64,000 nucleotides of DNA, from the NCBI RefSeq assembly GCF_964019385.1, contig NC_088644.1:42479124-42543123 (forward strand). Direction: 5' to 3'. Below are positions 1 to 64,000 of this stretch, piece after piece (within the stretch, counting starts at the first letter, position 1; each line of letters opens with the position of its first letter). The translations under genes were made by a program, and so were the position numbers. Origin of the DNA: Sycon ciliatum. Lineage: Eukaryota > Porifera > Calcarea > Leucosolenida > Sycettidae. The notes under the pieces were generated by a model. It had not been told where the DNA came from. It did not search any database and was given only the letters and a program-made list of their open reading frames with translations.

Positions 1-335
1 GGCTGGGCAAAGAACAATCCATATTTTCCGCCAGGGCCGCCTGATGTCCTCCAAGAAGAGTCTCTGCCAGCTTCGAACCATCTCCTTGCATTGCGATACC
101 GTGAGGATACAGACCTCTCCACAAAGAATCCGTATGTCGGCGTTTGACCTGGACGTCAACAAGAGAAAAGCATTGACAAAGCAACCTACATTAGTACCAA
201 CTCGATGCCAAATCGGGTGTGATTCCTCGTGACGTATTATTGAAGGTCTGGTATGAGAGTACAATGTATTCTCTAGTTCAGTTAGTACTAGGAGAATGCA
301 AAGGCACCATGCACTTGCCAGCCAGATCATGAGTA
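1..335. other. No gene recognised
   Basis: Short open frames in this stretch show no recognisable domain or composition. I see no supported gene, RNA or repeat. Confidence 0.5.
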
Positions 336-1194
336 TTTATTTATTTTATTTACTTTTTTTCAAGTATTTCACTCAACTCGTGGTTCATGACCAATTGGCA
401 CGCAAAGTGCGAGAGAGGGGTGATAGCCAACCACGGCAAGAAAAGAAAAGAAAGGAATATAGAAAAAGAGAAGAAAGAAGGATAGACAAGAATCCAGCAA
501 TGAGATCCTATCGTACTACATTATGCGATCGCAGTGCATTTTTAAAGCTGGAAAGACATTTTGATGTCTTAACATGCTGGGGAAGTTGCAGCCAAAGGCT
601 GTAGGACAAAAACAGAGGAGAGTTGGTAAATGCGGCTGAATTAGCACGGGGAAGTGAGAGACTATTACGAGTGGACCGGGACAGAGAAAACCAATTGAAT
701 ACGGAGAGATGAATGGGAATTTTACCTAGGCGAATTCTGTGGATCAAAACGCAAAGCTGCTGTTTGCGATTATCTTGCAGTGGCTGAGTATTGCTGATAC
801 AATAGAGCTCAAGACTAGGAAATAAACGCTGCTTGTTAAACAATATTTTAAGAAGAGATTTACGTTGGATTTCAAGTTTGTTCACAAGATGTTGACTAAG
901 ACTACACCAAGACTGACATGCATACTGGAAAATAGGTAATAGATACGAGCCATAAAACATAGAACGGCATGTATTTGGCAAATGAGAACGATGAGGATAT
1001 AGTATGCCGAGAACACTACTAGTTTTCTTGCAAATATAGTCTACATGAGGAGCCCATGTTAGACAGTCGTCAATAATTATACCAAGGTGCTTATGTTCAT
1101 GGACAATTTCTATGGTCGATGAGCTGCCAGGACATGATAAAGACACATTACAGAACTGATCACTAGCACCGCTACAGAAGAACATCACTTTGGT
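336..1194 (-). mobile_element. LINE fragment, C-terminal end of reverse transcriptase ORF2
   Basis: A 226-codon minus-strand frame (508-1188) matches the region after the RT active site of CR1/L2-type non-LTR retrotransposons. It has the HLGIIID..L.W..H block, then SYLLPIFQYACQSW and the LxLPxxV-like C-terminal end. The catalytic palm is absent, so the copy is 5' truncated. The 3' end is an A/T-rich tail of AAATA-type repeats near 336-360. Known: 5' truncation is normal for LINE copies. Inferred: a dead copy. The exact 5' boundary is uncertain. Confidence 0.7.
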
Positions 1195-4100
1195 CTTACT
1201 AGTATGCTCGTAATGTTGCGATATTTACATCTGAGTGACGCGTCATGCATGGACTCGTGGATATGCATAAATATATACTTCTGTAGCATAGTTTCGGTGC
1301 AGCTAGCTCGCTAGTATTAAGTAACAGGAGGCGGATAACGCTTGCTGAATGAAGCTTTTCAGGGATTTCCGATGTACATGTCGATGACTAATTTTTTTGT
1401 GTGAGTCCAAATCCGTGACTTGCTTACAATGTTTATTTCGGGCAAACTGCTGACCTTACCTTGCGGCCGCAATGCCTAGCTCTACTTCTGCAGATCTACC
1501 AGGGTATATCTTCTCCTTCGACCCTGGAAAACCGCCGACTGCAGTGTGTCCAGTTGAAGATTTTCAATGCTTGAATAGCTAGCTCGCTCACGAGTCAGTG
1601 CTAAGTCCTGTTGCCATTTTTCACCTGTCCAGACTCCCCAGCTCGACTCGGTTTTAATTCTGTCATAGTTCTGGGCTGCATGGTGAACTCCGTCGGTATC
1701 GCTGTGGCTCTGGACACGGCCATCGCTGGATGTTCCCACTCTAGCACATTTTCACCATGCGCTGCTACAACGCCCGAAACTCGGACTAAAACTAAACGTG
1801 AGGAGATCAGGCGAAAAAATGCTCGCGTGCATAGACCGCAATGCATTGGGGCTGGGCTGTTTTCTGCATCATCATGATCATGGCTCAGGTCAGGAGTCAG
1901 GATGATCATACCTAAGACGTAAGTCCTTGGCCTGAACTGTTGAACTGCTGAACTACTTTCTGCTGATCTACGCCATGGTAGGTTTACACTGAGGAACATG
2001 TCGATTGAAACGTACAATGTAGATTCTACATTGTAGATCTGCGTAGAAGAGTAGATCTACGTCGTAGATCTACTCGTTTGCTGCCCTTACTTGGTTGATC
2101 TTGAGACCCCAACCAACTTTAAAACCAGTACTTCCGTGGACCGATCGGAGGACCACAGCTATACTATTCTACAGGGGACATACTCTAGGCCGGCTATGCA
2201 CAGTTCTGGCCGCAGATTGAGTATTCAGAGCTTTGTTCAGGGAATTATTCCGTTTCTACTTACCGTCAACTATCACCAAGAATAACGAGCAGAGAACTGC
2301 TGTCGCTGCCACCAACAGGGTCAGTGGCGAGACGCCACGTGACTGCGCCATACTGGACGACGACGGGGGCGGCGCTGGAGCTGCGCCCAACCTTCAGAGT
2401 CCGCTGTTTTAGTGCTTTCCTTTCTCTCCCAAACGGTCTCACTTCCAAGGGGGTCTCATTCACACTGGAGCAAAGAGATTTCAGCCCTGCATGTAGGCCG
2501 TGATGGACATGAGTCGGGGACGCAAGGCCTATAGCCAATCTGCTGACGATTCAAAATGAACAACGGTGCTATCCGTGCGTGTGGCTACTCGTACCAGTTA
2601 CCTCGAACACGATCGGAGCACGCAGGAGGTGTCCGAGATCAGGGACAAGCAAGCACCCGCCCGCTCCACACCTGATCACGCCTGTCAATCCGCGAGGTGT
2701 CCGAGATCAGGGACATGCAAGCACCCGCTCCACCCCCAATCATGCCTGCCAAGTCAGCGAGAAGTCGCGGATCATGTCAGTTGTCAGCGCTCAGCGTTTC
2801 GAGTTTGACAGCTAGCCCGAGCCAGCTTGTCCCAGCGTCAGCTTATGGCTAAGTTATGCATGCTTTGAACGCGACGCCATTACGACGCCATTACAACGCC
2901 GATACATGCACAACTAATCCTTACTTGCATTTTCTTTATGCCAGACTCTTGCTGCAGTCGCGGCATACCATGGCATACAGCGAGGCTATAAACTAGTGTA
3001 CTAGTATTACAGTTTTGATTTGCAGTAAAATAATGATGTGACTCTATTACTAGACAAGTGTTCCTGTCACTAAACCCGAATAATGATGTCATCTTGCTAG
3101 CACACCCGGTACCCGCGAGGAACGCCTCCAGAACAAGTAATTACTAGTTGACATGTCATCAAAAGTACGTAGATGTCTACGGTACATTATTGTAATTTTA
3201 CAGTACTGGCGATTAGAGCCCTCTCTTGAATTAGTTTTTTTTTTAGACAGTCAGTCGAATGGTCTTGGTTCACTGATACAACGAAATTTGAAAGAAAAAG
3301 AAAAAAGGCCCAACCCTGCCCGGCCGGCCGGCTATTTGGACTTATTACGGGGGTCGCCATGGCAAATAGTAAAAATGTGCGGGGTCCCATTTCTTAAAAC
3401 ATTTTGACCGTTTTTTTCGCTTTTTGAATTTCAATTTTGGACAAAATAATTCGCATTATGTGGCCTGTGTGTAGGGAGTTCAGTTCCGGTCACTGAAAAG
3501 CGAAAAGTGCAGTCACAGCTCGCCTGTACAAAGTGAATGGGCGCCTCGTGGCTGCAGTTCGAGATGCAGTTCGCGGCCCGAGTATCTTCTCCCGCGGCCT
3601 TTTCGGCCTTGTCGATGCTATTTTTAGGTAGCTGAGGTCATTACCTTTCCAATGGTGCCACACATGCCATGCTTCCAAAAATACCGCGGAGTCCGCGCTT
3701 GGCGCGGGTGCACTTCGAAGTACTAATTTCGACCAGATCCGTACTCGGCTTCGCGAGGAACACCCGATTTTCGTGTTCAGCGGCCTCGAATTATCCTAAA
3801 CCAAGAGGATTCTACAACATTGAGGCTCGCGCTTTATCGCCGTAGAAGGAAAATGATCACAGAAACCAGCCCACGGCGATTTCCTGGTGGTCGACGAAAA
3901 AATCGAGTGAACTGCGCGCACACTGGTAGAAGCAGTGACGGTGAAAACTGAAAACGTGTGACTTGTGCAAATCGGCGCGCACGGCATGCGTGCACACTGC
4001 ATGCATGCACACATCCTGTATCGCCATACGGTACATACCAGATAGTGCAGTGCTGGACGGAAACCACAACTTTCTGCCCGTTTTCCGATCTTCAATCGAC

Positions 4101-4349
4101 TATAACTCTAGATTGGAATTTTGGGTTCAAATTTTCAGAGGGTTGTTTCTCGATTCTTCCCGGTTTAGAAAAACTAGCGCTTTATGCAAAACTCGCGAAT
4201 TTGATTTTTCAATTCATTATTGAAGTCCCCACTGTATGTACGTGACTGTACGCATTAGGTACGTCACTTGTGCCGCAAGCTTTTTTGTGTTTGGGTTCAG
4301 AATTTAAAATAATTGAATGCAATTACAAACATTGCATGGCTGCATTTCA
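1195..4349. other. Gene-poor interval upstream of WDR70
   Basis: No frame here shows a recognisable domain. Visible features are a palindromic patch rich in AGATCTAC near 2009-2075 and a 68-bp tandem duplication near 2625-2760. The last 20 bases look like a 3' splice site serving the WDR70 leader. Confidence 0.4.
2625..2760. repeat. Two-unit tandem duplication, period 68 bp
   Basis: AGGTGTCCGAGATCAGGGAC begins at 2627 and again at 2695, and the following bases (AAGCACCCGC, CACC..ATCA) stay similar across both units. Two overlapping frames span it, but I do not consider them genes. Confidence 0.75.
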
Positions 4350-4427
4350 GGGTTCGGCTGTTTTCTCTTTGGAGTTTGGTTGGAAGTAATGTAGTAATAC
4401 TTGTAGCGAGAGCAACTGGTTTACAAG

Positions 4428-6212
4428 ATGAGTGGAGAAGAACAGGACATATCGTCCGTCATGGGCTTCGGTTCGTTCGGTTCGAAATCGAGCACCAAAA
4501 AGGCTAGAACGTTTGACCTGGAAAGTATGCTGGCTGAAACGCGAAAAACTGCCAGGCAGAGATGTGGGGATAGCTCTAAATTGCAGCCATCCTCTGTGCC
4601 AGACACTCACTCAGAGAAGCGCCATCATACTGAGATCGAGGAAGATGATGAGAGCAAGGAAATAGACGATGATGAAAATGACAATAATGAGGAGCAGGAT
4701 GAGGACGAAGAAGATGACTCCAGCGATGATGATGCTGATGAGATGCCAGAGAAAAATCGCGATGTTCTGCCAATATCGAAGCAAGTTGAGCTAAAGCATG
4801 GCACGAAGATTATCTCAGCAGTGTCTCTTGATCCAGCTGGTGCCCGCCTTGTCACCGGAAGCTATGATTATGATATTCAGCTTTGGGATTTCAGTGCTAT
4901 GGACTCGTCTTTGCGGAGTTTCCGTACCAAGACTCCCTGGGAGGGCTATCAAGTCAACAGTGTGGCGTATAGTACCACTGGCGATAAGTTCTCTGTGGCC
5001 ACTACAAGCGCCCAGGTGAAAGTGTACGATCGCAATGGCGGTGAGGTTCTGGAGACGATCAAAGGCGATAGCTACCTTCACGACATGACGCGTACCAAGG
5101 GTCACATATCGTGCGTTAACGTGACGTGCTGGCATCCCCGCGAGAAAGAAGTGTTCCTGACAGGGGCGGACGACGGTACAATTCGTTTCTGGAATGTCAC
5201 CGGAAATGGGAAGAAGCACACGGAAATCGTCAAAGTGCGCCAGCGTCAGGCCCGCCGATTGCCAGTCACGGCAATCCTTTGCAGCAGTAACGGAAAGCAA
5301 ATGGTTGCTGGCTGCCAAGATGGTAGTTTGCAGCTGTACCCAATGGGAGGGCCGTACGTACGGCCGTCTCTCATTCGCGAGAATGCCCATTCTTCCGGTT
5401 TCGTCTCCTCACTGCTCATGAAATGCGACGGCCATAGCCTTCTGAGCCGCGGTGGCGACGACAGCGTACGCCTGTGGGACATACGTGCGCTGCGGCAACA
5501 GCCCGTCGCTGAGCGCACTGGCTTGACCACGCTGCAGCCAATGATGAACATGGCGTTCAGTCCATCTGAGAAGGCGCTGGCGGTACCACTCGCTGCTCCG
5601 GACCGCAAGTCGCTTGGCTGCGTGTCCTTCCTAGACTCCACTACACTGGAGGAGAAGAGCAGGATAGACATGCCCGGTAGCAGTAACCCAGTGTGTTGCC
5701 TGTGGCATCCAAAGCTGAACCAGGTGGTCGTCGGCTGTGACAAAGGCAACGTCGCGGTGCTGTATGACAGCAAGGTTAGCTTACGTGGCATCACGGACAG
5801 CCTGGCCAAGCGTAAGAAGAAGGAGATCAGCGGCACAACGTCGTTGTCACCCGGTGCCTTGCCAATCATCACGCCGCACTCGCTCAAGCTGTTCCGCGAG
5901 GAGCGCTACCAGCACGGGCGCAAGCGCGAGGACAAGCATCGCCAAGATCCCATCAAGTCTCACCGACCGGAGCTTCCCATGGACGGCGGTCACGGGAAAG
6001 GCGGCCGCATATCCGGCGGAAGCAGTCTCGCCCGCCACGTTGGACAGAACATTGCAAAGAGAGTGTTGGATAACAGTGATCCACGTCAGTCCATTCTTCG
6101 ACATGCCGAGGCAGCCAAGAATGATCCCTACTGGGTTTCTCCAGCCTACTCCAAGACACAGCCGGAGCCAATTTTCCAGAAACCCGACGACGAGGAGGAA
6201 GAGGAAAAGTAA
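4428..6212 (+). CDS. WDR70: WD repeat-containing protein 70 orthologue
   Basis: A complete 594-codon single-exon frame. The N-terminus (MSGEEQDISSVMGFGSFG) is the family signature. Residues about 70-108 are a very acidic D/E/N/S-rich linker. About seven WD repeats follow between residues 113 and 455, with typical blades such as GSYDYDIQLWD, GADDGTIRFWN and GGDDSVRLWD. The C-terminal tail carries the conserved GSSLARHVGQNIA, KRVLDNSDPR and NPYWVSPAYSKTQP-like blocks (here DPYWVSPAY) and ends in an acidic run. Known: WDR70 is nuclear, is linked to RNF20/CUL4 and histone H2B ubiquitination in the DNA-damage response, and C. elegans GAD-1 is its homologue. Length is close to the usual ~650 residues. 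The start is the first in-frame ATG after a TTTCAG 3' splice-like site at 4341-4350, so a leader intron is likely. The lack of coding introns is odd, because vertebrate WDR70 has many. Confidence 0.95.
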   Translation: MSGEEQDISSVMGFGSFGSKSSTKKARTFDLESMLAETRKTARQRCGDSSKLQPSSVPDTHSEKRHHTEIEEDDESKEIDDDENDNNEEQDEDEEDDSSDDDADEMPEKNRDVLPISKQVELKHGTKIISAVSLDPAGARLVTGSYDYDIQLWDFSAMDSSLRSFRTKTPWEGYQVNSVAYSTTGDKFSVATTSAQVKVYDRNGGEVLETIKGDSYLHDMTRTKGHISCVNVTCWHPREKEVFLTGADDGTIRFWNVTGNGKKHTEIVKVRQRQARRLPVTAILCSSNGKQMVAGCQDGSLQLYPMGGPYVRPSLIRENAHSSGFVSSLLMKCDGHSLLSRGGDDSVRLWDIRALRQQPVAERTGLTTLQPMMNMAFSPSEKALAVPLAAPDRKSLGCVSFLDSTTLEEKSRIDMPGSSNPVCCLWHPKLNQVVVGCDKGNVAVLYDSKVSLRGITDSLAKRKKKEISGTTSLSPGALPIITPHSLKLFREERYQHGRKREDKHRQDPIKSHRPELPMDGGHGKGGRISGGSSLARHVGQNIAKRVLDNSDPRQSILRHAEAAKNDPYWVSPAYSKTQPEPIFQKPDDEEEEEK

Positions 6213-6227
6213 GGCTGTTGCTATTAG

Positions 6228-6340
6228 GTTTTTTTCTCTTTGGAGTTTGGGTGGAAGTAATGCAGTGACGCTTGTAGTCGGAGCAACTGATTTAGAAGAT
6301 GAGCGGGGAGGAGCAGAATATATCGTTCTTAGTGTGCTCT
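6228..6340 (+). pseudogene. Duplicated WDR70 leader and first codons
   Basis: This repeats 4355-4466: TCTCTTTGGAGTTTGG, GGAAGTAATG, CTTGTAG, GAGCAACTG, then ATG AGC GGG GAG GAG CAG AAT ATA TCG, which encodes MSGEEQNIS against MSGEEQDIS in the real gene. It starts about 16 bases after the WDR70 stop and loses coding similarity after about ten codons. It looks like the remnant of a second tandem copy or of an unequal crossover. Confidence 0.85.
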
Positions 6341-7469
6341 CTATTAGCACTGACACCAACTTGTACATAATCCATGTGAATAGGTGAATGGTTTGCCCAG
6401 GAGGAGTGCCGTGCCGAATTATTAATTTTTTTGATTGTGAAGATTCTCAGTACTACTGTATATGTTGTGCTCCCCTCCTGTGTATGCCTTACATGTAGCA
6501 TAATATTATGACAATAGCTTCTTTTTTTTATTCGAACATCATGATTTATGAGTTAGGCTGGTCCTTTCCTTTTAAAACCGACTCTCTCTTGAGTCCGAGC
6601 CCCATGATTAGGTACTGGTGGTACACTCTGTCGGATACGACATTTCTGTCTGGATGATTATGTAGTCCGACTAAACAACTATATAAACGCTTGCTTTATA
6701 TGTTTGGAGTGCTGTGGTCAGCACACAGACGCACGGCCCCGTGTCGTTTTGCGAATATTGTTCTCTGGGAAGACTAAAACAGTTCAACAACAAAACTACC
6801 AAGATCTCTTTTTTGCAACTCGGAGTCTCATGCATCATGCAACCATCAGGCTAAATCTAGTGTAGTTTTGTTGTTGAACGTTTTAGTATTAGTAGCTCTA
6901 TCGAAAGGTATTGAGCACTTTTATGCAGTGGATCGCTATTTGCTTTTGTTCTCTGGGAAGAGATACACGATTGCCATCATGCTGCTTTCGGGGTCAATGT
7001 GCGTACAATGTACAACTTAACGTACGCGCACACTAGTATTATGTGTTCATGGTCGTAGCGGGCAACCTGGCTTTGTAGTTTTTCAAGACATGATCCCACG
7101 CAGAACGTTCGAAACCGGAGTAGGTGTTCTGGAGATCTTGCCCAAATTAACGAGTCCCTTCTTTGTAAATGGACCATTGATTGAGCCACGTCAAGGGATA
7201 AGTGCAGACCCAGTCGTCTTTAAGTCAACCAGAGATCGATTCACAGCACAAGGTTGACTGACTCGCTGCTCTTTCTCATAAAAAAAAAGCTCGTCCAGGA
7301 GATTGCGGCACATGTCCAGTAAGCTCAGGCGTACGCACAGCCTAGGGCTAGCGAGTGTCGTGGTGCTTGAATAGGCTATACTAGTACCTTTCCCTACAGT
7401 ACAGCCTGTGTCACTCCATGCAGTCAGTGTACAGCCTGTGCCAGTGTACAGTCTGGACGTGTATGACTG
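6341..7469. other. WDR70 3' flank, no gene seen
   Basis: AT-rich sequence without a recognisable coding frame. It holds one clear hairpin (6773-6887), listed separately. I see no further supported feature. Confidence 0.4.
6773..6887. repeat. Inverted repeat, 26-27 bp arms
   Basis: ACTAAAACAGTTCAACAACA continuing to 6799 is mirrored by the complement ending at 6887, with one indel and a spacer of about 62 bp. GTTCTCTGGGAAG occurs beside the left arm and again at 6949. It may be a small MITE, but no clear TSD is visible. Confidence 0.7.
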
Positions 7470-7707
7470 CAGTAGAGTCGCGCGCTGAAGAACGTGGAGC
7501 CCAAGAACGTCCAGCCTGAAATTCTAAGAACGCCACAGCCTGAAGCTAAGAACGGCAGTGTTGGTTTTCTGGCAGCTTGTGGAATACATAATACAATACG
7601 GATTGCTTCTAAGAACGTGTTATAAGAACGCAGCCAGATTGCTGAAAATTAAGAACGTCCCAGGCTAACCCCTTGGAAACAACGTTCTTGGACGAGCGAC
7701 TCTACTG
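7470..7707. mobile_element. Tc1/mariner-like MITE
   Basis: Termini CAGTAGAGTCGCGCGCTGAA (left) and the complement of CAGTAGAGTCGCTCG (right) form imperfect TIRs. TA follows the right end. The interior repeats AAGAACG many times. Its ends resemble those of the MITE at 38603-38954 (CAGTAAGATCGGGCGCCGAA), suggesting one family. Confidence 0.65.
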
Positions 7708-9572
7708 TATGCATACGGGCGTTGAACCAGTGCTGCTGCAGTACTGTACTATACTACAGCCTCCTTATCACACAGGTAACCATGGTAACTGGCATGCTCT
7801 GGTGTGCTAGCTAAGTCCTGCCTTGAGCGGACTTGGGGCCGATGGCAGCAATGGCCAAGAGTGTAACCAGGGCTCATAAAGAGAACAGCCCCGTGCAGAC
7901 CAATGTATCATGGCGTGCTGTGCTGGCATCATGTTTGCCATATTAAAATATTCATTTCTACTTCAGTCTTTAGTATATCTTTGTCAGCTCTACATGTACA
8001 ATGCATCATTCTCAACCCAGCCAAAGCCGTTCCCTTTCACCCCCCCCCCCCCCCCATCACATACACACACACGCATTCAGTTTCCTATATTTTGTTGGTT
8101 TCGCCAATTTCAGCCATTTCTCTCGTGTATTTTGCCCGTTCACGGGTGGAAAGAGGACCGTTCCAAGAAAAGCGGTCTTGGAAGCAGGAAACCGTAGCAA
8201 ATCAATATTAATGACGTAATGGCTCGCACTTTGTGACTACGTAATGCGGGCAGCGTGCCGTGCCACATGCACACCCCATATGATATGTGGAGAGTTGGAT
8301 ACTCTTGAGGTTGTGTACTCTTGGTGATATTACCTAGTATCAGATCAACAGTGTCGCAGTGGGAAGTTCACACAGGCAGAACGAGAACAAGGCGTTGCCG
8401 CTATGTGTGCCCCTGGTGAAACACAGATAGCCCCCCGGGTTCAGACCATGCGGTGCAAACCGGTGCCACAGTCTTGTGACAGACGAGAAATCAGTGGCAA
8501 ACAGCTTGTTGGTAGATAAATCAGGATAACGCAAAAAAACCCATTACCAGTACATGTCTTATTTGTATGTTAGTTTGTTGAATACTAGTGTACTAGTAGC
8601 TTTATTTTACTTCACCATAGGCACAGGCAAAATATGCCTTCTCACTGGACGTTTTGTCACAGGTCTTGCAGAATGATTAAGATGTTTTCTGACGTATCAC
8701 TCAATTCCCGGACTGCTAGCAGCTTCGACCTTATTACATCTCATCAGCCTTCATCAGTACCGGTATACCGGACGAGTATTTTAATGAATAATTGGCAGAA
8801 CCACGCAGAGTAAATGTACCCGTATATGGAAGACAAACCCTTGAACCCCGCCCCTCTTGTCTCTTACCCGTACTCATCCATGTACAACACATGCATTTCT
8901 AAAATGAGTACCCAAACGTGCAAGTTCATCTTGCTGCTATCACTACCTTCGCGCTACGAACGCCCTGTTGCGGTGAATGGGTGCTGCAACAAGTGAAAGC
9001 AGTTTGTATTCTCAGCACTGCGCGACATGCACGCACCATGCACAGTTCACACGCCGCAAGTACATCGCGCACGCATCTACAGCATCGGTCAGACGTGGCA
9101 ACAAGTTCCGTGTTCACCAATGTTTTCTCCAGAAGCCAGCAGACACACAAGCCGCAGTGTTACTAGGGCGGCAGTGTTACTAGGGCGGCATTGTGAAGGC
9201 TACAAAAATCGCAACAACTACAACCGTAGTAACGCTTGATTCAAAGAGCAATGACCTATCCCAATGACCTATCCTATCATAAGAAGAAAAAAGAGGCTAA
9301 GAAAAGCTGAGAGAGGAACATGAAGAGAAAAAAACGAGAAACAAGGGCAAGTCCATTCCTAATTAGAGCCTAAACAAGCAGAGTGAGAGAAAAAGGATGG
9401 AGAAAGAGGAAGAGAGGAGAGGACAAAGAAGGTAGGTAGCGTTGGACAATATCAGCAGTCTGTATAGGTTATATACAGAACACAGTACTAGCTGGTTGAA
9501 ATGTAATGTCTTGGCCCGTGACAGCAACAGCATGCCATACACACGTACACCCTCACACACCCGGACATGCGC
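7708..9572. other. Gene-poor interval with C-tract
   Basis: A run of about 15 C lies near 8041-8055, followed by short ACAC. Open frames here are short and low-complexity. I see no supported gene. Confidence 0.4.
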
Positions 9573-9597
9573 ATACACACACACACATGCACGCGCG

Positions 9598-9636
<39 letters not shown>
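9573..9636. repeat. (CA)n / (CG)n microsatellite
   Basis: Alternating CA tracts flank a pure CG run (about 9592-9606). Alternating purine-pyrimidine of this kind is prone to Z-DNA. Frames predicted across it are artefacts. Confidence 0.95.
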
Positions 9637-9637
<1 letters not shown>

Positions 9638-10089
9638 ATGTGTGCACAGCAGCACCCTGACACGTCACGTCTACTTTTCCCGACTCACTATTGTCTAGCG
9701 TTGCCAGGAACTAGCACTGAAACAAAACAAAAATCTAAGATGTGTGCAATGACCTAATGTATGGGGGATAAAAACAAAATGAGACAGACCAAGACAGCAA
9801 GTGATCAGAGAGAGAGAGAGAAACAGAAAGATAGATAGATATATAGAGAGAGAGGGGGGGGGGGGGACAGACAGAGAGATTCTTAAAGCTCAATTCGTTG
9901 TCCCGGACCTACCAACAAAATACTTGACGAAGCGACTGAAATTGGAAAGAAAAGTCAAGGCCCTGGCTTACACTCTTGTATGCGTTAGCAGCGACCTCCC
10001 ATCTCAGTGCCAGTGTATCCTTGGTGTATTTCCTTGGGTGGATGTTGACAAACAAGCAACAGATACTCTGGCTACTGACCCACTGCACC
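9637..10089. other. Scramblase 3' flank with GA and G tracts
   Basis: Holds (GA)n near 9808-9855 and a G run near 9856-9867, then the downstream flank of the minus-strand scramblase. No further gene is visible. Confidence 0.4.
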
Positions 10090-10818
10090 CTAGTGGTTTT
10101 GCTTTTGGGTTTCGAAGAACAAGAAGTCGATAAGAAAGAGTGCTCCCAGCATGACGCCCTTCATCTTGACGTCCAGGTCCATGGGGAAACTGACGCCAAA
10201 GTTGTCCGCGTCGGTGAACATCTCCTTTGTCAATCCTGACCACTGCTTCTGGATGAGACCGACGTCCTGGCCATCCATAGATCTCACCGGATACTTTGGC
10301 GAACAGTCACAGCATCCGACGCCACAGCAAGGAGTGTGAATGCGTAGAATTGGCTGCATATTCAAATCCAGAAGCAAGAAAGTGGGCCAGACACAGGCGC
10401 AAGCCTCGGACTTCACGTATCCAATGGGATTGCCCGGCGGCGCTTGCACTTCCAGGAAAGGCCGCTGCGTTTCACAACAGCACTGAAATCCACAGCGGAA
10501 GGGACGGTCCAGTCTCATCACTTCCTTGCCGGCGTTGTCGGTGATCTGCATCTGAAACGGACGGTTGGGTCCGCAGCACTGACGTGTAGCACAGTCCGAA
10601 ACTTCTTTGGCGTAATACACCTGTTGGCCTAATGAATTCTTCACGACGTACTTATTCTCAGTCTCGAAGCCGGTCATTAGCTCCAGCAGTTCAATTTTCT
10701 GGTGGACAAGAAGCTGGTCGATCAACAGCAGGTACTCCAGCCCTTGTGGGCAATTGGACGGCGCGGATTCCTCCGGCCGTGGCATCCACTGCATCTCAAC
10801 TTTCTCTTGTCCAGGCAT
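10090..10818 (-). CDS. Phospholipid scramblase, paralogue 1
   Basis: A complete 242-residue single-exon frame of the scramblase family. The family core runs from CPQGLEYL (about residue 23) through IDQLLVHQKIELLE and NKYVVKN..GQQVYYA to the C-terminus. The Ca-binding-like segment TDADNFGVSFPMDLDV lies at about 202-217, and the single C-terminal hydrophobic helix KMKGVMLGALFLIDFLFFE at about 218-236. Cysteine clusters (CCGPNRPF, QCCCE, CCGVGCCDC) are candidate palmitoylation sites. The N-terminal proline-rich extension of vertebrate PLSCR1 is short. Known: scramblases move phospholipids between bilayer leaflets in response to Ca and may bind DNA or signalling partners. The start chosen is the first ATG, which is near MQWMPRPE, shared with the paralogue. 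No coding introns are seen. Confidence 0.93.
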   Translation of the reverse strand: MPGQEKVEMQWMPRPEESAPSNCPQGLEYLLLIDQLLVHQKIELLELMTGFETENKYVVKNSLGQQVYYAKEVSDCATRQCCGPNRPFQMQITDNAGKEVMRLDRPFRCGFQCCCETQRPFLEVQAPPGNPIGYVKSEACACVWPTFLLLDLNMQPILRIHTPCCGVGCCDCSPKYPVRSMDGQDVGLIQKQWSGLTKEMFTDADNFGVSFPMDLDVKMKGVMLGALFLIDFLFFETQKQNH

Positions 10819-11005
10819 CTTGCTTTCTGCTGGCCAAATGACAAACGGTCACAACTGTGCTCTGCAAGACTTCAAGAAACAAGGTGAGGGGAATTTTCAG
10901 CCGAGCAGCCACAGGTGAGAAAACCGACTGCGAAGAGAAACCACCAAACGACATTCAACCTTTTTTCCGGCCTTGAGTGACTTGACGTCACGTCATGCAT
11001 GGCAC

Positions 11006-11040
11006 CAAGAGTCCATAAACCAGTGGGTTATGGACTCTTG
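11006..11040. mobile_element. Mini-palindrome P1 (35 bp) with 7-bp TSD
   Basis: Begins CAAGAGTCCATAA and ends with the complement GGTTATGGACTCTTG. It is flanked by ATGGCAC at 10999-11005 and again at 11041-11047. One of three mini-palindromes in 200 bp. Confidence 0.8.
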
Positions 11041-11085
11041 ATGGCACCGGTACGCGGTGCACCGTACCGGTGCACCAGTCCAAAC

Positions 11086-11136
11086 CATGGAGTCGTCAAA
11101 TACGGTATTACAAATACGGTATTTGACGACTCCCTG
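11086..11136. mobile_element. Mini-palindrome P2 (51 bp)
   Basis: Arms GGAGTCGTCAAATACGGTAT and its complement, ending GACGACTCCCTG. Flanks GTCCAAAC (11078-11085) and GTCCAGGC (11137-11144) match at 6 of 8 positions, consistent with a decayed 8-bp TSD. Confidence 0.7.
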
Positions 11137-11156
11137 GTCCAGGCCATGGGCAGTAT

Positions 11157-11202
11157 CAAGAGTACATAACCCCCCCCCCCCCGCGGGGGTTATGTACTCT
11201 TG
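11157..11202. mobile_element. Mini-palindrome P3 (46 bp) with 7-8 bp TSD
   Basis: CAAGAGTACATAACCCC is mirrored by GGGGGTTATGTACTCTTG around a C-rich centre. GCAGTAT precedes (11150-11156) and follows (11203-11209). The duplication extends to 8 bp if the ambiguous terminal G is assigned to the target. Confidence 0.8.
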
Positions 11203-11354
11203 GCAGTATTCAGTAACCCCCCAGCCCCCAGCCCATGGCCCAGGAAAGAAAGCCCAGGCCAGGGGATAGGGGAGTGCGACAGTTACCGTAAAGTCGCGGA
11301 TAAAAGCCGGGCTTATAAGCACATAAGCCGCTTTAGTAGCAGTAGTAGAATTAT

Positions 11355-11721
11355 TTAATATTTTGATAGGAAGGCCCTACATTGTTCATTCTTTTGTTCC
11401 GGTGCATCCATAGCGGAACATGCAGCTCTTTGCTTCAAGAAATCTTTACCAGCCGCTGCTGTAGCTCTCACACCACTGCCACTACGAGATCCCAGGTGTC
11501 TTTTTCTTTGGCATTACCCCCAGCACAGAGTACGGCTGGCTTTTCTCGGATTGGCTATCTCGCTGCTGACCGGTGGAATATGCTGCCTTCCACTGTTCGT
11601 ACTTGTACCGATTACCGCTCATTTATTCGCTCATGCATAACCTTCCTAGGGGCTCCCGTAAGAAGACCATAGGTCTGTGGGAAACACCCTAGTAAAATAA
11701 AAGTTAATAATAATAATAATA
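11355..11721 (+). mobile_element. LINE fragment, ORF2 C-terminus and 3' end
   Basis: The frame to 11672 ends with LAADRWNMLPSTVRTCTDY and FLGAPVRRP. This aligns with the C-terminus of the LINE at 46852-47065 (SDRWNALPADIRTIP, GYPVKRP). The 3' sequence after the stop contains GTGGGA...CCCT and a (TAA)n tail at 11702-11721. 5' truncated. Confidence 0.75.
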
Positions 11722-11734
11722 CGAAGTAGTGGTT

Positions 11735-11800
11735 GCGACCTCGGCGATGATTTGTGTGGGGAGCAAACCCTTTTCTTACAAATAATAATAATAATACAGA
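11735..11800 (+). mobile_element. Short LINE 3' end with (TAA)n tail
   Basis: GTGTGGGGAGCAAACCC followed by TTACAAATAATAATAATAAT. The same 17-mer core recurs at about 21450-21470, followed by GTAATAATTAT. It probably represents severely truncated LINE 3' ends. Confidence 0.5.
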
Positions 11801-11831
11801 CGTCTTTCTGCTTCAGGCTTTGTTGTTATAC

Positions 11832-11905
11832 ATGTTGTTGTTGTTGATTTTTATTTTACTTCGCAAGGCCAAACGGGCAATGGTGCCCAATTCTATGGAA
11901 GCGAA
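11832..11905 (-). mobile_element. LINE 3' end hairpin and (CAA)n tail
   Basis: Read on the minus strand: GGGCACCATTGCCCGTTTGG, then TTGCGAAGTAAAATAAA and a CAACAA tail. This terminal hairpin and motif recur at 27575-27632, 27177-27220, 32500-32554 and 48391-48440. Confidence 0.75.
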
Positions 11906-11927
11906 TTTCAAAAGGGAGAGAGCTACG

Positions 11928-11930
<3 letters not shown>

Positions 11931-12010
<80 letters not shown>
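11931..12010. repeat. (GA)n microsatellite with G tract
   Basis: About 80 bp of GA followed by about 11 G. Polypurine mirror sequence capable of triplex formation. Frames across it are artefacts. Confidence 0.97.
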
Positions 12011-12020
<10 letters not shown>

Positions 12021-12099
12021 AGGAAGGGAGATGATAAGCAATTTTGTAGTGTCAACAGAGCGATTTTTCAGTGTCAATAGAGCGATTTTGAAGCGTTAA

Positions 12100-12960
12100 A
12101 GGGGAAGTTAAGGCAAAAATTAAAATTTCACCAGTTGTAGTCTTCGGGGTGCTGAGTCGAATGGTCGTGGTCCGAGGAAGCTGAGACGCTCCCTTCCTAC
12201 TTGAATCCCAATCGAACTCGCGCACTTCCACCGAAACTGGGTGACTGCGCCCTACTAGATGGGGATTTGTATGCAAAATGTCACTAAAAGCGCCATTTCG
12301 TTCTTATAAAAGCACGAATGACCGCGATTGGCCCATATGTTGTAGTCTTTGGGACGCTGAGTCGACTGGTTTTGGTCCGAAAAGGCTGCGATGCAGCGTT
12401 CCTCCTTTATTCCCAATCCAACATGGTTGAACAAGCGGTCACGTGGTCCTGGGTGCCCAAATCACCTGGTCACCACGCCAGCGGGTGACAACTTTCACAC
12501 CAAGGTTCAACTCGGGTTCAACTCGAGTGACAGGACTGCACCCAAAAAAGGTCAAACAGGCTAGTAAGTTGTACCCTGCAGGCACGGTGACCAGGTGACT
12601 GGTGTACGCAGGAGCACGTGACCGCTTCTTCAACCATGTTCGATTGGGAATAAAGGAGGAACGCTGCATCGCAGCCTTTTCGGACCAAAACCAGTCGACT
12701 CAGCGTCCAAAAGACTACAACATATGGGCCAATCGCGGTCATCCGTGCTTTTATAAGAACGAAATGGCGCTTTTAGTGACATTTTGCATACAAATCCCCA
12801 TCTAGTAGGGCGCAGTCACCCAGTTTCGGTGGAAGTGCGCGAGTTCGATTGGGATTCAAGTAGGAAGGGAGCGTCTCAGCTTTCTCGGACCAAGACCATT
12901 CGACTCAGCACCCCGAAGACTACAACTGGTGAAATTTTAATTTTTGCCTTAACTTCCCCT
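12100..12960. mobile_element. Large foldback element, copy 1 (861 bp, TTAA flanks)
   Basis: Nearly symmetrical inverted repeat: arms about 12100-12447 and 12614-12960, ends AGGGGAAGTTAAGGC and complement, spacer about 165 bp. TTAA lies on both sides (12096-12099, 12961-12964). A second copy is at 23502-24353. Apparent frames in the arms appear in both orientations and are not convincing proteins. TTAA targets are typical of piggyBac, but no transposase is present, so the superfamily is inferred. Confidence 0.85.
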
Positions 12961-12964
12961 TTAA

Positions 12965-13115
12965 AGGGGATGTATATGTTGTGCGCGTTCTGTCGATTTG
13001 GAAAATCGATCGATTTTCTTGCGCGATCTGTCGATCGACAGATCGCGCAAGGATCGATCGATCGGAAAGCGGTGGCGAAACCATTCAAAACAAATCGATC
13101 GATTTGGAGCAGCTC
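12965..13115. repeat. CGATCG-rich palindromic module, copy 1
   Basis: Contains many TCGATCGA units and a perfect self-complementary 32-bp stretch at about 13019-13050 (core TCTGTCGATCGACAGA). It starts AGGGGATGTATATG directly after the TTAA of the adjacent foldback. The same module abuts the second foldback copy. Confidence 0.85.
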
Positions 13116-13781
13116 CGAAACGTCGTACAGTGTATGTTTAGGACTTTGGTGAACAGCTTTTCAAATGAAAGAAACCAGTTACGGTACCTTTTCTGAGTGC
13201 AATCTTCTTCCCCAAATAATTCAAAAATCAGTTCCTTCCGAAAATTCCATCGTGCTGGACCTCGAAGCTGAACGTCATAAGCAAATAGTCAAGCCGTGTG
13301 TCGTCTGGATATGCAGTTGTTTGTCATAGCCAACATTCTTCTGGTCCGTTCGTCCTGCCATTTTCCTGACGATCGCAATGAATACGAGCAGCTCTCATGC
13401 TCAGGTTAGTGTTTATTGATCTGTCTCTGCACCCACTGCAAGGTATAATTTTTGTGATGCAGCCACTAGCCCATTGTGGAAGTAAGGGAATCACCCAGGT
13501 TCTTCGGATTCTCGTCCTGTCCGAAAAATCTCCACGTTTCAACTTCTCATCTTCCCCTCAGGCATGAGCTTGCATATTCATATTAATTTTTGTGTTTGCT
13601 TTGACAGTGCATTTCATAGGTATCGTTCAGACTTTTAGGGCCCTGTAAAATTGGTGTTTTCCTTCCCGACAGTGATAATAATCGCAATCTATAAAATACA
13701 TGCGCAGTCATTCTATAGTGTGATAAAACACAAGTGTAACTGTAAGAAAAGAGAAAGAGAGAGGGTGAATAAAACAAACAT
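13116..13781. other. No gene recognised
   Basis: Unique-looking sequence. Frames are short and without domain similarity. It ends with the 11-bp target sequence of the LINE that follows. Confidence 0.4.
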
Positions 13782-13792
13782 ATGTGCAAAAT

Positions 13793-15458
13793 GACGGTTG
13801 GACCACCTGGAAATCTGCGCCCTATTGTCCTCCTTACATCATTACGCAAAACGCTCTCCATTATTACATTGCGAAGAATATCGTCGAAAGTCGGTGAGTA
13901 CTTGTCTCCGACGCAGAGTGGTTTCAGAGCAGGCCGATCTACAGCGGACCTTGTTTGGAGCCACAGATGGTTTGCAGCAACATGTCAGCATTATCGGCGG
14001 GAAATGACCATTCTTGGAATCGACATGTCCAAAGCATTCGACTGTATACATCGTGACAAACTGTTGACAGTTCTCGAGTCTTTCATGACGGAGGATGATG
14101 TTCGGCTGGTTAGAGTGCTGTTGACCAACACAACTCTGCAGGTACGCATCGGCAGGGCAGTATCAGAGTCCCTTGAAACTACAATTGGCACCCCGCAGGG
14201 TGATTCTCTCTCCCCGGTGTTGTTTGTTATATACTTAGAGGCAGCACTGAGAGATCTGAGGAGCACCCAGGTGGCACGAAACAGACCGCCAATGGATCAA
14301 AGCATCAACATTCCATTTGAGCTTGTCTACGCAGATGACACTGATTTCATAAGCCTTAGTCGTCAATGGCTCACAGAGCTCGAACCGGTCATAGACCACA
14401 CTCTCGGGCAGTGGGCCCTGAGAGTCAACAACACCAAAACTGAGTGGACAGAGCTGGGTCGATCTGTAGACAGAATTGACGAGCGCTGGAGGACATCCCG
14501 AAAGCTGGGCTCACTCCTGGGCGACATTGAGGATGTGACACGTCGCAGGCAATTGGCCGAGGCTGCCTTCCGATCCATGTGGTCTCTTTGGAAGCGCCGA
14601 GGACTGATCCGAGAGCCTCTGCGTATGAGGTTGTACTGCGCCTTTATCATGCCGATACTTCTCTATAATTCAGGCACCTGGGGCCTGACGGTTGCTAGCG
14701 AACGCTCCCTGGACGCTTTCCATAGAAGGCAACTCAGGTCACTTCTCGGCATCACATGGCCACAAAAGATTAGTAATTTGGCGTTGTATGCCCGATGTGG
14801 AGTGGAGCCGGTGTCGGACTTGATCCGAAATTCACGCTGGAGTTTATTCGGGCATGTGCTTCGCCTGGGTAAGGACACGCCAGCACGATTGAGCATGGAG
14901 CAATACTTTCAGGCACCCGAGGGGAGGTACCGTGGGAGGCCGAGGGTGACACTACCAATAAAGCTCCACACCGATCTGTCCCAGTCGAACAATGGGCACC
15001 TGCGGAGTGTTGAGGACTTGCGCCGTCTGGAGCGGATTGCTGTGGACCGTCCAGCATGGAACGCGCTGGTGAAGAGTGTTTGTGCACACCCTCGTCACAA
15101 GTAGAAACAGCCATGGCACCCTTATAAACTCATAACAACCATTCTATAATAATATTACTATTTGAATCTTTTAATAATTATCTGGCAACTCAACCTCATA
15201 CGTATAATTATCTGGCCACCCATTGACCATGATGCTACATGAGGAGACAATAGTGATGACATTTTTCCAATGAGACCAATTTTATGACGCTCCATGTTAC
15301 TGAAGGACTAACTTCGATCATTGGTTTTGTAGAGCCCCATTCTCTAGGAGCTGTCTACATCTGCTTTGTTTCAATGTCCAGCATAAGCGAACGTGTGGAT
15401 CAAGCATAACTGCTTGGTTGACGCTGCCGCGGGAATGCGTATAATAATAATAATAATA
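13793..15458 (+). mobile_element. 5'-truncated LINE with 11-bp TSD and (ATA)n tail
   Basis: ATGTGCAAAAT lies at 13782-13792 and again at 15459-15469, immediately after an (ATA/TAA)n tail. The copy therefore starts inside the RT domain and keeps about 350 bp of 3' UTR. These are the expected marks of target-primed reverse transcription. Confidence 0.92.
13794..15104 (+). CDS. Reverse transcriptase ORF, 5' truncated but open
   Basis: About 436 codons stay open from the truncation point. RT blocks in order: LRPIVLLTSLRKTL, QSGFRAGRSTADLV, GIDMSKAFDCIHR, GTPQGDSLSPVLF, then the catalytic YADD, followed by a thumb region and RRQLRSLLGITW. The C-terminal part has WSLFGHVLRL and RGRPRVTLP. No apurinic endonuclease domain remains. 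The reading frame upstream of 13793 belongs to the target duplication, so the first ATG is not genuine. The terminal layout differs from the CR1/L2-like LINEs elsewhere in the window; I do not assign a clade. Non-autonomous as it stands. Confidence 0.9.
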   Translation, partial: TVGPPGNLRPIVLLTSLRKTLSIITLRRISSKVGEYLSPTQSGFRAGRSTADLVWSHRWFAATCQHYRREMTILGIDMSKAFDCIHRDKLLTVLESFMTEDDVRLVRVLLTNTTLQVRIGRAVSESLETTIGTPQGDSLSPVLFVIYLEAALRDLRSTQVARNRPPMDQSINIPFELVYADDTDFISLSRQWLTELEPVIDHTLGQWALRVNNTKTEWTELGRSVDRIDERWRTSRKLGSLLGDIEDVTRRRQLAEAAFRSMWSLWKRRGLIREPLRMRLYCAFIMPILLYNSGTWGLTVASERSLDAFHRRQLRSLLGITWPQKISNLALYARCGVEPVSDLIRNSRWSLFGHVLRLGKDTPARLSMEQYFQAPEGRYRGRPRVTLPIKLHTDLSQSNNGHLRSVEDLRRLERIAVDRPAWNALVKSVCAHPRHK

Positions 15459-15469
15459 ATGTGCAAAAT

Positions 15470-15839
15470 ACAGTTACGGTGCTAAGGAAAGAATGTGGAT
15501 GCCGTGACATGTTCTTTCTGAATGCATTGGTCTGGCTTACGCTTGTGAATGTAAACAGCATCTATGACTTTTAACTGATTGAAATTCTTTGCAAAACAAA
15601 CAATACTACAATTGTAAACCGAGAATCATTATACGCCAAACGACACGGGTCACTGAACAATAAATGCTTTAACCCTGCCGTGTTCTTCTTCTCATCGCCA
15701 ACCTCCCCTTCATCTTCATCCTACAGCGTAAAATGAGTGAGGTGTGGTTTGAGATATGGTTGTTTTTTTAGTTGCCGTGAGAGGGAGAGACAGAGAGAGA
15801 GAGAGACAGAGAGAGAGAGAGAGACAAAGACAGACACAC

Positions 15840-15877
<38 letters not shown>

Positions 15878-16210
15878 AGGGAGGGAGGGAGAGAGTGAGG
15901 CTCTGTCGTTCTGGAGATGTGTTGGCGGTTTTCTCTTTCACCTCTCTTTTCTCTTTATAGTTTTTCACTAATTCGTCATTCAACCCAGAGCTGTGTTTGT
16001 TGGCTGGTCGACCACAGGATTTTGTGTGGGGTTGTTCTGGAGTGTCGGACTTTTGTTGTAGTGTGACTGTTACAGTCCTGAAACACATGCAGTAGACACA
16101 CTACTATAAAATACACTAAAAATGTACAACATGCGCACATTTCCTGGATTGATCAGTGTGGATCGATGGCAATACAGTTGTAGTCTGTAAGCAAACAGCG
16201 CCATTTTGAC
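15470..16210. other. Intergenic, with GA satellite
   Basis: Apart from the polypurine repeat at 15779-15897, no gene or repeat is recognised. Confidence 0.4.
15779..15897. repeat. (GA)n / (GGGA)n microsatellite
   Basis: GA repeats with interspersed CAGA and a GGGA-rich end. Low-complexity frames across it are artefacts. Confidence 0.95.
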
Positions 16211-17146
16211 TAGGGTGAAATGGTTAGATAGGTTAACCGGTTATGTAACCGTTAAGAATACACGAACAGTTAACCATATGCATATGGGTTAATCGGTTAT
16301 TTTCTTTCAATGTCCGCTGTACATAATATACGTGACAGCATGTGCGTACCCTGTCAGTACTGTGCACAATGGATGTACGGCGTGTATCTCCCTCATCTCT
16401 GGGGTTGCTCCCCATATTAGTGATGCTTGCGTATGCTCATGATGAGGTTGAGTTGATTAAATGACAAGGTGATGGTGCAATCCGAAGCCCAATGGAGCAT
16501 ACAAAATATTAAAATATGTTGAACCTTTCGTTCAGAAAGTAGTGGACATTCACGCAACTGCATTGTAAATATAAAGGGGGTTTGTCAACTGGCAACCGCT
16601 CTATTTAGTTGTTATTCACTCTTTGTTGAACCTGCTCTGGAAAACTGAGCAAAATATAATATGCATCCACTATACATATTGTAAACAGTTTCGTCTGAGA
16701 CAAAAATGCGATAATACTCATAATACTCATAAAGTATACTTGTGAAGACAAAAACTTTCAAGACGTTTGTAATGAGCCTGAAATGTGTCCTTTTATGAGT
16801 ATTATACATATTGTAGTGATTGTTTTGGCAGTGCGTGAGGTCATGGTACCATGGATACATGGATTTACAGTCATGTACAGCAATGGTACATGAATACAGG
16901 CTACATGTACAGTTTATCTCTTATAGGTTGTAGCAAGAGTAGATAAACAAGAGTGTGCAACTCTGGATCTCTTCTGCACAATCTGCACATACCCCTGCCT
17001 GTGGCAGCATTTTTTGTAGACGTCACCTTTTTTTCAGAAAAACGCGCATTTTGACGCAGAACAGTGTGAGAGCACGTACTGGGCACCGACCTTGTAATGT
17101 AAAGCCCGGCCAAGTGCACGATGCAAACTTTCCAAAAGACCCGCAG

Positions 17147-17492
17147 TAGGCCTTTCCGGATTATGTGTTTGCATATTTTTGCATTTTGGGGGTCAAAATG
17201 CATTTTGTCCATTTTGACCCACTTTGGGCCAGGGAGTCGTAAAATACCGGTATTTTACGACTCCCTGCAAGCGATAGGTACTTCACGATCACCATGAATG
17301 ATCACCATGGTGCCAAATGTCACGCGACTAGCTGTCGCCATTTTGTTACCATGGCAACGGTGGCATTTTTTTGTGCTTTTTGGGTAAATTTTTGCATTTT
17401 CTTCAGAAAAAAATTTGATTTATAGGGGTTTTTCAAAACACTTTCCATTTCCATTTTAGACCAAGAAAAAACGCATAATCCGGAAAAGCCTA
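17147..17492. mobile_element. hAT-like MITE nested in the Mutator-like MITE
   Basis: TIRs TAGGCCTTTCCGGATTATG and the complement of TAGGCTTTTCCGGATTATG. The exact 8-bp TSD ACCCGCAG lies at 17139-17146 and 17493-17500. The related copy near 53.1 kb has an unoccupied version of this site (single ACTCGCAG), which confirms the insertion. Confidence 0.92.
17230..17267. mobile_element. Mini-palindrome P4 (38 bp)
   Basis: Perfectly self-complementary, with arms CAGGGAGTCGTAAAATACC and complement. It lies inside the nested hAT MITE. No flanking duplication is evident (CTTTGGGC against CAAGCGAT), so this copy may be old or may have arisen without transposition. Confidence 0.75.
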
Positions 17493-17928
17493 ACCCGCAG
17501 CGCATGCGTCATAGAAAAGATTACGTCAACAAAAAATTCCGCCACGGGCCAACCCATCCCGGAGTTGCACACTCTTGTTTATCTACTCTTGGTTCTAGCC
17601 TATAACCTTTTGGTTAACCGCAGCCCTAACTTTGACATATATGGTTTATATTATGTGCCCAACTCGCTATAACATGGACCTCTCTAAAGCATAACACTTG
17701 CCGTACCCCAGAGAATATATAGTGAGGTCTCGCCTGTAAGATGAAGTGTGATACCTAGTTATTGCATACATGTACATGTAGGTGTGAACATCATTATAAT
17801 TGAATTCACGAATCAATTTCATTTCTTGGAGCTGACTGCTTTAATGTCCTCCTCGAATCCCTTCGCACTTTTCCAGTTCATTTCAAATGAAGTTGCAGGA
17901 ACTCAATGAATACCTTGGGCACCATCTA

Positions 17929-18461
17929 AGGCTGCGTATACACGACAACGCTGGGGGTGAAAGCGCAACTAAATCCTTTCGGATGCATGGTTCATTTACA
18001 CGGTACGCGGAGCAAAACGTAATAGTTGTACACCAAAGCGGAAGAGAACCAAAACGCTGGCCAAGGTGGAAGAATTTGAAAACGGAAATGTTCTGCCGGA
18101 TAAATTTGGGTGTGTAAACAGTCGAAACGGTCTGCTGGCCTCGTTTCCGTCACGTTTGTTCCGTTTTCGGCCGTTCACACGGATCCGACAATAACTCTTT
18201 TTTTTACAATTTTCGTCATGTGACGAGTGCTGGTGTGTGGCCTGTTTTCGATTATTCCTTGAGTGTGATTGGTGCTTCCACGACAACACTCGGCACATGA
18301 CGAACTTTTGCGGATCCTTTGCTCCCGTGTAGACGCGAGAAAACGATACAAACCGAGACCACCTTGGATCAGCTTTGATCGTGTAAACGCACGAAAATGA
18401 AAAAAAGAAATGCGGGACTGAAAACGGAAAATGGCCGTGCGTTGTCGTGTAAACGCAGCCT
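17929..18461. mobile_element. Harbinger-like MITE (533 bp)
   Basis: TIRs AGGCTGCGTATACACGACAA and the complement of AGGCTGCGTTTACACGACAA. Adjacent TAA (left) and TCA (right) fit a mutated 3-bp TWA duplication. No transposase. The open frames within are chance. Confidence 0.75.
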
Positions 18462-18545
18462 CAGAAGACATTAGGCCCAGTTGGGAATGTTCCTGTAAAA
18501 TAAGAACATTACACTGTAATAGGAAGTGCAGGTGCCTTGAATGTA

Positions 18546-18690
18546 CAGTCCTGCTCAATGAAATCCAGTCGTGTCACTCAAGTTTGCGCCTTGCACCATT
18601 TCGCAGCCCAGTGTTCGCAGGTCTAGGGCTGCGCAACGCCCGGTACTTGAGTGACGCAACTTGATTTCAGGATTTCATTGGGCAGCACTG
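18546..18690. mobile_element. Tc1/mariner-like MITE (145 bp)
   Basis: TA at 18544-18545 and 18691-18692. TIRs CAGTCCTGCTCAATGAAATC and the complement of CAGTGCTGCCCAATGAAATC. Inner CACTCAAG is also inverted. Confidence 0.85.
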
Positions 18691-19026
18691 TACGAAGGCA
18701 ATTCTCCCATACAAACAGCATGGTGCTGCTGACAAGATGAGATTCACTAAAGTGGACTTTCTTTAGAGGATGGCTCAGCTTTTGTATACTTCTGTAGCGT
18801 CGTTCCCATGCCATGAATTTAATGATGAAATTCGTTCGCGAAACCAAGAGGCTTACATCACCTTACTATTATTGTACCTTCACTTTCTTTTACCTTTTTT
18901 CATGCAGGATTCTGAAAGCTAGAGGAATCCCACTAGCCCCAAGCACTGAGCTCACGGCTTCCAGCCACGAATCAGGCATGGTGTATCACGACATCTATAT
19001 GTTTTGCATCCATTTGATTACTAGTA

Positions 19027-19319
19027 CCGTAAAGTACCGCCAGAGCGCCCCACTATCTCGTCCTTTCGTGGTCGTATTGTGTAGGTGGTCTCCCGTCTGT
19101 AGGTCATACGACACGAACTTCGTACACATATTGCACGTTGTGCAGACAATCCGTACCTTCGAGCGGACACGAGCTCCACACAAAAACCTTCCTCTGACGT
19201 TAGTACACCATACACACTTCGTTGCATTCTGCCGTACGATTTTCCTTTCCCTGGACCCTGGCTGTAAAATCAAGGTGGGGCGCTCTCGCGAGACGGGGCG
19301 CTCTGGCGGTACTTTACGG
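19027..19319. mobile_element. TA-flanked MITE (293 bp), CCGTAAA ends
   Basis: TIRs CCGTAAAGTACCGCCAGAGC, extending through GCCCC, with TA on both sides (19025-19026, 19320-19321). Single ends of similar type (CCGTAAAGTCGCGG) occur at about 11286 and 49420-49436. Confidence 0.88.
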
Positions 19320-19559
19320 TATACCATTCACACATAACATGATCTCGCTGTGCCCATGGTGCACTGTAGACTCAACATCCCGCTTTAAAGTAAGCTTCAC
19401 AATCACACGTTAATGCTCCTAACATGTTATCTCGCACTTGATGGCATTACTCTATTTCTGCCTTTAGTATTAGACTCTACACTATCGCTCATCGCGTATT
19501 TGACTCTACTCTTTTTCACTGCTATTATTATGCTACGTTGATGCTCAATGTTAATATTG

Positions 19560-19666
19560 TGTGAGTCAAGTGTGCGCCCTGTGCCAGTTGACAGCCCAGT
19601 GTTCACAGCTGCACAACGTTCCGCACGGCATTCACTCGCTTCATTGGACTTCATTGAGCACCACTG
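19560..19666. mobile_element. Decayed relative of the 18.5-kb MITE
   Basis: Contains GTGAGTCAAGTGTGCGCC, CCCAGTGTTC and a right end TTCATTGAGCACCACTG followed by TA, all resembling 18546-18690. The left end is degraded. Confidence 0.55.
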
Positions 19667-20129
19667 TAGTATTCTGTGTTGGTTGATCAGCCCTTCTAGT
19701 GACGACTCCTGTCTGTCACTCTGTCTTGAAAGGGACTTTTCGGCTTTGTACTGCATGACCATTGTGTGTGGACTCACGAGTTACTTGGAGTACAATTCAC
19801 TATAAACTTCACTATAGTAAAGCCTGTCCTGACAAGACGCCCTTGGCGCAGCGGAAACTGTCCTGATGTGACAGGACCCCGCTTGATCCAGGAATGCACT
19901 TTCGATCCACAGCACTTTGGTGCATGAAATTTTGTCCGGTAAATACAGGATTCCGCTTGGTACAGGGTCCGGCAAACACGGGTTTTACTGCAATCCAATT
20001 TCCCAATGCATACGTTTCATTGCATATGCTTCAATTGTATTTTGTGTGTACTTTGGGGGGGGGGGGGGGGGCTGGGAAAGTCTACGTTTTGTGAAGCCGC
20101 TGCGACCGGCGACAATTATGTACATGACA

Positions 20130-20440
20130 TTGAGGAGATTATTTGAAAAATAATCCCCGCGGCGCGGACATATCCTGTTAGGCATATGCGGGCAGAAAAA
20201 TTGGCAGAATTCAGTACTTTTTCTGGTAAGTTTCATGCATGTTTGGTATGTGGATAAAGAAATGGAGCAGAATTCGAGGAATTGCCCGCCATAAGGTTTG
20301 TATGGTTCTGCCAATTTCACAGCTTTTCGAGCAGAATCTCCCACCTTTTCGAGCATTATCCGCACACCCCTATATCCTGTTTAGACGACACTTTCGGGTG
20401 ATCAGCATGAACCGATGTGAACGGAACACTGAACATGGAT
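20130..20440. repeat. Dispersed repeat shared with 57.9-58.2 kb
   Basis: AATAATCC.CGCGG and, further on, TTTCGGGTGATCAGCA and GAACGGAACACTGAA occur in the same order at 58085-58205. The 20-kb copy is split by a 194-bp MITE. Confidence 0.65.
20179..20372. mobile_element. hAT-like MITE (194 bp)
   Basis: Exact TSD TATCCTGT at 20171-20178 and 20373-20380. Ends TAGGCATATGCGG and, complemented, TAGGGGTGTGCGG. No coding capacity. Confidence 0.85.
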
Positions 20441-20445
20441 ATTAC

Positions 20446-20467
20446 CAAGAGGGGTTATGTACTCTTG
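20446..20467. mobile_element. Mini-palindrome P5 (22 bp) with 7-8 bp TSD
   Basis: Starts CAAGAG and ends GTTATGTACTCTTG. ATATTAC is repeated exactly at 20439-20445 and 20468-20474. It is among the smallest members of the family. Confidence 0.7.
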
Positions 20468-21057
20468 ATATTACGGTGAAGCCTAACAATTTGTGGCATT
20501 TAACATACAGAAAATGATGCTGGTTTTCATACATGTATTATAACATTATGGGAATATCGCAGTGAATCTTCAAAGCACTAGGTGGTCTGCACTCTACAAT
20601 ATGACCTGTGCGATTATATCGGTAAATAATGTCTGCCTGTTCCGAGCCACCAATCGCACCAAAGAACAAGGAGCAGCAAAATAGAAAACAGACTACATGT
20701 ATGTCCAGTATTATACCCACATCATGGTAAATAGCCGTACCCGGAACATTGAGATAATTATAACGTTACCGTAAAAGCCCGTGTATAGGCCCCGGGTGTA
20801 TATAATAGCAGGCTCGATTTCCTGGGCGTATGCAAGGGCACGTGCGTTATTTTGGAACCGGGTGTATACTTTAATAGAATTAAAATATTGAAACTCTTCT
20901 CTTACTCAATGGCTGGATCCATTTCATCTTGTAGCTAAGCATGCACATTATAATACATGCACAGTGAGTATCCCTACTTCAATGAACCAGAAACAGTGTT
21001 CTCGTTCGGAAGAGCGATCCTATAAACCACATCCATCCATCAACATAACAGTAAGTA

Positions 21058-21246
21058 CAGTCACCTTCGCTAATAACGACTGCGGATATAACGACAATTC
21101 GCGAATAAGGACAGAATTTCCATGCCAAGAGCAAAGTCCCATCCCAGTGTAATATATTATAATGAGACTTCGGGTATAACGACACTTCACGAATAAGGAC
21201 ACCTTTTTGATGCCCTGCCGAGTGTCGTTATAAGCGAAGTTGACTG
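21058..21246. mobile_element. pogo/Tigger-like MITE (189 bp)
   Basis: TA flanks at 21056-21057 and 21247-21248. TIRs CAGTCACCTTCGCTAATAAC and the complement of CAGTCAACTTCGCTTATAAC, resembling Tigger ends. Related to 53815-54239. Confidence 0.88.
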
Positions 21247-21505
21247 TATCGAGTGTCGGTTCCTGTACTGGTCCATGCACCGAGCAGAATAATAAGTGAT
21301 CCAGTGTTCATTATATAATTCCTTTGTTTGTTGAGGGAATGGAAAGGGGCCAGTCCGACGAAAAAAAATCAGGGCTGCAACGGGTAGGGGTTTGGTCGGG
21401 TAGCGGGCTCGGGTATTTTTGTCAAGTCGACGGAATAGCGCGAGCTCCAGTGTGGGGAGCAAACCCTTTCGTAATAATTATCGTCAAAGTCGCAACCATT
21501 ATTTC

Positions 21506-21913
21506 TAGGGCTCAAACGGTTAGTCCGATTAACTGGTTGCAGACCGGTTACGAAGAATTAACGGTTAACCGATAAAGATAACGGTTACGCAGTAACTTTT
21601 CAGTCAATTTGTCATGTATCAGGTCGTTGCAAAGTATGCACTTTCGCAGCCTGTCGCACGCGTACGCAATTTCTGGGCTGTCAACTCGGTCATATCTGGT
21701 CTCTTCGTGTGAGAGTATGTATGAATGAGCATGCAAGAGAATGTACATGTGTGCGTTGTACTGAATAGGGTACATTTTTTGAATGAGTATAGTCAAATAA
21801 ACGGTTAAAAAAGAGTCCGCAGGATTGCCATGGCTTATAGGTTATAACCGTTAAACCGACCGTTAGCCTAGCAGTTAACCGTTCGGGGTAAAACCGTGAC
21901 CGTTTGAGCCCTA
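21506..21913. mobile_element. hAT-like MITE (408 bp)
   Basis: Perfect TIR TAGGGCTCAAACGGT and complement. Exact TSD ATTATTTC at 21498-21505 and 21914-21921. The interior is rich in GGTTAACCG-type motifs. Confidence 0.93.
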
Positions 21914-21921
21914 ATTATTTC

Positions 21922-23357
21922 GTACTACTATTATAGGTATTCAATAGAAACAGTTGCAAAATCCTTTAGATGAGCATGTCACAACAAAGCGTTCTGACAT
22001 GCGCATCCTCAAAAATAGTCATGATCGGCTCCTCATCAAATGTCAAAATAAGCAATGATGAATGGCTGAAAGACGACATTCACGAGCTAGGTAACGTGTC
22101 ACAGAGCTCAGAAATGTATAAATTCAGGGGTATAGTACCAATCAATCTGCCAGAGCTGCGGTAGAAAGATGTGGGATAGGCCAAAAATTGACCAAAAGAG
22201 TCTATCCAATTCCAGCATACCTGCCTGCACATCATCACATCAAGAGCCATTTGGCTCGTAGGTGACCTCTTTTTGGCCTCCTTGATGATTACTGATCCTC
22301 TTCTTCAATCTTCTTCACTTCCTCTTTGACTTTTCCGTCACTTCCCTCAAGTTCCCAGCTCTTCCTGGTTGTATGTCAATGGTGTTGTGAGGTGCAGCGC
22401 AGAAACGCGATGCTATCTGGTTTCAATGTTCAGCCGGATTCTACATTTATTCTCCAAGAGCGTGTTCAATCATGAGCATTATAGGTGAAGCCAAGTCGGA
22501 AACCCAGCCTTCCCTGGTGGCCCACTCTCCAAGGATAGGGCAATAAACGTACTATCAGATGTATGATGCATATGCAGGGCGCAGTCATGTTGACTCCATC
22601 ATACGTGACGATGATGCCACGCGGTTCAGTGCAGCACGGCCACGTCCGTACATTGCCTCGGGCTCAGGCCCGGCGTAGCGTTTCATATGTCTGCTACTGA
22701 AATGATCTTGGAAAACATGATCACAGGTTTAAGAGAATCACGTAGCCACCACAGGTCTTCGTATAAATAGGCCGTTGGACATTGACAACTGTGCAAAGCT
22801 TCAATAGCGGCCCGGGTGATGAATTCTGCCCATACTAATACAGGCCTGTTGATTTCCCATTTGCAAATGAATTTCTCAGACGTGAATGGACGTCTTCTCA
22901 CCACACATAGTGAAATACCAAGGCAAATATCACGCTTGGCCTGGTCGCTGATTACGATGGGATGTGGACTGGTACAGCTGACAGCATGCTGATTCGATCA
23001 CAAATTGCAGAAATTACTCATTATTTTACAAACGAAACCCAGTCATCTATATCTCCCACTCAATGTCTGACGCCGAAAAAAGAGAGAGAGAGACTGAGAG
23101 TACGTAGAACTAGTGTTGACATCACTTTAGTACTTACTCAAGTCACATCAAAATCCTTATCAGCGGGCTCCAGGCTGTGGAACGCCTCCAGTGGGTCTGA
23201 ATGTTCGACAACGTCAACCATTACTTCTTCAAAGAATCGTCATCTACTGTTTACTGAGTGGTGTGCGGCCAGTCGCCAAGTACTCGTACCAGTGCGAGTA
23301 CTGATTACGATGATGCCGTTCACAAGGGAGTAGTAAAATACCTACTCCGCGCCCAGC
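21922..23357. other. No gene recognised
   Basis: Frames up to 123 codons lack recognisable domains. A partial mini-palindrome-like sequence (GGGAGTAGTAAAATACC) occurs near 23327-23350. Confidence 0.4.
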
Positions 23358-23501
23358 TCACAATCGATCGATTTGGGTTCTTTTTTTTGTTGCGCGATCG
23401 ATCGATTTTGCGCGATCGATCGATCGTTGCGCGATCTGTCGATCGACAGATCGCGCAGCAAAATCGATCGATGTGGCAGATCCATAGATGGCGCACAACA
23501 T
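23358..23501. repeat. CGATCG-rich palindromic module, copy 2
   Basis: Multiple CGATCGAT units and the same perfect palindrome (core TCTGTCGATCGACAGA, about 23430-23459). It ends GCGCACAACATATACCC, joining directly to the second foldback. Confidence 0.85.
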
Positions 23502-24353
23502 ATACCCTAAAATCAAATTTTCACCAGTTGTAGTCTTCTGAGTGCTGAGTCGAATGGTCTTGGTCCGAGGAAGCTGCGATGCTCCCTTCCTACTTGAATC
23601 CCAATCGAACTCGCGCACTTCCACCGAAACTGGGTGACTGCGCCCTACTAGATGGGGATTTGTATGCAAAATGTCACTAAAAGCGCCATTCCGTTCTTAT
23701 AAAAGCACGGATGACCGCGATTGGCCCATATGTTGTAGTCTTTTGGACGCTGAGTCGACTGGTTTTGGTCCGAAAAGGCTGCGATGCAGCGTTTCTCCTT
23801 TATTCCCAATCGAACATGGTTGAACAAGCGGTCACGTGCTCCTGGGTGCCCAAATCACCTGGTCACCGCCCCAGCAGGCGACAACTTTCACACCAAGGTT
23901 CAACTCGAGTTCAACTCGAGTGACAGGAGTGCACCCAAAAAAGGTCAAACAGGCTAGTAAGTTGTAACCTGCAGGCACGGTGACCAGGTGACTGGTGTAC
24001 GCAGGAGCACGTGACCGCTTGTTCAACCATGTTCGATTGGGAATAAAGGAGGAACGCTGCATCGCAGCCTTTTCGGACCAAAACCAGTCGACTCAGCGTC
24101 CAAAAGACTACAACATATGGGCCAATCGCGGTCATCCGTGCTTTTATAAGAACGAAATGGCGCTTTTAGTGACATTTTGCATACAAATCCCCATCTCGTA
24201 GGGCGCAGTCACCCAGTTTCGGTGGAAGTGCGCGAGTTCGATTGGGATTCAAGTAGGAAGGGAGCGTCTCAGCTTCCTCGGACCAAGACCATTCGACTCA
24301 GCACCCCGAAGACTACAACTGGTGAAAATTTGATTTTAGGGTATACTTCCCCT
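23502..24353. mobile_element. Large foldback element, copy 2
   Basis: Arms about 23502-23842 and 24002-24353 closely match the element at 12100-12960. The right end has TTCCCCT then TTAA (24354-24357). The left terminus lacks about 12 bp where it meets the CGATCG module. Confidence 0.85.
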
Positions 24354-24447
24354 TTAACAGAGGGAACACAAAGAGTTCATAAGCGCACAAGCACGCAGAG
24401 AAGAGTAAATGACGTGGTGTGTGGACGGGAAAAGTCAGACAGAGCAT

Positions 24448-25404
24448 TCATTGCAAGGTATAGGGGATAGAGGCAAGCTTAAATTGCTGGGCAGCCTTGA
24501 TCTCCCTTACACTCCTTGGGAGAGCGTTCCAGGCCAAGGCTGCCTGAAAGGCCAGGCGAGATCTGCCGGCTTCTGACTGCGCCGAGGGGACAGTGAGGCC
24601 CCTGGAAACCTGGTGCCGGGTGGTGCTGCCAGCTGATGGTGAGAATAGGTCCTGGAGGACACTGCTGGCTTTCCCATTGACACACCGCCACACCAGGACG
24701 AGCCACTTCTGGGCGTAGCACTCGCGAACTCTGTACAGGGACATCCGTTCGAGCAGAGGCTGAGCCGAGGTGTGAGGCGGCAAACCGTATACCGCTCTCG
24801 CCGCTCGGTTCTGCAGGACCTGAAGGCGATCAAGCTGCGAAACCTTGAGGGAGGAAGAGAAGGCGTTAGACCCATATAGGAGGTCAGGCATGATGACTGA
24901 CCTCACATACTGGATGCGACTACTGAGGCTCAGACATCTGCGGGACCACCACAGTGCTCCAATCTTCTGCACAACTTTCTTCGCCATCGCGTCAACATGG
25001 GGGTCCCACTTCACAGCAGCGTCAAGGGTCACGCCGAGGTACCTTGCTGTGGGGCTCAGGGGAAGCTCTGTCTGGTTGCAGCGGACAGCGACATGCTGAC
25101 CCGCATTGCGTTGTGGTACAATTGACAGGACCTGGCTCTTCTTGTCATTTAGAAGCAGATGTCGATGCTTGAGCCAGTAAGCGACGTTGGTGACGGCCCC
25201 TGATAGGCAGGCTGATGTGGCTAGCACTGATTTTCTGTGGCAGTGCACGGCAATGTCATCGGCAAATTGCAGAGATGGAGCAGGATTGGCTATGGCAGGG
25301 ACATCACGGGTGTACATGCTAAACAGGATCGGTCCTAGGACCGAGCTCTGAGGTACACCAGATGAGCACTTAGCAGCAACACTGTAGGTGGGGCCAATGC
25401 GCAC
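24448..25404 (-). pseudogene. LINE ORF2 RT fragment (QFADD type)
   Basis: 318 open codons: GVPQSSVLGPILFSMYTRDV, catalytic QFADD, then ARYLGVTLDAAVKW, PDLLYGSNAF, LQVLQNRAARAVYGL and LAWNALPRSV. Upstream in other frames, to 25756, are DMSKAFDKV-, HREHSTEDAL- and SKVLEKIVQKQL-like blocks, so the copy continues with frameshifts. It is closely related to the LINE at 28194-32554. The 5' part is cut by the MITE at 25757. Confidence 0.88.
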
Positions 25405-25756
25405 TTGCCGGGTTCGATCGCTTCGCTTTTAAAAGTAGCTGCAGAACCAGCGAAGGGAGGCATTGTCCAGGCCGAGATCGAATAGGTCCCGGACCAGTTG
25501 GCTGTGATTGACCTTGTCAAAGGCTTTTGACATGTCGATTAGGCAGACGCCTGTGGTGAACTTGTCGTCCCGGGCCTTTAAATTAAGATGGCATCTGTTG
25601 CTACAACTAGGGCGTCCTCTGTGGAGTGCTCACGGTGGAAGGCAAACTGAGTCGGTGGTATGGCACACGATCGCTCCAGATGTGCAACAAGTTGCTTCTG
25701 GACTATCTTCTCGAGTACTTTGGATATGCAAACCAGGCTTGTAGTTGTATGCAAAC

Positions 25757-26213
25757 TAGGCCCAGACAGATCCTGCCGGCAATTCTTTCGGCAAAATATC
25801 GAAGAATTGAAAGAGCGGAAATTGCCGGCAAAATTGGAGCAAAATATCGAGATGTTAGGTAAAATCGGTGCCTGATACTTGGATTTCCTTGTTTCTTACC
25901 CGTTCAGCAGGATACACTGCCCAGGACGAGATCATGTCACCGAAATATCACTGGGATTCACTGTGGATCGACATGTTTTTGGAAGAACTCAGGGACACGC
26001 GCGTGGAAACCCGTGTTGAGAAACTGACCCTGCGATTTTTATGAAACGTTGTACGGGATTGCACGGGAAGTGGATAAAATACACGTTTTTCCGGAGCAGA
26101 ATGGAGCAAAATATCGAGTTTCTTGTGCCAGGCTCGGCAAAATATCGAAGATTTCGCAGCAACATTTTGCGGCAAAATATCGAGGCGAGCGGAGCAGAAT
26201 CTGTCTGGGCCTA
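25757..26213. mobile_element. hAT-like MITE with GCAAAATATCGA sub-repeats
   Basis: TIR TAGGCCCAGACAGAT, with perfect complement at 26199-26213. Flanks ATGCAAAC and ATGCGATC match at 6 of 8. Four or five copies of GCAAAATATCGAAGA/GAT lie inside. It inserts within the NYKP..SKVLEKI region of the minus-strand LINE. Confidence 0.8.
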
Positions 26214-26246
26214 ATGCGATCCACAGGTAGGAACATTATTTTGAAC

Positions 26247-27568
26247 ATGGCGAAGACAGTTAAGAGTTTTGTCCGTCGCATTACTTCTCCCACCCATGCT
26301 GGTCATGGTGGGAGACAGTCCCCAGACTTGTTACAAAGTACATACGTAGCACTGACTCCACACCTAGGGCAAAGGCCACAAAAAGGAAGCCCAAGAGCCC
26401 GAGCGAGAGCCTGTGCCCGAGCACTGACAGTGATGACCGGCCCGTGTCAGGGACACGTAAAGCAGCCTGCAAGCCAGGCAGAGATGAGTTGGGATGTACA
26501 CGTCAGCGCCATAGTGACCAAAGCTGCGAAGAAGATTGGCGCCTTGTGGCGAACCCGTCGATGCCTCTCCCGCAGCTCGCGCAAGATATAATGTAAAGGC
26601 TATTGTCATGCCGGATATGATATATGGTGCCTGCTGCTTCTCTGCAGCCCTCCGCGTGACCCAACTTCAGCGTCTGCAAGCCATGCAAAACGGGCGATCC
26701 GATGCATTGATGGCAGCCCGCCATGTTCCGCGATGCAGCCCCTCCTGGCTGCCAACTCGATTTACCGCGTCACTGAACTTTTTAAACAAAAGCTCCTGAT
26801 CTTCATCTGGCGGTGTCTAAATGACTCCACTAGCCTTGCTCTAGCCCAGCTTCTCAAACCAGCAGCATGCAGCGGCAGAAGTACGCGCCATCAGCATGCC
26901 AATGGTCTGCTCAGCCAGCCAGGAGCATTGCAGGAGCATTGCTGTGGAACAGTTTGCTTAGAGAGGTGCGCACCGTATCCAGATTGCAAGATTTTAAGCT
27001 AGCCTGCCTTCCTTATGTATGCCTGGAATAGGTTGTGTTTCGTCAGGTTTTGACATGTTCCTTTTCTTCTCAGTATTCTCGCTCGCATAGTACTCCACTT
27101 CTATGATAATATTGCCTATGCTGTTGCTCATTAGGATTTTGGCAAATTCTATCCTTCGCTTTCATATAACTGGGCCAGGAACCCATTTGAACTTGCGAAG
27201 TAAAATAAAATCAATCAATCAGATGCTGCTACCCAAGACCCAGGACCTAGTGACCACTGTACGTGCGCGTGCGAAAAGCCAGCACTGCAGCAGCACATAT
27301 CTACCCTACTACAGTCAGTGCTGGGAGACCTCAAACAAGAATTGAAACATGTCGTGAAACGCGAAATGCAAACACTCGCGGACAGTCTGCTTGCGCCTAT
27401 TGCGTCACGCATCAGTGATCTCGAGGACCACGCCCAGCACCAGCGCGAAGACATCAGCCGCATCAGCGCGGAAAACAAGAAGCTAGGCAAGACGGTGGAG
27501 CAGATTGGCGCAAAAACGGACGCGACTGTACTTTCCGGCATGGGAGACATGGAGAAGAAGCTTGGCGC
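26247..27568 (+). pseudogene. LINE ORF1 remnant with coiled coil, interrupted
   Basis: Starts MAKTVKSFVRRI. After a basic/serine-rich region the frame is split by a LINE fragment (26487-27220) with the 5-bp repeat AGATG. Removing that insert continues KPGR-DAATQ in frame. Then SVLGDLKQELKHVVKREM, ISDLEDHAQHQREDISRI and KKLGKTVEQIG form a coiled coil typical of LINE ORF1 proteins. At 27569 it is cut by the 7.3-kb composite LINE insertion. Confidence 0.7.
26487..27220 (+). mobile_element. LINE 3' fragment inserted in an ORF1
   Basis: Frameshifted RT C-terminus: WDVHVSAIVTKAAKKIGALW, VMPDMIYGACCFSAAL, RVTELFKQKLLIFIWR. The 3' end has GGGCCAGGAACCC, TTGCGAAGTAAAATAAA and an ATCAATCA tail. AGATG flanks it at 26482-26486 and 27221-27225. 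Confidence 0.8.
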
Positions 27569-27574
27569 CATCAT

Positions 27575-28189
27575 GTTGTTGTTGACATTTTATTTTGTAT
27601 CGCAGACCAAACGGGCAATGGTGCCCAATATTATGATGGCGATAAAGTAACGGCCGAGAGCCAAGGATACAACAAGCAAGCCTCCACGAAAGAGAGAAAA
27701 ACACAGACAACACAGACTGCAAATACTCAAAAAAGAGAAAGGGGAAAAAAGAAGAGAAAAAAAAGAAGGAGAAGAAAGCACAGTTGAGTCACAGTTGAGT
27801 CACGACTCCAAGTCCAAGCCTAGATGCTGGCTAGCCATAAAAATAAACCTTTAAAAGTCTCTTGAATGATCTAAGGCAGGCGAGGGACTTGACTCTTGGG
27901 GCAGGGCGTTCCATAGTCTAACGGCAGAAACGAGCGGCCGACAGTCACCAGAGACTCGCCTCGTGGCAGGGACAACATACGCATTTGGATCGTTGATCCG
28001 AGTGACGCCTTCAGCCTGGCGACGTAGGCACTTGGACAGGAGATTACTAATTCTGGCGGTGTGGATACGAAGCATGAGGAGGCGGAGTTTACATTGGGCG
28101 TTTTGGATGATGGGGATGAGGCCTAGACTGGTGTAGATGGGATCTGTGTGGGAGGGGAATGGCTGGTTGGCAACGCAGCGGATACATCG
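27575..28189 (-). pseudogene. 3' portion of split LINE: ORF2 C-terminus and 3' UTR
   Basis: RCIRCVANQPF, SLGLIPIIQNAQ, LLMLRIHT, RPLVSAVRLWNALP, then about 270 bp of 3' UTR with the conserved terminal hairpin. It continues the frame ending at 32559. Confidence 0.8.
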
Positions 28190-28208
28190 CTTGAAACTCA
28201 GGTGTACG

Positions 28209-29279
28209 ATGGAGACGGTTGGCAGTTTTGGAGCTCCTGCTCCGGCCTCCTTTTCTTTTAGGATTGAGAAGGACTGGTCTGCAGACCACTTGTTTTACGC
28301 CAAGGCGCTCAAGCAGAGTAAGGTAGATATATGTCAGGTCTGCCAGGTGGACCTTCAGGGCAAGCCTGGTCATTGCGTTGTTACAGTGAAGAATTCTGCT
28401 GAGCGGGAAAAGATACTGGACGCAGGAATCCGGATTTCCGGTAAGCTGGTGCTCTGCGAGATTTCCGGGGTGGACTTAACCCATCTGCATGTGTTCGGGT
28501 GCCCTGTCGGGCTTCAAAACAGTAAATTGTGTGCCGCGCTGGGCCAGTTCGGCCGAATTGTTGGGTCGCCTCAACAGAAAAAAGTATTGTTTGAGGGATT
28601 GGAAATCAGTACTGGCACCCGTGTTCTCAGCCTGGTCCTCCGATCACCAGTTCCATCTACGGTTACCGTAGGTCAGTTGAAACTGCGAGTATGGCACCGT
28701 GGCCAACAGCAAACATGTTGGCGCTGCAACAACAGTGGCCACGAGGCTAAAGCATGTCCCAACCGTGGGGCACAGTCTACAGCTTCCCGGCTTCCACAAG
28801 CACAGCACCGCAACACAACCGGTACGAGTACAAACCCTCCCAGCGTCAGTACAGCCACTGATACGGGTACGGTGACTACCCAGCCCGCAGAAGCCGCTGT
28901 AGAGCCAGCTGTCGTCAGTGTGGAGACAGGTGCAGCTAGCAACACAGGGCTGAACACTGCCTCAGTCAACAGCTATCGCCAGGCACTTTTAGCCAATGGG
29001 ACCAGCACTGGCACAACTGATACCAGTAACCATGTGCCGGCTTTCAGCCAACCTGGAGACAAAGAAAAGAGCAGCGGGACAGCCCCCTCTCCTGATGACG
29101 ATGGCTTCAGACTGGCAGCAGGCAAACACACCTTCCCCGCCACTGTCCTATCAGGGCGCACTGAGCCACCTGCCTCTGCCTTGAACGACCCGCAAATTGC
29201 GTGGGCTAAGGAGTGTTCAAACCGTGAGCGCAAGAAGCTGGCAGAGAGAGTTGAAGCTGCCCGCAGAGGAAGCCACTAG
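28209..29279 (+). CDS. LINE ORF1, zinc-knuckle nucleic-acid-binding protein
   Basis: 356 residues from METVGSFG. The first ~180 residues form a folded domain resembling RNA-binding ORF1 proteins. A CCHC knuckle CWRCNNSGHEAKAC (CX2CX4HX4C) lies at about 176-189. A Thr/Ser/Pro-rich low-complexity region (about 190-310) and a basic C-terminus (NRERKKLAERVEAAR) follow. Known: ORF1 proteins bind the element RNA and chaperone its integration. The frame extends 24 codons upstream, but that part is antisense of the older LINE, so the ATG at 28209 is preferred. It is intact and 121 bp upstream of ORF2. Confidence 0.85.
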   Translation: METVGSFGAPAPASFSFRIEKDWSADHLFYAKALKQSKVDICQVCQVDLQGKPGHCVVTVKNSAEREKILDAGIRISGKLVLCEISGVDLTHLHVFGCPVGLQNSKLCAALGQFGRIVGSPQQKKVLFEGLEISTGTRVLSLVLRSPVPSTVTVGQLKLRVWHRGQQQTCWRCNNSGHEAKACPNRGAQSTASRLPQAQHRNTTGTSTNPPSVSTATDTGTVTTQPAEAAVEPAVVSVETGAASNTGLNTASVNSYRQALLANGTSTGTTDTSNHVPAFSQPGDKEKSSGTAPSPDDDGFRLAAGKHTFPATVLSGRTEPPASALNDPQIAWAKECSNRERKKLAERVEAARRGSH

Positions 29280-29400
29280 TGCAATGAAGGTAATTACGGT
29301 TAATACTTACTGCACTTGCTCTTAATCCCCATGCTGATCCCTTTTTCCCTAGTAATGATAGATCATCAGAACACAATTTCTTTAGCTGTATCTTTTTTAA

Positions 29401-32376
29401 ATGTTAATGGCGTCTCTTAATCCCTTAGCACCCAGCTTTTCCCCCTCCAAGTTAACTACTAGTGTACACAGTCAACATCGAGTCTCCCCTGGGGCTGGCA
29501 TCCCAGGTCCCAGTGCTCATGGCTCTTGTACCCAGAATAACCTTTCTGCCCCTGCTCACCGCATTACCCCACTGACACAGTCCTTCATAAGACTGGGCTT
29601 TTTGAATGTTTGTAGTCTTCGAAACAAAGTAGCTGAGGTCGCCGATATCCTACAGCAATACAACTTCGACATATTTGGCGTCGCAGAAATCTGGCTTGAC
29701 AGCACAACGTCAGACAGTGATATTGATATACCAGGTTACTGTGTGATACGGCACGATCGTCCAGTGCGCAGAGGTGGCGGTGTATGCTTTTATTTCCGTT
29801 CCGGACTCCAGGTAAAACCGCGCCCAGAGCTTTCCGACGCTAACATTGAATCGTCCTGGATCGAAGTCAAAGGACGACGAAGGCGACAACTAGTTGGGTG
29901 CTTTTACCGGCCACCTGACGAGCCCATCTTGTACTGGCAGAATTTTGAAGAGCAGCTGCACAGGGCTTTCGTGGACAACCCAAGCATCACAGTCATTGGC
30001 GATTTTAACGTTAATGTTTCAACCCCCTACCCACCTTGTCCCATCGCCCGGAAATTTCTCGAACTTTGCAACTGCTACGGCCTCACTAATCACGTTCATG
30101 CTCCGACTCGTATCTCACCGGCGTGCCCATCTGGTACAACTATCGATCTCATTCTTTCAGCTAGTCAAGACATCAGTGAGTGCCACGTCCTGCCTTTGAC
30201 CATTAGCGACCGCTTTGGGATTGAGGCTAACCTGCACCTTCAGGTTTCTCGCAGCGTGTCACCTCAGGCAGTAGAGCGGGTCCGAGCTCAGAGAAATACT
30301 CGGTCGGTGAACCTCTGCGAATTCCGTCGGGATGTCAGCTCCGCAGGGCTGGATGATTTTACTAACACGCGGGATGTGGACACCATGTGGGCATCGTGGC
30401 ACACCAAGTTCTTGGCTGTCGTGGACAAGCATGCACCCATCCGCTATGTATCCTCCAACCGCAAATCCCATCCGCCCTTGTCCGACAGAGAGCTCCACAA
30501 GCTCAACCAACGTAAAAACCAGCTACACCGACGGTGGCTACGCGATAAGGGAAACCAGAATCTTCACGTACAGTTCAAGCAAGCACGCTCAAGCGCCAGA
30601 AATGCCTATCGCCGAAAGCGCAACGATTTCTTCCGAGCGCAATGTGCCGCGTCCAGTCAGAACCCGCGTAAGCTCTGGAACGTCATAAACTCCGTTACGA
30701 ACAGGAAGAGAGTACGTGTGGAGCCTACTTGCCCCATTGAAGAAGTTTCGTCAGTCTTCCAGGCAGTAGTAACAGACAATGCCCGTCCTCACAGTATCCC
30801 GCTACCGCAAGGTCCACAGCCTCAGACTGCAATGTCAGAATTGCCGCAAGTGTCTTTTGGCGAAGTAGAACGGCTTCTCCGACAAATCAATCCTGCCAAA
30901 GCAACAGGAAGCGACGGGATACCTGGTCACCTTCTGAAGTGCTGTGCCGATATTCTAGCTGCGTCCGTGGCCACGTTGTTTAATGCCTCGCTTGTCAATG
31001 GCACTGTCCCCACAGCCTTCAAACTCGCACACGTTATCCCGCTGTTCAAAGCTGGGGACCCGTCTATTCCCACTAACTTCCGTCCAGTGTCCCTACTTCC
31101 CATATTATCAAAACTCTTGGAGAAAGTCGTGCAAAAGAAGCTAGCCCAGTTTCTGGACATATCCGGTACCCTCCCCACGACTCAGTTTGCATTCCGCGCA
31201 GGCCACTCAACGGAGGATGCCCTGGTACTTATGCTAAATCGTATTATTATTGCACGGGACAAGCGTTTGTGTACTGGCATATGCCTTCTAGATAATTATG
31301 TCAAAGGCATTCGACAAGGTTCGTCATGAACGGCTACTCCAGGACCTATTCGATATCGGCATAACAGGGACAGCCCTAAAGTGGTTTTCCGCCTATCTGT
31401 CGGGCCGTACTCAGCGTATCTGTATTGGACGGGATCAGAGTGCCATTTCTGCACCATCCTGTGGCGTGCCACAAGGTTCTGTTCTAGGACCGATCCTTTT
31501 TAGTATCTACACCCGCGAAGTTCCAACCATAGCTAACCAGTCTTCATCAGTTCAATTTGCCGATGACATCGCGCTGATCAGCAGCAGCACATCCCTGAAC
31601 ACGGTATCTGCTACGCTATCGGCCTCGGTTTCTGCACTTGCTGACTGGTTGCAGACCCGTGGTCTCATTTTGAATGCAGCCAAGAGCCACGTGATCCCTG
31701 TATACCCCAACAGGCAGCCCAGCATACGATCAATGTAAACTGTCACGAAACGCCGATTCCTGTCGTTACTGCGGCCAGGTATCTTGGAGTGCTCCTCGAC
31801 TCGGATCTGTCATGGACGCCCCATGTTGATCGCTGCACCGCTCGACTGGCCCAGAGGATCAGAGCACTATGGAGGTTGCGTCGCTGCTTGACTCATCAGA
31901 GCCGAGTTCTCTACTTTAAAGCGATCATCATGTCTGACCTGATGTACGGATCCAATGCGTTTTCCCCGCTTCTTACTGCCAACCAATTGGATCGGCTACA
32001 AGTCATGCAGAATCGGGCGGCAAGGGCTGTTTTCGGACTCTCGCATCACACCTCCGCGCGTACCCTCCTGCTGCAATTGGACACCTACAGAGTATCCGAG
32101 ATATTCAGGCAGAAGTTCATCGTTCTGGTCTGGAGGTCTCGGAATGGGCACGCAAGTTCTGATCTGCAAGCCCTCCTAGTTCCTTCGTCAGCTGGCCCAA
32201 CTAGGTTGCACTCCACCATGGGTCTGCGCCAACCGCCAGTTTCCACCAGGTTCGGCAAGGATTGCCTCGCGTTCCGGGGCGCCCAGCTGTGGAACACCTT
32301 ACCCAGCGACATACGTGCCATCTCCACGCTCCGCCAGTTCCGCGCCAGCATGATCCCGCACACCCTTAGTACCTAG
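29401..32376 (+). pseudogene. LINE ORF2: APE endonuclease plus reverse transcriptase, two frame disruptions
   Basis: Endonuclease at residues about 60-300: LGFLNVCSLRNK, FGVAEIWLD, GGGVCFYFR, VGCFYRPP, VIGDFNVN, TTIDLILS, ISDRFGI. RT follows: AHVIPLFKAGDPS, FRPVSLLPILSK, QFAFRAGHSTEDAL. Near 31290 an apparent 4-bp insertion shifts the frame just before MSKAFDKVRH. It resumes (31298-31738) through GVPQGSVLGPILF and QFADD. A one-base loss near 31733 shifts back, and 31789-32376 completes the thumb and C-terminus (ARYLGVLLDSD, LMYGSNAF, LWNTLPSDI). Inferred: inactivated recently, because only two lesions are seen in almost 3 kb. Confidence 0.9.
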
Positions 32377-32558
32377 AGTACCAAACGTCCTGTTTGATGA
32401 TCAGCTGGCTTAGTTTTTCTCCACCTCTATCCTAATTACATCAGTCCCCAATTTCATTTATTACTGCTTTCTATCTGCATTCGCCACCTTTTCATTGGGC
32501 AGATCTGCCCGTTTGGTTTGCGAATTAAAATAAACACAACAACAACAACAACAACTTG

Positions 32559-34863
32559 TCGAGGACCGAAAGCTGATGCCGTTGGTGCTCAGAGAGAACC
32601 GAGAAGAAGGCATTAGATCCATACAACATGTCCGGTAGTATTAACGATCTGTAAAATAGCAGGGCTTGTTGCTCAGTTAAGCAGGAGCGAATGGCTTGCA
32701 GCGCCGTCAGTTTCTGGGAGGTCTTCCGTGTAATAGTTGCAACTTGAGTCTCCCACCGAAGCTGGGAGTCGAGATGTAGACCTAGATATCGAGCATTTGT
32801 GGTCTGAGCTAGGGGATTTCCATTGCATTCTATGTTAAGTAACAAGGGCTGCCTGCGAGACGTATGAAGGGCCAGAACGTGGGTTTTGGAGGGATTTAGT
32901 ATTAAGTCTCTTTCTTCCAGAAAGTTGGCCAGGTTGGAGACCGAACGGGAGAAGGTTAAATTCAAGAATTCGACAGATTGGCTGATGGCGTCTAGCAGGA
33001 TATCTTCAGCAAACAGTTGTGAGTGGGCTGGAGCTGTGATCTGTTCTATTTCCATTGTGTAGCCGGAGAGCAGAAGAGGACCCAGCACACTTCCCTGAGG
33101 AACACCACACTCACAGGGAGAGAGGGCGGACGACTGGCCATTGCTCAGGACGACTCGCTGACGGCGGTCAGTTAGGTAGCTCATGAACCAACTGAGCGCC
33201 GTTGAGGTAATACCAAGCTGAAATAGATCTGTAACCAAAATTTGGTGTTTGACTTTATCGAAGGCCTTGCTCATATCGACAAGCACAAGACCTGTATGGT
33301 GCTGCTGATCCGCTGCCTCCAAATATCTGTCTACAGCCAATGTCAGGGCATCTTCTGTGGAGTGAAGTGGGCGATATGCGAACTGGTTTGCGGGGAACAA
33401 GGAATTTTCGGAGAGGAACTTACAGAGTCTCGTGTGGACTACCCGTTCTAAGACTTTGGAAACTATTGGTAATAACGATATTGGTCTATAGTTCTTAGCG
33501 ACAGCTTTGCCGCCTGACTTGAAGAGGGGACGAACATCCGCAATCTTCAGAGATGCAGGAACAACACCAGAAGCCAGAGATGCATTGATTAGTATGGTGA
33601 GGGACGGTGCAAGGACGGGAGAACAGTGTTTGAGGATTGCAGCTGGAACCTGGTCGCTGCCTGCAGCTTTGCGCACGTCGATGTTGGAGAGCAGCTTAGC
33701 GATCTCTTGCACACTTGCTGGAGCAAATTCTTCGAGGCATTCTTTCTTCGTGGGACCCAATGGGGCTGAGAGACGCTGTGGTCTAGTTGGATCTGACACA
33801 ACACCGCTGAATTGGTCACTGAGCTGTGAGACACTGACGGCTGGTGGAACTGAGGACTTGTTACGACCGCTGAGGTAGTTGATGGTCTGCCAGGTTTTTC
33901 GTGCGTTGGCCTGACTAGCAGCAAGAGGGTCCCTAAAGTAGGTGGCTAGGAGATGTCGTGACATACGCTTGGCTTCGTCTCGGGCAGAGGTGAAGACATC
34001 GCGTAGAGCCGGGTCTGCAGGTGATGCTTTCCACCGTCGATGGGCGCGTCACGTCGCTGGACTAGGTCATGTGGAGCTGGCGTCTTCCAGGGGAAGGATT
34101 TCCGGGTAGGAGCTTTAGGGCGGTGTAGACGGATAGGAGCATGAGTGTTCAAGACAGCGACAAGTTTCCCCAGCCACATATCCCACATTTCATCTTCCGT
34201 CCGCGCAAAGCAGAAGTTCTCTAGATCGCTATTTAGAAGGTCATGTGCAAATTGACCCATATCAATTCTTACAATGTTACGGCCACGTCGCACAGTCGGT
34301 GTGCAGGACGTTGTGAGTCGCAAATCAAGTGCCAGAGCGAAGTGGTCACTGATTGTACAAGGTACTACGACACAAGAGTTCACATGATCGTCTCCGACCA
34401 GAGCAAGATCCAGGGTTGTTTGGCTGCCCTGGGGTCCAACTCTGGTAGGACTGTCCACTTGGTTCTTGATGTCGAAAGAATTACACAGGTGCAGCAGGCT
34501 GTTTAGCTGGGGGCTGTTGCGGGAGCTTACATCGACATTGAAGTCTCCAACAAGGACCAGAGGTGACGTGGGAAGTGTGGAGACGACAGTGTCTAGTGCA
34601 TTCGTCAAGTCTTACCAGAATTGCACAGGAGTGCCTGGAGGACGGTACACACCACCAAGGAGAACCTTGGAACGCTGCCCGCTGACCTCTAACATAAGCA
34701 TTTCTACCTGGGTGTCAGCCTTCACAATTCGGGCTCCGAGATGATCTCTTACATATGCCGCTAAGCCTCCGCCATGAGTTGGCCTGTCGCGTCTGACCAG
34801 GGTGTAATTCTGTATGCGTAGAATGTCATCGGAAACGGAGGTTGTTAAGAAAGTCTCTGCCAG
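32559..34863 (-). pseudogene. 5' portion of split LINE ORF2 (endonuclease and RT)
   Basis: Endonuclease remnant: ETFLTTSVSDD, LLGGVYRPPG, then an in-frame TAA near 34609, LVLVGDFNVDV, TTLDLALVGDD, TISDHFAL. A frameshift lies near 34050. RT: KNYRPISLLPIVSK, QFAYRPLHSTEDAL, LVDMSKAFDKV, CGVPQGSVLGPLL. The active site reads LFAEDIL, with FAED replacing FADD, so a catalytic Asp is lost. The frame stops at LSVLDK, where the plus-strand LINE is inserted. Confidence 0.9.
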
Positions 34864-34875
34864 CATCATTATACT

Positions 34876-34903
34876 GGAAAGGCTTTCTGTCTAAAGCCTT
34901 TCC
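34876..34903. repeat. Small hairpin insert with 7-bp direct repeats
   Basis: GGAAAGGCTTT-CTGTCT-AAAGCCTTTCC. ATACTGG is present at 34871-34877 and 34904-34910. Its sequence differs from the CAGGGAG and CAAGAG mini-palindromes, but the architecture is the same. Confidence 0.6.
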
Positions 34904-35287
34904 ATACTGGTGCTCGATGTTTTCAGTTTGGGGACACCAAAATTAGTGTACCGCTAAAGACACGTGGTCGACACGTTGTTGACACTTTGTTGACACGTGA
35001 CCCAATTACCGGCCCACCAAGTGCCTTTGGCGACCGCTAACAGCAACTGTGGAACAGTGCACTGCCCTTTTTGGAGCAACGTACGAGTAGTGCCCGTGGA
35101 TTATGACCCCGCGACCCCAATCTACGTGGCGGTCCGCAATTCGCTACTTTATACTGACTGGCGTCCGGCATCGTCCCGAATTTGGCCGCAATCTGCTCTC
35201 GGGACCCCTAGCCGGCCGGCTCCCTGACCTGCTCCATCTCCGCCATCGATCGTCAATGATTATGTACTGCGCATCCACCCAGGCCAG

Positions 35288-35387
35288 GACTGCACTTACT
35301 TACGGGAAGGAGCATTTGCAAGATGGAACCTGGGAACTGGAAGACGACGAAGAAGAAGCGTGGGAATCCGGCGGCAATGGCTGGGAT
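35288..35387 (+). pseudogene. Upstream duplicate of the first exon (exon A)
   Basis: It has a CAG acceptor before and GTAAGT after. It shares ACTTACGGGAAGGAG, AATCCGGCGGCAATGG and about 70 bp of following intron with exon B. Length is 100 bp (1 mod 3), and it ends in phase 0 while exon B starts in phase 1. Splicing A to B would give an immediate GAC-TGA stop. Either A and B are mutually exclusive or A is a decayed duplicate. Confidence 0.5.
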
Positions 35388-35494
35388 GTAAGTCCAACAT
35401 TGCTGGTGCTAGAGTTGCCACTGCTTGCTTATAAGGGAATCATGTGTGTTGGCTTTTTGCCTTTTCCGACGTCCTCCTCCGACTGTACTCCCAG

Positions 35495-36404
35495 GACTGA
35501 ACTTACGGGAAGGAGTGCTTCCAAGATGGGAGACGAAGAAGAGGAAGCCGCTGAATCCGGCGGCAATGGCTGGGATGTAAGTGCAACATTACTGGTGCTA
35601 GAGTTGCCACTGCTTTTTTATAAGACATTCATGTGCGTTGCCCTTTTTGCCTTCTCCCATGTTCTCCTCCGACTGTACTGGTGAACGCTGTCACATATGT
35701 TGCCCTTTCCAGGCAGTAGAAGGGAGAGGCGGGGGGGGGGGGGGCAGCACATCCTTGCACCCAGGAATGCTGGGTGGAACTAGGGAATCTGACCTTTCCT
35801 CTTACTCCAATGATGGTATGGATGGGGAGTTCTTGAACGTCCTCAGTCTTGTTAGAGTGAACTGTGCAACTCGGCAATCGGTGATAGCAGAGGACCAATG
35901 CCCATGGCGATGCTCCTTCCTTTTTCTCTGTCACAGGCTGCGTTCTCGAGAAGAAGCGCTATTTCTGCATTCCAAGAAGGACGGCACAATGGTGAGTGGA
36001 ACTTCGTGGTGTGCAGCCTTGCTAGTTGAGTTGTAAATCAACCATTCTTCTTGTCTCTGACTTCTTCAATATCCTCCTCAGTGTCCGCGTCGCATTGAAC
36101 TGGTCCGATGAGATTGCTATTGCACACACAGTGAGGGAACTCCCATACGGGAACTCGGAAGTACTGCTACAGTACAGTATACAGGTAAGGTGGTCGTTGC
36201 TTATGTGCGTGTGCCGTTGTTGTCAACTTTTAAGGGGGTTCGCGACGGTTAGCGCCATGTTGGATTTCCGAATTTTTTTCTGAAAAATAACGCCTTTCGG
36301 AGTGGAAAAATGGGACGCGATCATGCACAGTAAATAGTTTGACCCTGACTTCGCAGCACGTGCTCGAGTCGAGACAAGATTTGAGGAAGAAGCTCAGCCA
36401 CTAG
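35495..36404 (+). CDS. Candidate five-exon gene of unknown function
   Basis: Proposed exons: 35495-35576, 35713-35815, 35937-35991, 36082-36184 and 36357-36404. All introns are GT-AG (donors GTAAGT, GTATGG, GTGAGT, GTAAGG), and phases agree at every junction. With the ATG at 35526, the product is about 125 residues: an acidic start MGDEEEEAAESGGNGWD, a Gly run encoded by G14, SDLSSYSND, CVLEKKRYFCIPRRTAQ, CVRVALNWSDEIAIAHT, and a basic end ending LRKKLSH. I do not recognise the family. The phase consistency supports the model, but the G tract and the weak GTATGG donor are cautions. Transposon-derived origin is possible given the next exon. Confidence 0.4.
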
Positions 36405-36537
36405 TGGACTTGTGGATTTGTTTCGACATTGGCGGTTTTTGGATAGCTCGGTTCTCCTGCCGACGTGTCGTAGAGATGAAGACGCGGGAGAGTAATCCGT
36501 CACCCACGACGCGGCCTCTCATTATGCGTACTGGACG

Positions 36538-36904
36538 ATGCAAGAAGCCGAGGAGGAGGACGCTTCGCAAACTCAAACGATCGATCGAGTTCCTGAAAAA
36601 CGGAAAGGGCGATCTCCACCACTAACGCCACTGTATTCGACTCCCGCGAAGAGGTCGTTCAGTGCCCCTCTTCACGGTCGACGAATCGTTCATCTCAGGT
36701 ATCTGGCTGTGGGATTGTCTGCGTGCCAGAATCCTGGATGTGGCAAACCTCTGGCGCTCATTGATTGCGTTGAAGACCTGGGCAGCGTACTTGTCATTCC
36801 GTGGCAGCAGTGTGGGATGGAGAATTTTATAGATACAGATAGCCCTGTAACTGCTCAACACCCTGGCCCCCATGCTTCCACAAGCAACACCAAAGCTGCT
36901 TTGG
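36538..36904 (+). CDS. Mutator-like transposase N-terminal exon (partial)
   Basis: Open from MQEAEEEDASQTQ to a GTAAGT donor at 36905. Residues about 46-95 read HGRRIVHLRYLAVGL, CQNPGCGKPLALID, GSVLVIPWQQCGMEN. This resembles the zinc-binding N-terminal part of Mutator-like transposases common in marine invertebrates (hydrophobic L..L..GL, CxxxxCGxPL, then Cys). The catalytic part is not present downstream, where a SINE follows at 36945. Inferred: exon of a decayed transposon or a domesticated derivative. Confidence 0.5.
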
Positions 36905-36944
36905 GTAAGTGCGTTTTTCAATCTCATAAGATTTATTCATGATA

Positions 36945-37052
36945 TTTGCCCACCGTTAGGCGCTGCATCTGCCGCTAGGGTTTATCGGGTGTTAGCGGCC
37001 GTCGTGAGTTCCCTTCGGGAACGGATACGATAATTTACTCTTTTTTTTTTAC
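36945..37052 (+). mobile_element. SINE 3' portion
   Basis: CCACCGTTAGGCGCTGCATC, then TGTTAGCGGCCGTCGTGAG, CTTCGGGAACGGA and an A/T-rich tail matches the 3' half of the SINE at 55805-56113. The tRNA-like head is missing. Confidence 0.85.
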
Positions 37053-37059
37053 TTTTGCG

Positions 37060-37400
37060 AGTCATTGCCACCCTATGGCTATGGAAATGTATAAGCACAC
37101 TGTATGCGCGGCGGCCGCGAGCGTGTGTGTGTTTGCATAGACCTGCATGTGTGTGCATGTGTGCACCATACGCATGTACTGATGAACATGCACATGCATA
37201 TGCGCTCATGTGGACGTGCCCTCGCACACATACTATACACACGTGCATGACCGCTCCCAGGGCATGTTGGTGTGACATGTGTATGCGGGCATCTCCACTC
37301 ATGCACATGAGTGTGCACATGCATGTGGGTGGGTACGCACACGTGCGTGAATGTATGTGTGTGTACGCGCGCGTGTGTTCTATTGCGTGTGTTGTATTGG
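37060..37400. repeat. Imperfect alternating CA/TG region
   Basis: Dense ACATGTG, GTGTGTG and GCGCGC motifs over about 340 bp. The frames here are artefacts of composition. Confidence 0.6.
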
Positions 37401-38574
37401 CAGAATTACGTGAGCAAAGGCTAACCCGAAGTACTTTGTCTCAGACACGGAGCACTTGATGACAGGTATATTTCGGCGTTCACACCATTTGGCGATCGAT
37501 TCTGATGTGCACCCACTATTGACATTAGGGAGGTTCCGGAGTACGATTTTTCGTGCCAAAATCCGTGGCGGCGCTGCGGATATTTTCTACGTCGTTTTCG
37601 AGCAGTGAAAAGTTCCGGGTACGGAACTTATGTGTTTGCCGTCATTGCCGAGGTTATGATCGCAAACACGTCACATTCCCGCGCTATGCCTTTATATTTC
37701 GAAAATGTGTACCGAAATCAAAACTTCCCGCGGAAAATCGATGTTTCTCGTACCAAATTTGTACGCGAAAAATCTTTCTGCACCTGATGACGCAAAATCT
37801 CCATACGAAACATGGTTCGTATGAAAGCCAGTCCACACGGATTCTCCGTGCCGAAAAATCGTGTGGAGCACGCCTGGAAGAAATCCGTAGCGCCCATACG
37901 GATTTTGGCACGGAAAATCGTACCCCGGAACCTCTCTATTGCCCACATACAAAGCGCAACATTTTGTACGGGATCCTCCCTGTAGTTGATCAGAGCGCTT
38001 GGGCCGGTTTTCATAGTACGACGTGACCTGAGTGCCTGGCCCTGGGTGACTTGTTTGGGGTCGTGTAGTATTGGCCTGCTGGCTGGGGCCTCCCCTGGAG
38101 TCCCCATGTGATATCCCGTGCTCGCACCTGTGACGACTGTGCCACGGCACTGTACAACCTGACGCTGTCAGCAGACGGTTGTACACGTACGGGTTGAGGT
38201 TTAGGTGTGCTAGTTTGTACAGGGTCATGATCAGAGTTCCTTTCTTTGAGAGCCGCCAATTCTCCTCGAAGGGACGACACCTCCAACTGCAAGGCAGAAA
38301 TTAGGGCTACCTTGGTGGCCAATTCTTTAACATTTTTTGCAATATCGGCCAATGCCTGCTGAACAACATCGCGCCCATTGCGCACTTTGTCAGACTGACC
38401 TGCTGAGTTTGGCGACGAACCAATACCGTTGTCGCGAAGAAGCTTGACTATCTGGGTACGGGAAAGTCCCGAGTGTTCCAGTCTGTGACTCTTGGCGAGA
38501 TGCCTGATCTCCTGATTGTCCATCACAGCAAGGTCTACATCTGCTGGTGCAGTGGGAGACTCCTCAGACGACAT
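37379..38574 (-). pseudogene. LINE ORF1-like remnant with SAP-like N-terminus, MITE-interrupted
   Basis: Starts MSSEESPTAP. Residues about 15-50 (DLAVMDNQEIRHLAKSH..GLSRTQIVKLLRDN) resemble a SAP-type helix-turn-helix. A coiled coil (VVQQALADIAKNVKELATK..LRGELAALKE) and a basic/proline region follow, then a frameshift near 38100. KCCALYVGN runs into the MITE 37528-37936. Removing the MITE and one TA restores GN-NVNSGCTSESIAKW and ETKYFGLAFAH in frame, typical of CR1/L2-type ORF1 proteins. Confidence 0.7.
37528..37936. mobile_element. TA-flanked MITE with ~38-bp TIRs inside an ORF1
   Basis: GAGGTTCCGGAGTACGATTT continuing through CGTGCCAAAATCCGT, mirrored at the right end. TA on both sides. 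The host reading frame closes precisely when it is removed. Confidence 0.85.
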
Positions 38575-38602
38575 TGTCACATCAAGGGGCCTGTTATGCC
38601 TA

Positions 38603-38954
38603 CAGTAAGATCGGGCGCCGAAGAACGCAGGGGCTCGAGCGCAGCCTAGGAAAGTTCTTAAATTTTTGATTCTAGCCAGACCGTTCTTATTCACACGCGC
38701 GCGCGCGGCGAGTCAAGTGACGTCATAACGTTTGTCATGTACATGATTGTACATGTACATGTAGTGCAATGTAGTACTTCTAAACTAGTGGGTGTCGTAA
38801 ATGGGAATGACTGTACATGTAGCAGTTACTGTTTACACGTGTACATGACATTGTTCTTAAATCTGATAATTCTAGCCTGGACTGTTCTTAAATTTTGCCG
38901 GGTTCCAGCCTGGGTGTTCTTCGGCGAGGTGTTCTTCGGCGCCCGATCTTACTG
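38603..38954. mobile_element. Tc1/mariner-like MITE (352 bp)
   Basis: TIR CAGTAAGATCGGGCGCCGAA (about 24 bp) and complement, with TA at 38601-38602 and 38955-38956. It contains a CGCGCG run and many ACATGTA motifs. Confidence 0.88.
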
Positions 38955-39039
38955 TACCTCCAGACCGGCCTAGTGCCGGTTGGGCTTAAAAATTTGCAGA
39001 GCTCAAAAAGTCACAACTGTCCCGTACCCTGCATTCAAA

Positions 39040-39800
39040 AAGAGTCCCATGTCTGCTGGAGCCGACCGTGCGTCCAAATCGGGACCCCGTGGGTCATGGA
39101 CTGGTTTCGGTTCATGCAGCACTGCGCCCATACATGGCAATGACATCCGTGACATGGTCGACGACATCGCGCATCAGCGCACCCACGACAACAATGTGAT
39201 ACTTCGCGGCCTAAAGGAAGACTCGCGCGAAGACCTGCCCGCACTCGTCAGTGCAGCACTTGTTCCCGACTTCAAACGAGACGACATTATCAAGTTTCGC
39301 GACTCGAAGGGAGAAAGCAGCGTGTGGTAGATTCCTGTGCTTCCGCCAGTGCTAGCGCTAGCACTCAGCCACCAGACCCACCATGCCCTGTACGCGCACT
39401 TTCTCTCGCATCCTTAACTATGTGCGCACTTTCTCTCGCATCCTTAACTATGTTACTAGTACATACACAAATAGGAGATCCCCCAGATAGGCGTTAGCCT
39501 TTGGGTAATCCTGAAATAAAGATTATATTATTATTATATGAGCTGTCCTCACGGCAAGTGGGAAATCGCACCTGATGCGCAACAAAACTCACGCAAAGAT
39601 TAACGGGCAGCCGGTCTACGTTAATCACGATCTGACGCGCCAGCAGCAGCAGAGGAGACGCCCGCAGCGCTGGTGGCGAAGTTCAAGGCCCTGAGAGCTA
39701 AGGGAAACCCATGCCACCTGCCTAAGCCAAGGATGTCATCGTCATGAATGGCAAGTCTTTGACTGACGCAGACATCGAGGATCTGCTCAATCAATAGGAA
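39040..39800 (+). pseudogene. LINE ORF1 with RRM-like domain, interrupted
   Basis: A Gly/Ser-rich start, then DIRDMVDDIAHQRTH, NNVILRGLKEDSRED and LPALVSAALVPDFKRDDI. After an insertion at about 39331-39537, SHLMRNKTHAKINGQPVYVN and HDLTRQQQQRRRPQ follow. This is the order of L1-type ORF1 RNA-binding domains. A frameshift precedes the C-terminal KFKALRAKGNPCHLP. It probably belongs to the LINE whose ORF2 starts at 41549. Confidence 0.7.
39331..39537 (+). mobile_element. LINE 3'-UTR fragment inserted in ORF1
   Basis: GGAGATCCCCCAGATAGGCG...CTGAAATAAAGATT and an ATTATT tail. The same sequence appears inverted at 55379-55500. A 31-bp segment TGCGCACTTTCTCTCGCATC... is tandemly duplicated here. 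Confidence 0.75.
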
Positions 39801-40300
39801 TCAGCCCGGGCAGTCCCTCCATCACACGCAATAAGAAACACCGCAGTGATACAACCACCCACTGACACCAACGACAGAAAGCTAAGTATCACCCGTGCAG
39901 TAGGCCTCGACCAAATATGCTTGCGCATATTTCCGCATATTTTTGTGAGACAGTTCATTATAGCATATTGAGCGAGAAAGGGAATATTGGAATGAAGCCA
40001 GCATGTAATTCAAATATTCTGAAGAAAATGAGGCCAAAACATTCATTTTATGGACACAATGCGTTCAGAAAATGCCTTTTATGGATGAATTTGGAATGGT
40101 TGAGGCGTTTGCTACATTTCCCCATGGATGAACACTATTGCTACGGTTGCTGGGGACACACCCCAGCCATACTATTCGGCATGTGTTTTGATTTGCACCA
40201 TAAGCAAGATAGCCGTGAAGCCAATGAATATTCCAAGGTTGTATTTTTACTGAAATGATCTACACTTTCTGCTTATACAATCGACGAGGAGACAATAGTC

Positions 40301-40947
40301 GTAAAATGGCAATAACTAAGATAAATTGTGCACTCATAACAACAGCAAAAATGAAGAAAGTCAAGTTCCATAACGTTTTCTTGTGACTGTCATCAGTGGA
40401 ACGCCGTCACATAAAAATGTAATAACTAAAACTCACACTTATATACATGTAGCTAATATGGTTTCAGGTAGAAATACAGCAGCTAACAAGTACAAAAAGC
40501 GAAGTTTGCACCTTTGCAATGTGTGAATATAGTGTATGTGAGAAAGGTAGTGGCAGATGAATGTGATCATGTGACTGTGTGAATGAATGTAATGGTGCGT
40601 GTGTATTACTTGAACGTTGTATCACTCACACTCTTCAAGTAGTACACACGCACCATTACATTCATTCACACGGTCACATGATCACATTCATCTGCCACTA
40701 CCTTTCTCACATACACTATATTCACACATTGCAAAGGTGCAAACTTCGCTTTTTGTACTTGTTAGCTGCTGTATTTCTACCTGAAACCATATTAGCTACA
40801 TGTATATAAGTGTGTGTTTTAGTTATTACATTTTTATGTGACGGCGTTCCACTGATGACAGTCACAAGAAAACGTTATGGAACTTGACTTTCTTCATTTT
40901 TGCTGTTGTTATGAGTGCACAATTTATCTTATTCATTGCCATTTTAC
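40301..40947. repeat. Long inverted repeat, 314-bp arms, 19-bp loop
   Basis: Arms 40301-40614 and 40634-40947 differ at only about five positions by eye (about 98% identity). Transcription through it would give a very long hairpin RNA. Confidence 0.93.
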
Positions 40948-41009
40948 TTTCTGCTTATGTCGAGCATATTTTGGCATATTTTGGCATATCTTTTTGCATA
41001 TCTTGCTAA

Positions 41010-41463
41010 GGGCCTGGTCAGACTGCGGCAAATTTTGGTTGCCTGACGAAAAAAGAACAGCGTCCAGAATTTGAATCGCGATCACACTACACATGTGGGG
41101 AGAGTGAAAATTCAAACTTCATTTCGAGCGTCAAGTGGTGATCTCCACGAACGACGTCAAATTCCTTCACCTTGGGGACCGCCAACACCTTCAGTGCAAT
41201 CCTTGCAACCATCCTTATGAGTTTTGTTGTCCGTGGCCCTCGATATCGAGATGAAGAAATCAGTGATTATCAGCGTCAATGGCGTATCAGCGTCAATGGC
41301 GTATCAGCGTCAAATCCTGTTTGGAGCGGAAAAGCGTGGTCCGTTCTTGCTTTTTTTTTTGGAGCGTCAACTCTCGCTTTTGCCGCTCTGGCGGCAAGTT
41401 ACTATGGAGATTCGGATTATAATCCTAGGATTATTTCGATTTTGCCGCAGTCTGACCAGGCCC
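41010..41463. mobile_element. Harbinger-like MITE (454 bp)
   Basis: TIR GGGCCTGGTCAGACTGCGGC and exact complement. TAA on both sides (41007-41009, 41464-41466). A 17-bp unit (CAGCGTCAATGGCGTAT) is tandemly repeated near 41270-41312. Confidence 0.9.
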
Positions 41464-41556
41464 TAAGCCTTTGGCATATTATGGACGTTTTCCTTGATAT
41501 GCGACGAGCATAATATGCTCTTTTTTTAGCATATTTGGTCGAGGTCTACCGCGCAG

Positions 41557-43980
41557 ACATTCCTAAAATAGATTCTCCTTTGTTAATTGCCCACATAAAT
41601 ATCTGTAGCCTCTTAAATAAACTGCATGAAGTTGAATACATTCTATTCAAACATAAAATTGACGTCCTAGCAATTTCGGAGACATGGCTGAAAACAGCAA
41701 TCCCTGGCGGCTCAATCAAACTGCCTGGCTATGAAGTACACAGAAGATACCACAAGCTAAAGACAGGAGGCGGTGTATGTATCTACATCAATGACAAACT
41801 TAAGCACAAACAATTACATATCCTCCAAGATATCGAAGCCGTTTCCATCCAGTTAGTATTGCCGCACAATCCCCTGAACATAGTATGCACGTACAGACCC
41901 CCTTCACCCCCGTCACATATTGGGAGGAGTTGTTCAACACCGTTGATGATATCAAATCACACACGAGAGAAGCTCATACCATTGTGCTAGGCGACCTCAA
42001 CGTCAACATTGCAGACCACCAACACCAGCAGTACAGGCACTTCCTAAGCTTCTGCCACGCTACCAACTTACAGAACATAGTTACGTCCCCAACCAGATTT
42101 CCGAGCCAATCGGTGCTGGACTTAATCTTACTACCCCGTACAATTTATCCACCGGCACGTGTCTCCTATTCCTCAGGGAGACAGAGCATCATCTACCACG
42201 GCTGTTCCGTTAAGCCATGCGACGCTTCCGATGACCAACTAGTAGTTTTAGAGCTGTTGGCTACATTGCACTCTGCGCCGCAGAATCCACCGGTCAGAAC
42301 CCGGAAGCCTCCAATAAGAACCATAAACGCACAGGCATTCCAGACAGAGATCACTTCGAAGATGTCAATCGTCGAGAACCAACCAACTGACCTCAATGCA
42401 AACATTGAACTTTTTCAGGGCTCCATCACCGAAGCACTTGATCATCATTGCCCCGTGAGGATAGTTACCTTTTCCACCAAGTATAAACCAGCACCATGGG
42501 TCGACGACGAGCTACGTAAACTGCTCTACCGCAGAAAACGAGCTCATAGACTCCTGCTGAAACAGCCGGGTGACCAGCAACGAATCCAGTCGTTCCGAGC
42601 GCTTCGGCGAGAGTGCAAAATCACCATGCGCCGTAAGAAAGCTTATTACTTTCAGGCCGAGTTTATTAACAACAGACGGAACCCTAGACGTCAGTGGAGC
42701 GCTATGAACAGCATACTTGGCAGAACGAAAGTCAGCCGTGAGCCTGGAGCTAGTACTGCAGACATTACATCTGTATTATCAGAAATAGTTGGGCCTTTGC
42801 CGCCAACAGAGACTTCTGACGCCCTGACGCTGGCATCCGTGCCTGATCATCCATCCAACATTCCGCCCGCTCTGCCGTGTGGCCCCCAGTCAGACGGCAC
42901 TCTAGTTTCTTTTACCCGAATCACAGCGGGGGACATTAAGTTCCATCTCCGGGCTATGGACAGTCGCAAAGCAAGCGATCCTGACGCCAACCCCCCACTC
43001 GTCTACAAACTTGTGTCTGACCAAATTGCACCAACGCTAGCCTCTCTCTTGTCGAGATCCCTTGAAACTGGTGAATTCCCAACGCCTACAAGCTAGCACA
43101 CGTCCGTCCGATCCACAAACGTGGGGACGTTTCCGACCCTCGCAACTACAGGCCCATCTCCCTCCTTCCTCTCATGTCCAAACGTCTCGAGAGGTGTGCG
43201 CTAGAGCAACTTACGCAATACATGGATAGTGCCAGTCACGTGGAATCCCTCCCTGCAGTTCAGTTTGTGTACCGCAAAAACCACTCCTGCGACGATCTTC
43301 TCGCTCTGGTGGCAAATGATTGGAGTCAAAGTCTAGACCAGAACGAGTATGTGGCTGCGGCTTTCCTCGACATGTCCAAAGCCTTCGACACTGTCAACCA
43401 CAGTTTGCTCCTCCAAAAACTGTTTGAGATTGGTGTGGGAGGGGTTGCACTGCGTTGGTTTGCATCATACCTTACTGACCGCCAGCAGAGAGTTGTCACC
43501 AAGTCAAGCAGAGGTGCCTGTTATTCTGCCTCCAGAGGTGTACCTCAAGGATCTATCCTTGGACCCGTCTTGTTCAATCTTGCTGTCCGCAAACTGCCAG
43601 AGTGTGTTGCTAGTACCAAGGTCCGTCAGTTTGCTGACGATGTTTCTGTCTACAAATCCGGAAGGGATCCACAGAAGCTCACTGCAGACTTGGCCAGAGA
43701 CGTTCTGTCAATCCGCAACTTCCTCCGGGACCACGGCCTTAAACTCAATGCGGAAAAGACACAGTTCATCATATTCCGCCCAAAGTCCAAGGCTGTCCCA
43801 GCTAATCTCCAATTGTCAATTGATAGGACTAGCATACCGCCTTCAGCCACGATCAAATACCTCGGCCTCCTGTTCGACGAGCATCTTACGTTCCGAGATC
43901 ACATCACGCTCCTGGAACGCAAGATAGGCACTAAACTTGCTGTGTTCAGGAAAATCAAATACAATCTAACACCTGCTGCC
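41557..43980 (+). pseudogene. LINE ORF2: endonuclease and RT, frameshifted
   Basis: Endonuclease: LLIAHINICSLLNKLHEVEY, LAISETWLKT, GGGVCIYIND, CTYRPP. A frameshift near 41905 precedes TYWEELFNTVDDI, IVLGDLNVNI and SVLDLILLP. A second shift at 43082 lies within NAYKLAHVRPIHKRGD. Then NYRPISLLPLMSK, AFLDMSKAFDTVNHS, GVPQGSILGPVLF, the catalytic QFADD, and IKYLGLLFDEHLTF. The frame stops at 43980, where a hAT-like element is inserted. It continues at 45184. Confidence 0.9.
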
Positions 43981-45175
43981 TAGGCTCTGGCGGATTATGC
44001 TTGCGAAATCATGGAATTATGCTTTCATGGATTCTTGCATTATGCTCGTAAAATCCTCATATTATGCTTTGGCACCCGGGGATATATATTCACTTTGTTG
44101 TACTTATGGAGCCTCAAAGTTCGGGAAATTGTGCCTTTTTTCGTACTTGCTAGTTGCAAGTGGCCATCAGTACAACAAAATACATTTGTATCCCCATACC
44201 AAGATATCCATGCATGTTAGAGATCAACATGGAAAAGAGAAAACATTACTTCTTCTATTCATGGTGAAAAGGAGGACAACATGTTACGAGTTATGACCAA
44301 CTGTCCACCAACGTAACCAGATCTTATACAGTTAGTGAGTGCGACAAAATGGCACAAAACTGACAAGGAATACTGAGACATTCGGCGGCCTGACACCTAG
44401 CTCACCATCCGAATTCTTCTATTCATTACTTGATTTCTTTTGTACTTCAGTAAAAATATTATTTCATTGCCAAAGTAGTTTGAGTTACCTTTGAAAATTA
44501 TCATGTCTTCATAACATCATACTCGTCCAACCGATGTTACCCTCACCCTGCGAATAATCAGCTCATCTCTGCCGTAGCTCCGCCTCTCCTTCCATCATGA
44601 CCGAACATCAACTATAATTATATCAATTTAGAGGAATATCCATAGCCTGCAGTCATATCATGGCTGCTAAAATCCAGACTACCAGAGGTCATGACCTCGT
44701 AACATGCATAATGTACAAATCAGGGAGTAGTACAATACTGGTATTGTACTACTCCCTGGTACAAATGTAATGTACATGTACTGTAGTACACGGAGTTTTG
44801 CGGACTACCCGCCACTATCTCGTCCGCCCCGGGATACCTGATGAAGTCTGATTCACTCGCATCTTCTGCTACATGTACTGTGTCAGTGTGAGAAAGAACT
44901 TTGAAGAAGACGAGTTCGAGCACACAATACTGTATTGCTATGATTTCTTCCCTGCTTTTCATTGAAACAATATCTGCATGACCTCCGATCCCTTTACCAT
45001 GCAGACCACCTGCACTGATCAGGTGCATTGTACACAATTGTATAGCCTACATACTAGAACTGTGGTATAATCGTGTAGTTATGCTCCTACCTCCGAGAGG
45101 ATGCCAAATTATGCTCCAAATTTTCAACCACCAAATTATGCCAATAATTATGCCGGCATAATCCGCTGGTGCCTA
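43981..45175. mobile_element. hAT-like element (1.2 kb) inside LINE ORF2
   Basis: Ends TAGGCTCTGGCGGATTATGC and the complement of TAGGCACCAGCGGATTATGC. Exact 8-bp TSD CTGCTGCC at 43973-43980 and 45176-45183. Hosts mini-palindrome P6. No transposase is evident. Confidence 0.93.
44721..44758. mobile_element. Mini-palindrome P6 (38 bp) with exact 8-bp TSD
   Basis: CAGGGAGTAGTACAATACTG and complement ending ACTCCCTG. GTACAAAT at 44713-44720 and 44759-44766. Confidence 0.92.
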
Positions 45176-45183
45176 CTGCTGCC

Positions 45184-45534
45184 AAACGAGTCTTCTACTG
45201 TTCCTTCATTCAGGCCCAACTTGAATATGGCTCTAATGCATTTGCGCACAGCCTCCAAGTCTCGCAAATGGACCGCATTACTCGTATCTCTAACCGTGCT
45301 GTTCGGATTGTCTTTGGCTACCCGAAGTCCTACGATGCTTCTCTTGTTCTAGCTAGGAACTATCTCGCTGCTATTTCCCTTAGATATCAATTTCGCCTGT
45401 TTGTACTGGTGTTTCGAGCCCGCCATAAGTTATGCAGTCCAGTGCTCTCGACCTGCTTCCTCCCTCGCACTGCCACTTCACAAACCTCAGCCCATACACG
45501 CTCTCAGTCCACTTTGTCACTTAGTCTTCCTTTA
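45184..45534 (+). pseudogene. LINE ORF2 continuation after hAT insertion
   Basis: AKRVFYCSFIQAQLEYGSNA, RISNRAVRIVFGYP, RYQFRLFVLVFRARH and LSLSLPL continue the frame that ended at 43980. It is cut at 45534 by the Harbinger-like element and resumes at 46852. Confidence 0.85.
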
Positions 45535-46851
45535 TAGCCGTTTCACACTCGCGTCTTTCTGTGACGTCGTTTTCAGCCAAAACTTCGACTTGCTGCACAA
45601 GTCGATTCACACACACATCGAACACATCGTTTTGCCAACAATCAGCAACAGTTTTTAGCAGTCCATGGGCAAAAAAATAACGGCATGCGAGTAGATTCAA
45701 AATAAAAAACCTTGGGCAGTTCTGTAGTTTCCACACCATGTACCAGCCAGCCTCGAGGAAGACCAAACAGTTCTCAGTTTTAGTTTTGTGGTCATCATTA
45801 TTTCGCTTTTGTAGGTGAAGAATATTACGCCCTGCGACGGAAGCATGCGTGCTTCGGCTCTTCCTTTTGAAGTAGTAGTAGTAGTAGTAGTATTTATTTT
45901 ACCATCGGATGCCTCAACAGTGATACACACAACTCTTAAGAGGGCCGATAACGGGGTAAGTGGAAAGGAAAAGAAAAGAAAAGAAAAAAATAGACAAAAT
46001 TGGAATCCAGACATCAAGCAGTACAGTAATCCAACCCTAAGTCAACTTCAAGCTTAGTACAAGAACTATCAAGATCATCGAGAAACTCAACAGATTCCAA
46101 AAAGAAGGTCAAAATACTTCTTAAATGCCACTGGGTCTTTAAAAAGATCCCTGAGATGGTTTGCAAATGTAGAGGTACGGTGGTGTCTGCGCCACTCGGC
46201 AGGCAGTGTATTAAAGAAAATTGTGGCACGATTAGAAAAAGAATTTACTCCATCAATTGTCCGGTGCTTAGATATGGCAATGGAAGCATTAGAGTGGCTT
46301 CTAGTTCTAAGGCCTGTTGTGATCGGTGGAAATAATTCCGTTAGGGTAGGCAGTGAGATGATGACATGATTTCTATGAATAAACTGGGCAAAGTGTTTGC
46401 TTTTGTGGCGCGGCCTTGGGCTTCCCGATCGACATTGGAAGCGTAAATCTGGCACCAAATCCGCAACAGGCAAGCCTCGGCCTCATTATCAAACGTTTTC
46501 GTCATGGTGAAGGTGAAGGTACGAACAAAGGCACCGGTATGAAAAGAAAAGAACGGAACCTCAATGTCAAAGTCGAAGAGAACGGAACGGAACGGAAGAA
46601 GAAAATTCTTTTGACAGATGCAGCTAGCAGGTTGCATGCTCACTTTAAATTTCCCCGCCAAGATCTCTGCGCATGCGGATAGGCCAGACAAGAGTTCAAG
46701 ATGACAAAAAAGACGAAGACGTGGCCGAAGACTCCGCCCATAGGGCCGCGTCTGCGTTTTGAAGTCTTCAGCTCACGTTCTGGGGATTCCCCGCGATCGC
46801 CTAGGCAACGAAGACGAAGACGCGAATAAAGACGTGAGTGTGAAACGCCTA
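45535..46851. mobile_element. Harbinger-like element (1.3 kb) in LINE C-terminus
   Basis: Ends TAGCCGTTTCACACTCGCGT and the complement of TAGGCGTTTCACACTCACGT. TTA on both sides. Joining the flanks restores LSLPL-VSRRYGYTR. It contains an opposite-strand LINE fragment. Confidence 0.85.
45876..46473 (-). mobile_element. LINE C-terminal fragment inside the Harbinger-like element
   Basis: Frame 46087-46473: KHFAQFIHRNHVIISLPTLT, TTGLRTRSHSNAS, FSNRATIFFNTLPAEW. The 3' end is AAAATAAATAC with a (TAC)n tail at 45876-45893. Confidence 0.75.
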
Positions 46852-47065
46852 TTAGTTTCTCGCCGCTATGGTTATACTCGCTTAGCTTTCTTGGTTCTGA
46901 TCGTTGGAACGCGCTTCCTGCTGATATTCGCACAATCCCCTTGCTCAGAAACTTCCGTTCATCTATTCAACAATTCATAGGGTACCCTGTAAAAAGGCCC
47001 TAGGCCTGTGGGACTGCCCTATTCAAAATTTAATAATACCGGTAATAATAATAAATAATAATACC
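46852..47065 (+). pseudogene. LINE ORF2 terminus and 3' end
   Basis: RRYGYTRLAF, SDRWNALPADIRTIPLLRNF and IGYPVKRP, with one frameshift. Then GGCCCTAGGCCTGTGGGA..CCCTA and an AATAATAATA-rich tail. It is the end of the LINE starting near 39 kb. Confidence 0.8.
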
Positions 47066-47427
47066 ATGCACCACTGATTTTTTTGCCAGGCTTGTACGAG
47101 CGTTGATCTACCACTGACTACCGGTATGGCGGCAGTTTTACTATGCACCGTACATAGCGCATGCACTCTTTTTTTCTTTTCTTTTTATAATAACGGCGAA
47201 CAAAACACAATTTGCCATGCATGGCGGAGGATTGGAAAACAAATCACTTAATGATGACGTCACATGTGATCAGAGAGCAAGAGAAGCATAGCATAGTCCG
47301 CACAATCACGGGCCAAGGCCCAACGGGACACCCTAGCCTCCACGACAGCCAGGGAGGCACACCACTGCCACGATTCAGGTTGTGCGTGCTTCCCCTAGCT
47401 GCATCTCATGTTTGGCATTAAGTGGTC

Positions 47428-47432
<5 letters not shown>

Positions 47433-47467
<35 letters not shown>
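47433..47467. repeat. Poly(A) run of about 35
   Basis: Adenines on the plus strand at the 3' edge of the RLE-type element. It may be the tail of a plus-strand retro-insert whose body lies in 47.07-47.43 kb. No gene is seen in that body. Confidence 0.8.
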
Positions 47468-47468
<1 letters not shown>

Positions 47469-49264
47469 AGCCATCCATTGGAGGCTGCCAAACTCGGCGA
47501 GCCCCACGCAGACACATGACACTCGATCGCAGCAGGGCGAAAGACAGCCTGCAGCGGAGGTGGGCAATTAGCACAGAATACGCCTCCCTCCCACGTAGCG
47601 ACTGGAGATGTGCAATCCGGCTCACCAGTGCAGCGGCACCCTTGCCGCATCCTCCGGTGGAAGAGAGCACAAAGGGAGAGTGGATCGCTCCACTTCTCGG
47701 ACTCTCCGATCGTATCGACGCCGTTTCTCTTGCTCGTGGTGCCGGTAGCAGGCAGAGAGAGAGGAGGAGGTGCGGTTCGAAGACGCATAAGGGTTGAACA
47801 CCCGTACATCAATAAAAGTGCGTTCGAACCGACCCCCCCCCCCCCCCCCAAACTCCACTGGCCACCACATCCAAACGAGCTTGATCCTCGGTTCATGCAG
47901 ACCGGAGCTGAAACTGCTCCCCAGGCAGGGGTTGGAGATGTGGCTCCACTGCGACGTTGTGGGCGACACCCTTCAATGAGCTTGCCAGTATGTCGCGCAC
48001 CTCGTTGTGGCGGATCGAGGGGAACCCACCGAAAGGACAGGACAAGGCGTGAGCAGTGGTGAATGCCTTCTCGCAAACACAGGTGGTGGGCAGGCGAGAA
48101 GGCGTCCAACCGTAACGGAGGCAGAGGCCATCCCGGAATTCCCCCTTCGACAAAGTGTAATAGTGACATGTACCCAGCTAATGTCTCTGCTTCGTTCAGG
48201 GAATTCAGAATAGGAAGTCTGCTGTACCACCCGCTCTTTTCTTTTTACTTTTAAAAGCGATTATTTGTAACATGGAAATTTGTTCCTTGGCTCACCATCT
48301 GAGTTCTTAAAGCTATTATTCATTTTCTGCTGCCCCCGGTTATTTCTTTTATTAGTATTAGTATTTTCTTTGACTTCGCTTTCTTGTTATTGGGCAACTT
48401 GCCCGTTAGAATCTGCGAAGTAAAATAAACAACAACAACAACAAAGCGAAGCCATGGCGAGCGATGGGTCGGCAGGTGAGCCAGCTTGATGCTCCCCTCT
48501 CCTCTGCCAGACTGATAGCGAGATCGAGTTCGCTGTGCTCGGTGCGGAACGTATCGGCAGCTATCTTCATTGCCTTTCTGGCCTCAGAGCGAGCCGGACT
48601 CTTGGCCCTGCGGACACAGGCAAGAGCATCATCGAGGTGCTCCTCTTGCGCCATGATCTTGTCGTACAGGGCAGTGGTGATTAGCCTGGAGGTGCCGTAC
48701 TGTGAGCCAAAAGTGGTAGGGTTGGCCACGCCGAGGCCTCCATGCCGGCAGGGGAAAGTGAGCAAAATGCGCTCAGCTTCACTGGGCGCCGTCCGTCCAC
48801 TAATGGCAGGGATTAGGCGGCGGTGGATGATGTCCTCCAGGGGTGTCAGCTGTTCTGCAGCACCATCGAGAACCCGACACAGGAAGGACCAGCGGTGTTG
48901 GAGGCTGTTCACCAGTGCAGAGTAAGCTGCTTGAGGCTGTGACCGGGCGAAATCTGTCAGCTTGCACAGCTCCTGCGACCAGGTGGCCACCTTGGAAGCC
49001 ACAAACTCCTGCACAAACTGATCAGTTTCGATGGCTGATCCAAGGTGGCGGCACCCGTCAGTGGTGATAGACACACCCGTGCCGGCGAAGATGGTCTCGG
49101 CTGCCTCTAGCTTGTCCCGCTTGACGACGAGGACAGACTTGCTGGGGTTAATGAAATACCCGAACGCCGGCCCATCCCCGACGAGTCGGTCCCACCACTG
49201 GCGGAGAGGGTTGAGCCCGCCACCCGCGGACGAGTCATCCGCATACATGTACCAGCTCTGGCGT
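47468..49264 (-). mobile_element. Retroelement with RT and C-terminal nuclease-like domain, interrupted
   Basis: RT palm at 48443-49264: QSWYMYADDSSAGGGL, WWDRLVGDGPAFGYFINPSK, GCRHLGSAIETDQF, then LIPAISGR, CRHGGLGVA and SSWLTCRPIARHGFA. After a 285-bp LINE insertion (48156-48440) it continues LSKGEFRDGLCLRYGW, C.C.KAFTTAHALSCP-like, IRHNEVRDILAS, EPHLQPL, DVRVFNPYAS, HHEQEKRRRYDRRV, then CRLSFALLRSSVMCLRGAR, with frameshifts. The IRHNE..RD and DVRVFNP blocks suggest a PD-(D/E)XK-type endonuclease. Known: such RT plus nuclease proteins are common uncharacterised repeats in sponges and cnidarians. 5' truncated. Confidence 0.8.
48156..48440 (+). mobile_element. LINE 3' end inserted in the RLE-type element
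   Basis: C-terminal remnant DMYPANVSASFREFRIGSLL, 3' UTR, GGGCAACTTGCCCG hairpin, TGCGAAGTAAAATAAA and (CAA)n. ACAAAG occurs on both sides (48150-48155, 48441-48446). Confidence 0.85.
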
Positions 49265-49289
49265 GTTCCTGCGCATGCACTCTTGACCT

Positions 49290-49436
49290 ACCCGATCGAT
49301 CCGCGCTTGCATAGAAGCCAGGCTTCCACGCGCGACAGGCTTATATGCATTTAACCCGTTTGATTTTCATATCAGGCTTCTATCCGCGATGTGCTTGTAT
49401 GCAAACACGGCTTCTATCCGCGACTTTACGGTAGTT
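49290..49436. repeat. CCGTAAAGTCGCGG-type MITE end
   Basis: GGCTTCTATCCGCGA occurs twice and the right end reads GCGACTTTACGG then TA. The complement CCGTAAAGTCGCGGATA also occurs at 11286-11302. The left terminus is unclear. Confidence 0.5.
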
Positions 49437-49486
49437 TGCCGACGACCGTTGCCGGGCGTTGGGCCGACATGTCGACAGCTCACAAC

Positions 49487-49514
49487 CAGGGAGTCGGTAT
49501 TTTACGACTCCCTG
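49487..49514. mobile_element. Mini-palindrome P7 (28 bp) with exact 8-bp TSD
   Basis: CAGGGAGTCG...CGACTCCCTG. CTCACAAC at 49479-49486 and 49515-49522. Confidence 0.92.
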
Positions 49515-49522
49515 CTCACAAC

Positions 49523-50090
49523 CAGTCCATGCGCGCCAAGGCCAACAAGGGCCAAAAATGACCCGAATCTTTATGCAAAATGAAGATGACGACGCCGCTT
49601 TTTTTGACTTTTTCTGTGACCATTTTTGAACAGATTCACCATTTTGATCGTCGTCGATTTGGCATGGAAGACTTTCATGAATACTATTCTAACTTGGCCT
49701 GCTGAGGGCTAGGATAGTCCCTAAACAAAATCTGGAAGCCGTTCCCCCAGAGATTTTTCCGTCATGTTGCAGCAGAGCCACCTTTCTCAATTGTGGGTCG
49801 TACAAAATTTATGATTTTTGGATGCCAAAGTACTTGATGGCGTGAGAACCAATAAAGAACTACCGGACACCGCCCAGACCTCAGGTATGTGTAGTTCATT
49901 GTCCTAGGCTGCTCATAAAGCAAACATTGTCTTGATAGTAACTTGCCCAAAAATTTGGCGAATTTTCCTAATACCCTGGTTGCCAATGCACGAGAATCAC
50001 GAAAACTAGTATGGCTGGTGGATTTCTGATTTTCTTCTCATAAACCTGAGAACAATTATCTACGATGTTACAAATATTAATGGGTGGTTT
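49523..50090. other. No gene recognised
   Basis: AT-rich sequence without recognisable frames or repeats. Confidence 0.4.
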
Positions 50091-50757
50091 CAGGGCCTGC
50101 TCTAGACATTCAACACAGCCCGGTCAGAGTGTACCTGGCGCATGCAGGCCAGCCGGGTCAGCCTGATCATCCGGCAGAAAAACAACCAAAAAGCCTGCTC
50201 AAAACGCAGGAAAACAGAAAGGCGAATTTATTACCGGAAATCGGAAATTTTAGAGAACAAGGCGAACTATCGAAGTCCGCAAACGTAGAAGGTAAACGAC
50301 ATGAATGCAAAGCAGTTCCATTGGATTCTGATTTAACAATTTGAAAAAAAGGAATTCTGTTTTCTAATTAGTGCTCCATCGTCCGAATCACCAGTTGGCT
50401 GAAAACTTGTAACTGTGTCAAAAGCTATAGCCAAAGTTACGCTTTTGACTGCCTGCCCCATCGACTTTGAATGTCCTGACTTCCTGCTCGCCGCTGGCCA
50501 GATCGCGCTCGAACCAGTTGACCCCAGTTGACCCTAGCCGAGTTTCTGTCGCTTGTAGACTGTAGTGTGTACGGTTACAAGATTTGCAACAGATGGGGTC
50601 CGCAAATCGTAAAATACCGGTATTTTAGGAATCCATTGTCAGTTTGAGACATTTTTCAGCCGGGTCAGACTGGACCCGGTGTTATCTGTTCAGCCAGGTC
50701 GTGCAGTTCCCCAGCCGGGCGCGTGACCCGGCTGACCCGGCTCTCCAGCAGGCCCTG
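50091..50757. mobile_element. TIR element with CAGGGCCTGCT ends
   Basis: CAGGGCCTGCT at the left and its complement at the right. CCGGGTCAG motifs are inverted inside both ends. No clean TSD. A decayed mini-palindrome-like core (TAAAATACCGGTATTTTA) lies near 50612-50629. Confidence 0.6.
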
Positions 50758-51913
50758 GTTTTGAATGTGAACAGATACACTTCAAAAGGCTGATCGCGTT
50801 CTCAGATCAGCTGCAAACGAGGGTCAAAATTGTAGTTCAGAGCGATGTCCATTGAGGCATTTCACCTGATTTCGAAGTTCATACATGTTAGTCATGGGAA
50901 ATTGGGTAGAAATAAATAATTATGTATGCACTCTTTTACTCCATAGACAAAGACGTGTTTCGGAGTCTCATGGTGTTCAGCAAGCGAAATTATTACTTGA
51001 TCATTTCTCGGTGAATTAACTCACTCCGCCATTCCACACTGCACTCTTAGCCGACCCACACCGCCTTAACTCACTCCACCATTCCACACTACACTCTTAG
51101 CCGGCCCACAACGCTTGCACATCACCAGCACAATTGTCAGAAAGCAAAATTTCATTGTCATTTGTACAACTTCCAGCCATTTCGTGCCCAATCAGTCCAA
51201 ACATGTAATGCAGTAAAACCTATTAAGGGGGGCACTACAATTATTATCGCCTGCCCCATAAGCCAAGAACAAAGCACAGCATTACAGTGAACTGACCCTG
51301 GACAAGAGGACCATAATTATCGTAATGACCATGCGCGCTTATACGCACGCTTCTTCGTATTTGTAATTTTTGCAGGTCGATTGATCTCACACGAGGCGCA
51401 TGTGCTTGTAATTGTGTTACCAGTATGGAATGTGGAAGCTGCACATTAAACCCTGTAAAGATGGTACAGTCAGACCTCGCTTATCAGGTCCTCGTTTATC
51501 CGGATCCCTCGCCATCCGGAAGAAAATCGCTGGTTACCGATGTGCAGCATATGTTATGCATACAACATAACCGGACCTCCCGATCCGCATACCGTTGCAT
51601 GATTTTGTGTACAAACTGGTTAAAATGTGTACAAAAAGCTTTGTCGTATCCGGTTGCAGAAGCAGGAATCAGGGAGTTGTACAAGCAAATGAGGTCCTTG
51701 ACCTGCTGCATGCATACGGATAGCACTCAGTTGCATGCACTTGTCATTTTTCTCGATTGTTTTACATACTGTGCACGCTAGTTGTACTGCATAGGACCCG
51801 TCTACATGTACATGTATGTATGATGCCACTGCTTTTGACATGCCACATGCATATCCAGTATGTGTGTTCAGTTATCCGGTTCCCTCGCCTATCCGAGGTC
51901 TGACTGTATAAGT
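50758..51913. other. No gene recognised
   Basis: A 56-bp near-duplicate containing TTAACTCACTCC.CCATTCCA lies at about 51017-51110. Nothing else is supported. Confidence 0.4.
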
Positions 51914-52015
51914 AGGGCTGAAGCGATTACCCGGTACATGTATACCGATTACTCGGTCATCGATCGATAATTCCTCACAGTCAACTAATCGTTATGTGAA
52001 AGATTACTCGTTAGG
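51914..52015. mobile_element. Partial copy of the TAGGGCTGAA hAT MITE
   Basis: Begins TAGGGCTGAAGCGATTAC and contains CGATTACTCGGTCATCGATC, as in the element at 52267-52689. No right end. Confidence 0.6.
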
Positions 52016-52115
52016 GATGTTGAGTCCAAAAAGTACTGGAAACCCCGTTTTGTGAAGTAACATAGTTTGAATCAGTTTCCACTGTGAGAATGCAGTTGCC
52101 AGGGGTATGGCTTGT

Positions 52116-52997
52116 GCTGTCCCCCGTGAATTCCGCGGCAGAATATCAGAAATTCCGTGCAGAATTCTGCGGCTGAAAACAGTAAATTCTGCGCTAATTC
52201 TGCAAATCCTTCCAAATTCTGCGGCAATTCTGCAAGGGAAATGAGCGTAAAAAAAGTTCTAAAAACTAGGGCTGAAACGATCATCCATTTAGCCCAATCG
52301 CTCACTCTTTATCATAACGATCGATTATTCGATTATAAACTTAAGAGGCCGCACCTGGAATATGTACGTGGAATGGCCAAAAGTGGAAATATGTACAAAT
52401 TTTGCACAAAAATGCTATGTGGCATGACTGTCCACTAATGGGCAGCGTTACAGACAACAACTAGCCAACAATGGCTGAGAGTGATGCGGAATGTTCGGTA
52501 ACACTGCCAAGACGTGTATAGTACATGTCCTGTGTACTATTATACTCTGCGCTGCATGCACTGCGCGTATAAGAAATTGAAAATTTAAAAAAAAACGGAA
52601 AATAATCGTAATCGGTAATCTAAACGATTGCTCGATCGTTAGAGTTATCAAACGAGTACTCGATTATTCGGTATAATCTTTCAGCCCTACTAAAAACAGA
52701 TTGAATTTCCGCAACCCAACCGAAGTTTGTTGTCCCTATCAATTCTGAACCAAAATTATGCGAAATCCTGGTCCAAAAAATTGAAAGCTCCAAAATGTAC
52801 AGTGCAAGTTGATTTTGAAAGTCACAAGTAGGGGTTGGTTTGGCTGTGAAATCTATCAAAAGTCTCCAGAAAAAGCAGTTTTTCTCTCTTTTCTGCAATA
52901 TTCCGCGGGATTTTCTGAATTCTGAATTCTGCGGACACTACCGGATTTTGCGGAAATTCTGCAATCCACGGAATCGCGGAATTCACGGGGGGACAGC
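52116..52997. mobile_element. TIR element hosting a hAT MITE
   Basis: GCTGTCCCCCGTGAATTCCG at the left, with its complement (one extra C) at the right end. AATTCTGCGGCAATTCTGC-like repeats inside. TSD uncertain. Confidence 0.7.
52267..52689. mobile_element. hAT-like MITE (423 bp)
   Basis: TAGGGCTGAAACGAT and complement of TAGGGCTGAAAGAT. Exact TSD CTAAAAAC at 52259-52266 and 52690-52697. Contains CGATTATTCG motifs. Confidence 0.93.
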
Positions 52998-53050
52998 TTC
53001 TGTTATGAGGTTCAATTGAATTCAAAATACATCGTAGTTTACATGTATAC

Positions 53051-53290
53051 TAGCAAGAGTAGATAAACAAGAGTGTGCAACTCGCGGATGGGTAGGCCCA
53101 CGGCGGAATTTTTGTTGACGTAATCTTTTCGACGACGTACGCGCTGCGAGTCTTTCGGAAAGTTTTCCCTCGTGCTCTTGGCCGTTTTTTGCACTACAAG
53201 GTCGGTGCCCAGCACGTGCACTCACACTGCTCTGCGGCAAAATGCGCGTTCTTCTGAAATGGAATTTTGTTCAGTTTTCAGTCTTTTACC
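53051..53290. mobile_element. Mutator-like MITE, truncated, unoccupied site
   Basis: From AAGAGTAGATAAACAAGAGT (53055) it matches, in inverted order, both arms of the element at 16935-17590 without the 346-bp hAT MITE. The distal TIR is lost near 53290. Confidence 0.85.
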
Positions 53291-53551
53291 ATTCTTAGAC
53301 ACTTTCTTCACCATACACTGTGTTTCTTCACCATACACTGTGTTTCTTTGGCCGTAAAAGGGGCAGTCTCTACTAGTCTTGTATTCCGAGTTTCCTGGTT
53401 TTCATGGAGATAGAAAAGAAGTAATTATTGTGAAATGAGTTTGACTTTTGCAGTGTTAATGGAAGAGAGCGTGTGGGCTCTACTCTTAACTGATAGAAAA
53501 GAAAGCACACCAATAGCACTTCTTACCTGTGTCTCGGACATAAGCACTTTT

Positions 53552-53643
53552 ACTACAGTGCTGGCAACTGAAATCCGACCCCCTTGCCGGCGCGGCGCAC
53601 CGCGCCGGCAAGGGGGTCGGATTTCAGTTGCCAGCACTGTAGT
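53552..53643. repeat. Perfect hairpin, 44-bp arms, 4-bp loop
   Basis: Arms start ACTACAGTGCTGGCAACTGA and end with the exact complement. The centre is GC-rich (GCCGGCGCGG-CGCA-CCGCGCCGGC). No TSD is seen. Confidence 0.97.
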
Positions 53644-53814
53644 TAGTTTTAGTTCTAGCTGCTACAATGTAGTTCAATTTGACTGAAACCAGGGTGTGCC
53701 AGATTACTGATCGAGAAGGCATGCTGCCGCTGGACTGTTTTGTTCCTTTTCTTATGTACTACAGTGAAGGAATCGAAATTGCATGTAGCATGCAATACGT
53801 TTGAAGGTGAAATA

Positions 53815-54239
53815 CAGTCAACTTTGCGTACTGTAAAAGCAGAAATTTTCGGTGGTGTTTTATTTTCGGTAACTTCGGTACCGACAATTTTTACCGAAAA
53901 TAGAACTCACCGAAAATTTCGGTACTACCGGTACTGTATACATTTAGTACTAGTACACTTACCAGGAAAACGGGTTTTACCGAAAAATTTCCCTCCACCG
54001 AACCGCCGATTTTGGAGAATACCGAAAATATTACACCACCGAAAATTTCTGCTTTTACAGTATAACGACACTCGGCGGGGCATCAGAAAAGTGTCCTTAT
54101 TCACGAAGTGTCCTTATACCCGAAGTCTCAATATATGTATTACAGTTAACTTAGATGGGACTTTGCTCTGGGCATGGAAATTCTGTCGTTATTCGCGACT
54201 TATCGTTACATCCGCCGTCGTTATTAGCGAAGTTGACTG
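53815..54239. mobile_element. pogo/Tigger-like MITE with nested MITE
   Basis: CAGTCAACTTTGCG at the left, complement of CAGTCAACTTCGCTAATAAC at the right, TA on both sides. Family member of 21058-21246. Split by 53831-54060. Confidence 0.88.
53831..54060. mobile_element. TA-flanked MITE (230 bp), nested
   Basis: CTGTAAAAGCAGAAATTTTC (about 27-bp TIR) and complement. TA at 53829-53830 and 54061-54062. Removing it restores GCG-TA-TAACGACACTCGG, as in the 21-kb relative. Confidence 0.92.
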
Positions 54240-54994
54240 TAATGGAAAGTCCCCCCCCCCCCCCACATACACACACACACAGAATACCTGCGGTCGAATG
54301 TACTATCATGTGCATGATTGTATTGGTTCAGCACTGTATTCCGGCATGAGTGCTGAAGTTGTTTACAGGTAGAAATTGACGGGGGCGCACCAAGTTCTTT
54401 ACATTACATGTACGTGTACAGTAGAGCCGAGCTTCGATAAAGCTGAGAATGGTCAATGGGGCATATTGTTTTCTACCGTTTTGTAATTCAGTTTTTGTTA
54501 TACACACGTGCACCTTATACGAATGTGCTACAACCCAGAACGCAGCCATATCATTGAAACAGTAACTCAAGTGCAGTGCTTTGCGCACAGATCATACTAA
54601 GAGTCCATCACACCTTTCCCTTGGGGTTGTGGCCTCTTGGATCGTATTCCCATTCAGGCCCACCGGAACCGGTCCGGATGGTCAGGTTATCACCGAAACA
54701 ACTTTGTGGCTACCAATGCATGTTTACTGCCGAGGAGGGCATGTGTACATTGTGTACATTGTGTACCCGCCCATATTATACACAAAGTATGAAAGACTAA
54801 AGTACAACCGGAGCAATTGAAAGCTGCTTCCGGCGGTCCTGCCATTAAAGGCATTCACAATGACGGTTCATAGTTCGTTCCACTTGGACCTTTGCACTTC
54901 ACTGAGAATTGAAACTTACTTCAAGCTGTCCTGAGGGTACATTACAACTTTCAGTTTCGCACGAATCTTACAAAAGAAGTTCATGAGTAATATA

Positions 54995-55366
54995 CCGGTA
55001 TAAATAAAAAATAAAAATAAATTCGACGGGTTCGCGTACCGGGCAGGTCAAGAACAAGGAGTCGTACAACTCCCTGGTCAAGAACCACCTTTCCGCTTCC
55101 GTGGGACGCCACCACCCCATGATCAGGCGTCAGATGCGGCTCCTTAACTTAAACGGTGGGGGAGGATAGATCAGATCCACCAACCATAGGCCAAAGGCCT
55201 AAATCCCATTTGCCACATCCATGATTTACTCATGCCAGGCCACGAGTTCCCAATTAACTGTGGGTCGCAGCACGGTTGGAAAAATCCTTCCGCTTCCAAG
55301 CAGGACTTGAACCTGGTACCTCTCGTTCATTAATCATGGTCTTAGACCAACCCACTGTGCCTGCCT
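54995..55366 (-). mobile_element. tRNA-derived SINE, minus strand, 12-bp TSD
   Basis: ATGAGTAATATA at 54983-54994 and 55367-55378. The head contains CACAGTGGGTTGGTCTAAGA (A-box-like) and GGTTCAAGTCC (B box). The tail is A/T rich. It hosts mini-palindrome P8. A divergent relative of 55805-56113. Confidence 0.9.
55055..55076. mobile_element. Mini-palindrome P8 (22 bp) with exact 8-bp TSD
   Basis: CAAGGAGTCG...ACTCCCTG. GTCAAGAA at 55047-55054 and 55077-55084. Confidence 0.9.
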
Positions 55367-55378
55367 ATGAGTAATATA

Positions 55379-55610
55379 TAATAATCTTTATTTCAGGATT
55401 ACCCAAAGGCTAACGCCTATCTGGGGGATCTCCTATTTGTGTATGTACTAGTAACATAGTTAAGGATGCGAGAGAAAGTGCGCAAAGTGAGTGTGAAATG
55501 TTGGTTTGAAAAAGGAATAATAAGAAACACAAGGAAAGAAAGTAAGACAGAAAAGAAAAGAACAATATAACATGATTGCAAGCCCGAAGAACACACCAAT
55601 GCTGCATAAA
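55379..55610 (-). mobile_element. LINE 3'-UTR fragment
   Basis: Complement contains ACTTTCTCTCGCATCC, GGAGATCCCCCAGATAGGCG and CTGAAATAAAGATTATT, the same as at 39400-39537. No coding part is recognised. Confidence 0.75.
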
Positions 55611-55804
55611 CTACCTACAGGCTATTGGCTAGGCCATTTTTCAAGGGACCAAAAAATGACATTGAAATTGCGGTCTGCAGACCCTGGTTAGAACTTTGTC
55701 ATTTGAACGAAGATGATGTATGCTTCTATGATGAAGTTCTATCTCAGGCCCCTCAAGAGTGAATACGGGTGCTGGTGTGTTTCTTTGCCATGTAATGCGT
55801 CTCC

Positions 55805-56113
55805 AGGCACAGCACAGTGGGTTGGTCAAAGACCATGATTGAGATACGAGAGGTACCTGGTTCAAGTCCTGCCTGGGAGCGGTTTTTCCAGCCGTGCTGC
55901 TACCCACAGTCAACTGGGAACTTGTGGCCAGGCACAAGGGGTACATGGATGCAGCTAATGGGGCCGTTCTCGGCACTTGTGCCAGTGGTTGTGAGACTTA
56001 TCCACTCACCCCCACCGTTAGGCGCTGCATCTGCCGCTAGGATTTACCGGGTGTTAGCGGCCGTCGTGAGTTCCCTTCGGGAACGGACACGATAATTTAC
56101 TTTTTTTTACTTT
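55805..56113 (+). mobile_element. tRNA-derived SINE, 309 bp, 12-bp TSD
   Basis: TAATGCGTCTCC at 55793-55804 and 56114-56125. The pol III head has GTGGGTTGGTCAAAGAC and GGTTCAAGTCC (55859-55869). The body ends TTCGGGAACGGACACG and an A/T tail. The best-preserved copy of the family. Confidence 0.93.
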
Positions 56114-56125
56114 TAATGCGTCTCC

Positions 56126-56570
56126 CACTGGTGATGACAGACAATGCATTGATGTTGTTTCGTTCCAAACCGTGGAGGCCACCACGACCCCATCAAGAAC
56201 CGGACACCGACGAACGCTTCTGGAAGTGTTTCCACATCGGTGGAGAGTCAAAGGAAAGCATCGATGTCTACACACATCTGCAATGAGATGATAGCCTTGT
56301 TCGATTGTAGAGTTGTATTATTTGCACTTCTACAGTGTATCGTGTAGTGGATGGACCTTTTTGTGACGGCTACACATTATCCGATCTACACATTATCCGA
56401 TCTACACATTATCCGATCTACACATTATCCGATCACGAAGGTCACTTGAAAACCGTGCAGGGCGTGTATAGTTCGTTATGAAAACAACTTGAACCTCGAC
56501 CAGTTGCGGTGTAGTATATGATACATACCCAATCATTGCGGGACGGGGCCGGGGGGGGGGGGGCGAACGA
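56126..56570. other. Possible coding remnant, otherwise no gene
   Basis: Two frames stay open for about 50 codons through 56126-56283 (one reads RPHQEPDTDERFWKCFHIGG). I do not recognise either. ATCCGATCTACACATT is repeated about four times near 56375-56433. Confidence 0.25.
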
Positions 56571-56576
56571 GTGAGT

Positions 56577-57913
<1,337 letters not shown>

Positions 57914-58205
57914 ACAGTTCCGAGGGGATTATTTTTCAAATCCCCAAGGCCTTTAGTTTAGGGGCCCGGTCACGAAAAAATCCGTGGTTTCCATGGATAG
58001 TTGCCGCTGAGCGGGAGATTTGCTCGAGGCCCCGCTTTTCCGCCGAAGATTATAATCATCCGCGGCTTCCACTGCGGGACCGGGGATTATTAAAAATAAT
58101 CCTCGCGGACACTGTGCAATATCCACACTTTTCGGGTGATCAGCAGCGCAGCATAGCATGAATCAGTACATACCGGTATGTGCAGTGCGAACGGAACACT
58201 GAAGT
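57914..58205. repeat. Dispersed repeat shared with 20.1-20.4 kb
   Basis: CGAGGGGATTATTTTTC and, at the other side, AAAAATAATCCTCGCGG suggest inverted ends. TTTCGGGTGATCAGCA and GAACGGAACACTGAA follow as at 20 kb. Confidence 0.6.
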
Positions 58206-59275
58206 ACATGTAAGTAATAGTTAGTTCTGACATTCGCTCGTCGCCTCTCCGGGTTTAAATGTAAATCCACTTGTTGTTTTGACTGATGTGAGGCGAGTGC
58301 GGAATGTCACACACTTTCTTTGGTTTGTCTCCCAAGACGAAGCCTCATGAAGTCCGCTGCTTGTTGGTAGCTGACAAAACCGTGACTCGGAAAAGGCGGT
58401 GCTGATTGTGATCAAGTCAAGACGACGAAATAGTAGATATTGCAATCATTTGAAAATAATTTGAGGTGCTTTGTTCGTCTGACACCAACAAAATAATTAT
58501 GCTGCGTGGAGGCGATTTATTCCCGGTACAAATCAAAGACTACAATGAAGAATTGTCAGACACTGACGTCCGTACTATGGCTTAGTCTAATGTTGTAGGA
58601 GTACCCGAAATAAGATGGATTGTTTGTGATCGTGTGGAACAAATTTGACAAGACCAGTAAAGCGTGAATACCACATGTAGAACCAATCACATTGAGTAAG
58701 TAGTAGGCTAACTGCTGCAACGGTTTGTCTTTCAGGTCTGTGAAAGAAGGAAATTTTCAAATGCTGTGCTAGAAACCAATTTTGCAGTGAACGGCGATGC
58801 TCATTACTACATGACATGTACAGATGTATGCGTCTTTGTCATTTCGTGCAATGTTTCTATGACAACTCGTAGTACAGTGTAGTATGCGATTGATTTCATG
58901 GGGTGAGTCAGCGGAATTTCTAATGGGCGATATAAAAGTAAAAAAGTTCTGCCTCCCCATCGCCTCTTTCCGCGCTTTCATGCTCACACCTGCCTGTTGC
59001 CCGCCACCCTCCTGGCACTTCTACTGTCGCGCCTTGGCCCGCGCCAGCTTTCTCCCCATACCTCACCAGATTTAGCGCGAAATTTGTTTATGCTTGTGGC
59101 CCTATGTGCTTATATAAGCATACTGTTGGGTAGACCCGAGTATCAGTTGTCTGATGATTGCCTAACGGCATGAAACTCAGAGTTACAACCAACCTGAACG
59201 TCCTCCGCTGAGTCTGCTATGTACTAAGCTCTGTCTCTGACATTGAGCACTCTCTGCAGCTCAGGGATCAACGGA
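58206..59275. other. No gene recognised
   Basis: No domain-bearing frame or repeat identified. Confidence 0.4.
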
Positions 59276-59450
59276 CTTGAAAGTAAAAAAAGTAAATAAT
59301 CGTGTCCGTTCCCAAAGGGAACTCATGACGGTCACTAACACCCAGTAAACCCTAGCAGCAGATGCAGCGCCTAACGGCGGGGGTGAGTGGATAAGTCTCA
59401 CAACCACTGGCACAAGTGCCGAGAACGACCCCATTAGCTGCATAATGGGC
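59276..59450 (-). mobile_element. SINE fragment, minus strand
   Basis: Complement of the 3' half of the 55.8-kb SINE: ACCCCATTAGCTGCAT, GTGCCGAGAACG, GCAGATGCAGCGCC, then GTGTCCGTTCCC and an A/T tail. The tRNA-like head is absent. Confidence 0.88.
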
Positions 59451-59863
59451 GATACCAAGAGTAAATAAAACTCCCTTATTATATAATTATACGCGTCGTG
59501 ATATGTATGCACTATGCAGGGTGAGTTGCTTGTGCAAGGCTGTGGCGCAAGGCTGTGGCGCAAGGCCCACAACTAACTTGGCCAAGGCATGTCAACTGAG
59601 GATGCACGGGTAACTGTAGTTAGTTGTTACCTGGACAGTGCCTTCTCCTGCCGCACCACTACGTCAGTTCTGCTACGGAAATGTGTTTTAGCCATCAGTT
59701 CTACTACGCACACACACACACATACACACACACACCACATACACACACACACTGCACTGTACTTGCTCACTGCCAAAATTGGTCATGTGGGTCTCCCCCA
59801 GGAGAGGGGAGAGAGACTCAAAAGGACACACACATACATACATACATGCACACACACACACAT

Positions 59864-59940
<77 letters not shown>

Positions 59941-59965
59941 CAAACACACACACACACACACACAC
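59864..59965. repeat. (CA)n microsatellite
   Basis: About 100 bp of CA with a single CATGCAAA interruption. Shorter CA runs lie at 59706-59755. Confidence 0.97.
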
Positions 59966-60641
59966 AGGTGAAATCCAGATGGATCTAAGAATTGCACTCA
60001 TACACACAGGTGCACGGGAAAAGACAATCTAAAAATATCTCGTATCTGACATACGAAAAATAAAGAAGCCGTAGCAACTTGCTGCAAGGTATGTCGCAAC
60101 CACGTGGACCAACCATAAATTCTGCAATCAAACGGCAAATTGCATAATTGTTAAAGTTGTCACAGGAACGCGACTGCATTGTAATGGTATCACAATGTGT
60201 GTCAACCAGCTAATAAAGTTGCACGATAGTACTCTGGAGTAAGGAAAATACGCTACACACAACCAAAACAAGTGAACAGCGCAGAAGGAATAGCACCATC
60301 AAAAGGGACACTGAAAAACGTCAAGACGGGAACCAGAGAAAAGGATAAGCAAATTGAAAAGCAAACTAGCAAGGGTAGCAGCCAAGACAGAAAGGAGAAG
60401 TAACTAGTTACATAGATGTACAGAAGCCAGCACGCACATCACCACATCGAGAAGAGAAACTGACCATAAAACTGACCATAATTACACGGGGCAATTACCT
60501 GGAACCAGGCGGCGACAACCTGGGGCCAGCCAGGACAGAGCAGAAAGGCTCCCTGTACAAGTCTGGCTGAGCAGTGCAGTGTAGCGTACACGATGAGAGC
60601 GCACACCACTTGAGCGTGTGATCGTCCTCCTCGCCTCGGCT
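59966..60641. other. Scramblase 3' flank
   Basis: No additional gene. GAACCAGGCGGCGACAACC and neighbouring sequence show no recognised function. Confidence 0.4.
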
Positions 60642-61355
60642 CTAGTTGTTGTTCTGGCTCTTCTCAAAGAACATGAAATCAATCAGGAACAGCGCTCCAA
60701 GCATGACACCCTTCATTTTCACGTCCAGATCCATTGGGAAGCTGATGCCGAAGTTGTCAGCGTCCGTGAACATTTCTTTCGCAAGACCGGACCACTGCTT
60801 CTGGATGAGGCCAACGTCCTGACCGTCGAGAGATCTCACTGGGTACTTGGGCGAGCATTCGCAGCATCCGATGCCGCAAATTGGCGTGTGAATACGCAGG
60901 ACGTTCTGCTGGCTCGCGTCCTGGATCATGAAAGTCGGGTGCAGGCAGGCACAAGCCTCGGTCGATATGTAGCCGATGATGTTGCCTGGGGGGGCCTCCA
61001 CCTCCATGTACGGACGCCAGCCGGCGCAACAGCAACTATGGCTGCAGCGAAGAGGTCGCTGCATGCACATCACCTCTTTGCCAGCGTTGTCGATGATGCT
61101 CATTTTGAATTCTCGGTTAGGGCCACAGCACTGGCGCTGGCAGCACTCGGACACCTCTGCAGCGAAGTACACTTGCTGACCAAGGGTGTTCTTCACCACG
61201 TATTTGTTTGCCTGCTCCCAACCAGTCAAGATTTCAAGAAGCTCGATTTTCTGATGAACAAGAAGCTGATCGATTTGCATCAAGTATTCGAGACCTGGAG
61301 GACAGTTGGCTGGTGCCTCGGGAGCTGGCATCCATTGAGCTTGTGACTGAGCCAT
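60642..61355 (-). CDS. Phospholipid scramblase, paralogue 2
   Basis: A 237-residue single-exon frame from MAQSQAQWMPAPEAP. An upstream in-frame ATG at 61415 would add 20 residues, but homology with paralogue 1 begins at QWMP. Core: CPPGLEYLMQIDQLLVHQ, NKYVVKNTLGQQVYFAAE, GYISTEACACLHPTFM, CCECSPKYPVRSLDGQDVG. Ca-binding-like TDADNFGISFPMDLDV at about 197-212. C-terminal helix KMKGVMLGALFLIDFMFFE at about 213-231. Cysteine clusters CCQRQCCGPN and SHSCCCAGW. It retains the residues expected of an active family member and is closely similar to the 10-kb gene, which has the same orientation 50 kb away. Confidence 0.94.
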   Translation of the reverse strand: MAQSQAQWMPAPEAPANCPPGLEYLMQIDQLLVHQKIELLEILTGWEQANKYVVKNTLGQQVYFAAEVSECCQRQCCGPNREFKMSIIDNAGKEVMCMQRPLRCSHSCCCAGWRPYMEVEAPPGNIIGYISTEACACLHPTFMIQDASQQNVLRIHTPICGIGCCECSPKYPVRSLDGQDVGLIQKQWSGLAKEMFTDADNFGISFPMDLDVKMKGVMLGALFLIDFMFFEKSQNNN

Positions 61356-62140
61356 GTTGAAGATCGGTTCACTACCGAACACTACAAGAAGAGAGCTCGA
61401 AACTGCTGCCAGCAAAGCAAATCAGACCTCCGACACGAACGCGTTGTAGATAACGGATTATAATATCTAGGGCCTGGGAGAAAATTTTGAGCGCAGGATT
61501 TTTGGCGCTGACACCTACTGTACCTGGAGTCTGGACACTACATGTACTGGCTGGTGCCACTACGCTGCCAGTAGATCTACTGGCACGGTGGCAGTGGCCC
61601 TTGTGAAGTAACAGTTGTGTACAGTCACGTAGATCTCTGACTCTGCATGGCCGAGCTGTGCAACGCCCCTAGTATAGCCCTGCGAGCTGCCTAGCCTAGC
61701 CTGCAGGCTCTCGGTCTCATGCAGGGTAGTCTGTGTGCACGTGTAGTGAAATCATAATGACCGACTGTCAACTCGTAGATGTACTGAGTCAGTACTGATG
61801 CATAGTAGGGTCATGTACTGATGTAGATCTACACCACTTCCCGGGACGGTCGACGGGCGGCGGGTCAGCTAATCCCAATGTTGAGTCTAGCGTATCGCGG
61901 ACCTGCCACGCATATTATTCTGTACATCTAATCGTGACGTGCCTGATCTGTCTGAGCTGAGCTTGCCTTGGCGGCTTGTCCGCTTGAGCGCTCTCGAGCG
62001 CTGGTCCGCTGGACATCATTTCGACAGTCTGGTGGAGTGGTGGTGCAGCTGCACGGACTGCCTCTCTCCAAGACCCCATGGTGTCAGTGTCTGTGTACCA
62101 TGCCCATGGTATACTGTCTGTACCTGTGAGCGTGAACAAA
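61356..62140. other. Scramblase 5' flank
   Basis: Immediate upstream of the second scramblase. No TATA-like or other element can be supported. AGTAGATCTACTGG palindrome near 61569-61582. Confidence 0.35.
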
Positions 62141-62224
62141 GACACACACACACCATGACCCATGTACACACACACACACACACCACACACACCATGACCC
62201 ATGTACACACACACCATGACCCAT

Positions 62225-62277
<53 letters not shown>

Positions 62278-62280
62278 ACA

Positions 62281-62318
<38 letters not shown>

Positions 62319-62344
62319 ACCACACCACACACACACACACACAC
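62141..62344. repeat. (CA)n compound microsatellite
   Basis: CA tracts separated by three ACCATGACCCATGTAC units near 62151-62229. Frames across it are artefacts. Confidence 0.97.
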
Positions 62345-62670
62345 CTTTGACCTTTGACGCCCATCGCCGGAGGTGATGATAGCAATGCTACGGCAGAAGC
62401 CATAGCAACTTGTGCTGGGATTACACCATTCAACAGCTTGCAAGGCTGAAGAATTGACCGTCACTATTCAGCCTGGTCTACACCATACAGCTATTTGGAG
62501 TGACATTTTCTGGCCAGTGAATCCCTATTTTTGGTATTTTCATTTTTTTCTTTTTTTCCCCGCACACACATCACACCACATACTCTGGCATGCACTGGCT
62601 GTTGGTAACCACCCAGGAGAATGAAAGAAAAGTCAGGAAGAGTCTGAGGAAGAGAAGAAAGACGTGTGTG

Positions 62671-62740
62671 ACCATAATCGTCGGGAATCGAACCCGCAAT
62701 CTATCGATTGGAAATCGCTGCACATACCACTGCACCATAT

Positions 62741-62744
<4 letters not shown>
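62671..62744 (-). tRNA. tRNA-Gly(UCC)-like sequence, probably pseudogene or SINE head
   Basis: On the minus strand: D-arm/A box TGGTGCAGTGG, anticodon arm GCGATTTCCAATCGA with anticodon TCC, and T-arm/B box GGGTTCGATTCCC. The acceptor stem pairs imperfectly (CCATA/TATGG with mismatches) and no spaced terminator is clear. A pyrimidine-rich stretch follows to about 62560. Confidence 0.4.

Positions 62745-62792
<48 letters not shown>
62745..62792. repeat. (CA)n microsatellite
   Basis: About 48 bp of CA directly beside the tRNA-like sequence. Confidence 0.95.
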
Positions 62793-62797
<5 letters not shown>

Positions 62798-62799
62798 GC

Positions 62800-63640
62800 A
62801 CAAAGTACTGTTACTGGCACTGAGTCTACTGTCTACGTAGTACTGGCACTACTGCCAGTGCTGGTACAGTATGTCAGTATTGTCGAATCAACAAAGTGTG
62901 AACTGTGATACAGAATGTGGAGAACCATTCGAGGTAAAACGCCATTATGAGCTTGAATCAGGACATTGTAACAAGCCTCTCGTACGGGCTAAAATACCAT
63001 CTTGATCAATTTAATAGAAATGCAACGAAAACCCCAAACAAGAAATGAAAAGAACTCAAAGCAAATGAAAAGAACCCAACACTGCGACAGGCCGAGATTG
63101 TGACTAGCACTAGCAGCAGGTTGCGAGTAATGGGCTATGAGTCTATGACCAGTAGCCAGTACTGCACTGTCTGCAGCGCTGCAGTAGGCATGGCGAGTAA
63201 CAGTGACGTGCAAGTACAAGCATTAGCTGCATGCTGCGTAGACTCGGACAGATCTGGCTGGAAGTAACAGTTGGAGTCAGTGACTCAGTGGAGGCTGGAC
63301 CACACGGATTTACACAGGTTATCATTATGTAGCCTGTAATTTGCTGTTTGCAATACAGTCAGATCTGCGGCCTGAGCAACATAGCTGAGGCATTTTTGGG
63401 CTTGGGACAGCTGGACAGGCTGGGTAAATATTTTGACACTCGCAGGCACCGTCCCCTTGCCGCAAGGATGCCATGATCTCATCCCAGGCTTGACGCCGCC
63501 CGTTCCAACATCATCCCGCCACCGTGGTCGTTGCGCATTCAGCCTTTCACTGTTTCAGGATTGGCGCTGCTCACGGCTGATTGATCGTCTCCGTTCTCCC
63601 AAGGCAAGGGTCCCCTAGTACTGTATAGTCCCTACGGTCA
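62800..63640. other. No gene recognised
   Basis: Short frames only. ACATTGTAC repeats follow at about 63650-63685. Confidence 0.4.
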
Positions 63641-63687
63641 CAGACATGTACAATAATGTCATTGTACATTGTACATTGTACATGTAG

Positions 63688-63840
63688 CACACAGAGTACC
63701 GTGCGTATCAACGGCGACTTGCTATGCGCCTTGCCTCCAGGTGGGACAAGTCCTACAGCAACGTCATGTCCTGGGTGCGGATCCACCATCAGTTTGCTGT
63801 TTTCCGGGCTGTCGACCTTCGTCTCCGGGGTTCACGTCGT
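63688..63840 (+). pseudogene. Fragment of the RLE-type retroelement C-terminus
   Basis: RLASRWDKSYSNVMSWVRIH, FAVFRAVDLRLRGSRRR parallels CRLSFALLRSSVMCLRGAR of the element at 47.5-49.3 kb. Only this terminal block is visible. Confidence 0.5.
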
Positions 63841-63920
63841 CGTCTCGGTGGGCTGGCAATTTGCGATGGTGTCGGCCTTGGCGTTGGCCGTTAACATTCA
63901 TGCGTATGGCACTGTTGTTG

Positions 63921-63923
63921 TTG

Positions 63924-64000
<77 letters not shown>
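63921..64000. repeat. (TG)n microsatellite running off the window
   Basis: At least 80 bp of TG after TTGTTGTTG. It continues to the window end. Confidence 0.97.

Follow-up and report, generated by a model that had tools for sequence, protein, structure and literature searches.

What are the short self-complementary sequences that recur in this 64-kb stretch of the Sycon ciliatum genome (the window), and how did they come to lie between direct repeats? The preliminary description had placed eight of them in a single family, taking them for ultra-minimal transposons or for self-priming hairpin DNA inserted by a hAT-type enzyme. All eight are present at the coordinates claimed for them (none is assigned a strand), six between exact direct repeats and one between repeats matching at 6/8 positions, also as claimed. 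The palindromes and their repeats are real, but they form two families rather than one, with 8-bp repeats in the CAGGGAGT family and 7-bp repeats in the CAAGAGT family. The putative excision footprints of the CAAGAGT family are 35 bp at 11006..11040 (target duplication ATGGCAC at 10999-11005 and 11041-11047), 46 bp at 11157..11202 with arms split by C-rich filler (GCAGTAT), and 22 bp at 20446..20467 with CAAGAGG as the left end (ATATTAC). Those of the CAGGGAGT family are 51 bp at 11086..11136, with filler at the centre and the 6/8-matching flanks GTCCAAAC and GTCCAGGC; 38 bp at 44721..44758 (duplication GTACAAAT at 44713-44720 and 44759-44766); 28 bp at 49487..49514, with an asymmetric junction (CTCACAAC); and 22 bp at 55055..55076, with CAAGGAGT as the left end (GTCAAGAA). 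The remaining member, at 17230..17267, is a perfect palindrome of 38 bp (19+19) around which no target duplication was found. With ends held to at most one mismatch, the window gave 3 + 3 exact-repeat matches and 20 dinucleotide-model shuffles gave none; once the 7-base ends may carry two mismatches, matches do arise in the shuffles, on average 0.15 exact and 1.15 with one repeat mismatch.

The check proposed with the preliminary description, genome-wide pattern counts, returned thousands of copies in both families, far over control: 5,578 places for CAGGGAGT(0-30)ACTCCCTG (control, 2) and 5,264 for CAAGAGT(0-30)ACTCTTG (control, 100). In the loci read, where the element sets of both families contain some duplicated-locus copies (e.g., L001/L007, L016/L017, L038/L040 and L045-L047), an exact 8-bp repeat flanked 18 of 47 strict CAGGGAGT elements and a one-mismatch repeat 10 more (per-element expectations from exchanged flanks, 0.0005 and 0.0065), and an exact 7-bp repeat flanked 11 of 27 CAAGAGT elements and a one-mismatch repeat 8 more. 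Exact repeats of other lengths were found at 0/47 (4-6 or 9-12 bp) and 1/47 (7 bp) of the strict CAGGGAGT elements, and at 0/27 of the CAAGAGT elements (4-6 or 8-11 bp). Duplication length is fixed for each family, at 8 bp for CAGGGAGT and 7 bp for CAAGAGT, and the flanking repeats do act like target duplications.

A duplication within two mismatches was absent at the 17230 palindrome and at 15 more of the 47 strict CAGGGAGT elements; at four of these (L003, L009, L016 and L020) the duplication is present beyond extra bases. Elements lacking a duplication count against reading these sequences as excision footprints, and so does a CAGGC or related block that lies outside or at the element end in L009, L010, L020 and L079. 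The single clean target looked for at empty sites was found once among paralogous loci, L039 having one target copy where L038 and L040 carry the insert. Of the six paralogue comparisons, three more agreed with small differences (L031, L003 and L007) and two were unclean (L012 vs. L011, and L029 vs. the window).

The arms of the palindromes are limited in length: by 21 nt (CAGGGAGT) or 19 nt (CAAGAGT), 99 of the 100 arms measured have ended, although the long repeats continue for at least 13 bp. This holds for 57 of 58 CAGGGAGT arms (29 of 50 elements) and for all 42 CAAGAGT arms (21 of 34 elements), counting elements with at most one duplication mismatch. By subfamily the limit appears to be 19 nt in most and 21 nt in the CGTACTCAAACTA subfamily, the latter value coming from one duplicated locus (L016/L017). 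It is unchanged in copies with filler between the arms, and the junctions comprise microhomology, blunt joins and filler. The elements measured keep both target copies together with a stub of limited length on each side, as a footprint does; the smallest copy has 14 bp (L044).

Ultra-minimal transposons, moving as units of 14-50 bp, would fit the thousands of copies, the many exact target duplications and the one clean empty site, and some identical copies do lie at separate sites, such as the 28-bp form found with different duplications at window position 49487 and at L013:4977. Yet most copies have a junction of their own, 39/50 and 44/50 of those listed being distinct and the commonest form appearing 4 times in each list, rather than sharing inner sequence; exact duplications persist at the 14-bp copy and at a 21-bp copy that has nearly lost one end (L003:1749); and the same ends occur on longer elements, whose sizes run from 280 bp up to 5 kb. 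With most junctions distinct and the ends shared in this way, we regard this proposal of the preliminary description as very unlikely.

Ten long CAGGGAGT elements, ranging in size between 430 bp and 5.1 kb, have the same ends and duplication length as the palindromes, and exact 8-bp duplications bound 10 of the 11 convergent CAGGGAGT end pairs examined; at one candidate pair (C1:2887773-2888083) the ends differ and the flanks do not match. The sole long CAAGAGT relative read, a 280-bp MITE, likewise has its family's ends and a 7-bp duplication. Across the genome, the pattern searched for as CAGGGAGT long ends matches at 612 + 649 places, against the 5,578 short places, or about nine short places per long element if each long element (~630) contributes two matching ends. 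An intermediate class of 47-77 bp is found at 454 places. At one remnant, L083, ~43 nt from the end of a long element survive, exceeding a stub and counting against the footprint reading; incomplete gap repair would explain it.

Such long elements or MITEs might instead have shrunk in place after insertion, apart from any excision, through slippage or shared microhomology of the two inverted ends, with the duplication kept; the nearly precise excision of bacterial transposons is a model for such shrinkage. The L083 remnant is in keeping with this, the range of long-element sizes shows that internal deletions happen, and a CCGG common to both ends could join 38-bp forms. Breakpoints would then be expected anywhere in the long repeats, yet all but one of the hundred arms stop by 21 or 19 nt, the limit holds where filler excludes a role for microhomology, and the 47-77 bp class is small. 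We therefore judge internal deletion unlikely. For the 38-bp class taken by itself, deletion at the shared CCGG could be an alternative origin; as the main cause, CCGG recombination was rejected, since filler-bearing copies share the arm limit.

Which enzyme moved the long elements is indicated by L117, which spans 4,416 bp and has CAGGGAGT-family ends and the exact duplication ATGTTGCC. Across 1,041 aligned positions it shares 99.0% identity with L119; all that L117 holds of the gene lies upstream of the catalytic domain, and the L119 sequence covered lies within the ends of its element. The 883-aa open frame of L119 matches TNP-like_RNaseH_N (PF21787, which has 44 matches in the genome; E 1.8e-20) and the solved P transposase PDB 6p5a (E 3.4e-4), and scores under the cut-off against PF21788 (0.0084). 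P-type transposase sequence thus appears to lie inside an element with CAGGGAGT ends, a link running through one subfamily. Pfam scans of frames from the long elements L081, L101, L103 and L104 gave no transposase domain, and a homology search using part of the L117 frame gave no match. A candidate THAP domain in L081, a composite of broken frames, fell under the cut-off (E 9.3e-4; 20.4 bits against 23.9), and L114 and L119 have C2H2-like fingers rather than THAP. The donor elements of the CAGGGAGT footprints most likely belong to the P superfamily, judging from these protein matches, and a target-duplication length of 8 (or 7) bp also fits.

A hAT-type enzyme had been suggested by the preliminary description, and hAT elements and their footprints were both considered. 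The CAGGGAGT 8-bp duplications have T at position 2 in 46/56 copies and A at position 7 in 51/56, resembling a hAT target consensus, and at least 150 hAT matches occur across the genome. But none of the eight hAT loci read (3,240 bp each, of those at least 150) has a family end, the element that does have such ends carries what appears to be P-superfamily transposase sequence, and hAT excision is not known to leave any terminal repeat. We find a hAT-type enzyme extremely improbable. Three of the eight hAT loci have CAGGGAGTTGC at one shared inner place.

The palindromes are very probably excision footprints of P-superfamily DNA transposons and not ultra-minimal transposons. A long element inserts and, as observed, duplicates its target over 8 bp (CAGGGAGT) or 7 bp (CAAGAGT). 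On exit, its transposase would make a staggered cut, with one strand severed where the element begins and the opposite one ~19-21 nt into the terminal inverted repeat, so that a target copy and a short remainder of the repeat stay attached at each donor end. We infer this stagger from the arm-length limit and from the chemistry of Drosophila P, whose transposase cuts 17 bp internally and leaves 17-nt tails (PMC7776569). End joining, a pathway suggested by the observed junction types, would then fuse these stubs, either directly or through microhomology or added filler; because both stubs carry the same inverted repeat, the product would be a short palindrome enclosed by the two copies of the target. 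On this reading there would be no need to invoke the insertion of self-priming hairpins.

Junctions left by Drosophila P excision in flies lacking Rad51 have the same plan, two 8-bp target copies around partial terminal-repeat tails, and the same junction types, being joined at microhomology, bluntly or with partly templated insertions (PMC2895639, section 7 and Table 1). Those, however, come from a laboratory assay and have 17-nt tails, whereas here the copies are natural and number in the thousands, the arms are limited at ~19-21 nt, and 7-bp duplications mark a second family. Galileo, a P-superfamily element of Drosophila, makes 7-bp target duplications, as CAAGAGT does (PMC3573991, PMC4168063), but has long terminal repeats, and the word 'footprint' is absent from the text of PMC3573991 covered here. 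Zebrafish Pdre2/THAP9 resembles the present elements in superfamily, 8-bp duplications and active excision, and differs in its 13-bp terminal repeats of other sequence and in the larger flanking deletions left by zfTHAP9 excision in assays (PMC10983969). Given these deletions, and the sister-chromatid repair favoured after P excision in wild-type flies (PMC2895639), simple footprints need not dominate.

This kind of scar is already known; its scale here is surprising. Among the literature matches listed, no title or abstract describes a genome-wide collection of naturally occurring footprints of this kind, which does not prove that none is published. We lean slightly towards the broader view that one animal genome holds some ten thousand inherited P-type scars, a natural archive of germline repair, in which the internal cut differs from the 17 nt of Drosophila and shifts with a variable terminal-repeat block. 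As a caution, small palindromes between target duplications, even in their thousands, can be mistaken for miniature transposons. An excision is usually hard to trace afterwards; with a staggered cut that would leave behind a stub that can be read, past excisions could here be tallied, their ages estimated from how far the target copies have decayed, and their repair junctions classed without experiment. This would yield a repair spectrum for an early-branching animal, a sponge, and an estimate of transposon excision versus persistence.

The eight short palindromes of the preliminary description were verified at their positions in the window (C2:42479124-42543123 of the 538-Mb assembly), as were exact flanking repeats around six of them and the imperfect case at 11086, whose flanks match at 6 of 8 positions; no flanking repeat was found for the palindrome at 17230. 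They had been grouped as one family, and the palindromic plan is indeed shared, but two families are present, differing in ends and in repeat length: CAAGAGT...ACTCTTG with exact 7-bp repeats (11006, 11157 and 20446) and CAGGGAGT...ACTCCCTG with exact 8-bp repeats (44721, 49487 and 55055). Allowing one mismatch or fewer in the ends, 20 shuffled windows yielded no exact match. The original observation is true and precise, but its reading as tiny transposons explains the data less well than one as excision scars. The window also holds three large foldback repeats (12096-12964, 23501-24345 and 40301-40947), with arms of 399, 387 and 314 bp that are 95-98% complementary, and two similar minus-strand frames 50 kb apart (10090-10848 and 60642-61421), the latter matching phospholipid scramblases.

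Genome-wide, CAGGGAGT(0-30)ACTCCCTG occurs at 5,578 places (2 for the reversed-pattern control) and CAAGAGT(0-30)ACTCTTG at 5,264 (control, 100). Flanks were scored for 47 strict CAGGGAGT elements, namely 3 from the window, 24 from excised loci L001-L020 and 20 from L021-L040, these loci being sampled by listing order on contig C1 and including a few copies of duplicated loci. The 8-bp repeat was exact in 18 and had one mismatch in 10 more, against exchanged-flank expectations of 0.0005 and 0.0065 per element; exact repeats of 7 bp were found once, and of 4-6 or 9-12 bp never. In the 8-bp target repeats, position 2 is T in 46 of 56 cases and position 7 is A in 51 of 56. For CAAGAGT elements the 7-bp repeat was exact in 11 of 27, with one mismatch in 8 more, and none had exact repeats of 4-6 or 8-11 bp. 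No duplication within two mismatches was found for 16 of the 47 CAGGGAGT elements, although in three of these (at L009, L016 and L020) the repeat is present past a few extra bases. In a fourth, the footprint at L003:4994-5051, ten extra bases between element and target copy partly mirror the target as an inverted copy, such as would result if a hairpin at the flank were opened away from its centre.

Some arrangements stand apart. At L009:4983, L010:5030, L020:8125 and L079:13, CAGGC or CAGGCCGG lies between the target copy and the usual CAGGGAGT-family end, or is itself the end. At L025:90-172, two CAAGAGT footprints of 23 and 39 bp stand in a row, with GTACTAC before, between and after them as the shared target copy. 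An 18-bp palindrome at L019:4222-4239, flanked on either side by ACAGTACTGT, has ends unlike both families, and is perhaps another family, or chance. At C1:5684016-5684613 (G000), ten CAAGAGT ends run in one direction, and five of the nine spacings measure 44 bp exactly, which looks like a tandem repeat that arose from an end or a footprint.

Paralogous regions were compared for empty sites, and one comparison was clean: L038 and L040 lack exactly the 35-bp element of L039 plus one repeat copy; L031 vs. L002, L003 vs. L082 and L007:4414 vs. L001 agree with small differences, while two other comparisons were not clean. Footprints are common to the related regions L001/L007, L016/L017 and L002/L015 (the last pair diverged); thus, at least these have been inherited.

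Long elements share the ends of the short forms. Tracing from unpaired CAGGGAGT ends gave ten with an exact 8-bp duplication, of 430 bp (L004:5328-5757), 1,193, 1,484, 2,148, 2,231, 3,440, 4,534, 5,040, 4,416 (L117) and 5,083 bp, the last four chosen as wide-spaced end pairs; an eleventh candidate pair was unfit, and L102, a duplicated copy of the 2,148-bp insertion, was left out of the count. Their terminal repeat, in the form searched, spans at least 30-34 bp (CAGGGAGT, a subfamily-variable block, then GGGAGRNGACACG) and occurs 612 and 649 times on the two strands (control, 0); the inner block of the 430-bp element differs from this form. CAAGAGT ends that continue as WCATAACCCC occur 3,563 and 3,021 times (control, 0), and their spacing suggests MITEs of ~280-320 bp. 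The sole one read, L014:7426-7705, is 280 bp long with the 7-bp duplication ATGATAC, and its terminal repeat extends beyond CAAGAGTACATAACCCCCC.

The arms of the short forms end early compared with these long terminal repeats. Among elements whose duplication has one mismatch or none, identical copies collapsed and total length limited to ~60 bp, arms reached at most 21 nt in 57 of 58 CAGGGAGT cases (29 of 50 elements) and at most 19 nt in all 42 CAAGAGT cases (21 of 34 elements). In the 38-bp form the two arms have CCGG in common, which accounts for most of the 21-nt lengths; even across intervening filler, both may end at 18-19 (L027, L031 and L073). A 47-77 bp class occupies only 454 places in the genome, and among the 50 listed, arms were at most 21 nt in 97 of 100, two of the three longer being one locus counted twice. 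Junctions, whose classes are blurred by point mutations, showed microhomology in 12, blunt joining in 2 and filler in 15 CAGGGAGT elements (6, 5 and 10 for CAAGAGT). The smallest form, at L044, is 14 bp with the exact duplication ATTCTAC, and a 21-bp copy at L003:1749 has its right end reduced to CCTG, yet an exact duplication. L083 retains, next to CTCCCTGACTCCCTG and an exact duplication, ~43 nt from the end of a long element, which fits a gap repair that was interrupted better than it fits simple end joining. Most of the copies listed have a junction of their own, and long relatives exist; both are better explained by excision scars than by the ultra-minimal transposons first proposed.

The hAT-type enzyme invoked earlier fared no better. 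hAT matches are plentiful (at least 150, this being the number scored among 422 candidates), but the eight hAT loci cut out (3,240 bp each) lack the ends of either family, three carrying CAGGGAGTTGC at one common inner place, and a long relative carries P-superfamily-like coding sequence instead. P-type transposase profiles matched the genome twice (PF21788) and 44 times (PF21787). A 570-aa frame in the 4,416-bp element of L117 is 33% identical over 148 aa (E 1.9e-15) to the L114 transposase frame with its TNP-like RNase H and GTP-binding domains, and L117 is 99.0% identical over 1,041 aligned positions to L119, a further P-type locus whose frame matches PF21787 (E 1.8e-20) and the P transposase 6p5a (E 3.4e-4). 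Given these two similarities, L117 seems to be related to a P-superfamily element and to have lost internal sequence; the transposase link applies to this single subfamily, and the L119 element runs past the sequence reached at either end. No transposase domain was found in the frames of four other long elements, and a broken THAP-like stretch in L081 (9.3e-4) fell below its cut-off.

P transposase cleaves the first strand at the boundary of the element and the second 17 bp into the 31-bp repeat (PMC7776569), leaving donor ends with 17-nt tails (PMC2895639). In the fly assay, end joining was mostly ligase 4-independent, and wild-type flies initially favored sister-chromatid repair; in flies lacking Rad51, the Table 1 junctions have a partial tail next to each of the two target copies, with microhomology or an insertion in the middle (PMC2895639), the layout of the sponge palindromes. 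The P-superfamily relative Galileo makes 7-bp duplications (PMC3573991), so that 7 and 8 bp are both compatible with this superfamily, to which the CAAGAGT family would also belong. We conclude that the palindromes are most likely natural footprints of P-type excision, in which the transposase would cut ~19 nt inside the repeat, perhaps 21 in one subfamily, as against 17 in Drosophila, and a repair pathway would join the stubs. Scars of this kind are known; new here are their scale and the predicted cut distance.
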